Below, one piece after another: positions 1-64,000 of a DNA stretch of 64,000 nt. The stretch lies in NCBI RefSeq assembly GCF_032362555.1, contig NC_083519.1, positions 3,055,501-3,119,500 on the forward strand, given 5' to 3'. The translations under genes and the position numbers were made by a program. Origin of the DNA: Amyelois transitella (lineage: Eukaryota > Arthropoda > Insecta > Lepidoptera > Pyralidae). The stretch's first letter is position 1. Every line of letters starts with the position of its first letter. The notes under the pieces were generated by a model, which was not told the DNA's origin, searched no databases, and was given only the letters and a program-made list of their open reading frames with translations.

Positions 1-60
1 ACATAATGACAGGTTGTTAGCCCATCGCTTAAAAGAAGAATCAAAAGTTTATTAGCCATC
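1..60 (+). repeat. R1 interspersed repeat, fragment at window edge
   Basis: This fragment matches the middle of the repeat seen at 24075-24330 (gacaggttgttagcccatcg, then an agaagaatc block). It is cut by the window edge. I call the family R1. Its class is not known to me, and it recurs at 4145, 9742, 15621, 24075, 24738 and once in every RBM22 spacer. Confidence 0.55.
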
Positions 61-3000
61 TCTATATATGCTTTAAAATCTAAAATTACCCCATAAATTT
101 GATTGCGGATTCTTTAAAGTGACTGATTCAAGAGAAAAGTTAATATGACGTACGTATATTATAACATTAGCATTGCACCAGTGCGAAGTCAGGGCAGGTT
201 TAAAATAAATTCCAAAAAAAAATCACTCAAGCTATCATTACCTAGTAATGATAATTTCAAAAATCCAAACATTACGAAAAACGAGAAAAGCCTGTAATTA
301 GTTAACTTATCTTAAAATTTATTATTTCACGGCCGAAAACGAAATGGCGTTGATTGAAAAATAAAAGCAATATTCGCTTCGGCGGCTTAATCGATAATAA
401 AATACCATTTGGACGTACTTATTTAAGCCGCGTTTCCAATATGAATTATTTAATATTCCCACAGGAGCATCGGTCGTTGCAATTTTCCACCGAGTTGCCT
501 GCGCGCCACAGCGTCGCGTTGTTTGAATAAAAGCCATGATTACACTCGCTCATTAATGCTACAGTGCATTGCATATGTTACACAAAAGCACAACTAATCG
601 ATGTGTTCAAACTTAAGTTACCTATTAAATCACGTGTACAACATTCATTCGTTTAGGAGTTGTTCAGACAACAAGATACTTAGTCGTTCGCCGCAAACTT
701 AGACCTCGCAAACATTTTTGTATTTTTTTTTTTAATGAAATAGTGAATTTTTCAAAATCTGATTGACCGATGTCGATGCCCTAAGAACTTAAAAATTCTA
801 CTGAGAAATCCTACATACATTTTAAATTTCAACAAAATTAAACCAACAGTTCAAAAGTTATCGCATTACAAACAAACGAAAAATGTATTTTCAGCCCAAG
901 TTGATTGGTAGATAAATGTAATAAATAGTAACATATCCATTACACATTGATAAAGTTGACGTTCTGTTTTCTTTCATTACGTTGGTACTACAGTCACGTG
1001 ATTCACACGTGCAACTGCACAATGTCTTTTAAGCGTGCTGCAGCTAATTCAAACTTTATTGCACAAACATGGCAAATATTTCTGCTAAATGTCAATCTAC
1101 GACGGAGTGACTGACCTTTCTAAACGAAACACCACGAAATATTAGCAAATTTCAAATCTTGCTAGTGAAACACCGAAAGCAGTTTATCTTCTTTCTCATG
1201 AAGGATTTTTTATCAAAGACTTATTATATTATTTTCAGACTGAACTTAATAAACCATGTGGACGTTTTCCCTTTAGACTTTTACATTCCACACATTACAC
1301 TTTACCTCAAAGTTCCTATACTTCCATCAGACGATCGAACCATCGAAAGGGGTTTCACCATTTATATTTTTCAGTAAGCAATCATTAGAAAACTCTAGTT
1401 TGCAACTATTTACGATTGTATGTTTTTGATAAGCGTCAACACCATGAACAATTTTAAGAAGCGTAAACCATATTATTGGGTTAAACTGTAAGACTAATTA
1501 CCCGTTAAATTGACTACAATAGCCCGTAAAGCAGCAATTTGCATCGAAACAATTTATTATGCGGCAGTTAAATTAATATTACGTTACAATGTTGTGTTTA
1601 TCGCCAATACTACGACTTAATTAACGCAATTAATATAAGGAGTAGTAACTAATGTGTCTGCTTAGATGAGTCAATAGTAGGTAGATAAGATGATACACTT
1701 ACCAACAGGAAAATACAGTCATTACAGCAAAGGAAACATGAAAATGAAACAAAGGCAGACTAATCATTTATAATAAGAATGGGCTTTTAACGGCTTGTAA
1801 TTTTTTTTTGTATCCCAAAACACATTAAAGGTTCATGAAATACCTACCTTATAAATCATTGTTATCCTCACACTTTGCTTTCTCCGCTCAAAATTTCTAT
1901 CCGAAATGGCAAACGATAAAAATTAGGCGTACCAACCAACAAATTACTGTTATTACTCGTCATTACGCATTCGGGGCCCGCGCAAATTGCGCGTCGACAG
2001 CCATAAAGAACTTTTCCTAAAATGAATCTCTCTCGTTGCGTCACCGACTTATCTAACATCACGTTTTTATTCGCACTGGCTAACGATCCAGTGTACCAGG
2101 AAAATACTATATAAGGGTGACGTGAACGCATCATAAAATAAAATGACGAAGACGTCGGCAAAAGCAGGTTGGTTATGTTCGTGGTGAAGCACGTCGTAAC
2201 TGAATATGGTCGATTTGAAAGAAAACTTAAGAAGTTTATATAACTAACGGTATTGATACATTTAACAAAATAATCCTATAATCGCAAATTTAACAAAGTA
2301 GATTCGGTAAATTCGTGTTTTCTTAATTTGTAATAATACTGAACCAATCAAATTTCAATCAACACTGTTTCGATGACAATATGAATGCAAAATACGCGGC
2401 ATATTTAAAAAAGCATTTAATCCCCTAAAATTAAACACAAATCCCATAAACTGTTTTTATCAAAATTGGCCTCTTAATTGTACACTGTAGTGCGAACGTA
2501 GAGTACTGCAAGGTAGAATAGAAATTGTTTTATTGGGTAAGTTGGTTCAGTTGGCGCAAGCCAAGAGTCGCGTTCATTAACTATTCTGCGCAGAGGACTA
2601 TTGTTTACCGGTGTATTGTGCTCACCTTCAGAATTCCAGACTCGCTCATGATATTCCAGAACTTTTGCGGTTTGATACATCACATAATTGTGAATAAAAT
2701 CTAGTTAGCGAAAAGTTCTTCTTTAAGCGAACACTTGCATTGTGGTAAGCGAACGCTGCAAATCAAAAAGTGAATCATCATCTGAGCGTATTCCCAGTTG
2801 CATCTTTAACGGCAAAGCTTCTAAGCCCAGGTATATGGTAGTAGCTAGTAGCCAGTTTATTCCAGTAACTAATTCGTTTCCGTTGATCTAAGTGATGTTG
2901 AATTAGCGAGATTAGTGGTTAGTAGATTATACAATTGCCATCGAATCTACTGAAGTTCTAAACTTCTTAAAAATAGTAGATAACTAGTCCTCGAATATTA

Positions 3001-4144
3001 AGACTATATTTTAAATACATTATAGTTATCGTTTATTTGACGCAGTTAGTCGTTTTTACTCTGTAAAAGCGGCACGAGCGTTAGATTTTCAGTTGGCATT
3101 AGCTCGATCTGAGTTTATAATCGTAGGCTTACTGCTCCCCCTTTCTTATTTGAACCCACTACCTCTAGTAGACAAACTCTTTTAGCGCAGGATCTTTTCT
3201 GTCATAAAACATTTGTTGTTACTACATACTTACAAGCGGCTTATATCTGGAAGCAACACGTCTTGCGTGATCTATTGACCTGGGTGTAAAAAAGCTCTAA
3301 ATGGTAGTATACATAGTATTGTAAATCAAATTTTATCATCTCGTCCTTGATTATTCTAATCCACCTGTTTAAGAACTAGTTTGGTAAGAAACCTGAATGT
3401 TGTCAAAATATTTCAATTCGCAATATTTCACACCAAAATTACCACCGATTTTATGAGAATCAGTCACCGTTTTATTACCACCTTAAGTAGCAATAAGCGA
3501 AAGTTATAAAATATTTATGCTAATTTTATTACCCGATTTAGGTATAATTTCATACATACCAAGTAGGTCTGTCTTCGATCGTTTCCGTGGTGATTTATGG
3601 GTTTAGGGTATTAAGTTTTAATTATCATTTATCAATCCGATAAAAATTAAGCAAAATTTTGTATACATAGTTAAATGAGTTCTGGCCAATTGGCAGAAAA
3701 TATCTGAAAAATACAAACTCAAATTACTATCACAATTATAAACAGTCGGCAAAGAACAGCAAATTCTAACACATTTCATAGCGAACGTCAGATCAAAAAT
3801 AAACTTGTGAAAAGTCTTTGAAGCTAACAAATAACGGGTTTCCACCAAAAGGATAACAATACTAATGACAGAGGTTCTCCAATGTCCGGTGTAGGAACAG
3901 ACATGAATACACTGGTCGGCATTGTCTCGCTTCCGAAGCTACATTTATAAGTTATTGGAAATAAAACTTGGCTTGGACATGTCACGGGGCAAACAAACTT
4001 GGGAATTAGTGGAGCTGGTGCCAAAAACGTTGGCGACCGGCGACGATAGCACAATGCTGAAATGTGCTTATGCACTTTCTGAAACAGTGAATTTGAACCG
4101 TTGATCGCCTATTACGTTAAGTTAATATTTGTTACTTGCTTATA
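61..4144. other. No gene seen; AT-rich intergenic or intronic DNA
   Basis: Only short ORFs below 100 codons occur here, with no recognisable domain, no exon-like codon bias and no convincing splice framework. I see no RNA gene and no dense repeat. It may belong to a large intron of a leftward gene whose possible first exon lies near 18.7 kb, but that is inference only. Confidence 0.5.
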
Positions 4145-4415
4145 AAAAAAAGAAACCGTGCCGTGTGATTTCCGGCACCAATAGAAAAAAGAATAGGACC
4201 ACTCCATCTCTTTCCCATGGATGTCGTAAAAGGCGACTAAGGGATAGGCTTACAAACTTAGGATTCTTTTTAGGCGATGGGCTAGGAATCTGTCACTATT
4301 TGAATCTCAATTCTATCATTAAGCTAAATAGCCGAACGTGGCCTATCAGTCTGTCAAGACTGTTGTCTACCCCACAAGGAATATAGACGTAATCATATGT
4401 ATTGTATATATGTAA
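4145..4415 (-). repeat. R1 interspersed repeat, nearly full length
   Basis: In reverse orientation to the 24075 copy, this carries the whole R1 series of blocks: the 'ccgtgccgtgtg' end, 'cccatggatgtcgtaaaagg', 'aggcgatgggctagg', 'tgtcactatttgaatctc', and 'caagactgttg' before 'tagacgtaatcatatgta'. The blocks occur in the same order and spacing as in the other copies. The ORF at 4129-4386 lies inside this repeat and is not a gene. Confidence 0.75.
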
Positions 4416-4669
4416 AAAAAGAAATAACAATCGTTCAATAAAAAAAGTCGAAAAATTTCTACGATCTTAAATGAGTTCAAAGATTAGTAGCCAAGCGTTG
4501 CTCAATTAGAACAAGATCTTACTCATCTAATCGATTTGGCCTGTATCCAACGCTGCATGACAACAAACAACAAAACGTACGTATGTACGTGACAAGCAAT
4601 GCATTTTAAAATCGAAGAATTAGATATTTACGTAAGACCCACGTGAGTGTTACGAGGTCTAGTCTAGGG

Positions 4670-5280
4670 AAAAACAGACGGTGTGACGGAACGTGACTAG
4701 CATGGTACCTGCAAAACAAATTTTACTGGACGCCTGTTTAATGAAGTTTTGAGTCACCCATTCGATAAGCGGACTTTTAAGTTTCATGTTGTTTTAGATG
4801 AATCTCGATCAAGACAAGAGTAACGAACTTTTTCTTATTCGCCGTCTTGGATGATTATCTTTGTAAGTATTTATTATAAATATACTAGGTATATAGTATA
4901 GTTGAGTTAGTATCTCGTAACACTAGTTTTCCAAGAACTAAGTTCGAGACTAACTCAATCTGTGTAATTCGTCCCGTTTGTACCTATTTATTATTTATAG
5001 ATTCAGTTTCAGCTGTATGAGACGACTATATTTCTGACTGAATTCAATTAATTTTTTGTTAAAAATGCAATTATACGTGTTTTAGATTAAATCTTCTTTC
5101 ATTGCTATGTATACTCGTAAATCTATTTTCAATACAAATATAAGAAATTTTACATAAAACCCATATGAAATGGGAGACAAGGAAATTCGATGAAAAACAA
5201 ACGTTGTGGTGGCATTACGTGACTGGCTTGGGGAACCGCAAATTTCACTGGCCGCCTCTTGAATGAAATTTTGACTCTGC
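4670..5280. repeat. Old diverged local duplication (4670-4756 and 5190-5278)
   Basis: Two stretches about 520 bases apart share an aligned core. The first (4691-4756) reads acgtgact-agcatgg, then an 'actggacgcctgttt' block and 'aatgaagttttgagtc'. The second (5217-5278) reads acgtgact-ggcttgg, then 'actggccgcctcttg' and 'aatgaaattttgactc'. Short similarity also continues downstream (cagtttcagctgtatgag near 5005, cagtttcagccgtagag near 5336). It is either an old tandem duplication or two copies of an unrecognised repeat. Confidence 0.4.
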
Positions 5281-8200
5281 AGACGGCATTTTGCATCGCT
5301 AACATGTAATTCCTATTTAGTTCTGTTTTCCTGGTCAGTTTCAGCCGTAGAGCAATACCAAAAATTTATTTATTTACGATCTTTATAATCAGTTCTTTTA
5401 CTTTCATATTGATTATGGATCTTCTTTTACTTTCGAATTATCCAAGCCCAATTTTTATTTTTAACGTTTACTTTTATTGTTAATATTGGTTCCTTACATT
5501 TTTTTCTTTACAAACATTATTAACATACTAAAACCTAAGGGCGCTAACCTAAAAAACACCCGAATCAACCGCAACATTTCGAGAGCGTACTATTTTACTT
5601 AATCGTAATATTATTCATGAACTCCAATTTCGTAGTTTAGCCTGAGGTAATATTTAGTATTATTTAGTGCTTTACAAAGGCTATAACAATAAACCGCGTC
5701 AGCGCTGCACTCATAAACCGTTATCTCAAAAGTTATACCGCTGCAGGATTTACTGACCACTTCTCGAATTGGGGCGTTTTTAAACCATGAATATGCAAGA
5801 AGGTAAAAGAGAATTTTAAGAGTGGTATTGCTTCCGGTATTCAACTTGTACCGGTACCGCAGCGTTATTACCATGCGATTTACAACTCTTTACCGGCAAA
5901 CAATGGGGTATTTTTAGAGTAGCTATCCTGCAGAGCTCATCGAAGATCAAGTCGCATTGGCGGGTTACATTGAAAATCAATGGTTTTACATCAACCAAAA
6001 AGTATTTTAAGAAATTAATGATAGTGTCGGTGTTTCTACCTATTATTTTTTAATACTTTTATTATACACAGGAACATTTTTAACTGTTTGTATTATAAGG
6101 TTTAATACAGGTACTCTGGCAGCTAAAAGTAGAAAGCATGGAAAAAGGTCCCACCAATAACAACAGAATGCATCTTAAATTTGAGATAATGATTAAAGAA
6201 AAATCTCGAAAAAGGCGATATTTTGTATGTATAACTTGGCCCTATATAATTCTAACCCTTTTCATGCATACCCTCTAATTTGCGCGAGCTCTACTCTTTA
6301 TGAGGGTTCTATTTACGCCGGCGACGGGGAGACGAAGGAAGTCCGGGCCCACTTCCCACCGGGATACGTGGAAATTTTAAAGGTAAACACCGATGACTTG
6401 CCCTCTTCCAGCAAAGCGAGTGCGCCATTGTTTATTGAGGATTCCTCCTTGTTAATAGACAATGGAAGTTTGTTTCGTTTGCGTTGTATCTTCATACGAG
6501 ACTGCGTTGCCAACGAGTTGAGTTTCTAACTTCAAAATTTGAAACGGAAATCTTTAAGTCAACATTATAATAATGAGAGGAAACTTGAACCGCAATAGAT
6601 CGGGGATATTGGAATCTTGGCGATTTATCTTACCACACGTTTCTGGCTTAGTGGAGATATTATAGCGTCATGTGACGCGTGGCTCACGTTCGATCTTATT
6701 GACGCATTGAAAACCAGACATATGTACGTGATATTGACAAGCAGTAGGGGATCAGACATACATGTTCATTTACATAAGCGAACATGCTAATATGGTAATA
6801 GATTCTAATACAGATCCAACGTGGTTGCGAAACAGTACTGACTTCTACTTTGGAATTCTATTTTTTATAACCCCACATAAACAATGAACGTGTAGAAATT
6901 TACTCCGCTACGTGGTCAGCCGGGTCGTGGCGACGAACATGCGGCTTTCAGTTTTTCTCCTACAATTTACAACCGCTAAACTGGCGAACAAAACCGCAGC
7001 TTATTTACACGCCGCCATCAAAAGGAAGTCCGAACGAACGGATGGCCCGCCACCGAGGAAAACTGGAATAAATCACTAGATTTACGACATCTGAAACGCT
7101 ACTGTTTTAAAAGAAAAACACGTTTGCAAACAAGTCATAATGGCAGCGGGCGGCTTCCCCTAATAGGCAATTTTGGAAATTAACTTTGTTTGCAAAACAA
7201 ATAATTTGTTTAAGCTTTATATACAGAGATATTCGGAATACAGTAAACGAGTGTTGTGTTTCGCTCGCGTTATGCAAACAAACAAATTACGCACGAGAGC
7301 ACAAAAAGCGGCCGCAGAGCTGGATTCTAAGAAGATTCCAGGGTAATGTTGACCGAGCAACTTAGAGTTGTGTAATCCGACAATTTGCCGTTCCTAACTC
7401 GCAAACATAACAAAACAAGGCGAACATATTCCCGGGCCGAAAGGAACTACACTCGAAAAGGCAACTAGCTGCGAGAGAACCTTATATTGTTCAATTTATG
7501 ATATGTTCTGCCACGCTCCGATTTTTGCGTTCATTTTCACAGTATCTGGGCGATATTTCGCTGAAATGATAACGGTATACGGGTGACTGGATCGCAACAC
7601 AATACCTAAAATGTCGGTTGTTCTCTTACGGTAATCGTCGTTAAATGAAAACAGTCATAATACAATGCAGAGGCAAGTATAACATTGAAAAGAAAATATC
7701 ACACATTAGTGTTTGGTTTACTTAACAACTTCCAATAGCAAAAAAATGAAATGAACAAAAACAAAAAGCAAGCAAGTAAGCAACACACTAACTACATTAA
7801 TACGTTAGATGTTTCCAGTTTAATGGAAGAAGACAAAAATCACGTTAATTGTGGCCAAAAAGGCCATCTGGTATTGGTAAAGCTGCACTAAGTCACAGTC
7901 CATAAACCGATTTAGATAATTCAGACACAAACACAACATACAAGGTTTAATAAAAACAATTCAAAGCTAGGGTTTCGTTTACATAATTATCGAGGACAAC
8001 GATGAATTTGCAACTACTTTGCTCTGGGCATTACCGAAGTTGGGTCAAAATATCCTCAGATAAGTGTTTATTGGTCAATTAGTGGCAAACGAAATAGGAC
8101 TATGGGGTGAGCGTAAACCTGATAATGGACAAGATACGATCACAGATACGGACAGTGCCTGTTTGCGAACGTGCGCCCATTGTCAATGAAATATTGGCGG

Positions 8201-9590
8201 CTTAAATTGAGTCCTAGTTCTACAATAAGTCGGCCATTTAGTTGCCTATTGTTTCTTCATAATTATTGTTTGCTGGCTTGATTTGTTTGTCAAATATGAA
8301 TAGGACTTAAAGCCTTGTACTTAGTTTTTGAACATTGATGCAGTCAGTGCCAGCAAAAGATTACATACTTCCTTATTATGCTATTTCTGGAATCAAGTTA
8401 ACATCAGACCTTTAAAAACATAACCAAAAAGTGTAAAAATATAACGAATCTATCCGAAATACGACTTACCAAGATAGACAGTACTATTGCAATCATCCTA
8501 CTAACTAACAATGTCTCTACATTGCAACTACCTAGATCTTCGGTTTCTCACGATCTGAATAGTTTAATGACACAAAATAATGTTAGTGCAGAAGTAAAAC
8601 ACGTCACCAATTCATTTTTTCAAACATTTCGCAAAAGCACTGACTATCTTAATGCAACGGTTACCTATATTGATGCTTGTTGCTGAACATACTATACAAT
8701 AAGTGTGTTGAAATATAAATTTACTCCATTAATTAAATACGTACATAAATTGATTTTCAAATTCATTAGTAATTAATAACATATAATTACACAAAGACTA
8801 CGCAGGTGACATGCGATTTGAAACGTCTATGTCCTGAGACCGGAATGATTTAATTTTGAAAACTATTTGATGTTTTATCGCACGTTGATATAACAGAAAA
8901 CCAAAACAGATTGCACTTTGTAATATTTTTTATATTTAGTTGCTTCTATAACAAGACAAGAACAAGACTTTAAAACCCCATAAAACTACTCGTATCAATT
9001 TTGAATGCGGTACCAATTCTGTAATCTATTTAGTTTGTAGTTCGCTCGTCACGCGAGGCAAGTACAGTTTGAATGTCATCGTATTTTAACCTTTGACGTT
9101 AAAGACCTGTGTTATCTCACGTTTTTACTTATCTAATAAAGATATGGCACAGAAAAAACGAATATTAACTATGCCCCTTCTTGGTCTTTCGTGGCCGAGG
9201 TCAATAGCAACCGGCTGTGTTGTAAATGCTTCAATGACTTTTTACAATGCTGATTTTTTAATTAAGGAAGTTATGTCAGTTTTGGTTTCTAGTAACGTAT
9301 ATAAAAAGCAAAAAAAGTGCTTAAGAGAATACAAATATTTAAATATTTTGGCTTTGTAAATAAATTATATAGCTTATAGATATGCTATTCATACGTCTTA
9401 CCTACAAAATAAGTTTAATACTTATTGCCGATTTATTTATTAACCCTCTGCCATTTTACGACACCATTCTATTGTATTACAAGCGTGGCCTTACTTAACA
9501 GCATGGCTGATTTATGATTGAGATGGCAATTCACGATCGATTGTGCAAATAAACTAACAACTCACTCTACAGGGAAGAGAATGTTACAAT
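5281..9590. other. No gene seen; includes unrecognised ORF at 6227-6529
   Basis: This is mostly AT-rich non-coding sequence. A 100-codon plus-strand ORF at 6227-6529 covers a locally GC-rich patch (about 6315-6370) but resembles no family I know, has an antisense ORF of similar quality, and lacks a clear gene context. I do not call it a gene. No tRNA, rRNA or mobile element is evident. Confidence 0.45.
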
Positions 9591-9597
9591 ATCCTTT

Positions 9598-9820
9598 TTC
9601 TATCTTCTTTGTCCTGGCGTTAATGCCGGTTACATCCTCACCTCTCTAGAGAGTTTTACATGAAGGGACTTTTGTCTGAACTCCGCAATCTTTGCAGGGG
9701 AAACAATAATGAATCATGGTAAAATTTGCACATGTTGATTGTGGCTATTCCCTTAGTCGCCTTTAACCACATCCATGGGAAAGCGATGGAGTGTTCCTAT
9801 TCTAAAGAGCACATGACACA
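9598..9820. repeat. Two abutting repeat fragments (R2 then R1)
   Basis: Positions about 9600-9680, read on the minus strand, resemble the R2 family also seen at 14800-14925 and 17336-17410 (gatgtaaccggcattaacgc, then 'caggacaaaga'). Positions 9742-9815 match the end of R1 (cccttagtcgcctttaacc, then 'catccatgggaaagcgatgg'). Confidence 0.5.
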
Positions 9821-10845
9821 AATCCTTCTTGACGCTGATAAAAGATGCCTTATTTCTGTTAATGAAGATAAGATTTAGCATAGTTTGATATTCTGCTGTT
9901 TGTAAATGTAAATGTAGTTCGCAGATGACTTATCATGCGATCGTATAGTCAACTTGTAGCAGCTAGAATCATGCTTTGTTTGCATCGTTCCAGTAGACTT
10001 GCTCGTGTATGGATACTGTTACTTACTGGATTGCGTTACTTTACTCATAGCCTAATATTGCAATGTCGACGAGTTAATTGCATCAACCAGGAAATAAATC
10101 ACTTGATATATATTTGCTTTTTAAACTACGAGCATCATTATATTTTATATTTATTCTCTTTTTCGAGTTTTGTATTCTTTTGTTCCATGCTCACTGATAA
10201 GCAAGCAAAGCAAAGGTCCGGAGGCCAAATGTTAATCACTCCACAAAATTTTTGACTTTACAATTGGATCGTGGTCAAGACTAAGCGTCTAAAGTATGAA
10301 AAGTTGTTGATAAAGAAAATAAAAGCTAATTATGGCTATATTTTTTAAAGTATAAAATCTGCAAACCATGCGGTACCATCAATCGGCCTGTATTTCACCT
10401 TTAGTAGAGTACACATTAAATGGTCCTATCGCATAAAGAATCCAACACGAAACTGTTGGCCAGTAAAACGGTGTGTATCGATCCACGCCAAATGAAATAA
10501 ACGTGGCATGCTATTTTTAGTCCAAACTTACTTATGTATGAGAATAAGTACTAAGCGGGTAATAGCGTGACCACAAGCGATCCAAACGGTTTACAATTAA
10601 AACCTTCCATCAAGGACCCGCAACTGGGAGCAGGAAGTATCTTCCATAACAGTGAATCTCTCAAGTCCGCATTAAGTCCAACAATCCTTTGTGGAAGACG
10701 AACTACTTACTTATTTACAAATAACTACGAGTAAGTTTCCTCCGCAAAGTCCTCTTCATTCAGAGTGAAGTTTTTCATGTCTTGCACATTAATTTTTCAT
10801 TCACAATGGCCGAGTTTAAAATAAGGTATTGTGTCAGAGTTTATT
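9821..10845. other. No gene seen
   Basis: An ORF of 106 codons at 9935-10255 has low-complexity, hydrophobic, AT-driven content and no recognisable domain, so I do not call it. Nothing else stands out. Confidence 0.45.
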
Positions 10846-11070
10846 ATTATACTAGAGGCCGCCCGCGACTTCGTCCGCATGGAAACCCTATCAATCCCGC
10901 GGGAACTCTGGGATAAAAAGTAGCCTATGTGTTATTCTGGGTCTTCAGCTACCTACATACCAAATTTCATGGTAATCGGTTCAGTAGTTTTTGCGTGAAA
11001 GAGTAACAAACATCCATACATCCATACAAACTTTCGCCTTTATAATAGTAGTAGGATAATAGTAGTAGGA
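10846..11070 (+). mobile_element. Short retroposon (SINE or RTE-tail type), class uncertain
   Basis: The segment starts ctagaggccgcccgcgactt and ends in a duplicated tail, aatagtagtaggat twice. In between lie the blocks 'gataaaaagtagcctatg', 'ataccaaatttcatggtaat', 'cggttcagtagtttttgcgt' and 'aacatccatacatccata'. From memory, this pattern of GC-rich head and short repeated AT tail is widespread in insects as a SINE or RTE-like retroposon. The exact class is not settled by what I can see. Confidence 0.65.
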
Positions 11071-14000
11071 TGTATGTATGTGGTATAGTCATGTGGAATG
11101 GAATGTAAAAGACAAAGGCGGGACAGGCAAAAGTATACGGAAGACAAAGATGGGTTTAGACGGGAGATAAGGCTAATTATTTAATTTTATTGTGAGATCA
11201 CAGGAAGGTCGCGCTTAGGCGACGGCCTCCGTGACAGGCGTCCAAATTGCGGCTCGGCTGCGAATTATTCAGTTCCGTGAGATAATTGCCGGTCGTATAT
11301 CGTTGCTGTAAACGGAGGTCTATTTACGCATATATTTGCCATTAAACTATCTTAGTTTCATTTAAAAGGATTAATATACAAAATGTCAAATTTCGTGAAA
11401 TACGAGAAATGTTTGGGACAAAAAAATTTTAGCAACAAACATGTACGTGTCGCTTGAGCGGTTTCAAATTGGCACATATAGCTGCATTTTAGTAAAGACC
11501 ATTTTATTTACGAACAAGCTCGGCACGAATCACATCGTAACCGGCAACTCAGTGAAAATTGTACAGTCCTGTACAAGACTTATAGTTGACTACGAAAATT
11601 GTGACCACACAAATAACTTTTATAGGGCAATTTGCAACGAAGTTCTGTCATCAGGAACCCCCGTAAATCGCTGAGCGAATCGTAAACGAGCGACGATTAC
11701 ACTGGCGGCCAGTTACACTTCTACTGAGACAATAAAACGAAATATGACAGTTGACAATTTATCACCATTAGCTGGCAATTCTTACTTCAACGCGGAATTT
11801 ATTATTCGCCCGAGAGCCTCGGAGATTCGCGAAAGGAGATATTACTCAATGTCAACCGGCACGGTAAAGTTACAGTCCAAACCCCACAGCTACTAGAAAC
11901 GTGAAATATGTAGATTATAAAAAAATACAAAAGTAAAACTCTTTTATTTTACTGCGATACGAGAAAATCGAAACCAGTTTTGCGTTTCACTTCTTCCATA
12001 ATGACGGAAAAGTTAGGAAAAAATATCACACAAAGCGAAGAAGGAAGTGGCATTAAGATGACATGTTTTATCCTTCGTCTTATGTTTTGCGTACAAAAAG
12101 TTATGTTTCAGATCTGACTATTCTGAAAATTTTCATTCAATCAATCTGAAAATTAAAAATTGTGATGTTTTTCTGAAGGATACGACAAAACTTTCCAACA
12201 CTTAGAGAACAAACAACAAGCCATGTAGGAAATACATATATATATCCGCAGCAGATAAAGCGATCTTTTTGTCCGTACCAAATCCTGTACAATTCGTCTC
12301 GGACATCGCGTGCCAAGCACTCGCACGTAACTAATGGTATGGCGGGATAATGGCGACATTAGCTAGTTTAAAACCGCCGGCATTGTCCCAGTAAAAACAC
12401 ATATTACACAAAATGTACGTATACTAGTAATTCCTTGTAAAAGAGGTTAAAATCAATAGGTACTTAGACACAACATCATCACTTGAACGTCATATGACGA
12501 GATGAGACGAGGAATGAACGAAAAAACGTTAAGTTTTACTGTAGTAACTAATCTTCCTAAATATTTAAAAAAATACACATTATTTCAGGTAAATCTTGTG
12601 TGTATTTTTAATCTGTACAATTTAAATTATTGAAAACATTTTAATGTTTTCCTCCTCAAATTAATAAGAACTTGTGAATGTAGTTGAAAAACCATGTAAC
12701 CTTCTATTGCGTCGACTTTTCTGCACATTTATTATTTTGTGCCATAACCAGTTGCCGTTGTACTGTAGATTTAATAAGTTGTAGCCTGACAGACAAGGTC
12801 GCCCGTTCACTGCTTCTATTACTTAAACATATCCGCCTTTTAAAATGTCGCGTATGTTAAGTTCTTGAAGGAGCTAGCTAGGTAATAACTAACTAGAACT
12901 GGTAGCCTGTAAGACTAAAAAGTATTTTTAAGCAGATAAAGTCTGTGTTATGTGAGGTAACCTCAAGACCTAATTTTTAAATACCTATTTAGAGCATAGA
13001 AGAGTTTAAAAATAAACATACGCGGCAATCATTTTAAATAAGATTTACTGATAAGTATCTTATTCTCCTACTCGATAAAAATAACTTTTCTGTCTAAAAA
13101 ATTATAATAATATGTACGTATTAGTTATTTTTAGGTGCAATCAAGTGCATTTTCCTAATGAAATTACGCCATATTTTCAGATTTCCCGCGCAAATATCTA
13201 AGTGTTGAACAGCCTTCTATTTAGCCCGGCACTGCGCTATAATCGTACATAAAGCTGAAAGGATTTGGAACAAAGCGAACTTCCTATCGATTGAATTCTC
13301 CCCAATTGTAGGTACTTAATTAAATTCTATTTTACTGAAAGGTTTCCTTCTTGGAGTTTGAACTACAGAGCTAAAAGTAGAACGCCGTCGCAATGCTTTG
13401 TTTCAGTGCAAGTTCAAGTGGAAAACTGTTAACTGGCAGTTAATTTTCAATAATAATCATCTGGTTATCCATACTTTATTTTAATCTCTCTTGTATTATA
13501 ATTTTTTATTACTTAATTATTCTATCTAGGTAAGTACTTAACGTATTTTTTTTACTTTCCAACATGTAAAAATCACGATTATTGCCTCACTTAGTCAGAA
13601 CTACGGGTATCATTTAAAATTAAAAGGATGCTAAATGAAAATATATTAATATTTTTGTAAAAAGTATTTGAAAGTTTATTTCAGAACAAAGTTGTTGGTC
13701 TTTTTAGCAACTAATCGGAAAAATTTTTTCGACCCGCTTTCCAATGACCCTGAACCTGTTATTTAGGCTCAGCACTGATTCCATCAATCCTGATATAGTG
13801 ACAAAAACAGCCATTTCCTCGAGTTGATTACATCACAAACTACCTTTCGACCACTTGGCCGGGACTTATCGTGACAAATAGTGCCATCAGTTGCGGAGAA
13901 GTCGAAAATACGAAGCTCGGTTAAATGGTGTTTGAGATTCTCTTTTTGGGGAAAACATGTGAAAAAAAAAACAATTCATAAAGTTTGTACTTATTGTAAT

Positions 14001-14670
14001 AAGTTTTAGTAGTGGTTGTTGGTTGAAGTGGTGTGTTTGTCAAACTTGATTCATTGACACAACTGCTCAGACTGGTTAAGATCATTAAAACATTTGACCG
14101 TTTGGTACACAAAACAATCAAATCCCAATCTTCTAATTAAAAAAAATATGCTTAAAATCGGAAAGTACTAAGTACTGGCAGATAAATTTACGTCCTTTTA
14201 TATAGCAAGACAGCAATAAGTTTGATTTTATCTAGCCAAAAAGCCTGATCTAATATGGCGTCACATCGACGCCTATAGACGTTCATCGGCCGAAATCATC
14301 GACAAAGTTGAGCTATACGAGTGCAGTGGCCCGTAAAGATGGTTCCTTGCGTAATCCGCTCTACATAGCAAACGCATTTTCACGCACATTCATTACGCCC
14401 CGGATAAACGTAAAATTGACCTTTACGCCTGTTCTATCTTAGAACTCATTTAGAGCAAAACATTGAAAGTACAGACGTACAGCCATATTGAAAATATCCT
14501 GAGACGTTCTGAAATATGCTGGTTCTCCAATGACTTTATTCGTTGGTATTCTCTATATACGAAAGTTAAATTAAAATTATTAAATTGATGGTAAGCTATC
14601 ATGGTCTTACGATAAGGGAAACATCAAGAGAAAACCTGCACATACATTCAGGCGAACCATGGTCCAAGCT
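11071..14670. other. No gene seen; AT-rich non-coding sequence
   Basis: No ORF with a recognisable product is present. A short fold-back near 12568-12612 (aaaaatacaca paired with tgtgtatttttta) followed by gaaaacatt/aatgttttc at about 12632-12651 is visible, but the stems are too short to be called a miRNA precursor. Confidence 0.45.
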
Positions 14671-14673
14671 TGG

Positions 14674-14930
14674 TTAGATTCCTCTGCAAGAATACACATA
14701 TTGACATCTACATAACAAAAGTCTAATCATATCTAATACCGCTTCCAAAGCGCAAGTGTAGAAGTAGCTAGCAAGTTTTACGAGGTAAGAGGTCAGAGTC
14801 GGATCACTCCCGTGTAAAAACCAAGCCAATCGGCTTGTCCACTTCAGAATAGTGCTCACAGGCGGAATCTGGGCTCCTCTTGAGGAACGTAAAGATGCAA
14901 CCGTGACAAACACCAGGAGGATGGTGATAC
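14674..14930 (+). repeat. R2 interspersed repeat
   Basis: The conserved part (about 14800-14925) contains 'gaatagtgctcacaggcgg', 'atctgggctcctc', 'gatgcaaccgtgacaaacac' and 'caggagga'. A shorter relative sits at 17336-17410 and a reversed one at 9600-9680. The 98-codon minus-strand ORF at 14674-14970 lies across this repeat and is not called as a gene. Confidence 0.5.
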
Positions 14931-15620
14931 GAATATTCAGAAATGTAATTTGCGAGATAAAGCTTATCACATAATATTGATCGGAGAGAGTAAGTAGTAC
15001 TGCATTCGTGCCTACATGTTTACTATATTTGTTACATGTTTACAGTTCGATTGAATAGCTGTTGTCAATTCAATGAGATCATTTTAATAACACAATGATA
15101 AACGAAACCGGTTAATGAACAAATTCATTAACAAAATTAATTATTTGATGAGTTATTACGATTTCTGCTTCATGTGTAAAACTGCACGTTTGAACCAATT
15201 CGTAACACCGATATAATATTGCAACTTATATTGTGATACGTATGTTTTACGAAACTATGTAGGTATCTAGTGGCTATATGGTTTGAATGATAAAGTTTCA
15301 GACTAGTGCCACAAAAATAAGAAAAAGATAAATTTAAAAAAAAATGTGGGATTGGTGAAAGTAAAACAGTGCGGAATTATATCGTAAGTCTTTTTATTTT
15401 ATTAGACTTCTTCAAAACACATCTTTTAACGTCTTACATCGTACCACAGACTCCCACAGACAGAAGAGACATTCTATCTTTTAATGTTGCCAGTATAAAA
15501 ATAAGTAAGAGGTCGGCTAACAAAAAGGATATAAACAAAAGCAAAAAACAACAAAAAGTCATTTTATACTAAAAATTTTTTTATCGTTAGCGTCGAATTA
15601 AGTTCGAAACTACTACGTAC

Positions 15621-15805
15621 TAAAGGGATAGGCTTACAAAATTGGGATTTTTTTTTAGGCGATGAGTTAGCAACCTGTCACTATTTGAATCTCAATTCTA
15701 TCATTAAGCCAAATAACCGAACGTGGCCATTCAGTCTTTTCAAGACTGTTGGCTTTGTCTACCCCGCAAGGGATATAGACGTGACCATATGTATGTATGT
15801 ATAAT
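15621..15805 (-). repeat. R1 interspersed repeat, partial
   Basis: This has the same orientation as the copy at 4145. It starts at 'aagggataggcttacaaa', passes 'aggcgatgagttagcaacct' and 'tgtcactatttgaatctc', and ends with 'ccccgcaagggatatagacg' and a tatgtatgtatgt tail. It abuts a SINE on its right. Confidence 0.7.
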
Positions 15806-15950
15806 AAACACTTATATATAGATAAAAACATCCAAAACCCAGGCCAATAAGAGAAAGTTCGCTTCTTATCACGCCCTGGCTGCTATTCGAACCCGGGACC
15901 CCCGGCGTGACAGACAAGCGCTCTACCGCTGCGCCACAGAGGTCGCCAAT
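15806..15950 (-). mobile_element. tRNA-derived SINE
   Basis: On the minus strand the head reads ggcgacctctg, then an A-box-like tggcgcagcggtagagcg (15919-15936), then a B-box-like gggttcgaatagc (15882-15894), at the spacing of a tRNA gene's internal promoter. The part between does not fold as a normal anticodon arm, and an unrelated body of about 70 bases follows, ending in AT-rich sequence. That is the build of a tRNA-derived SINE rather than a tRNA gene. Confidence 0.65.
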
Positions 15951-16089
15951 TTTACATCGATAATAAAATAATCCAAGACCATGCATGCGGACAACCGCTT
16001 AACACTTCAAAGTAAAGATTTTCAAAACAAATTACCACATTGACTTTTATTGGTGACATACAAATGAAAATGGGATATAGTCATAATTA

Positions 16090-16203
16090 TCACTACATAG
16101 TATAAAGCTAAGTCGCTTCCCGCGTCTGTCTCTCTGTTTGTAGGTATGTATGCTTAGATCTTTAAAACTTCGAAGTGCGAAACCGGGGCGGGTCGCTAGT
16201 AAA
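16090..16203 (+). repeat. Interspersed repeat fragment
   Basis: The blocks 'cactacatagtataaagct', 'agtcgcttcccgcgtctgtc', 'tatgcttagatctttaaaac' and the terminal 'gaaaccggggcgggtcgcta' followed by gt form a pattern I recall as a common lepidopteran interspersed repeat with an internal deletion here. The class is not certain. A Helitron-like or other non-autonomous element is possible. Confidence 0.5.
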
Positions 16204-16600
16204 ATACATAAATAAAATTTACACTAAAAGTTTATTCATTATACGTTACCCGCCGGCTACTATATTTCGAAAAAGAAAGCGATAAATATTCATATTGTTG
16301 GCCTATTATTTTCAAGTTTCGTCCCATCGACCAATTAGCTAGCTACAACTTTAAGATATTAATTATATATATGTAATTTTTTATAATTATTCATAAATGA
16401 GCTTTACCTCTGTATTACCTTTGCTTTGTTTTCATAGTTTGTTTTTGTAGAATCTATGTTTTGATTGTCTTGTGAACATTCAATAGTGGGTGTGTACTAG
16501 CATCTCACATTGTCTCAATGGGAAGTTCCCATTCCCATATAATTCTATTGCTGACACATCCATTCTGTTATAGCTATAACAGCAAAATACAGAACATTTA

Positions 16601-16685
16601 CAGTGGGGCCATATATAAAAGTACCTATACCACTTTCATATGAAAGTCATATTGTAGGTGGTATACTTTTCTCTGTAGCCCACTG
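16601..16685. mobile_element. Tc1/mariner-like MITE, 85 bp
   Basis: The left end starts CAGTGGGGCC and the right end is ...GGCCCACTG-like (gtagcccactg). The reverse complement of the right end matches the left over about 30 bases with a few gaps (CAGTGGG, then AAAAGTA, then TACCAC in both). The element is directly flanked by TA on each side (16599-16600 and 16686-16687), the target duplication of Tc1/mariner elements. The whole folds into one hairpin with a loop of about 25 bases. Confidence 0.65.
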
Positions 16686-17335
16686 TAAATAGAACAAGCC
16701 TTGGTGCAGCCTTAATCCCCTAATAATAAGTGATAAGATGTTTGAAACTGAGTCAAACTTCATTAGCATAATGAAGATATGTGGATCAGACAAAAATTGT
16801 TTCCCTTCCACAATTCTGTCTTCATTCATCTACATACATCTTGATATTTTGTTTACATCATCAGTTTAGAGCACTCCTGACTTGACCTAACCTTTCACTA
16901 GAATGTCACAATTTCATCAAGGTATATTTGTATCTGCAAAAGGGTTTTTTTCTTGATGATTCCACCGGGTTGCACTGACCATGGTCACTGTTTTAATATC
17001 ATGCAACGGAAAAGTTTAAAAGTATTAAAGGTGTGTTTATTTTAGCCTCTAAAAGACATAAATAATAACAATTAACTAGAATTCAGGTTGCAATACGAGA
17101 ATGGAGTTAATAGGTTATTAAAACTAGGTGCCTCATTAGAACTTGTATACATCACAGAATATTAAATGGAAAGATTTCAAATTGTTATAAAATCCAATAT
17201 ATTAACTGAAACACAGTTCAATACAAGATGGTATTTATCTAGTGTAGCTTTTACAATCATTCAATTAGGATATTTCTGCAAATGTTTCAAAGGTCAGATG
17301 GGAGTCGCATTGTGGTACCCAATACAAGATCATGG

Positions 17336-17410
17336 TCAAGGCACGCACTGGGCTCCTTTTCAGTAAGGTGACAATGTAACCATGATAAACGCCAGGAGGA
17401 AGAAAGATTA
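17336..17410 (+). repeat. R2 interspersed repeat, fragment
   Basis: It shares 'ctgggctcct', 'atgtaaccatgataaacgcc' and 'aggagga' with the R2 copy at 14800-14925, in the same order. It is short and diverged. Confidence 0.45.
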
Positions 17411-17960
17411 TAAAAAAATCTTTAATCTCAGTGTTAACACTGATGTGAATTGTCATTTTTAATAGAGTAGGCAGATTCTTGAGTATGAAAACCTTGACTG
17501 TCAGTAAAATGAAAAAATCTTACTTAACTATGTAAATTTATAGAGATTTATGTCAGTTGGATCTTGGACCTATTAAACTAACTACCTATTAAAATTATTT
17601 CATCAATACTCAAGTATAAAAATAAATTTATTTAAACTGTTATCAATGAAATGAAGGTCACTGACTTGCTAGAAGCGATGCCCTTTAACACTCGGATTTG
17701 ATATGACTTTTGTGTGTTGTTTTATTTCATACTTACATACACTCATATACAACATGATAATGCTATTGTAATGCAATTTACCTTAAAAAATACAAAGCAA
17801 TTTCTACATTTTTTGTTTTTTTTTCTGTTTTATACACAATCTTAACATTTTTGTACCTCCGAAAATAAATAAACTTGTAAGCAGCAGAGAAAGTAAAAAT
17901 GCTCAATGTTTTAAGATAGGATATGCAAATTTGATACTTCTGGTTTTGATAGTGAAAGCA

Positions 17961-18330
17961 TTTTTTTTTTTTTTTTTTTTTTTATTTTATTAAAGAAACC
18001 AACAGCGTATACATTAAATATTAATACAGTATTAAACTTATGCTATTATAAGGCCAATGACAGGTTTCTCTTACTATTACTGTAATAAAGTCAATAGTTA
18101 CTGATGAACTGATGACTATACTGATGATTATAACTTAACAACAGGTTGTAACTAATGGTTTTGTTAGTTTTTCTTTTAAAATCTTCTTTCATGCAAGTAC
18201 TAATTACAATCAGATAATAATCTAAGAACCTACAAGGCATGATAGTTTTAGGATAAAAAGTATTGAAACCTATGGAAAGAGAACTATTGATATAGTAGGT
18301 AACTATTAAGGCCAAGAAATATTTTTAGGT
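17961..18330 (-). mobile_element. Poly(A)-tailed retroposed sequence, origin unknown
   Basis: The plus strand has a run of 23 T at 17961-17983 followed by attttatt, so the minus strand ends in AATAAAAT plus a genomic poly(A). That is the hallmark of reverse-transcribed insertion: LINE tail, SINE or retrocopy. The upstream minus-strand body (to about 18330 or further) has no protein I recognise. The 5' limit and target-site duplication were not found by eye. Confidence 0.4.
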
Positions 18331-18715
18331 CTTTCACCAGTCCTTGAGAACAAATCCACGATGTTGGCAAACTCAACATAACAAGAGACCGATAAATTAT
18401 CTCAACATGCGCAATAACTTCCTGGATATCAAGTTAAAACAACTTTCGCTTCGTCTGTGGCTGCGCACGCGTCTATGACAACGGCCAGACACTACCAGTT
18501 GCGCATGCGGCGCACCTCCAAGGAATACCAACCAGGACATATCATGAATTACATCGTACACGTACTTAAACCACTTCTACATTACGCAAGTCTCGAGGCA
18601 TGCTCCAAATGCAGTTAACAAGTGGCCACTATTTTACCCCTTTTAAACTGCATACGTAACCGAAAAATCTCAGTGCGCTTGACCATGATATGTGAAATAA
18701 AAAGGCAGTACTCAC

Positions 18716-18830
18716 CGAAATGTTTATCGTTCCAAATCCCAAACAATATAAAAACTCACTCACACAGTTAGTCCACAATACACAGATTATTCACCTCTTG
18801 ACATCTGACATCGTTCAATTAATTAATTGT
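18716..18830 (-). other. Possible non-coding first exon of a leftward gene
   Basis: On the minus strand this segment ends in acatttcg followed by a strong donor, GTGAGT (GT at 18714-18715). The surrounding 18.4-18.7 kb is less AT-rich than its neighbours, and SCAMP starts in the opposite direction about 1.1 kb away. This could be the 5' untranslated exon of a head-to-head gene whose body lies at lower coordinates. No start codon or coding exon was identified, so this is a weak inference. The right end is approximate. Confidence 0.25.
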
Positions 18831-19699
18831 TGCACGGTTATTTTTCACCCGATGTTAAAATGAGTAAAAGCGTGAGCAATAAAAACAATACTGTATAACA
18901 AAAGTTGAGAAAACGATCGCAAAATAACGCCAGAAAACGTAAACAGCTGGCGACTTTGACAGAATTCTCACACAAACTGACACTTGTAAATTGCCAACTT
19001 CAAAATTCACTTTCGCCTTCCCACAGTTAGCCAACGTTTCAAAATAAAAGGACAGGCGATCACAATCATTCAGAAAAATATGTTAGTTGTAAGGTTATGT
19101 ACCTTAAGATATAAATTATAAAATAATTCAGATAAATATCATATATTATGTATGATAAAATCCTAGATAAAACTAATTGTTGTTCAACGTCATATCGTGT
19201 AGATATGAAATCCACAAGCATTTATAATTTTGTTATGATATGTAGTGAACAAGTAGCTTCCAATAAAAATAATATAATGAATAAAATGAACATCTAAATC
19301 TAGAAAACGTAAAACGGCCCGTAGCCAAATTTTATAGTATTTCGATATACATGCACATTTGTTAAAGAATCTCCAACTCTCACACGTAAGAATTGTATTT
19401 TTAAAGACATAGTATTTATATTTTATATTATGAAGAAAGTAATTTTTATTCTTCTATTCTAATGAGGAATAAATCTTGCTTTTATTTATATTTCATAAAC
19501 CTACTTACTGCAATGATTATCTAGCAGATATTTTGTTTTTTAAATAAAATACGTAAAAAGAAGCAAGTACAACGGGAAGAAGATAATATATACACTAGGA
19601 AAAACAACTTCATTTATGTACTTTGATTAAATTGGAATTTTATAGACTATTTCTGCGATTTTAACAATGTCAACAAAATATTATTTTATTGGTAGCAAC

Positions 19700-19864
19700 A
19701 TCTTCATTAACTGTCAATAATCGTCACATCAGCAGATCTGTCATTTCGGTCGATTGTTATCTCTATTTTATGCTAAAATTATTTATTCATTTGTGAGGTG
19801 GCTTTTTCCTTTGTTTTTGATACTTAATTAGGAGTAAGAAAGTGGCTTAATTAACTTTGTACCA
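19700..19864 (+). promoter_or_regulatory. SCAMP 5' UTR and probable core promoter region
   Basis: The region lies directly upstream of the SCAMP start codon, has no ORF, and is AT-rich without an obvious TATA box at a fixed distance. The transcription start cannot be placed from sequence alone. The start-codon context is taccaATGCCT, with a moderate A two bases before and C at -3. Confidence 0.35.
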
Positions 19865-22800
19865 ATGCCTACGTTCGAGGATAATCCGTTTAGTGATCCA
19901 ACCATAGACAATCCATTTTCTGTGAGTAAGCCTGTGCTGCGAAATAAATATTATTTTGTCGTTCTGTTGATATATTTTCGAAGTTGTGTTTCAGGATCCA
20001 GCGGTTCAGCAAGTTGCAAGAAGTACAACTAATGCCACACGAGGTCTCGACGACTACAATCCATTCGACGGTCAACAAAATGCAAATCAGCCTACGGTAA
20101 TTTTTTCTTATTGGTATTAAGTGGGAGGTATGCACACAGATTTCGGCGATACATTTACGAAGACCAGTCAAAATGCACTATTATGAGTCATATTTATATC
20201 GAAGTTTTATACTTACCCAATTGTTGTTGCTTAATAATTTCTTACATGTGATTTGTGTTAATGGCTCAATATTATGATGAAGTGAAAAATTATTAGTACT
20301 GTAGTGTTAAAGCTTACTAAGTAAATTAAATTGGGAACATTGAATCTGTTCTAAAAGGACCCTTTTGTGAATTCTTAAGAATTGTCATGGTTGTAATAAA
20401 AAAAAATTATATAAGATTCTATTAAGAATTTTTTCATTTTTTAGGCACCGCAACAACCCACACAGCCTGCCATCATGCAGGCTGTGTCTCCCCCAAGTGG
20501 TAACTACCAGAGACCACAGCAGCCGTCACAGCAGGCACAGGGAGCTCCACCAAACTTCACCACTGCAGACTTTCAGGTAACATGTTTAAAATAAAATTTT
20601 AATAATATAACGAAAAGCGAATGTATTCCCCAAAATGTTCTTGAAAGGTTCCAACTCAAAATGCCTAGTACTATAATAGTCATACATTGGTGACACAGTC
20701 ATTGTATTAACTTAGCACATATATGTATAGAACTTTGTCATTGAAAGTATTGAATAATAAATAAAAGTCTTACAAATAGAATAAATTTCTAAGACATTCC
20801 TGCAAGGTAAGAAAAAAAAGTTATTTATTTATAACCACCTTCAAAATAATACAAGATGAACCTTTGCCAGACTCTAAATTATATATATGTGAAATTTCAA
20901 GAAGATTGAACCAATCTTAGATAATACATGAAGAGATAACAAACAAACTTTCACATTTTTTATATTACTTGAAATAGGAATAAATAGTTATATAGTTTTT
21001 AAATATTGATAGGATGTTTTCTTAGTGTGAAAATCAGAAATGTATCTTATTCAAAATTGAAAATATAGATGTTCATTATTTTGTAAATAGAACAATTAGT
21101 GTTTAGCTAACGCATGAAATTAACACGTTTTTTGCTTTTTCACAATGCACAAAGGAGCTAAAGGTAAATAATCACTTATGACTCATTCATTTTTTATTGT
21201 ATATCTTCTATTGCCTTGGACTATCATTTCATTGATATGACATCACATATGTTTTTTACTTAGTCATTAAAAAAACCCTTATCAAAGTTTATATTTATTT
21301 ATTTTTTGTATATGTTTATGTGAAATTTCATTCATATGAGTTTTCTTTATTTGTATCTTGGAGTATTATAGACTTAATTATGATTTAATAAATAAAAGTA
21401 TTTAGCCAATGACAGATTGAGCAAAAAGGTGGTATAATCTAAGGCTTCACTAACATAGAGATTTTATATATCTTAAACAACAGCTTGATTTTGTCTTTCA
21501 AAATAACACAGATTAATTGATAACAAATTAATTTATTTGATAAGTAGATTGCAAGATGTAGTGCTTGTTTACTTATACATATTTTGGTAAGATACTAACT
21601 GAATAAGATAAGAGACTTAACTTGAACCATTTCGTGGTCCTTGTGGCATCTTTAGTGATAATGCTTCAGAGCTTGTGGTCTTTCTGAGGTGGATTCGATA
21701 AAAGTAAAAAAGTAACTTATCCATTCCACCTATTTTCACACATTGCAATTACTGTCTTCTTATCTTTAAAGAAGTCCAGAGAGAAAATAATCTACATATA
21801 TGAATGTTAAAAAAAGAATATATAAGTATTAAAATGCTTGACATAATAACGCCCTGGATAAATTGGCATAAATTAAACGCCTACTCCCGTCAAATACCGC
21901 AATGTTAGTTCCATTTTGCACTTGCTATCATCTCCTAGTCAATTCACAGTTTGAGTGTCTTATTTTGTTTTTTGGTTCCATTTAATTTTTAATGATTAAT
22001 TATAATCCAATTAGATCATATAATGGTTTCGCTGTTTTCATTCGTAATACGATAAGGAGGGACTTCACTTATTCACCAAGCATTAAGATTAAAAAATGTT
22101 CTATAATTTGCATCACATTTTTTCCAACTAATAATTGTATTAAGTTCGGCCAGTAAAAGTTTTAGATCTAATTTATAACCAGCCGAGCCAACTGTGAGCA
22201 CGTTCTTTATTCATAACTGGCTGGTTAACAATAATTACCTTCATAATTTTCACCTCTCTGTCCTTACCTTAAATTGTGACAAAAAATGATGACTGAAATC
22301 GATCTCCAGCGGAGACAAGAGGAATTAGAACGCAAGGCTGAGGAACTCGCGCGGCGGGAGGCGGAACTAAGAGCGGGCTCCGCCGGCAGACGCAACAACT
22401 GGCCGCCGCTGCCCACCTTCTGCCCCGTGCAGCCCTGCTTCTACCAGGACATCAATGTGGATATCCCGTTGGAGTTCCAGAGGGTCGTGAGGCACTTGTA
22501 CCATTTGTGGATGTGTGAGTATCTGCTCTTTTATTTGTTAAAATTATATAAATTTAACTTCTCTGGCGTAGGAGTTTCGGGATGAAAAGAACTTATTATG
22601 TTATTCCAGGGTAAACATATACCAAATTTGATCAAAATCCGCCAAATCTATGATTTTGTGTCAAAAAGGTTCTAATACACATCCTTACAAACTTTGACAT
22701 TTATTTAAGTAGGACGGTAGGAAGAATGTTCTGTTTTTTGATGAATTTTCAAACTTCAAAGAAATTGATAAACATTTTTTGCATACAAATTGAGTGTGGT

Positions 22801-24710
22801 GCTGTTTATAAACAAGGTCTGAATTTTAAGTTGTTGTTTTAAGTTATCCAGCCAGAAAACATTGTTATCACCATCTTCGAAGGCTTAATAATATTTCATA
22901 AAATAATTTTTCAAACTTTCAAAGCCACAAAATTCATGTAATGGGCCAATTTTTTAATTACAAAATATTGTCCACAGTCCACGCCCTGGTCTTAGCTCTG
23001 AATATCATCGGGGCCATGTCCCTCATGTTCGTGGATCAAGGGTTCACGATCTTCGGCCTGTCCATACTCTACTTCGTGCTGTTAACACCATTCAGTTTCA
23101 TCTGTTGGTACCGTCCCATCTACAAGGCGTTCCGAAGCGACTCCTCCTTCAACTTCATGGTGTTTTTCTTCATATTCCTGTTCCAAATCATCATCACTCT
23201 CGTCCAATCCATCGGATTCAGCGATGGAGGGTCTTGGTAAGTCACCTATGTTATTTGAATCTTCAGTGTTTTGACTCTAATTTCATTTTTCTTCATCTAG
23301 TTGACTGATGCTGTATGATCACTTTATATGTTGGAATTATGATTTTATATCCATTTAGTTTCATCTGCTAGTAAGTTTAATATTTATTTGTGCAAACAAG
23401 TGTTTTTTAAAGATGGTTAAAAGGTGTTTAGAGATATCAGTGTAATTAAAGCGCAATTAAATGGGGTCATTAACTTAATATAACGTATCAATACCCATTT
23501 GTAATGATTGTTTTTAATTTTATAATAAGTTTTGCTTTAGTACCTCTTTTATTTAAGTGTAATTAATTACTGTATTAGTAGCTTATAGTATAATGTCACT
23601 AGTGTTGATTTAATTCATCTGAATATTTATTCTATTTGTATTACTTACCTAATTAATTTTATATAAGTGATAGCAATATCTAGGTTCGAAAACAGTATAG
23701 AATATACATATATTCCTTATTTGTAATGACTCAGTTCATATCAATATAAAAAATAAATATTTTTGTTTTTTTCTTAACGAATTAACTAAATAACTTCTGG
23801 ATCGAATTCGATTATTCTAATTAATTGTTCACAGCGGATTAATAACGAGCATCAACGCGTTCAAAGTGAACGTCGCTGTGGGGATCATCACTATGCTGGT
23901 GACTATCGGCTTCATCACGTGCGTGGTGGCTGACGTCATGCTTCTCACTAAGGTATTAAAATTCTAGTAAAACAGAAAAATAAACGTGCTAAGTGCGATT
24001 CGTACTCGCGCAAGAAGGCGAGGTTCCATGCCATTCATATTATCTATGAGAGAAAAAAAAATATTACATTCATACATATGGTCACGTCTATATCCCTTGC
24101 GGGGTAGACAGAGCCAACAGGCTTGAAAAGGCTGAAAGCCACGTTCAGCTATTTGGCTTAATGATGGAATTGAAATTCAAATAGTGACAGGTTGCTAGCC
24201 CATCGCCTAACTAAGAATCCCAAGTTTGTAAGCCTATCCCTTAGTCGTCTTTTACGACATCCATGAGAAAGAGATGGAGTGGTCCTATTCTTTTTGTATT
24301 GGTGCCGGTAACCACACGGCAAAAAAAAATATTATTATTTTTTTGTTGAATAGCGGCAACAGAAACACCGTCGATTAGTTACCATCTTTTAGTAAGTGTT
24401 TGTCTGTAACACAGTTATGTATTTCTGTCTAAGAGAGGATATCCCGAAATTTCCGTGGGAGCAGAAAATTACCGTGCTTTTTCGTACCGCGGCCGAACGC
24501 TAGTTACCTACTTAAAAGTATAGCAATGTCCACACATTTTTTTTTCTCTTCCAGGTGCACAGAATCTACAGGTCAACGGGCGCTTCTCTAGCCAAAGCTC
24601 AAGCGGAGTTCACAACGGAAATACTCCGCAACCAACACGTTCAGACCGCCGCCTCTAACGCGGCCGCAGCCGCTGTCAACGCGCAGATAGCAAACGCCAA
24701 CAGATACTAG
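19865..24710 (+). CDS. Scamp: Secretory carrier-associated membrane protein (SCAMP)
   Basis: SCAMPs are four-pass proteins of post-Golgi and endosomal vesicles that act in exocytosis and recycling. Seven coding exons with GT-AG introns join in frame: 19865-19921, 19995-20096, 20445-20576, 22310-22514, 22978-23236, 23835-23952, 24555-24710, giving 342 aa. Visible features in order are: three NPF motifs (residues 7-9, 16-18, 41-43), which bind EH domains; a Gln/Pro-rich stretch (about 50-97); a charged coiled coil starting [13 protein letters not shown] (98-125); four membrane segments (about 166-184, 190-209, 223-246, 263-289); the family's signature [11 protein letters not shown] (208-218) between segments 2 and 3; and a short C-terminal tail. 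The length is normal for the family and every intron is placed without loss of frame. The gene points toward the minus-strand RBM22 array. Confidence 0.95.
20815..20960 (+). repeat. Retroposon-like tail in SCAMP intron 3
   Basis: The segment contains 'gtgaaatttcaagaagattg' and 'aagagataacaaacaaactt', a phrase that resembles the 3' part of RTE/SINE-like retroposons such as the one at 10846-11070 (aatttcatggtaatcggttc, then gtaacaaac). It is old and fragmentary. A similar weak trace lies at about 22605-22715 in intron 4. Confidence 0.35.
21155..21163 (+). other. Candidate 9-nt microexon in SCAMP intron 3
   Basis: GAGCTAAAG is preceded by a pyrimidine-rich tract (cgttttttgctttttcac) ending in aaag and followed by gtaaat. 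Inclusion would keep the frame and insert Glu-Leu-Lys between residues 97 and 98, at the start of the coiled coil. The form without it aligns directly with known SCAMPs (ADFQRRQEEL against AELLKRQEEL), so it would be an optional exon. No transcript evidence is available here. Confidence 0.3.
24075..24330 (+). repeat. R1 interspersed repeat in SCAMP intron 6, near full length
   Basis: This is the best plus-oriented copy: it starts at 'catacatatggtcacgtcta', passes 'cttgcggggtagacagagcc', 'aatagtgacaggttgctagc' and 'catgagaaagagatggagtg', and ends 'ccacacggc' followed by a nine-A run. The A-rich end hints at retroposition, but no RNA polymerase III boxes are clear. Confidence 0.75.
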
Positions 24711-24737
24711 ACGGGTGTGTGTTGCGGAGACTTATAC

Positions 24738-24965
24738 ATACATTCATACATATAATCACGTCTATATCCCTTGCGGGGAAGACAGAGCCAACAGTCTTGT
24801 ATAGACTGATAGGCCACGTTAAGCTGTTTGGCTTAAAGATAGAATTGAGATTCAAATAGTGACAGGTTGCTATCATCGCCTAATAGAAGAATCTCAAGTT
24901 TGTAAGCTTACCCCTTAGTCGCCTTTTACGAAATCCATGGGAAAGACTTTTATCGCACCAAAGCC
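24738..24965 (+). repeat. R1 interspersed repeat in SCAMP 3' UTR region
   Basis: It starts 28 bases after the SCAMP stop codon and follows the same block order as the 24075 copy up to 'aaatccatgggaaaga', then diverges. It probably lies within the SCAMP 3' UTR. The minus-strand ORF at 24676-24876 is a shadow of this repeat. Confidence 0.7.
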
Positions 24966-25077
24966 CGTGGCGCTACCAACCTTCCGGTTATAAGAGCCGA
25001 ATCATGGGAGGAGTGCACTGCTAGAGCGTTAGCTCTTTAATAGCGCACCCTTTCTTGACCCCCTACAGAATAGAATA

Positions 25078-25245
25078 GATACATAAATCACGCCTCTTTC
25101 AAGGTGGGTTAGACAGAGACCACATCTTAGAATAGAATAGAATAAATTTATTTTCAAAATTGGATACAAGTTATCACTTATTGACGTCACATCACTTAAT
25201 ATCTGCTATTGTTTTAGTAGACCAGCTGTCAAGCATTTTTTTTTA
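25078..25245. repeat. Short repeat fragments downstream of SCAMP
   Basis: The 'tcacgcctctttcaaggtgg' and 'agacagagaccacatctt' blocks resemble a different common lepidopteran repeat. The following agaatagaatagaataaatt stretch looks like the pentanucleotide tail of a LINE. Both are short. Confidence 0.4.
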
Positions 25246-28150
25246 AACGTCTTCTAAAAATAAGGAGGTTCTCGGTTGGACCTCTATGTATGTTTGTCTG
25301 CGATTATTATCTCGCGCTTTGCCGAACTGATATAGATGTTGTTATTGGGAAAGTTTATTACAATTAGGAGAAGGTTTTCAAATAAAAAATTAAATATTGA
25401 ACCGCCTTTAAAAATTAGTATATTGATTGGAGCCGGTTCTCTTATTATAAAAGTCATGATAGTTTACAAGCCTTTTTGCCTTTTTTTGTGCGTGTCCCCG
25501 GTTGCACCCTTAACATTTGTATTTTTGTTACAGTTATAAACGATATGACAGGGCAGCGAACGCCGCCCGACCGGGAAGTACAATCTATCAAGATAACGCT
25601 TTCTGATATAAAAAAGTATTTATTATATTCGCCTTGACACTGTAAATTGTAAGGGTTTGACTAAAGAAATCACTATTTTCACTTCGCATATTCCTATGAA
25701 CAATATCCTTTTTAAGATAATAGCAGTTACTTTCTCACTGGGTAATTATGTGGAGTGGCTATAGCCAAAGGAACTGACTTTGCTGGAAAATGGTTCAGAA
25801 CAATTACTTATGGAATATTCAGAAATTACCAACCAAATGACAACCAAGCGGTCATATGCTATCGCGAGACTATTATTTTCAATTATTCTGAAGAGTCATA
25901 TAGAAATTGATGTTATCGTGTCTCTCTCTCTCACTCTAAAAAGTAGATAAAGATGGCACGAGAGTTGACAACGTCATGCTTGGCACGTAAGTTGATTGTT
26001 CTACTTATTCTATTGATCTATACGCAATACAGTGATGTATGAAGCGTTAACGTCTGTTGGCCAAAGTATCTGCACGTACCGCCGCCATTTTGGTTCAACT
26101 TATATTCTGAGTGTCTGCCTATACGTTTGATTATTCAGTTATTTAGAAATTAATTTTCACGATCACGTATTTAAAAAGAGATTGGCAAAGTTTTATTATT
26201 TATATATAATTTTTTTATATTTTTTTAGTATGATATTTGATGAACTTATATTGAGTCCTTTAACTGAATTATATTATAATCGCTTCTATCGTTAGAAAAC
26301 AATAAACTATTATGATCAAAATTGTATTAAATATCATACTAAAACATAGGAAGTAGCAGTTATTTATAAACTGATTAGTTATACGGCCAAAATGTGATAT
26401 GGCTGTGTATTTATAATTCTTGGGATCAATTCATACTAACGCAAAGTCGAAGAATATATTTTTTTAATAAGTTGGCATACGAAATACAAGTCTTATCTTT
26501 ACTATGATTGTTATAAAGAAGCCTGTGTTTTGAAAAAAATACTTAAATTTGACAAAAAGGTCAAATAATCCGAACAATAGCTGAAGAAATATTCAGAAAA
26601 TTTCAAAACTAAAGCGTCTTTCAAAATTATTATTTGTTGATTTTTTATGCTAACTATAATAGTTTGAGACACTTTAACTCTGCGCCAGTATGTATTGAAC
26701 TTTAATGTTATTGTATCGATCTTAAAATGTTTTCGCATTTCATTAATTACCTATATTAAATGTTTGTAATAAATATTTCGATGCTAGCTATGCAATGATT
26801 TAGTTTTATTAATTGAGCTTATTGACGCTATAACTATAAAATAAAATCGTTAATTGTTAAAAATTCAATCGTGACACATCTGGATTATAATTTAATCGAG
26901 AGGTTTTTCAATAATTTTCATTAATAATACGTACATTTTCATTGGTATTAGAAATTTTATATCGTGTGAACATTCCATATAAAGAATGTGTTAATGAATG
27001 TGTTTAACTTTGGAAATTGGTGTTACGGATTTTCAGTATCGTGATTCATATTGAATTTTCTTAAAGTAGATGTGTTCGATTTTCTACTTCATAGTTGTAT
27101 TGGACCATTTACTTAACCTTTCCCAAATTTCCGAAGCTCTTGCCTAGTGTGCAGTCTATCTTTAGCACAACACTAGTATTTATATCATTGTATAAAAAAA
27201 TTAGCGTAAGATAAGCATAACTAGTCAATTGACTATATTGCATTGAAATCCCCATGGGAATTGGAATAAGACAATGGAAATGTCATGTTGTATTACATAC
27301 TATAGTAATGTGTCGTCGTCTTGCAACACAATTTACTGCGCAGTGGTAAAGCTGAAAATATAAAACTGGGTTTTTAAGTTATGGTCTCTGATAGTGGTGA
27401 TTAAATAAAGTCAACAGTACATCAACCTACCCAAATTCACTGCAAATTAGCCTCTATTATCACAGCATAGAGTTCCTGTGCAGGGTAACTTGATATGCGA
27501 TTGACTGTACCACAAAGTTTGCACCATAGTTTATCAGTGGTAGGTACCATCAGTTGCGATGACACATTTGTCACTTTTTAGTCTCATTCCGACTTCTATG
27601 GAAGAAACCGCTTAATTCATCCAATTGATTGTATCATGACTGTTACTTGTTAGGACACAATAAGTAGGTAATATATATCTGGGCCTAGACTAATGTAAAT
27701 TATTTATAATACCGTCCTTACCCAGATAAATGGTAAGAGAAGGCACTTAGTAGATATATCTAAATGTTTACTGTTTTATAACGATTAAGTCATGTTATAA
27801 ACTTATGATTAATAATAAATATAGTTTCAGATTATTTGTTTTTATTAATTAGCTTTGAAAAAAGCCATCCACCGTTCAGAAATCTGTGTAAATTTCGCAG
27901 CAGGGATCTTAAGAAAACTGTTTTACAGTATGTATAAAATGGAAGTTAAAAAAAAAAACAAAAAAATTACATTACACCGTTTATTATTCTTTTTTTGTTA
28001 TTTACAGAACATACATAATGTATTATTACAAAACATTATTTATTATAAGTCCTACTGCCCTATTCATACACAAATATGCTAATTAAACATTTGATCGCAA
28101 ACATTTCATCTGAAAAATCCTCATGCTTTATAGTTCTTATAGTCTAGTCT
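25246..28150. other. Intergenic region between SCAMP and RBM22-A; no gene seen
   Basis: This stretch is AT-rich with short ORFs only. It probably includes the end of the SCAMP 3' UTR. From about 28030 the sequence is alignable with the 3' flank of the RBM22-B genes (ttattataagtcctactgcc... against ttattaattctattttccta...), so RBM22 3' flank starts there. A candidate small inverted-repeat element at 26223-26344 is listed separately. Confidence 0.5.
26223..26344. mobile_element. Candidate small inverted-repeat element (MITE-like)
   Basis: A perfect 16-bp inverted repeat, TTTTAGTATGATATTT at 26223-26238 and its reverse complement at 26329-26344, bounds 122 bases of AT-rich DNA. No clear target-site duplication is seen, so it could also be chance in AT-rich sequence. 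Confidence 0.35.
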
Positions 28151-28198
28151 AGAATATATATTGTCTAGAATAATGAAGATCTACGTCTATAGTAAATC

Positions 28199-28204
28199 TT
28201 TATT
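28199..28204 (-). terminator. Possible poly(A) signal for RBM22-A
   Basis: On the minus strand this reads acAATAAAg, about 580 bases past the RBM22-A stop codon and within the region still alignable to the 3' flank of the B copies. Other AT-rich hexamers nearby could serve instead. Confidence 0.3.
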
Positions 28205-28379
28205 GTAAAAAGTAGGTTTAAAATAAAAAAGAGTAATTTAAAAGTATAAGAGTACAATCATATGTACAATATAATTTTTTTTTGCTTTTCGAAAAATACA
28301 TTTAGCAGTTCACCAACATACTGGCTTTCCTAGCTTTTGTTGTATTTGGTTCGTTTGGCGAAAACTGATGCTTACATGC

Positions 28380-28420
28380 AAGTTGTTACGCAAATTTATT
28401 CCCAACTTGCGTAACAACTT
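28380..28420. repeat. Perfect 14-bp inverted repeat (hairpin)
   Basis: AAGTTGTTACGCAA (28380-28393) is followed after 13 bases by its exact reverse complement (28407-28420). It would form a stable hairpin in the 3' flank of RBM22-A and is absent from the same place in the B copies. Confidence 0.6.
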
Positions 28421-28558
28421 TCAAACGCTTCCAAATTACAGTTGTTCACATAAATTTAATAACACGCATATCTAAAAATTACTATTAGGGAAGAAGTAAA
28501 CTCAAAATAGAAAGATCAAGTTATTAATTAAGCTACTATAACTTAGCGCTCAACTTTA

Positions 28559-28722
28559 AGGCTCAATTCACCCCGAGATTAAAGAGACGGCACGCGCGCG
28601 AGAGACGCTGGACACGTGCGCGGGCGCCGGCACTGCGCGCCGTTTTCATACGATTGTAAAACGAAACGATGTATTCTCTCTGCTTTGCTTAAAACCGCTT
28701 CTATCTCGGTGTGAAGTGAGCT
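28559..28722. mobile_element. MITE, PIF/Harbinger-like, 164 bp
   Basis: The termini are inverted repeats of about 21 bases (AGGCTCAATTCACCCCGAGA against AGCTCACTTCACACCGAGAT-type, about 19 of 22 matching when aligned from the outer A). The element is flanked by TTA on both sides (28556-28558 and 28723-28725), the 3-bp target typical of PIF/Harbinger. The interior is unusually GC-rich with many CpG (cacgcgcgcgagagacgctg). The RBM22-B copies lack it at the matching place, so it inserted in the A lineage after the A/B split or was lost in B. Confidence 0.65.
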
Positions 28723-28785
28723 TTACACAACTTATACCTTTCAATAGGTATGTCTTAAACATAATCATTAAATTTACAATTAACA

Positions 28786-31546
28786 CTATGCTTGAGGCGT
28801 GTTCGCGTGTGCGTGGGCCCCAAGCCTGCTGGGGTCCTGGCTGGGGTAGTGGAGCCCCGCCGGCGGGGGCGGGGGCCCTGGGGGCGGTGCCCCGGGTCCC
28901 ATCGGGGGTCCGCCCCACGCCGGCCAACCCGGGCCTCCATAATGGTGAAGGTTGAAAAAGTCGTTTGGACGATTTGGAGGTGGCTGCATCTGTAATATAA
29001 CAAAATTATTAATCTTCTTCATTATGTAAAAGGACTACTAGAGTGCAATTGCCCATAAACAGCAAACGGCCAAAAAAAATTTGCTTATATTACTTGGTTG
29101 GTGCATACAAATTAACTCGCAATTCAGAAATTCCAATACACGTGGAAGAAATACATACCTGAGGTGGGAATGAATGCAAGAATGCTGGCGGTGGAGGCAA
29201 TGTGCCAGGAAGCCCAGGCACTGGCTCCAACCTGGGAGCCATATCATTTTGCTCATTTGCACCTTGTCGACCTGTAAATTAAAATATTGTTGTCAGTTTC
29301 GAAATCATACTCCTGTTAACAATGATTGATGCAAAAAATATTTCATGTTCCCTAATGAGTAAGGCATTACACATTCCATCCAGTCACTCAAGATGTTATC
29401 CCTCACAGTAAGAGAGAGAAAGAAAACAAAATTAAAAGTCCCTTTTATTCGAATATATTTTATTTATTTATTTTATTTTATTTTATAACACACTAGCAGC
29501 TTATTAAGCTGATGCGTGTGTATCCAAAACTTTGGAGATTTTATCTAATCTATTCTTAAAACTGTTGACCGAAGGTGCAGTGACAACACTCTCATTGAGC
29601 CGGTTCCAGTCTCGAACTACACGATTTGATATAAAATTTTCCTTGGGTTTCCTCTTTGCTGAAGTGCGATATAATTTCAAAGAATGACCCCTTAATCTAT
29701 TGCTTCCCGCGAGTTTGAACAGATATTGCAGATTAGGTACATCATAATGTCCTGATAATATTTTATAGGTCTCGATCAGGCGGCCTCTCTGTCTGCGACG
29801 CTCCAAGGTTGTGAGATTCAGTTCCTTTAACCTCTGTTCATATGGTTTGTTTCTCAATAACTTTACTAGTTTTGTTGCTTTCTATATAATGAAACATTGT
29901 GTTTTACCTTGCGATTTTCCCCACTTGATGGTAAGCCTCTTTTCTCCGATCACGAGCCTGTTGAATGTCTTCTCTGCTGCATGTTCCGCTGCACTTCTCG
30001 TTGTGTATTGAACGAAGGCACATTGAGCTCGAGGCACTAGAGTTACGGATCTAGAACAAACAATAAATTCTTGTTGAAGATCATGTGTTACCTGTTTTGG
30101 TATTAATGAGCTTAATGAAGAAACTTAAAGGGGGACCACACCCAAGATTAGGCTGTTTCCTTCAATTTAAGAGAGCTACTATACTGAGTGGAGTCTGCCT
30201 GTATCAAATTTAACCCTATTACAAGAAACCATGATATAAACGTACAATTAACAAGTTTGTTAGTATCATAATATGTACTACGTAAAAATTAAATATACTT
30301 AAATACTTGTTGTTATTGAAGAGCGGGATCTCCTAACACAGGTAATTCCTTACTTAAAAGGAGATCTCGGTCACAAATATTTTTGATCTAAGTTGGTACA
30401 GAAATAAAGAAATTATTTATTTATTTTATCATTTATTTGAAAAGAAGCATTTACCTTATTTCTCCATACTGATAGAAATGGCCCCTCAGTTCCTCTTCGT
30501 TGATGTTGTCCGGAAGGTTGCCCACATACAGTGTTGTGACCGTGTTGTCTTCAGGTGGAGGTAGTGCCGGCATGGCAGCTGCTCGACGCATCAACTTCTC
30601 GGCTACAGGGTCATTTACGCCATAATATCTGTTTTTGAAAAAAGATTTAAATTAGTGACTCGTACACAAAAAACAACTGATAAACAAGGTATTCCTTTGT
30701 AAAGAGTAATCTAAAAAATAAGCACAAATAGATGGTTATACTTGCCTGTCTTTGATGTTCTGGTCGGCCAATGGGTCATCTGGGTCAGTGGGCTTCTCGT
30801 GGCGATATGGACATTCTTCACCACGACGACATTCTCCTTTCACCCAGAAAGAGCAAACATGTGGTCTATTTCTCTTATAATAAGGGGCTGTCCGAGCCAA
30901 ACGTAACAACAGATCCGAAGCACCCTTCGATTTCAAAGCAGAGTTACTTGGCTGACTTGCATCAGACTTTGACATTTGATTGTCCAGATTCTGTATGTAA
31001 TACTCCTTATTGACTTCGTTTCGTGGTAGATCATCTTGAATTTTGAGAGCAGCGTCTCTAACTTGAATCGGAAGCCCATATTCAAGGTCCAAAAGGCATG
31101 TTTGGCACACATTCTTCAATTTGGAACAGGTCTGGCAGATTTCCGTTTTCTTGAAGCGCATGCGGGATCCAGGGCACCAACGGAATACAGTGAAAGGACG
31201 TACACATATTTTACACTCCTTTCCATATTTTTCCTTGGTCTGAAACGAAAAACCAAGTGTTAAGTTATATTAAACCACTATTATAATGTTACAAAAATAT
31301 ATATTAGATATGTATATTATGAAAGAAACAGAAATAAAACAATTACCATTCGTATATATGGGTTATCGCCCAAACACGTCTGACATAATATCGGGAAGTC
31401 CTGCAAAGACAAATAATGGTTAATTAGTTTAATGGGATTTCACATACAGGAATACTTATGAAAAAATTTATTCTGAATCTTTGATTACTTACAGAATCTT
31501 CCCAATTTTGTCGGTTGTAGGTGTTCGTAGACTTCGAAACTGCCAT
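28786..31546 (-). CDS. RBM22: RBM22 pre-mRNA splicing factor, divergent copy A
   Basis: RBM22 is a conserved spliceosomal protein (Nineteen-complex related) that contacts U6 snRNA and the intron in the activated spliceosome. Coding exons, in transcription order on the minus strand: 31493-31546, 31347-31400, 30746-31239, 30455-30628, 29908-30050, 29159-29271, 28786-28989; 411 aa. Visible features: N-terminal zinc-binding Cys pairs (CQTC at 24-27, CKIC at 45-48, C58, CQTC at 71-74 and 81-84), a CCCH finger of C-X7-C-X5-C-X3-H form (165-183), an RRM (about 232-305, RNP2 LYVGNL at 234-239), and a Pro/Gly-rich tail ending [12 protein letters not shown]. Introns are GT-AG except intron 3, which has a GC donor (AG|GCAAGT). 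The ATG is in a good context (gagATGG). Introns 4 and 5 carry LINE fragments and the 3' flank a MITE, none of which occur in the B copies. Confidence 0.95.
29447..29885 (-). mobile_element. 5'-truncated LINE (CR1-like) in RBM22-A intron 5
   Basis: The minus strand encodes the C-terminal end of a LINE ORF2: residues [20 protein letters not shown], then a block with [15 protein letters not shown] and later [20 protein letters not shown] and FKNRL, a pattern I know from CR1/L2-like elements. It runs into an AT-rich (ataaa)n tail at about 29447-29490. It interrupts sequence that is continuous in the B copies, is truncated at its 5' end, and is in the same orientation as the host gene. The 117-codon ORF at 29504-29857 is this fragment and not a host gene. 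Confidence 0.8.
30273..30436 (+). mobile_element. LINE 3'-tail fragment in RBM22-A intron 4
   Basis: About 164 bases are present here and absent from all B copies (B reads cataatttgaaaag across the site). The insert contains 'gaagagcgggatctcctaac', 'aaaggagatctcggtcacaa' and 'gtacagaaataaagaaatta' followed by (ttta)n, which looks like a plus-oriented LINE 3' end with a simple-repeat tail. Confidence 0.65.
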
Positions 31547-31679
31547 CTCAGATACTAACTCAAATATCAGCACGATAGTAATAACATAAAATGACCAAAT
31601 CCTATATGACAAACCACGACGATCAAGCAAACTGACAGACGTAACTCTAACGCAGTGAAGTGAACGATTGAACGTTACA

Positions 31680-31766
31680 ACATCGATATTTCAACACGTG
31701 AAACATCGATTAGTCGACGACACTCGATATTTATCGATTTCCGACGATCATCGATGTATCGATGTA
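31680..31766. promoter_or_regulatory. CGAT-motif cluster at the RBM22-A promoter / unit 1 start (DRE-like)
   Basis: Seven CGAT cores lie within 87 bases, including ATCGATA (31682-31688) and TATCGATG-type sites. DRE (TATCGATA, bound by DREF) and CGATA (bound by BEAF-32) are known housekeeping-promoter and insulator motifs in Drosophila. The cluster begins about 130 bases upstream of the RBM22-A start codon and is repeated in each unit upstream of each B gene, near 36065, 40450, 44835, 49220 and 53609. Confidence 0.55.
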
Positions 31767-32207
31767 ATATGAATATATTATACATAAATTCATATAAATT
31801 CTAGTATTCAATGACCAATGTGTTGAAAGAATCAAAGAGTCAGCATGTTCGAAAAGTGCAAAGAGTTTTATAAATCAGCAGTAGATTGTTTGGTAACATT
31901 ATCTTATTTTACTTTAAGTAAATACCTACATGTATAAATGTATAAATATTAATATACATCGTAACATCGATGATACGGGCACATACAGTTTTTTTTGTCC
32001 CGGACACCTAATCTAAATCGTAATGTCGATTGACAAAAAAAAAATGAAGTACCTAGTTAGATTTTTTTATGTGTTCCCCCCGAAAAAAAATTCAATGATT
32101 TAAATGAATGAATGATAAACAATTTTTATGGTTGTTTTATTGATTGCTTACGCCGCAGAACACCTTGGATGACGTTCGCAATAACATCAAATCAAATGTC
32201 GCATGAC

Positions 32208-32275
32208 ATCGATATTATGACTTCGATAATCATCGCGTGTCGATGTTTGGCTATCGATGCCATCATCGATGTTTT
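32208..32275. promoter_or_regulatory. Second CGAT-motif cluster within the spacer
   Basis: Five CGAT cores (acatcgatatt, ttcgataat, gtcgatg, tatcgatg, catcgatg) lie within 68 bases. The cluster recurs in every unit (about 36593, 40978, 45363, 49748, 54149). With the first cluster and isolated sites near 31966 and 32022, each spacer has about 14. The ORFs at 32112-32414 (plus) and 32192-32383 (minus) overlap this cluster and are not called as genes. Confidence 0.4.
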
Positions 32276-32424
32276 TGCAACACCGATCACCCCTACGTGC
32301 ACAGACAATGATAATAATAATATTGTAATGTCAGGGAACGCGGTGTTGCCAACTGCTGCTCTGCATTGCCGTACCACCCACACACATTTGTCAGGTAGAA
32401 ACTCTGATTGCTGACTCCGTAGGT

Positions 32425-32645
32425 ATCTTTTTTCCGTGGAGATCGTAGAAGGCGACCAAGGGGGACGGTTAATAAACTTGAGGTTCTTCTTGTAGGCGAT
32501 GATGGGCTAGCGACCTGTCACTATTTCAATCTCAAGACTGTACCTACGCTCTGTCTACTCCGCAAGGGATAAAGACGTGATTATATGTATGTAACTAGGT
32601 ACGCGCACGTTTTATTATTATTATCGTGTGTGGTTCCCGGCACAC
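32425..32645 (-). repeat. R1 repeat remnant in each spacer
   Basis: The blocks 'cgtagaaggcgaccaagggg', 'aggcgatgatgggctagcga', 'cctgtcactatttcaatctc' and 'ctccgcaagggataaagacg' match R1 in the orientation of the 4145 copy, and 'gtgtgtggttcccggcacac' at about 32625-32644 resembles its other end. The same remnant is present in all six spacers, so it was inside the unit before amplification. Confidence 0.6.
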
Positions 32646-32945
32646 CACCAGGCAGTTCAGTCTTCTCGAGACTGTCGATATTTTAAATCATATCCACATG
32701 TTAATTATGTAGGTACTTACATATGTATATGCAAAGGTGTAATGAGTCATTACTACACACTTCTATGATCTCTCTACTTGTCCAAGTACCTACGGTATAG
32801 TCGCCGGGCGGGGGCACTACTTTCTCGATTGACGATTGTTACCTAATATCGTACTGATCAGGTGACCAACGTGTGAACGCTGTTTGCGTAACGCGCCGAG
32901 ATGACTTAGATGTGTGCTCAAAAAAACGACAACGTTTCGAGAAAT

Positions 32946-32984
32946 GGCCCCCTACACATCGGTGGCCCAACGTGTACAGGGCCC
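32946..32984. repeat. Imperfect palindrome in each spacer
   Basis: The arms ggccccctacacatcggtgg and gtggcccaacgtgtacaggg (overlapping at the centre) are imperfect inverted copies, about 39 bases in all. It may be the remains of an inverted-repeat element and recurs in each unit at the same offset. Confidence 0.4.
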
Positions 32985-33609
32985 TTTAGACACATTTCAT
33001 AAAATGTTGATAGATTGTCGGATTTAAATTACCCCAAAAAATTTCTAGAAGTAGATAAATACTTACCTATATATAACAGTTGGTTACACACGTTACAATA
33101 AAATGTATGTAAATTTTATATATCATATTCCTATTTATTACGTGTCGAATGGACGGAATACTGAGTGTGACCAGCGACACTACCCCATAGGATCAGAAGA
33201 ATCCAAACTTACAATTGACATTTACAATTTGCTTCTCGTGCAAGAAGCAGGCCGCCAATCATATACAAACTATTTTTTAAGTGGTACGTACCTACGTACG
33301 TACACCAAGTATGAATCGTACGTAAAGAACTAAGACGAGTGGAGATTTAAAAGGAACAAAACAATTTAAACGTTAAACTTGTATATTATTCACATACGAT
33401 ACTAATGTATCATTACAAAATATACCTTATTAATTCTATTTTCCTATTTATACACACGCATGCTAAGTGTTTAACATTTCTTACAGTCTGGTCCTATTTG
33501 GACCTGTGCCTAATCCTACTTGATTATTATCGTACAACTTCTTATTTGCAAACAGCTTTTATCTACAATCAACAATTCTTAAACATGATCGCAAAGTTTA
33601 CAATTACAA

Positions 33610-35876
33610 TTAACACTGTGTTCGAAGCGCGTTCGCGTGTGCGTGGGCACCAAGCCGGCTGGGGTCCTGGCTGGGGTAGTGGTGCCCCGCCGGCGCCGGG
33701 GGCGGTGCGCCGGGTCCCATCGGCGGTCCGACCCACGCCGGCCAACCCGGGCCTCCATAATGGTGAAGGTTGAAAAAGTCGTTCGTACGATTTGGAGGTG
33801 GCTGCATCTGTAATATAACAAAATTATTAATTTTCTTTATCATGTAAAATGACTGCTGGCGGGCGATGGTCCATACACATGTATTGCATAGTTGCAAGTA
33901 GAAATGTTACATCACAAGTGAAGGTACACAGCAAACGGCCAAAAAAATTTTGCTTATATTACTTAGTTGGTACGTACGAATTGTACTCCCAATTCAGAAA
34001 TTCCAAAACGTATGGAAGTAATACATACCTGAGGTGGGAATGAATGCAAGAATGCTGGCGGTGGAGGCAATGTGCCAGGAAGCCCAGGCACTGGCTCCAA
34101 CCTGGGAGCCATATCATTATGCTCATTTGCACCTTGTCGACCTGTAAATTAAAATATTGTTGTCAGTTTCGAAATCATACTAGTGTTAACAATGATAGAT
34201 GCAAAAATTATTTCATGTTCCTTAATGAGTAAGGCATCACGCATTCCATCCAGTCCACTCAAGATGTTATCCCTCACAGTAAGAGAAGAGAGAGAAAAAG
34301 AGTCCCTTTTGTTACAAATAAATAATGAAACGTTGTGTTTTACCTTGCGATTTTCCCCACTTGATGGTAAGCCTCTTCTCTCCGATCACGAGCCTGTTGA
34401 ACGTCTTCTCTGCTGCATGTTCCGCTGCACTCCTCGTTGTGTATTGAACGAAGGCACATTGAGCTCGAGACACCAGAGTTACGGATCTAGAAAAAAACAA
34501 CAAATTCTGATTGAACATCATGTGATCTCTGTTTTGGTATTAATGAGCTTAATGAAGAAACTTATTAAAGGGGGAGCGCACCCAAGATCAGGCCGATACC
34601 ATCAATTTGTGACAGCTACTGTACTGAGTGGAGTCTGCCTGTGTCAAATTTAATCCTATATCCACAAGAAACCATGATATAAACGTACAATTAACATGTT
34701 TGCCATTATCATAATTTGAAAAGAAGCATTTACCTGATTTCTCCATATTGATAGAAATGGCCCCTCAGTTCCTCTTCGTTGATGTTGTCCGGAAGGTTGC
34801 CCACATACAGTGTTGTGACCGTGTTGTCTTCAGGTGGAAGTAGTGCCGGCATGGCAGCCGCTCGACGCATCAACTTCTCGGCTACAGGGTCATTTACGCC
34901 ATAATATCTGTTTTTGAAAAAAGATTTAAATTAGTGACTCGTACACAAAAAACAACTGATAAACAAGGTATTCCTTTGTAAAGAGTAATCTTAAAAATAA
35001 GCACAAATAGATGGTTATACTTGCCTGTCCTTGATGTTCTGGTCGGCCAATGGGTCATCAGGGTCAGTGGGCTTCTCGTGGCGATATGGACATTCTTCTC
35101 CACGACGACATTCTCCTTTCACCCAGAAAGAGCAAACATGTGGTCTATTTCTCTTATAATATGGAGCTGTACGAGCCAAACGTGACAACAGATCCGAAGC
35201 ACCCTTCGATTTCAATGCAGAGTTGCTTGGCTGACTTGCGTCACACTTTGACATCTGACTGTCCAGATTCTGTATGTAATACTCCTTATTGACTTCGTTT
35301 CGTGGTAGATCATCTTGAATTTTGAGAGCAGCGTCTCTAACTTGAATCGGAAGCCCATATTCAAGGTCCAAAAGGCATGTTTGGCACACATTCTTCAATT
35401 TGGAACAGGTCTGGCAGATTTCCGTTTTCTTGAAGCGCATGCGGGATCCAGGGCACCAACGGAATACAGTGAAAGGACGTACACATATTTTACACTCCTT
35501 TCCATGTTTTTCCTTGGTCTGAAACGAAAAAGAAGGTGTTAATGCATGTTATATTATTTTATCACTATAAGTATAATGTGACAAAAATATGTGTATCAGG
35601 TATGTACATATATACCTACATATAAGTAGGTATTAAATTAAATAAACAGAAATAAAATGATTACATACCATTCGTACGTATGGGTTATCGCCCAAACACG
35701 TTTGACATAATATCGGGAAGTCCTGCAAAGACAAATAATGATTAGTTAGTTTTATGGTATTTCAAATACATGAATAGGTACATATATAAAAATGTTACTT
35801 CTGAATCTTTATGATTACTTACAGAATCTTCCCAATTTTGTCGATTGTAGGTGTTCGTAGTCTTCGAAACTGCCAT
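33610..35876 (-). CDS. RBM22: RBM22 copy B1 (array unit 1)
   Basis: Coding exons in transcription order: 35823-35876, 35669-35722, 35025-35518, 34734-34907, 34344-34486, 34029-34141, 33610-33807; 409 aa, frame open throughout, same exon sizes as copy A except the last. All zinc-binding Cys/His of the N-terminal region and the CCCH finger, and the RRM motifs, are kept. It differs from A at N123S, S128C, L148S, P224L, P265S, Q314H, P352T and G370V, has a shorter proline run ([13 protein letters not shown]), and ends NALRTQC because A's TAG stop is CAG here and translation runs two codons to TAA. Intron 3 has the same GC donor as A. A functional role cannot be read from the sequence, but the reading frame and splice sites are intact. 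It shares a synonymous T at 35702 with B2. Confidence 0.93.
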
Positions 35877-37994
35877 CTCAGATAATATAACACCAATATC
35901 AGCACCACAGTTAAAGGTGAAAAATATTAAATGATCAACAAATAAACAATGTAGGCACCACGTAAGTACGACGACTGACTGAAGCCGAATGACTGACGTG
36001 GATCGTGGACAGTGGACTGACTGACGTGACTCAAACGCAGTGAAGTGAACGATTGAACGTTACAACATCGATATTTCAACACGTGAAACATCGATTAGTC
36101 GACGACACTCGATATTTATCGATTTCCGACGATCATCGATGTATCGATGTAATATGAATATATTATACATAAATTCATATAAATTCTAGTATTCAATGAC
36201 CAATGTGTTGAAAGAATCAAAGAGTCAGCATGTTCGAAAAGTGCAAAGAGTTTTATAAATCAGCAATAGATTGTTTGGTAACATTATCTTATTTTACTTT
36301 AAGTAAATACCTACATGTATAAATGTATAAATATTAATATACATCGTAACATCGATGATACGGGCACATACAGTTTTTTTTGTCCCGGACACCTAATCTA
36401 AATCGTAATGTCGATTGACAAAAAAAAAATGAAGTACCTAGTTAGATTTTTTTATGTGTTCCCCCCGAAAAAAAATTCAATGATTTAAATGAATGAATGA
36501 TAAACAATTTTTATGGTTGTTTTATTGATTGCTTACGCCGCAGAACACCTTGGATGACGTTCGCAATAACATCAAATCAAATGTCGCATGACATCGATAT
36601 TATGACTTCGATAATCATCGCGTGTCGATGTTTGGCTATCGATGCCATCATCGATGTTTTTGCAACACCGATCACCCCTACGTGCACAGACAATGATAAT
36701 AATAATATTGTAATGTCAGGGAACGCGGTGTTGCCAACTGCTGCTCTGCATTGCCGTACCACCCACACACATTTGTCAGGTAGAAACTCTGATTGCTGAC
36801 TCCGTAGGTATCTTTTTTCCGTGGAGATCGTAGAAGGCGACCAAGGGGGACGGTTAATAAACTTGAGGTTCTTCTTGTAGGCGATGATGGGCTAGCGACC
36901 TGTCACTATTTCAATCTCAAGACTGTACCTACGCTCTGTCTACTCCGCAAGGGATAAAGACGTGATTATATGTATGTAACTAGGTACGCGCACGTTTTAT
37001 TATTATTATCGTGTGTGGTTCCCGGCACACCACCAGGCAGTTCAGTCTTCTCGAGACTGTCGATATTTTAAATCATATCCACATGTTAATTATGTAGGTA
37101 CTTACATATGTATATGCAAAGGTGTAATGAGTCATTACTACACACTTCTATGATCTCTCTACTTGTCCAAGTACCTACGGTATAGTCGCCGGGCGGGGGC
37201 ACTACTTTCTCGATTGACGATTGTTACCTAATATCGTACTGATCAGGTGACCAACGTGTGAACGCTGTTTGCGTAACGCGCCGAGATGACTTAGATGTGT
37301 GCTCAAAAAAACGACAACGTTTCGAGAAATGGCCCCCTACACATCGGTGGCCCAACGTGTACAGGGCCCTTTAGACACATTTCATAAAATGTTGATAGAT
37401 TGTCGGATTTAAATTACCCCAAAAAATTTCTAGAAGTAGATAAATACTTACCTATATATAACAGTTGGTTACACACGTTACAATAAAATGTATGTAAATT
37501 TTATATATCATATTCCTATTTATTACGTGTCGAATGGACGGAATACTGAGTGTGACCAGCGACACTACCCCATAGGATCAGAAGAATCCAAACTTACAAT
37601 TGACATTTACAATTTGCTTCTCGTGCAAGAAGCAGGCCGCCAATCATATACAAACTATTTTTTAAGTGGTACGTACCTACGTACGTACACCAAGTATGAA
37701 TCGTACGTAAAGAACTAAGACGAGTGGAGATTTAAAAGGAACAAAACAATTTAAACGTTAAACTTGTATATTATTCACATACGATACTAATGTATCATTA
37801 CAAAATATACCTTATTAATTCTATTTTCCTATTTATACACACGCATGCTAAGTGTTTAACATTTCTTACAGTCTGGTCCTATTTGGACCTGTGCCTAATC
37901 CTACTTGATTATTATCGTACAACTTCTTATTTGCAAACAGCTTTTATCTACAATCAACAATTCTTAAACATGATCGCAAAGTTTACAATTACAA

Positions 37995-40261
37995 TTAACA
38001 CTGTGTTCGAAGCGCGTTCGCGTGTGCGTGGGCACCAAGCCGGCTGGGGTCCTGGCTGGGGTAGTGGTGCCCCGCCGGCGCCGGGGGCGGTGCGCCGGGT
38101 CCCATCGGCGGTCCGACCCACGCCGGCCAACCCGGGCCTCCATAATGGTGAAGGTTGAAAAAGTCGTTCGTACGATTTGGAGGTGGCTGCATCTGTAATA
38201 TAACAAAATTATTAATTTTCTTTATCATGTAAAATGACTGCTGGCGGGCGATGGTCCATACACATGTATTGCATAGTTGCAAGTAGAAATGTTACATCAC
38301 AAGTGAAGGTACACAGCAAACGGCCAAAAAAATTTTGCTTATATTACTTAGTTGGTACGTACGAATTGTACTCCCAATTCAGAAATTCCAAAACGTATGG
38401 AAGTAATACATACCTGAGGTGGGAATGAATGCAAGAATGCTGGCGGTGGAGGCAATGTGCCAGGAAGCCCAGGCACTGGCTCCAACCTGGGAGCCATATC
38501 ATTATGCTCATTTGCACCTTGTCGACCTGTAAATTAAAATATTGTTGTCAGTTTCGAAATCATACTAGTGTTAACAATGATAGATGCAAAAATTATTTCA
38601 TGTTCCTTAATGAGTAAGGCATCACGCATTCCATCCAGTCCACTCAAGATGTTATCCCTCACAGTAAGAGAAGAGAGAGAAAAAGAGTCCCTTTTGTTAC
38701 AAATAAATAATGAAACGTTGTGTTTTACCTTGCGATTTTCCCCACTTGATGGTAAGCCTCTTCTCTCCGATCACGAGCCTGTTGAACGTCTTCTCTGCTG
38801 CATGTTCCGCTGCACTCCTCGTTGTGTATTGAACGAAGGCACATTGAGCTCGAGACACCAGAGTTACGGATCTAGAAAAAAACAACAAATTCTGATTGAA
38901 CATCATGTGATCTCTGTTTTGGTATTAATGAGCTTAATGAAGAAACTTATTAAAGGGGGAGCGCACCCAAGATCAGGCCGATACCATCAATTTGTGACAG
39001 CTACTGTACTGAGTGGAGTCTGCCTGTGTCAAATTTAATCCTATATCCACAAGAAACCATGATATAAACGTACAATTAACATGTTTGCCATTATCATAAT
39101 TTGAAAAGAAGCATTTACCTGATTTCTCCATATTGATAGAAATGGCCCCTCAGTTCCTCTTCGTTGATGTTGTCCGGAAGGTTGCCCACATACAGTGTTG
39201 TGACCGTGTTGTCTTCAGGTGGAAGTAGTGCCGGCATGGCAGCCGCTCGACGCATCAACTTCTCGGCTACAGGGTCATTTACGCCATAATATCTGTTTTT
39301 GAAAAAAGATTTAAATTAGTGACTCGTACACAAAAAACAACTGATAAACAAGGTATTCCTTTGTAAAGAGTAATCTTAAAAATAAGCACAAATAGATGGT
39401 TATACTTGCCTGTCCTTGATGTTCTGGTCGGCCAATGGGTCATCAGGGTCAGTGGGCTTCTCGTGGCGATATGGACATTCTTCTCCACGACGACATTCTC
39501 CTTTCACCCAGAAAGAGCAAACATGTGGTCTATTTCTCTTATAATATGGAGCTGTACGAGCCAAACGTGACAACAGATCCGAAGCACCCTTCGATTTCAA
39601 TGCAGAGTTGCTTGGCTGACTTGCGTCACACTTTGACATCTGACTGTCCAGATTCTGTATGTAATACTCCTTATTGACTTCGTTTCGTGGTAGATCATCT
39701 TGAATTTTGAGAGCAGCGTCTCTAACTTGAATCGGAAGCCCATATTCAAGGTCCAAAAGGCATGTTTGGCACACATTCTTCAATTTGGAACAGGTCTGGC
39801 AGATTTCCGTTTTCTTGAAGCGCATGCGGGATCCAGGGCACCAACGGAATACAGTGAAAGGACGTACACATATTTTACACTCCTTTCCATGTTTTTCCTT
39901 GGTCTGAAACGAAAAAGAAGGTGTTAATGCATGTTATATTATTTTATCACTATAAGTATAATGTGACAAAAATATGTGTATCAGGTATGTACATATATAC
40001 CTACATATAAGTAGGTATTAAATTAAATAAACAGAAATAAAATGATTACATACCATTCGTACGTATGGGTTATCGCCCAAACACGTTTGACATAATATCG
40101 GGAAGTCCTGCAAAGACAAATAATGATTAGTTAGTTTTATGGTATTTCAAATACATGAATAGGTACATATATAAAAATGTTACTTCTGAATCTTTATGAT
40201 TACTTACAGAATCTTCCCAATTTTGTCGATTGTAGGTGTTCGTAGTCTTCGAAACTGCCAT
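37995..40261 (-). CDS. RBM22: RBM22 copy B2 (array unit 2)
   Basis: Coding exons: 40208-40261, 40054-40107, 39410-39903, 39119-39292, 38729-38871, 38414-38526, 37995-38192; 409 aa. I see no amino-acid difference from B1. It shares with B1 a derived synonymous T at 40087 in exon 2, where A and B3-B6 have C, so B1 and B2 are probably the closest pair. The spacer upstream of the start codon of this gene is continuous with unit 3. Confidence 0.93.
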
Positions 40262-42379
40262 CTCAGATAATATAACACCAATATCAGCACCACAGTTAAA
40301 GGTGAAAAATATTAAATGATCAACAAATAAACAATGTAGGCACCACGTAAGTACGACGACTGACTGAAGCCGAATGACTGACGTGGATCGTGGACAGTGG
40401 ACTGACTGACGTGACTCAAACGCAGTGAAGTGAACGATTGAACGTTACAACATCGATATTTCAACACGTGAAACATCGATTAGTCGACGACACTCGATAT
40501 TTATCGATTTCCGACGATCATCGATGTATCGATGTAATATGAATATATTATACATAAATTCATATAAATTCTAGTATTCAATGACCAATGTGTTGAAAGA
40601 ATCAAAGAGTCAGCATGTTCGAAAAGTGCAAAGAGTTTTATAAATCAGCAGTAGATTGTTTGGTAACATTATCTTATTTTACTTTAAGTAAATACCTACA
40701 TGTATAAATGTATAAATATTAATATACATCGTAACATCGATGATACGGGCACATACAGTTTTTTTTGTCCCGGACACCTAATCTAAATCGTAATGTCGAT
40801 TGACAAAAAAAAAATGAAGTACCTAGTTAGATTTTTTTATGTGTTCCCCCCGAAAAAAAATTCAATGATTTAAATGAATGAATGATAAACAATTTTTATG
40901 GTTGTTTTATTGATTGCTTACGCCGCAGAACACCTTGGATGACGTTCGCAATAACATCAAATCAAATGTCGCATGACATCGATATTATGACTTCGATAAT
41001 CATCGCGTGTCGATGTTTGGCTATCGATGCCATCATCGATGTTTTTGCAACACCGATCACCCCTACGTGCACAGACAATGATAATAATAATATTGTAATG
41101 TCAGGGAACGCGGTGTTGCCAACTGCTGCTCTGCATTGCCGTACCACCCACACACATTTGTCAGGTAGAAACTCTGATTGCTGACTCCGTAGGTATCTTT
41201 TTTCCGTGGAGATCGTAGAAGGCGACCAAGGGGGACGGTTAATAAACTTGAGGTTCTTCTTGTAGGCGATGATGGGCTAGCGACCTGTCACTATTTCAAT
41301 CTCAAGACTGTACCTACGCTCTGTCTACTCCGCAAGGGATAAAGACGTGATTATATGTATGTAACTAGGTACGCGCACGTTTTATTATTATTATCGTGTG
41401 TGGTTCCCGGCACACCACCAGGCAGTTCAGTCTTCTCGAGACTGTCGATATTTTAAATCATATCCACATGTTAATTATGTAGGTACTTACATATGTATAT
41501 GCAAAGGTGTAATGAGTCATTACTACACACTTCTATGATCTCTCTACTTGTCCAAGTACCTACGGTATAGTCGCCGGGCGGGGGCACTACTTTCTCGATT
41601 GACGATTGTTACCTAATATCGTACTGATCAGGTGACCAACGTGTGAACGCTGTTTGCGTAACGCGCCGAGATGACTTAGATGTGTGCTCAAAAAAACGAC
41701 AACGTTTCGAGAAATGGCCCCCTACACATCGGTGGCCCAACGTGTACAGGGCCCTTTAGACACATTTCATAAAATGTTGATAGATTGTCGGATTTAAATT
41801 ACCCCAAAAAATTTCTAGAAGTAGATAAATACTTACCTATATATAACAGTTGGTTACACACGTTACAATAAAATGTATGTAAATTTTATATATCATATTC
41901 CTATTTATTACGTGTCGAATGGACGGAATACTGAGTGTGACCAGCGACACTACCCCATAGGATCAGAAGAATCCAAACTTACAATTGACATTTACAATTT
42001 GCTTCTCGTGCAAGAAGCAGGCCGCCAATCATATACAAACTATTTTTTAAGTGGTACGTACCTACGTACGTACACCAAGTATGAATCGTACGTAAAGAAC
42101 TAAGACGAGTGGAGATTTAAAAGGAACAAAACAATTTAAACGTTAAACTTGTATATTATTCACATACGATACTAATGTATCATTACAAAATATACCTTAT
42201 TAATTCTATTTTCCTATTTATACACACGCATGCTAAGTGTTTAACATTTCTTACAGTCTGGTCCTATTTGGACCTGTGCCTAATCCTACTTGATTATTAT
42301 CGTACAACTTCTTATTTGCAAACAGCTTTTATCTACAATCAACAATTCTTAAACATGATCGCAAAGTTTACAATTACAA

Positions 42380-44646
42380 TTAACACTGTGTTCGAAGCGC
42401 GTTCGCGTGTGCGTGGGCACCAAGCCGGCTGGGGTCCTGGCTGGGGTAGTGGTGCCCCGCCGGCGCCGGGGGCGGTGCGCCGGGTCCCATCGGCGGTCCG
42501 ACCCACGCCGGCCAACCCGGGCCTCCATAATGGTGAAGGTTGAAAAAGTCGTTCGTACGATTTGGAGGTGGCTGCATCTGTAATATAACAAAATTATTAA
42601 TTTTCTTTATCATGTAAAATGACTGCTGGCGGGCGATGGTCCATACACATGTATTGCATAGTTGCAAGTAGAAATGTTACATCACAAGTGAAGGTACACA
42701 GCAAACGGCCAAAAAAATTTTGCTTATATTACTTAGTTGGTACGTACGAATTGTACTCCCAATTCAGAAATTCCAAAACGTATGGAAGTAATACATACCT
42801 GAGGTGGGAATGAATGCAAGAATGCTGGCGGTGGAGGCAATGTGCCAGGAAGCCCAGGCACTGGCTCCAACCTGGGAGCCATATCATTATGCTCATTTGC
42901 ACCTTGTCGACCTGTAAATTAAAATATTGTTGTCAGTTTCGAAATCATACTAGTGTTAACAATGATAGATGCAAAAATTATTTCATGTTCCTTAATGAGT
43001 AAGGCATCACGCATTCCATCCAGTCCACTCAAGATGTTATCCCTCACAGTAAGAGAAGAGAGAGAAAAAGAGTCCCTTTTGTTACAAATAAATAATGAAA
43101 CGTTGTGTTTTACCTTGCGATTTTCCCCACTTGATGGTAAGCCTCTTCTCTCCGATCACGAGCCTGTTGAACGTCTTCTCTGCTGCATGTTCCGCTGCAC
43201 TCCTCGTTGTGTATTGAACGAAGGCACATTGAGCTCGAGACACCAGAGTTACGGATCTAGAAAAAAACAACAAATTCTGATTGAACATCATGTGATCTCT
43301 GTTTTGGTATTAATGAGCTTAATGAAGAAACTTATTAAAGGGGGAGCGCACCCAAGATCAGGCCGATACCATCAATTTGTGACAGCTACTGTACTGAGTG
43401 GAGTCTGCCTGTGTCAAATTTAATCCTATATCCACAAGAAACCATGATATAAACGTACAATTAACATGTTTGCCATTATCATAATTTGAAAAGAAGCATT
43501 TACCTGATTTCTCCATATTGATAGAAATGGCCCCTCAGTTCCTCTTCGTTGATGTTTTCCGGAAGGTTGCCCACATACAGTGTTGTGACCGTGTTGTCTT
43601 CAGGTGGAAGTAGTGCCGGCATGGCAGCCGCTCGACGCATCAACTTCTCGGCTACAGGGTCATTTACGCCATAATATCTGTTTTTGAAAAAAGATTTAAA
43701 TTAGTGACTCGTACACAAAAAACAACTGATAAACAAGGTATTCCTTTGTAAAGAGTAATCTTAAAAATAAGCACAAATAGATGGTTATACTTGCCTGTCC
43801 TTGATGTTCTGGTCGGCCAATGGGTCATCAGGGTCAGTGGGCTTCTCGTGGCGATATGGACATTCTTCTCCACGACGACATTCTCCTTTCACCCAGAAAG
43901 AGCAAACATGTGGTCTATTTCTCTTATAATATGGAGCTGTACGAGCCAAACGTGACAACAGATCCGAAGCACCCTTCGATTTCAATGCAGAGTTGCTTGG
44001 CTGACTTGCGTCACACTTTGACATCTGACTGTCCAGATTCTGTATGTAATACTCCTTATTGACTTCGTTTCGTGGTAGATCATCTTGAATTTTGAGAGCA
44101 GCGTCTCTAACTTGAATCGGAAGCCCATATTCAAGGTCCAAAAGGCATGTTTGGCACACATTCTTCAATTTGGAACAGGTCTGGCAGATTTCCGTTTTCT
44201 TGAAGCGCATGCGGGATCCAGGGCACCAACGGAATACAGTGAAAGGACGTACACATATTTTACACTCCTTTCCATGTTTTTCCTTGGTCTGAAACGAAAA
44301 AGAAGGTGTTAATGCATGTTATATTATTTTATCACTATAAGTATAATGTGACAAAAATATGTGTATCAGGTATGTACATATATACCTACATATAAGTAGG
44401 TATTAAATTAAATAAACAGAAATAAAATGATTACATACCATTCGTACGTATGGGTTATCGCCCAAACACGTCTGACATAATATCGGGAAGTCCTGCAAAG
44501 ACAAATAATGATTAGTTAGTTTTATGGTATTTCAAATACATGAATAGGTACATATATAAAAATGTTACTTCTGAATCTTTATGATTACTTACAGAATCTT
44601 CCCAATTTTGTCGATTGTAGGTGTTCGTAGTCTTCGAAACTGCCAT
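42380..44646 (-). CDS. RBM22: RBM22 copy B3 (array unit 3), D241E
   Basis: Coding exons: 44593-44646, 44439-44492, 43795-44288, 43504-43677, 43114-43256, 42799-42911, 42380-42577; 409 aa. A single T at 43557 (G in the other copies) changes GAC to GAA in the RRM, so NLPDN reads NLPEN (Asp241 to Glu), a conservative change just after RNP2. The other domains are as in B1. Exon 2 has the ancestral C. Confidence 0.93.
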
Positions 44647-46764
44647 CTCAGATAATATAACACCAATATCAGCACCACAGTTAAAGGTGAAAAATATTAA
44701 ATGATCAACAAATAAACAATGTAGGCACCACGTAAGTACGACGACTGACTGAAGCCGAATGACTGACGTGGATCGTGGACAGTGGACTGACTGACGTGAC
44801 TCAAACGCAGTGAAGTGAACGATTGAACGTTACAACATCGATATTTCAACACGTGAAACATCGATTAGTCGACGACACTCGATATTTATCGATTTCCGAC
44901 GATCATCGATGTATCGATGTAATATGAATATATTATACATAAATTCATATAAATTCTAGTATTCAATGACCAATGTGTTGAAAGAATCAAAGAGTCAGCA
45001 TGTTCGAAAAGTGCAAAGAGTTTTATAAATCAGCAGTAGATTGTTTGGTAACATTATCTTATTTTACTTTAAGTAAATACCTACATGTATAAATGTATAA
45101 ATATTAATATACATCGTAACATCGATGATACGGGCACATACAGTTTTTTTTGTCCCGGACACCTAATCTAAATCGTAATGTCGATTGACAAAAAAAAAAT
45201 GAAGTACCTAGTTAGATTTTTTTATGTGTTCCCCCCGAAAAAAAATTCAATGATTTAAATGAATGAATGATAAACAATTTTTATGGTTGTTTTATTGATT
45301 GCTTACGCCGCAGAACACCTTGGATGACGTTCGCAATAACATCAAATCAAATGTCGCATGACATCGATATTATGACTTCGATAATCATCGCGTGTCGATG
45401 TTTGGCTATCGATGCCATCATCGATGTTTTTGCAACACCGATCACCCCTACGTGCACAGACAATGATAATAATAATATTGTAATGTCAGGGAACGCGGTG
45501 TTGCCAACTGCTGCTCTGCATTGCCGTACCACCCACACACATTTGTCAGGTAGAAACTCTGATTGCTGACTCCGTAGGTATCTTTTTTCCGTGGAGATCG
45601 TAGAAGGCGACCAAGGGGGACGGTTAATAAACTTGAGGTTCTTCTTGTAGGCGATGATGGGCTAGCGACCTGTCACTATTTCAATCTCAAGACTGTACCT
45701 ACGCTCTGTCTACTCCGCAAGGGATAAAGACGTGATTATATGTATGTAACTAGGTACGCGCACGTTTTATTATTATTATCGTGTGTGGTTCCCGGCACAC
45801 CACCAGGCAGTTCAGTCTTCTCGAGACTGTCGATATTTTAAATCATATCCACATGTTAATTATGTAGGTACTTACATATGTATATGCAAAGGTGTAATGA
45901 GTCATTACTACACACTTCTATGATCTCTCTACTTGTCCAAGTACCTACGGTATAGTCGCCGGGCGGGGGCACTACTTTCTCGATTGACGATTGTTACCTA
46001 ATATCGTACTGATCAGGTGACCAACGTGTGAACGCTGTTTGCGTAACGCGCCGAGATGACTTAGATGTGTGCTCAAAAAAACGACAACGTTTCGAGAAAT
46101 GGCCCCCTACACATCGGTGGCCCAACGTGTACAGGGCCCTTTAGACACATTTCATAAAATGTTGATAGATTGTCGGATTTAAATTACCCCAAAAAATTTC
46201 TAGAAGTAGATAAATACTTACCTATATATAACAGTTGGTTACACACGTTACAATAAAATGTATGTAAATTTTATATATCATATTCCTATTTATTACGTGT
46301 CGAATGGACGGAATACTGAGTGTGACCAGCGACACTACCCCATAGGATCAGAAGAATCCAAACTTACAATTGACATTTACAATTTGCTTCTCGTGCAAGA
46401 AGCAGGCCGCCAATCATATACAAACTATTTTTTAAGTGGTACGTACCTACGTACGTACACCAAGTATGAATCGTACGTAAAGAACTAAGACGAGTGGAGA
46501 TTTAAAAGGAACAAAACAATTTAAACGTTAAACTTGTATATTATTCACATACGATACTAATGTATCATTACAAAATATACCTTATTAATTCTATTTTCCT
46601 ATTTATACACACGCATGCTAAGTGTTTAACATTTCTTACAGTCTGGTCCTATTTGGACCTGTGCCTAATCCTACTTGATTATTATCGTACAACTTCTTAT
46701 TTGCAAACAGCTTTTATCTACAATCAACAATTCTTAAACATGATCGCAAAGTTTACAATTACAA

Positions 46765-49031
46765 TTAACACTGTGTTCGAAGCGCGTTCGCGTGTGCGTG
46801 GGCACCAAGCCGGCTGGGGTCCTGGCTGGGGTAGTGGTGCCCCGCCGGCGCCGGGGGCGGTGCGCCGGGTCCCATCGGCGGTCCGACCCACGCCGGCCAA
46901 CCCGGGCCTCCATAATGGTGAAGGTTGAAAAAGTCGTTCGTACGATTTGGAGGTGGCTGCATCTGTAATATAACAAAATTATTAATTTTCTTTATCATGT
47001 AAAATGACTGCTGGCGGGCGATGGTCCATACACATGTATTGCATAGTTGCAAGTAGAAATGTTACATCACAAGTGAAGGTACACAGCAAACGGCCAAAAA
47101 AATTTTGCTTATATTACTTAGTTGGTACGTACGAATTGTACTCCCAATTCAGAAATTCCAAAACGTATGGAAGTAATACATACCTGAGGTGGGAATGAAT
47201 GCAAGAATGCTGGCGGTGGAGGCAATGTGCCAGGAAGCCCAGGCACTGGCTCCAACCTGGGAGCCATATCATTATGCTCATTTGCACCTTGTCGACCTGT
47301 AAATTAAAATATTGTTGTCAGTTTCGAAATCATACTAGTGTTAACAATGATAGATGCAAAAATTATTTCATGTTCCTTAATGAGTAAGGCATCACGCATT
47401 CCATCCAGTCCACTCAAGATGTTATCCCTCACAGTAAGAGAAGAGAGAGAAAAAGAGTCCCTTTTGTTACAAATAAATAATGAAACGTTGTGTTTTACCT
47501 TGCGATTTTCCCCACTTGATGGTAAGCCTCTTCTCTCCGATCACGAGCCTGTTGAACGTCTTCTCTGCTGCATGTTCCGCTGCACTCCTCGTTGTGTATT
47601 GAACGAAGGCACATTGAGCTCGAGACACCAGAGTTACGGATCTAGAAAAAAACAACAAATTCTGATTGAACATCATGTGATCTCTGTTTTGGTATTAATG
47701 AGCTTAATGAAGAAACTTATTAAAGGGGGAGCGCACCCAAGATCAGGCCGATACCATCAATTTGTGACAGCTACTGTACTGAGTGGAGTCTGCCTGTGTC
47801 AAATTTAATCCTATATCCACAAGAAACCATGATATAAACGTACAATTAACATGTTTGCCATTATCATAATTTGAAAAGAAGCATTTACCTGATTTCTCCA
47901 TATTGATAGAAATGGCCCCTCAGTTCCTCTTCGTTGATGTTGTCCGGAAGGTTGCCCACATACAGTGTTGTGACCGTGTTGTCTTCAGGTGGAAGTAGTG
48001 CCGGCATGGCAGCCGCTCGACGCATCAACTTCTCGGCTACAGGGTCATTTACGCCATAATATCTGTTTTTGAAAAAAGATTTAAATTAGTGACTCGTACA
48101 CAAAAAACAACTGATAAACAAGGTATTCCTTTGTAAAGAGTAATCTTAAAAATAAGCACAAATAGATGGTTATACTTGCCTGTCCTTGATGTTCTGGTCG
48201 GCCAATGGGTCATCAGGGTCAGTGGGCTTCTCGTGGCGATATGGACATTCTTCTCCACGACGACATTCTCCTTTCACCCAGAAAGAGCAAACATGTGGTC
48301 TATTTCTCTTATAATATGGAGCTGTACGAGCCAAACGTGACAACAGATCCGAAGCACCCTTCGATTTCAATGCAGAGTTGCTTGGCTGACTTGCGTCACA
48401 CTTTGACATCTGACTGTCCAGATTCTGTATGTAATACTCCTTATTGACTTCGTTTCGTGGTAGATCATCTTGAATTTTGAGAGCAGCGTCTCTAACTTGA
48501 ATCGGAAGCCCATATTCAAGGTCCAAAAGGCATGTTTGGCACACATTCTTCAATTTGGAACAGGTCTGGCAGATTTCCGTTTTCTTGAAGCGCATGCGGG
48601 ATCCAGGGCACCAACGGAATACAGTGAAAGGACGTACACATATTTTACACTCCTTTCCATGTTTTTCCTTGGTCTGAAACGAAAAAGAAGGTGTTAATGC
48701 ATGTTATATTATTTTATCACTATAAGTATAATGTGACAAAAATATGTGTATCAGGTATGTACATATATACCTACATATAAGTAGGTATTAAATTAAATAA
48801 ACAGAAATAAAATGATTACATACCATTCGTACGTATGGGTTATCGCCCAAACACGTCTGACATAATATCGGGAAGTCCTGCAAAGACAAATAATGATTAG
48901 TTAGTTTTATGGTATTTCAAATACATGAATAGGTACATATATAAAAATGTTACTTCTGAATCTTTATGATTACTTACAGAATCTTCCCAATTTTGTCGAT
49001 TGTAGGTGTTCGTAGTCTTCGAAACTGCCAT
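46765..49031 (-). CDS. RBM22: RBM22 copy B4 (array unit 4)
   Basis: Coding exons: 48978-49031, 48824-48877, 48180-48673, 47889-48062, 47499-47641, 47184-47296, 46765-46962; 409 aa. I see no private coding change, so this copy stands closest to the consensus of the B group. Splice sites, the GC donor of intron 3 and the stop codon match B1. Confidence 0.93.
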
Positions 49032-51153
49032 CTCAGATAATATAACACCAATATCAGCACCACAGTTAAAGGTGAAAAATATTAAATGATCAACAAATAA
49101 ACAATGTAGGCACCACGTAAGTACGACGACTGACTGAAGCCGAATGACTGACGTGGATCGTGGACAGTGGACTGACTGACGTGACTCAAACGCAGTGAAG
49201 TGAACGATTGAACGTTACAACATCGATATTTCAACACGTGAAACATCGATTAGTCGACGACACTCGATATTTATCGATTTCCGACGATCATCGATGTATC
49301 GATGTAATATGAATATATTATACATAAATTCATATAAATTCTAGTATTCAATGACCAATGTGTTGAAAGAATCAAAGAGTCAGCATGTTCGAAAAGTGCA
49401 AAGAGTTTTATAAATCAGCAGTAGATTGTTTGGTAACATTATCTTATTTTACTTTAAGTAAATACCTACATGTATAAATGTATAAATATTAATATACATC
49501 GTAACATCGATGATACGGGCACATACAGTTTTTTTTGTCCCGGACACCTAATCTAAATCGTAATGTCGATTGACAAAAAAAAAATGAAGTACCTAGTTAG
49601 ATTTTTTTATGTGTTCCCCCCGAAAAAAAATTCAATGATTTAAATGAATGAATGATAAACAATTTTTATGGTTGTTTTATTGATTGCTTACGCCGCAGAA
49701 CACCTTGGATGACGTTCGCAATAACATCAAATCAAATGTCGCATGACATCGATATTATGACTTCGATAATCATCGCGTGTCGATGTTTGGCTATCGATGC
49801 CATCATCGATGTTTTTGCAACACCGATCACCCCTACGTGCACAGACAATGATAATAATAATATTGTAATGTCAGGGAACGCGGTGTTGCCAACTGCTGCT
49901 CTGCATTGCCGTACCACCCACACACATTTGTCAGGTAGAAACTCTGATTGCTGACTCCGTAGGTATCTTTTTTCCGTGGAGATCGTAGAAGGCGACCAAG
50001 GGGGACGGTTAATAAACTTGAGGTTCTTCTTGTAGGCGATGATGGGCTAGCGACCTGTCACTATTTCAATCTCAAGACTGTACCTACGCTCTGTCTACTC
50101 CGCAAGGGATAAAGACGTGATTATATGTATGTAACTAGGTACGCGCACGTTTTATTATTATTATCGTGTGTGGTTCCCGGCACACCACCAGGCAGTTCAG
50201 TTCAGTCTTCTCGAGACTGTCGATATTTTAAATCATATCCACATGTTAATTATGTAGGTACTTACATATGTATATGCAAAGGTGTAATGAGTCATTACTA
50301 CACACTTCTATGATCTCTCTACTTGTCCAAGTACCTACGGTATAGTCGCCGGGCGGGGGCACTACTTTCTCGATTGACGATTGTTACCTAATATCGTACT
50401 GATCAGGTGACCAACGTGTGAACGCTGTTTGCGTAACGCGCCGAGATGACTCAGATGTGTGCTCAAAAAAACGACAACGTTTCGAGAAATGGCCCCCTAC
50501 ACATCGGTGGCCCAACGTGTACAGGGCCCTTTAGACACATTTCATAAAATGTTGATAGATTGTCGGATTTAAATTACCCCAAAAAATTTCTAGAAGTAGA
50601 TAAATACTTACCTATATATAACAGTTGGTTACACACGTTACAATAAAATGTATGTAAATTTTATATATCATATTCCTATTTATTACGTGTCGAATGGACG
50701 GAATACTGAGTGTGACCAGCGACACTACCCCATAGGATCAGAAGAATCCAAACTTACAATTGACATTTACAATTTGCTTCTCGTGCAAGAAGCAGGCCGC
50801 CAATCATATACAAACTATTTTTAAGTGGTACGTACCTACGTACGTACACCAAGTATGAATCGTACGTAAAGAACTAAGACGAGTGGAGATTTAAAAGGAA
50901 CAAAACAATTTAAACGTTAAACTTGTATATTATTCACATACGATACTAATGTATCATTACAAAATATACCTTATTAATTCTATTTTCCTATTTATACACA
51001 CGCATGCTAAGTGTTTAACATTTCTTACAGTCTGGTCCTATTTGGACCTGTGCCTAATCCTACTTGATTATTATCGTACAACTTCTTATTTGCAAACAGC
51101 TTTTATCTACAATCAACAATTCTTAAACATGATCGCAAAGTTTACAATTACAA

Positions 51154-53420
51154 TTAACACTGTGTTCGAAGCGCGTTCGCGTGTGCGTGGGCACCAAGCC
51201 GGCTGGGGTCCTGGCTGGGGTAGTGGTGCCCCGCCGGCGCCGGGGGCGGTGCGCCGGGTCCCATCGGCGGTCCGACCCACGCCGGCCAACCCGGGCCTCC
51301 ATAATGGTGAAGGTTGAAAAAGTCGTTCGTACGATTTGGAGGTGGCTGCATCTGTAATATAACAAAATTATTAATTTTCTTTATCATGTAAAATGACTGC
51401 TGGCGGGCGATGGTCCATACACATGTATTGCATAGTTGCAAGTAGAAATGTTACATCACAAGTGAAGGTACACAGCAAACGGCCAAAAAAATTTTGCTTA
51501 TATTACTTAGTTGGTACGTACGAATTGTACTCCCAATTCAGAAATTCCAAAACGTATGGAAGTAATACATACCTGAGGTGGGAATGAATGCAAGAATGCT
51601 GGCGGTGGAGGCAATGTGCCAGGAAGCCCAGGCACTGGCTCCAACCTGGGAGCCATATCATTATGCTCATTTGCACCTTGTCGACCTGTAAATTAAAATA
51701 TTGTTGTCAGTTTCGAAATCATACTAGTGTTAACAATGATAGATGCAAAAATTATTTCATGTTCCTTAATGAGTAAGGCATCACGCATTCCATCCAGTCC
51801 ACTCAAGATGTTATCCCTCACAGTAAGAGAAGAGAGAGAAAAAGAGTCCCTTTTGTTACAAATAAATAATGAAACGTTGTGTTTTACCTTGCGATTTTCC
51901 CCACTTGATGGTAAGCCTCTTCTCTCCGATCACGAGCCTGTTGAACGTCTTCTCTGCTGCATGTTCCGCTGCACTCCTCGTTGTGTATTGAACGAAGGCA
52001 CATTGAGCTCGAGACACCAGAGTTACGGATCTAGAAAAAAACAACAAATTCTGATTGAACATCATGTGATCTCTGTTTTGGTATTAATGAGCTTAATGAA
52101 GAAACTTATTAAAGGGGGAGCGCACCCAAGATCAGGCCGATACCATCAATTTGTGACAGCTACTGTACTGAGTGGAGTCTGCCTGTGTCAAATTTAATCC
52201 TATATCCACAAGAAACCATGATATAAACGTACAATTAACATGTTTGCCATTATCATAATTTGAAAAGAAGCATTTACCTGATTTCTCCATATTGATAGAA
52301 ATGGCCCCTCAGTTCCTCTTTGTTGATGTTGTCCGGAAGGTTGCCCACATACAGTGTTGTGACCGTGTTGTCTTCAGGTGGAAGTAGTGCCGGCATGGCA
52401 GCCGCTCGACGCATCAACTTCTCGGCTACAGGGTCATTTACGCCATAATATCTGTTTTTGAAAAAAGATTTAAATTAGTGACTCGTACACAAAAAACAAC
52501 TGATAAACAAGGTATTCCTTTGTAAAGAGTAATCTTAAAAATAAGCACAAATAGATGGTTATACTTGCCTGTCCTTGATGTTCTGGTCGGCCAATGGGTC
52601 ATCAGGGTCAGTGGGCTTCTCGTGGCGATATGGACATTCTTCTCCACGACGACATTCTCCTTTCACCCAGAAAGAGCAAACATGTGGTCTATTTCTCTTA
52701 TAATATGGAGCTGTACGAGCCAAACGTGACAACAGATCCGAAGCACCCTTCGATTTCAATGCAGAGTTGCTTGGCTGACTTGCGTCACACTTTGACATCT
52801 GACTGTCCAGATTCTGTATGTAATACTCCTTATTGACTTCGTTTCGTGGTAGATCATCTTGAATTTTGAGAGCAGCGTCTCTAACTTGAATCGGAAGCCC
52901 ATATTCAAGGTCCAAAAGGCATGTTTGGCACACATTCTTCAATTTGGAACAGGTCTGGCAGATTTCCGTTTTCTTGAAGCGCATGCGGGATCCAGGGCAC
53001 CAACGGAATACAGTGAAAGGACGTACACATATTTTACACTCCTTTCCATGTTTTTCCTTGGTCTGAAACGAAAAAGAAGGTGTTAATGCATGTTATATTA
53101 TTTTATCACTATAAGTATAATGTGACAAAAATATGTGTATCAGGTATGTACATATATACCTACATATAAGTAGGTATTAAATTAAATAAACAGAAATAAA
53201 ATGATTACATACCATTCGTACGTATGGGTTATCGCCCAAACACGTCTGACATAATATCGGGAAGTCCTGCAAAGACAAATAATGATTAGTTAGTTTTATG
53301 GTATTTCAAATACATGAATAGGTACATATATAAAAATGTTACTTCTGAATCTTTATGATTACTTACAGAATCTTCCCAATTTTGTCGATTGTAGGTGTTC
53401 GTAGTCTTCGAAACTGCCAT
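51154..53420 (-). CDS. RBM22: RBM22 copy B5 (array unit 5), E245K
   Basis: Coding exons: 53367-53420, 53213-53266, 52569-53062, 52278-52451, 51888-52030, 51573-51685, 51154-51351; 409 aa. T at 52321 (C elsewhere) changes GAA to AAA, so INEEEL reads INKEEL (Glu245 to Lys) at the start of the first RRM helix. This is a charge reversal and the most notable amino-acid change among the B copies. Its spacer has an extra TTCAG near 50201 and shares C at 50452 with unit 6. Confidence 0.93.
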
Positions 53421-55550
53421 CTCAGATAATATAACACCAATATCAGCACCACAGTTAAAGGTGAAAAATATTAAATGATCAACAAATAAACAATGTAGGC
53501 ACCACGTAAGTACGACGACTGACTGAAGCCGAATGACTGACGTGGATCGTGGACAGTGGACTGACTGACGTGACTCAAACGCAGTGAAGTGAACGATTGA
53601 ACGTTACAACATCGATATTTCAACACGTGAAACATCGATTAGTCGACGACACTCGATATTTATCGATTTCCGACGATCATCGATGTATCGATGTAATATG
53701 AATATATTATACATAAATTCATATAAATTCTAGTATTCAATGACCAATGTGTTGGAGAAAGCATTAAAAGAATCAAAGAGTCAGCATGTTCGAAAAGTGC
53801 AAAGAGTTTTATAAATCAGCAGTAGATTGTTTGGTAACATTATCTTATTTTACTTTAAGTAAATACCTACATGTATAAATGTATAAATATTAATATACAT
53901 CGTAACATCGATGATACGGGCACATACAGTTTTTTTTGTCCCGGACACCTAATCTAAATCGTAATGTCGATTGACAAAAAAAAAATGAAGTACCTAGTTA
54001 GATTTTTTTATGTGTTCCCCCCGAAAAAAAATTCAATGATTTAAATGAATGAATGATAAACAATTTTTATGGTTGTTTTATTGATTGCTTACGCCGCAGA
54101 ACACCTTGGATGACGTTCGCAATAACATCAAATCAAATGTCGCATGACATCGATATTATGACTTCGATAATCATCGCGTGTCGATGTTTGGCTATCGATG
54201 CCATCATCGATGTTTTTGCAACACCGATCACCCCTACGTGCACAGACAATGATAATAATAATATTGTAATGTCAGGGAACGCGGTGTTGCCAACTGCTGC
54301 TCTGCATTGCCGTACCACCCACACACATTTGTCAGGTAGAAACTCTGATTGCTGACTCCGTAGGTATCTTTTTTCCGTGGAGATCGTAGAAGGCGACCAA
54401 GGGGGACGGTTAATAAACTTGAGGTTCTTCTTGTAGGCGATGATGGGCTAGCGACCTGTCACTATTTCAATCTCAAGACTGTACCTACGCTCTGTCTACT
54501 CCGCAAGGGATAAAGACGTGATTATATGTATGTAACTAGGTACGCGCACGTTTTATTATTATTATCGTGTGTGGTTCCCGGCACACCACCAGGCAGTTCA
54601 GTCTTCTCGAGACTGTCGATATTTTAAATCATATCCACATGTTAATTATGTAGGTACTTACATATGTATATGCAAAGGTGTAATGAGTCATTACTACACA
54701 CTTCTATGATCTCTCTACTTGTCCAAGTACCTACGGTATAGTCGCCGGGCGGGGGCACTACTTTCTCGATTGACGATTGTTACCTAATATCGTACTGATC
54801 AGGTGACCAACGTGTGAACGCTGTTTGCGTAACGCGCCGAGATGACTCAGATGTGTGCTCAAAAAAACGACAACGTTTCGAGAAATGGCCCCCTACACAT
54901 CGGTGGCCCAACGTGTACAGGGCCCTTTAGACACATTTCATAAAATGTTGATAGATTGTCGGATTTAAATTACCCCAAAAAATTTCTAGAAGTAGATAAA
55001 TACTTACCTATATATAACAGTTGGTTACACACGTTACAATAAAATGTATGTAAATTTTATATATCATATTCCTATTTATTACGTGTCGAATGGACGGAAT
55101 ACTGAGTGTGACCAGCGACACTACCCCATAGGATCAGAAGAATCCAAACTTACAATTGACATTTACAATTTGCTTCTCGTGCAAGAAGCAGGCCGCCAAT
55201 CATATACAAACTATTTTTTAAGTGGTACGTACCTACGTACGTACACCAAGTATGAATCGTACGTAAAGAACTAAGACGAGTGGAGATTTAAAAGGAACAA
55301 AACAATTTAAACGTTAAACTTGTATATTATTCACATACGATACTAATGTATCATTACAAAATATACCTTATTAATTCTATTTTCCTATTTATACACACGC
55401 ATGCTAAGTGTTTAACATTTCTTACAGTCTGGTCCTATTTGGACCTGTGCCTAATCCTACTTGATTATTATCGTACAACTTCTTATTTGCAAACAGCTTT
55501 TATCTACAATCAACAATTCTTAAACATGATCGCAAAGTTTACAATTACAA

Positions 55551-58500
55551 TTAACACTGTGTTCGAAGCGCGTTCGCGTGTGCGTGGGCACCAAGCCGGC
55601 TGGGGTCCTGGCTGGGGTAGTGGTGCCCCGCCGGCGCCGGGGGCGGTGCGCCGGGTCCCATCGGCGGTCCGACCCACGCCGGCCAACCCGGGCCTCCATA
55701 ATGGTGAAGGTTGAAAAAGTCGTTCGTACGATTTGGAGGTGGCTGCATCTGTAATATAACAAAATTATTAATTTTCTTTATCATGTAAAATGACTGCTGG
55801 CGGGCGATGGTCCATACACATGTATTGCATAGTTGCAAGTAGAAATGTTACATCACAAGTGAAGGTACACAGCAAACGACCAAAAAATTTTGCTTATATT
55901 ACTTAGTTGGTACGTACGAATTGTACTCCCAATTCAGAAATTCCAAAACGTATGGAAGTAATACATACCTGAGGTGGGAATGAATGCAAGAATGCTGGCG
56001 GTGGAGGCAATGTGCCAGGAAGCCCAGGCACTGGCTCCAACCTGGGAGCCATATCATTATGCTCATTTGCACCTTGTCGACCTGTAAATTAAAATATTGT
56101 TGTCAGTTTCGAAATCATACTAGTGTTAACAATGATAGATGCAAAAATTATTTCATGTTCCTTAATGAGTAAGGCATCACGCATTCCATCCAGTCCACTC
56201 AAGATGTTATCCCTCACAGTAAGAGAAGAGAGAGAAAAAGAGTCCCTTTTGTTACAAATAAATAATGAAACGTTGTGTTTTACCTTGCGATTTTCCCCAC
56301 TTGATGGTAAGCCTCTTCTCTCCGATCACGAGCCTGTTGAACGTCTTCTCTGCTGCATGTTCCGCTGCACTCCTCGTTGTGTATTGAACGAAGGCACATT
56401 GAGCTCGAGACACCAGAGTTACGGATCTAGAAAAAAACAACAAATTCTGATTGAACATCATGTGATCTCTGTTTTGGTATTAATGAGCTTAATGAAGAAA
56501 CTTATTAAAGGGGGAGCGCACCCAAGATCAGGCCGATACCATCAATTTGTGACAGCTACTGTACTGAGTGGAGTCTGCCTGTGTCAAATTTAATCCTATA
56601 TCCACAAGAAACCATGATATAAACGTACAATTAACATGTTTGCCATTATCATAATTTGAAAAGAAGCATTTACCTGATTTCTCCATATTGATAGAAATGG
56701 CCCCTCAGTTCCTCTTCGTTGATGTTGTCCGGAAGGTTGCCCACATACAGTGTTGTGACCGTGTTGTCTTCAGGTGGAAGTAGTGCCGGCATGGCAGCCG
56801 CTCGACGCATCAACTTCTCGGCTACAGGGTCATTTACGCCATAATATCTGTTTTTGAAAAAAGATTTAAATTAGTGACTCGTACACAAAAAACAACTGAT
56901 AAACAAGGTATTCCTTTGTAAAGAGTAATCTTAAAAATAAGCACAAATAGATGGTTATACTTGCCTGTCCTTGATGTTCTGGTCGGCCAATGGGTCATCA
57001 GGGTCAGTGGGCTTCTCGTGGCGATATGGACATTCTTCTCCACGACGACATTCTCCTTTCACCCAGAAAGAGCAAACATGTGGTCTATTTCTCTTATAAT
57101 ATGGAGCTGTACGAGCCAAACGTGACAACAGATCCGAAGCACCCTTCGATTTCAATGCAGAGTTGCTTGGCTGACTTGCGTCACACTTTGACATCTGACT
57201 GTCCAGATTCTGTATGTAATACTCCTTATTGACTTCGTTTCGTGGTAGATCATCTTGAATTTTGAGAGCAGCGTCTCTAACTTGAATCGGAAGCCCATAT
57301 TCAAGGTCCAAAAGGCATGTTTGGCACACATTCTTCAATTTGGAACAGGTCTGGCAGATTTCCGTTTTCTTGAAGCGCATGCGGGATCCAGGGCACCAAC
57401 GGAATACAGTGAAAGGACGTACACATATTTTACACTCCTTTCCATGTTTTTCCTTGGTCTGAAACGAAAAAGAAGGTGTTAATGCATGTTATATTATTTT
57501 ATCACTATAAGTATAATGTGACAAAAATATGTGTATCAGGTATGTACATATATACCTACATATAAGTAGGTATTAAATTAAATAAACAGAAATAAAGTGA
57601 TTACATATGTGGCTACCAGCATACTTACCATCAAGTACCAACATACTTACCAACAAGCTTACCTTACCGAATAACAAGAACAACAGTTACCTTCACAATA
57701 CCCAAACCTTACCAGGATATAATAGATATAATACATATATATATAAGAGATGAATAAAACAAATCAAGCACTTTAATATCATGCCGACTTCGTTGCCCAG
57801 AAACCAGAAGAAGCTAGTTCTGAAAAGAACTGTTTTGTGAGTGCGTGCACATGGACATGCCACACATCGTGCATCAGCAGTTCTTCCAGGCAGCATCAGC
57901 ATCTTCACACGCCAATTGTTCACACTGCATTATTGTCCATCGGATCTCCGTCCGAAACAACACAACTCAAGAGTTCGACGCGCACACTGCACTTCGCGAG
58001 AGCATCACGAGCGCGACCTCACGCCGCAAGTTCAAATTAACACTGAGGCGGGGAGCAAGCAGCAAGACGGTTTTATACGCAAGCAAGTTTCGCCCAACAA
58101 ACATCGCGTGCACACCGCACGTGGCGCCCTCGGCGCGCCTGCGGCCGCACCGGGCGTCACAGAAACTCAAGCTCGACACGTGTAGCGGAAACGAGACGGA
58201 GCTATCCAGACTCAAGAGACAGCAATGCAAAATTCTCAGAAATCTATGCAAATCAATTTTATTATCCTCAAAAACTTTTCGATAGATTTCTACTTGTAAA
58301 TACAATCACACTATTGGCTATAATTCGATATTTCTGATTTGTTAAAAATAATCTCTCTTCTTCATTGGTAATAATTCCGTATTTATGATTCGTCCTTGCA
58401 TTTTCCTTTGTAAATAGTTTTATATAAATATGTCCAACTTTTGTAAATAAACCATTCCATTCTCACCTTCTGAAACGGAGTATTATTCTGAACTACAAAC

Positions 58501-61500
58501 CCTGGAGAATCTCTCTCTCTCTCCAAATTGGTGACCTCCGACTGAACAACATCAAGAAGAAGAATCCCTGCTCGTCGGCCCAGCGGAAAAATTCCTGAAG
58601 AAAGAAAATTTCAACGCGGAATCTCTGCCCGACTGCAACAAAAGAAGGAATCATCATGGACGCCGAAAAATCTGCCGCAAATGCCGCCGCCGCCGCCGCA
58701 TCGCAGTCCACACAGCCCGATCCAGCCCACGTCCACAACCAGCCCGAAATCGCCAACATATCCCTCGCTCTGCGGATACCACCATTCTGGCGCGACCGAC
58801 CACGTCTATGGTTCTACAGTTTCGAGGCTGCCACCCACGACCAAAGGAAGGGTGAACAGAAGATGGCGCAGATGGTCATCGCTCGTCTCGAAAAGCAAGA
58901 CATAGAGCAAATCAGCGACCTCCTCTACAATCCGCCAGAGACGAACCCATACCAGGCGATCAAAGAGCGTCTCATCACCGCCTATGAAGAATCGGACAGC
59001 CGGCAATTCCAAAAGCTTCTGTCCGAAATGGAGCTAGGCGACCAAAAACCGACCCACCTGCTACGGCGGATGCGCGATCTCGCTCGAGACAGAATTCCCG
59101 ACGCCACACTACGACTCATGTGGACCAACCATCTACCGGCACATATTCGCTCTGTCCTCGCCGTAAGCGAATCGTTCAGCACGACAACCGCATTAGAAGA
59201 GCTTGCCCTACTTGCCGACAAAATGATGGAACAACATCGGGAAATTTCCGCCATCAACATAACCACGTCGTCGCAATTATCATCACAAGCCCAGTCATCA
59301 TCGCAACCGTCAGATACACAATTTCTTATAAATGAATTAAGAAAACTTTCCGTCGAAATCGCCGAACTGAAATCAAGGCCGCCATACAACAACAACAACA
59401 ACAACAATTATCGAAGAAATCGATCCCAGTCCCGGAACCGCAACTATTCTCGTCCCAACTCACGAGATAATTCGCCATCGCCACATTGTTTTTACCACCG
59501 ACGTTTTGGAGCACAAGCGAGAAAATGTACATCGCCCTGTTCCTACATCGAGAAGCCGGAAAACTAGACCGAACGTTGGCCGAGGCGGAACCCAGCGTTC
59601 TCCCATGTACATACCGCCTATTCGTCACAGATAAAAAGACTGGTTTATCTTTCCTGGTGGACACCGGTGCGAACATTTCGGCTATACCTAGGCTAAAAAC
59701 CAGCCTAACTAAGCCGCTACCCTACAAGCTGTATGCCGCCAACAACACCGTCATATCAACATACGGCGAAAAAACACTCGAACTTGATCTCAACCTACGT
59801 CGTCCATACAAGTGGAAATTCATCGTTGCAGACGTATCGAAGCCGATCCTGGGAGCCGATTTTCTCAAACATCATCAACTCATCGTCGATCTCAAAAACA
59901 AAAGACTAATCGACAACGTTACGAGTCTAAAGGTCAACGCCCCTGTTCGAGCAACATCTGTACCTACAATACGCAGTATAGACTCGAATAATTCGTATCA
60001 CGCGATACTCGCCGATTATCCCGGAATTACTCGTCTCACCGCCATGAATATCAACAATAGCAAGATCAACGTTCAACATTACATCGAAACTGAAGGTCAA
60101 CCTGTTCACTGCCGAGCTCGTCCCATACCACCTCATTGCTACGAGAAAGTCAAACAAGAGTTCCAAAACATGATTGAACAAGGACTTTGTCGACCCAGCA
60201 AGAGCCCATGGTCATCACCACTTCACGTCGTACCAAAGAAGAACGGAGACATCAGAGTCTGTGGTGATTATCGCCGTCTCAATGCGATCACCAAACCCGA
60301 CCGCTATCCAGTACCAAGGGTTAAAGACTTCACCTACCAGCTTGCCGGGAAGACCATATTCTCAGTTTTGGATTTAAATCGAGCTTATCAACAACTGATG
60401 GTTCGTGAGGAAGACATCGAGAAGACAGCCATCATCACACCGATGGGACTATTCGAATTCCCACGAATGTGTCCAGGTCTCAAGAACGCAGGCCAAACCT
60501 TCCAACGTTTCATCCACCAAGTACTCAGAGGACAACCTTTCGTCTTTCCATTCATCGACGACGTACTCATAGCATCAGAAAACGAAACCCAGCACCGTGA
60601 ACACCTACGGCAAGTACTCGAACGACTTGAAGAACATGGCATTACCATCAACCCAGCAAAATGTCACTTTGGCCAACCTGAAGTAAAGTTCTTGGGCTAC
60701 ATCGTATCCAAAGATGGTATCAAACCACCAGCTGAAAAGGTAGACATCATCTCAAAGTACCCCAAGCCCAACACTATCGAAGAACTACGGCGTTTTCTCG
60801 GTATGTTGAATTTCTACCGCGATCACATACCTAACGCCGCATCTATCCAAGCACCACTCAATGCACATCTCCACAACGTCAAGAAACGTGACAAAACCGT
60901 CATACAATGGACACAAGAGTCATCGGACGCATTCGAAGCATGTAAAAACAGCATATGCAACGCTGCTTTACTCGCCCACCCGTCCCACGATGCTACTTAC
61001 GCCCTATTTTGCGACGCTTCGGATAAATCAGCTGGCGCCGTGCTACAACAATACATCGACGAAAAATGGCAACCACTTGGCTATTTTTCTAAGAAGTTTT
61101 CCAGCGCACAAACAAAATATTCAACATACGACAGAGAACTACAAGCAATCTACATGGCCGTCAAACACTTCCGAAAAATGTTCGAGGGACGTCCACTGAT
61201 CATCTTCACCGATCACAAACCTCTTACGTTCGCTATGCACAAAATAACGTCGACTACAGAAACGCCACGCCGTACCCGACAACTCCTATTCATCAGCGAG
61301 TTCACAACCGACATACGCCATGTGAGCGGAAAAAACAACATCGTAGCCGATGCCCTAAGTCGCATAGAAGCAGTGTCATTCCCGTCTACAATCAATTACG
61401 AAGAAATTGCAAAAGCCCAACACGAAGACACATCTGTACTCGACTTACAAAAACAAGACAACATCTGTCTCAAGAAAATCATCATTCCCAACACCGACGT

Positions 61501-63916
61501 CGAACTCTACTGCGAAACATCAACATCGAACATACGACCATACATCCCCGAACAATATCGTGAAGAAGTATTCAAGAGTGTACACAACATCAACCACCCC
61601 GGTACACGCACAACACGGAAGATGGCATCTCAGAAATATTTTTGGCCGTCAATGAATAGCGACATCTCAAGATGGACGAAAAGCTGCATCGATTGTCAAA
61701 AAAACAAAGTTCAACGCCATACCTACAGCGAAGTTTCGAAATTCCCGCCAACTGAACGTTTTCGACACGTACACGTGGACATCGTCGGACCGCTACCTAC
61801 GACACCTCAAGGTTATCGCTACCTAGTAACCATGATTGACCGCGAAACGAAATGGCCCGAAGCAATACCTACCGAGGAAATAACAGCTGACAAAGTTACC
61901 GAAGTAATTTACAACCACTGGATTACGAGATTCGGATGCCCTACAACACTCACCAGCGACCAAGGACGTCAGTTCGAAAGTCAACTTTTCAACAACCTTA
62001 TGAAGCTTATGGGAATCACGAAAAATCGCACTACGGCATACCATCCGCAATCAAACGGTATCGTCGAACGCTGGCACAGAACACTGAAGACCGCACTACG
62101 CACCCGGCTATCAAGTTCAAGGTCATGGATCGACGAGTTACCTACAGTACTATTCGGATTACGCGCCACCCTACGCACAGACGCTGAAGTTAGCCCAGCC
62201 GAACTCACATATGGCTATAACTTACGTCTACCGGGTGAATTTTTCACTACGTCATCAATACCTACATCAATGGACTACAACTTCGTCGAAAAACTACGAT
62301 CTACCATCAAAGAACATAGCCCGCAACAGTCAACAGTACATCACAACAGCAATCCACGCATCTTCATTCATAAAGACCTACAAGATTGCACACACGTATT
62401 TGTTCGTGTCGACGCCGTTAAGAAGTCACTTCAATCACCATACGAAGGCCCTTATCGAGTTATCAAGAGACTAACGGACAAGTACTACACAATTCAACTA
62501 CCGGATCGCGAGTCAAACATTTCAATCGACCGACTCAAACCTGCCTACCTATTGCAAGACGACGACATCGCAAATTCATCAACAATGTCAACACAAGTTC
62601 AAGCTCAAGCTACACTAGGTCAAAGTCAAGCTATCGCTAAGGCACAGGCGCAAGAAAGTACCTCACCACAGAAAATTCCCGCTCCGGTCAATACGAGCAA
62701 CATGACGCCACAACAAATGGATAAGAAAACTCGTGTCGGCCGTGCCGTCAGGTTGCCGGTACGTTTCACTTGAGGGGGAGTACTGTGGCTACCAGCATAC
62801 TTACCATCAAGTACCAACATACTTACCAACAAGCTTACCTTACCGAATAACAAGAACAACAGTTACCTTCACAATACCCAAACCTTACCAGGATATAATA
62901 GATATAATACATATATATATAAGAGATGAATAAAACAAATCAAGCACTTTAATATCATGCCGACTTCGTTGCCCAGAAACCAGAAGAAGCTAGTTCTGAA
63001 AAGAACTGTTTTGTGAGTGCGTGCACATGGACATGCCACACATCGTGCATCAGCAGTTCTTCCAGGCAGCATCAGCATCTTCACACGCCAATTGTTCACA
63101 CTGCATTATTGTCCATCGGATCTCCGTCCGAAACAACACAACTCAAGAGTTCGACGCGCACACTGCACTTCGCGAGAGCATCACGAGCGCGACCTCACGC
63201 CGCAAGTTCAAATTAACACTGAGGCGGGGAGCAAGCAGCAAGACGGTTTTATACGCAAGCAAGTTTCGCCCAACAAACATCGCGTGCACACCGCACGTGG
63301 CGCCCTCGGCGCGCCTGCGGCCGCACCGGGCGTCACAGAAACTCAAGCTCGACACGTGTAGCGGAAACGAGACGGAGCTATCCAGACTCAAGAGACAGCA
63401 ATGCAAAATTCTCAGAAATCTATGCAAATCAATTTTATTATCCTCAAAAACTTTTCGATAGATTTCTACTTGTAAATACAATCACACTATTGGCTATAAT
63501 TCGATATTTCTGATTTGTTAAAAATAATCTCTCTTCTTCATTGGTAATAATTCCGTATTTATGATTCGTCCTTGCATTTTCCTTTGTAAATAGTTTTATA
63601 TAAATATGTCCAACTTTTGTAAATAAACCATTCCATTCTCACCTTCTGAAACGGAGTATTATTCTGAACTACAAACCCTGGAGAATCTCTCTCTCTCTCC
63701 AAACATACCATTCGTACGTATGGGTTATCGCCCAAACACGTCTGACATAATATCGGGAAGTCCTGCAAAGACAAATAATGATTAGTTAGTTTTATGGTAT
63801 TTCAAATACATGAATAGGTACATATATAAAAATGTTACTTCTGAATCTTTATGATTACTTACAGAATCTTCCCAATTTTGTCGATTGTAGGTGTTCGTAG
63901 TCTTCGAAACTGCCAT
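55551..63916 (-). CDS. RBM22: RBM22 copy B6 (array unit 6), LTR element in intron 2
   Basis: Coding exons: 63863-63916, 63709-63762, 56965-57458, 56674-56847, 56284-56426, 55969-56081, 55551-55748; 409 aa if spliced normally. Protein sequence is as in B4. Intron 2 is about 150 bases in the other copies but 6,250 bases here because a Ty3/Gypsy element lies in it, on the opposite strand, starting six bases inside the 5' splice site. The donor hexamer GTATGT is preserved by the target duplication. Whether the intron is still removed cannot be told from the sequence: premature polyadenylation or mis-splicing is plausible. Confidence 0.88.
57608..58527 (+). repeat. 5' LTR
   Basis: It begins TGTGGCTACC and is repeated with a constant offset of 5,176 bases at the right end of the element. 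It contains a tatatatataag stretch near 57735 that could be the TATA element. The end is uncertain by one base because the neighbouring A is ambiguous. Confidence 0.9.
58529..58542 (+). other. Primer-binding site (tRNA-Trp-like)
   Basis: TGGTGACCTCCGA lies directly after the 5' LTR. It resembles the complement of an insect tRNA-Trp 3' end (TGGTGACCCCGA type), the primer used by CsRn1-clade elements, with a small mismatch. Confidence 0.6.
58656..59567 (+). CDS. gag of the Ty3/Gypsy element
   Basis: A 303-codon ORF. A capsid-like helical region follows an Ala-rich start ([17 protein letters not shown]), and an Asn/Ser/Arg-rich part precedes a single C-terminal finger, [18 protein letters not shown], of C-X2-H-X9-C-X3-C form. 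That CHCC order is the mark of the CsRn1 clade, where most Gypsy elements have CCHC. It overlaps pol in another frame, and the family is known to use frameshifting. Confidence 0.85.
   Translation: MDAEKSAANAAAAAASQSTQPDPAHVHNQPEIANISLALRIPPFWRDRPRLWFYSFEAATHDQRKGEQKMAQMVIARLEKQDIEQISDLLYNPPETNPYQAIKERLITAYEESDSRQFQKLLSEMELGDQKPTHLLRRMRDLARDRIPDATLRLMWTNHLPAHIRSVLAVSESFSTTTALEELALLADKMMEQHREISAINITTSSQLSSQAQSSSQPSDTQFLINELRKLSVEIAELKSRPPYNNNNNNNYRRNRSQSRNRNYSRPNSRDNSPSPHCFYHRRFGAQARKCTSPCSYIEKPEN
59486..62773 (+). CDS. pol of the Ty3/Gypsy element (PR-RT-RNaseH-IN)
   Basis: A 1,095-codon ORF with protease ([12 protein letters not shown]), reverse transcriptase (FIDDVLIAS), RNase H ([15 protein letters not shown]), an integrase zinc-binding region (HPGT... 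CIDCQ) and an integrase core ([29 protein letters not shown]) in the usual Ty3/Gypsy order. No chromodomain is evident. It begins 82 bases before the end of gag, in a different frame. Confidence 0.92.
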   Translation: MFLPPTFWSTSEKMYIALFLHREAGKLDRTLAEAEPSVLPCTYRLFVTDKKTGLSFLVDTGANISAIPRLKTSLTKPLPYKLYAANNTVISTYGEKTLELDLNLRRPYKWKFIVADVSKPILGADFLKHHQLIVDLKNKRLIDNVTSLKVNAPVRATSVPTIRSIDSNNSYHAILADYPGITRLTAMNINNSKINVQHYIETEGQPVHCRARPIPPHCYEKVKQEFQNMIEQGLCRPSKSPWSSPLHVVPKKNGDIRVCGDYRRLNAITKPDRYPVPRVKDFTYQLAGKTIFSVLDLNRAYQQLMVREEDIEKTAIITPMGLFEFPRMCPGLKNAGQTFQRFIHQVLRGQPFVFPFIDDVLIASENETQHREHLRQVLERLEEHGITINPAKCHFGQPEVKFLGYIVSKDGIKPPAEKVDIISKYPKPNTIEELRRFLGMLNFYRDHIPNAASIQAPLNAHLHNVKKRDKTVIQWTQESSDAFEACKNSICNAALLAHPSHDATYALFCDASDKSAGAVLQQYIDEKWQPLGYFSKKFSSAQTKYSTYDRELQAIYMAVKHFRKMFEGRPLIIFTDHKPLTFAMHKITSTTETPRRTRQLLFISEFTTDIRHVSGKNNIVADALSRIEAVSFPSTINYEEIAKAQHEDTSVLDLQKQDNICLKKIIIPNTDVELYCETSTSNIRPYIPEQYREEVFKSVHNINHPGTRTTRKMASQKYFWPSMNSDISRWTKSCIDCQKNKVQRHTYSEVSKFPPTERFRHVHVDIVGPLPTTPQGYRYLVTMIDRETKWPEAIPTEEITADKVTEVIYNHWITRFGCPTTLTSDQGRQFESQLFNNLMKLMGITKNRTTAYHPQSNGIVERWHRTLKTALRTRLSSSRSWIDELPTVLFGLRATLRTDAEVSPAELTYGYNLRLPGEFFTTSSIPTSMDYNFVEKLRSTIKEHSPQQSTVHHNSNPRIFIHKDLQDCTHVFVRVDAVKKSLQSPYEGPYRVIKRLTDKYYTIQLPDRESNISIDRLKPAYLLQDDDIANSSTMSTQVQAQATLGQSQAIAKAQAQESTSPQKIPAPVNTSNMTPQQMDKKTRVGRAVRLPVRFT
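62772..62783 (+). other. Polypurine tract
   Basis: gagggggag lies immediately before the 3' LTR, the expected plus-strand primer position. The pol ORF ends beside it. Confidence 0.7.
62784..63703 (+). repeat. 3' LTR
   Basis: It matches the 5' LTR throughout by eye. Its right end abuts acata, which with the acata at 57603-57607 left of the element forms the short target duplication. The exact end base is ambiguous by one A. Confidence 0.9.
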
Positions 63917-64000
63917 CTCAGATAATATAACACCAATATCAGCACCACAGTTAAAGGTGAAAAATATTAAATGATCAACAAATAAACAATGTAGGCACCA

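Follow-up and report, generated by a model that had tools for sequence, protein, structure and literature searches.

How did a gene that, to our knowledge, is normally single-copy come to stand in a tandem row of seven, and do these copies amount to more than extra doses of the same protein? Exploring a 64,000-nt window of Amyelois transitella DNA, i.e. the whole stretch that was analysed, we found the full set of RBM22 coding exons seven times over, head-to-tail and always on the minus strand. Exons were placed with the human RBM22 protein as guide, and the models were then fixed by splice sites and checked in each copy. Copy A (28786..31546, minus strand), the conserved or canonical gene, encodes 411 aa in seven coding exons (exons 1-4 at 31546-31493, 31400-31347, 31239-30746 and 30628-30455; exons 5-7 at 30050-29908, 29271-29159 and 28989-28786) and ends with its own TAG stop at 28788-28786. 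The other six copies, termed B, encode 409 aa each and lie on the same strand: B1 (33610..35876), B2 (37995..40261), the coding sequence of which equals that of B1, B3 (42380..44646), B4 (46765..49031), B5 (51154..53420) and B6 (55551..63916), the second intron of which is split by an LTR element. All seven copies have seven coding exons and an open frame, the acceptors of exons 2-7 read AG in 7/7 copies, and donors read GT throughout, save for a GC after exon 3 in 7/7 copies, indicating that this GC-AG intron probably predates the A/B duplication. The exon-3 donor of copy A, with CAG before the junction and gcaagt after it, lies at 30740-30745, and the homologous site is GC in every B copy. 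A retrogene origin was ruled out, as introns are present in every copy. The sequence-only reading had counted seven intact RBM22 genes; the exons, splice sites and open frames bear out this count, but one of the seven, B6, is interrupted in intron 2.

That the gene is RBM22, as had been proposed, was confirmed by structure matches, domain order and phylogenetic placement. A 171-aa stretch from exon 3 of B1 matched RBM22 chains in the PDB (e.g. 5mqf_P, E 1.6e-92). Both copy types carry STL11_N, the RBM22 CCCH zinc finger and an RRM (RRM_1), followed by a proline-rich tail, so that the domain order of this relative of yeast Cwc2 and Ecm2/Slt11 is the same in A and B. PF21369, PF25584 and PF00076 scored above the curated Pfam cut-offs in both copy types; Torus (27.9 and 26.7) and zf_CCCH_4 (27.2 and 28.7) fell slightly short of their cut-off of 29 in A and B alike. 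Copy A is 87-93% identical to eight orthologues taken as lepidopteran, and a nine-row clade of lepidopteran RBM22 proteins (A, B and seven others) was recovered at 100/100, with inner relations mostly unresolved. PMC8833553 describes RBM22 as highly conserved across animals and plants and as steadying the catalytic core of the spliceosome, with depletion screens repeatedly pointing to an important or essential role; here the gene forms seven tandem sets and has a derived B type. Our search of the open-licence literature returned no title dealing with a duplicated RBM22 in insects, and a search with six peptide patterns found no relatives in viral contigs.

Which of the two copy types is derived? 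Copy A had been taken as the divergent one, and both the alignment and the core tree reverse this assignment, A being the conserved copy and B the derived one. The alignment (14 rows) comprised A, B and twelve orthologues (eight presumed lepidopteran), which came from a protein search with 90% clusters inside which B-like proteins could sit hidden. Judged against the twelve orthologues, B alone departs at 10 of the 17 aligned A/B differences and A alone at 2; five are undecided, including P265S, which is also present in Leptidea. Eight sites separate A from B within the core (residues 1-306). In a tree of the core built from 13 of the 14 rows (P0007 was dropped for an aberrant gene model) the branch of copy A has length 0 and that of copy B 0.027. 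A and B form a clade (100/98) in this tree, 6/10 inner branches of which are open. The core protein differences between A and B fall on the B branch. They include I34V and Y41H, at positions otherwise invariant in the aligned rows covering them, as well as L148S and P224L; moreover, the TAG stop of A is CAG in B, adding two residues. Twelve residues are common to A and B and absent from the lepidopteran rows (only columns occupied in six or more of those rows were counted), indicating that part of the divergence of this lineage is older than the duplication.

The A/B divergence also bears on whether the B copies are functional genes. Introns of A and B differ at 84/925 aligned sites (9.1%), and dN (0.018-0.020) and dS (0.097-0.113) give a ratio near 0.16-0.20. 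When half of the divergence was assigned to the B branch, neutral simulation yielded an expectation of 29.5 core amino-acid changes versus the 8 A-B differences found, and 0/20,000 runs were as low as 8. The probability changes with the share of divergence assigned to the B branch, from 0.005 at 30% to 0.13 at 20% and 0.83 at 10%, the last two being non-significant. Since outgroup DNA would be needed to fix the B-branch share of silent changes, constraint on B is likely, short of proven; B was probably under purifying selection after the A/B duplication, and conversion from A could have erased some of its changes. Were the B copies dead or dying, their frames would be open by chance, and in the simulation a B branch evolving neutrally would indeed keep its core free of stop codons with a probability of 16%. 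The shortfall of core changes speaks against this explanation, as do the frame and splice sites kept intact in six B copies and the lengths of the exons (equal in A and B for exons 1-6, 12 bp apart for exon 7) as against at least 22 indels in the introns, and we regard it as highly improbable.

Differences between A and B are distributed in patches (153 in 2156 columns of the gene alignment). Intron 3 differs at 1/117 sites, compared with 5.5-14.2% in the other five introns. The longest run of the gene with zero differences from B1 spans 246 aligned columns in exon 3 of A (30981..31226, minus strand), and a further 132 aligned columns with zero differences cover intron 3 and exon 4 of A (30581..30712, minus strand). 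In a permutation that takes all columns alike, though exons are conserved anyway, the mean longest identical run was 75 columns and 0/10,000 permutations were as long as observed; because exon conservation adds to the 246-column run, intron 3 is the stronger evidence for conversion. We read the two runs as putative A-B gene-conversion tracts. Outside the coding region, the A-B match stops 18 bp beyond the stop codon of A (28768); inspection by eye would place this end at perhaps about 45 bp. At the other end the match grows weaker in the 5' UTR.

To the right of copy A, comparison of the window with itself revealed a unit period of 4385 bp, and periods of 4389-4390 and 4396-4397 bp in later units. 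The units are direct, head-to-tail and on one strand, and their near-identity extends to non-coding sequence, all features of a recent tandem array. The near-identity claimed earlier holds at 99.851-99.977% over 15 pairs, five units entering at full length and the sixth with its left part. The unit alignment varies at 10 substitution columns and contains indels of 12, 5, 1 and 1 bp (excluding the gap where the left part of the sixth unit meets the LTR element), none of the four indels being coding by position. U6 has a private 12-bp insertion, and U5 has a private 5-bp insertion and a private 1-bp deletion. Neighbouring units share variants (column 1294 in U5 and U6, column 4089 in U1 and U2), which fits stepwise expansion or unequal exchange. 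U1 differs from all other units at four substitution columns, each of which falls within its first 263 alignment columns (to 31881), and from about 31649 onward the spacer 5' of A scarcely differs from the other spacers. Such a pattern would be left by an unequal crossover, or by conversion, involving the A and B upstream spacers. An assembler may also have multiplied one or two B units or strung haplotypes together, an artefact with which the small distances among U1-U4 (just 1-5 substitutions per 4385 bp) and the exact 4385-bp spacing, found three times, would agree. Units with private features, namely the indels of U5 and U6, the coding changes of B3 and B5 and the 6.1-kb LTR element of B6, are difficult to reconcile with such an artefact, and two haplotypes in series would yield two copies, not six; we therefore consider it quite unlikely. 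No known structured RNA was detected in the unit, where no Rfam family reached its gathering score, and ARAGORN found no tRNA in the window.

The first-unit spacer, upstream of A and downstream of B1 (31631..33598), harbors nine ATCGAT words in 1968 bp versus nine in the 28,700-bp left part of the window, and five of them lie within 82 bp (31682-31763). None of 2,000 spacers simulated with a first-order Markov model reached nine ATCGAT or a cluster of five. The cluster is positioned 141-217 bp upstream of the ATG of A and 196-272 bp upstream of the ATGs of B1-B5. Words resembling ATCGAT are a mark of housekeeping promoters in insects, and the clusters are candidate promoter elements only. The full DRE word TATCGATA, tried as a promoter motif, had 0 matches in the window, which holds just the ATCGAT clusters. 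Promoter-like clusters had been ascribed to every unit; they are real upstream of A and of B1-B5, but that of B6 is not in the window. As each unit contains a copy of the sequence upstream of A, B1-B5 may each be transcribed.

Variation among the B copies allowed us to examine the most recent phase. Three of the 10 substitution columns are coding (Q25, synonymous; D241E, private to B3; E245K, private to B5), as compared with about 2.8 expected from the 28% coding share of the unit length, all of these being small numbers. E245 is identical in 14/14 aligned proteins, and E245K reverses the charge at this position. With private amino-acid changes in two of the B copies, there is no clear sign that every copy is constrained today, and at these small numbers the B copies appear to have passed the recent phase with no visible constraint among them. 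Of the three meanings that had been proposed (dosage gain, a sex- or germline-specific role, recent neutral amplification), a recent event is favoured by the near-identical units, the coding changes near the length expectation, E245K and a fresh retroelement, with the amendment that the expansion sits on an older, derived paralogue.

These data also bear on a selective explanation, according to which a dosage gain or a specialised (e.g. germline or sex-specific) RBM22-B was favoured and the copies were kept for a change in splicing. The open B frame, probably constrained through much of its history, the core changes that map to the B branch and the ATCGAT cluster present alike upstream of A and B1-B5 are all compatible with selection. 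However, the share of coding columns is close to expectation, two of the three coding changes alter the protein (one of them where all aligned proteins agree), and a retroelement has entered B6; selection of this kind would thus seem unlikely to have shaped the array. A narrower proposal casts RBM22-B as a spliceosome variant specific to gonad or sex, with a copy number raised by genetic conflict or dosage selection; we consider it very doubtful. If it were true, a single insect would hold a core catalytic-centre protein in two forms with a tunable ratio.

The retroelement of B6 is an LTR retrotransposon of ~6.1 kb (57608..63703, plus strand) that lies in intron 2, antisense to the gene. Its LTRs (57608-58527 and 62784-63703), 920 bp each, are 100% identical. 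A 1100-codon frame gave RT, RNase H and integrase family matches, an order of domains from which we judge the element to be of the Gypsy type, and a second frame, which we read as gag-like, matched DUF7041. The flanks share CATA or ACATA, likely the target repeat. Five bases separate exon 2 from the element (six if the target repeat is ACATA), and the exon-2 donor of B6 still reads gtatgt; intron 2 of B1 measures 150 bp. With the element positioned beside its exon-2 splice donor, B6 is probably impaired. The sequence visible 5' of the B6 ATG amounts to 84 bp, after which the window ends, so that the promoter region of B6 and any seventh B unit lie outside the view. The array had been described as continuing past the right edge, but the last visible bases are the upstream sequence of B6 itself.

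The history that we favour, and hold to be reasonably probable, is a two-step tandem amplification, in which an older A/B duplication was followed by a later expansion of spacer plus B that brought extra, near-neutral or mildly beneficial dosage. In the older step, canonical RBM22 (A) would have been duplicated beside itself to give B, after which the core protein of A remained unchanged and B would have gained I34V, Y41H, L148S, P224L and others and lost the stop codon. In the recent step, unequal crossing-over between homologous spacers would have multiplied the spacer plus B unit (~4.4 kb) to the six present in the window, and gene conversion may have homogenised patches of A and B. Most likely, the outcome would be a higher dose of a slightly modified RBM22, with a near-neutral or mildly beneficial effect. 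Given a butterfly mutation rate of about 3e-9 per site and generation, the 0.1% between units would correspond to the order of 10^5 generations and the 9-11% between A and B to the order of 10^7, both being lower bounds because of conversion and exchange.

Head-to-tail order, near-identity, neighbour-shared variants and conversion patches are the same here as in other tandem arrays formed by unequal crossing-over. Such arrays usually hold environment-facing or immune genes, or multi-copy RNA or histone genes, and the present array differs in gene type, as its gene encodes a core spliceosome protein. Ampliconic sex-chromosome or drive-related gene families (a related review is PMC12941216) resemble this locus in having a derived paralogue that recently expanded to many copies next to a conserved gene. 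The locus looks like a real case of a derived RBM22 paralogue that was recently amplified in tandem beside the conserved gene, an event of a known kind that would have struck an unusual target. If the copies are real and expressed, they offer a natural test of the tolerance to a several-fold dose of a core spliceosome gene and to a derived variant of it; should they be silent, or their number vary freely, they would be a clean case of recent amplification in which retroelements and amino-acid changes are starting to erode the copies.

Three further features of the window were noticed. Intron 5 of copy A measures 636 bp versus 202 bp in B1 and carries an insertion within 29427-29883 with an open frame at 29504-29881 (minus strand); this frame had no Pfam match and presumably resembles the 3' end of a non-LTR retroelement. 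A gene for a secretory carrier membrane protein (SCAMP; 19971-24707, plus strand) lies tail-to-tail with the RBM22 array; two of its exons match Pfam SCAMP, and its further exons were judged by eye. A dispersed repeat of ~200 bp, 84-90% identical and present in both orientations, was found at 4159-4417, 15615-15802, 24065-24321 and 24732-24946, and is possibly a short mobile element.
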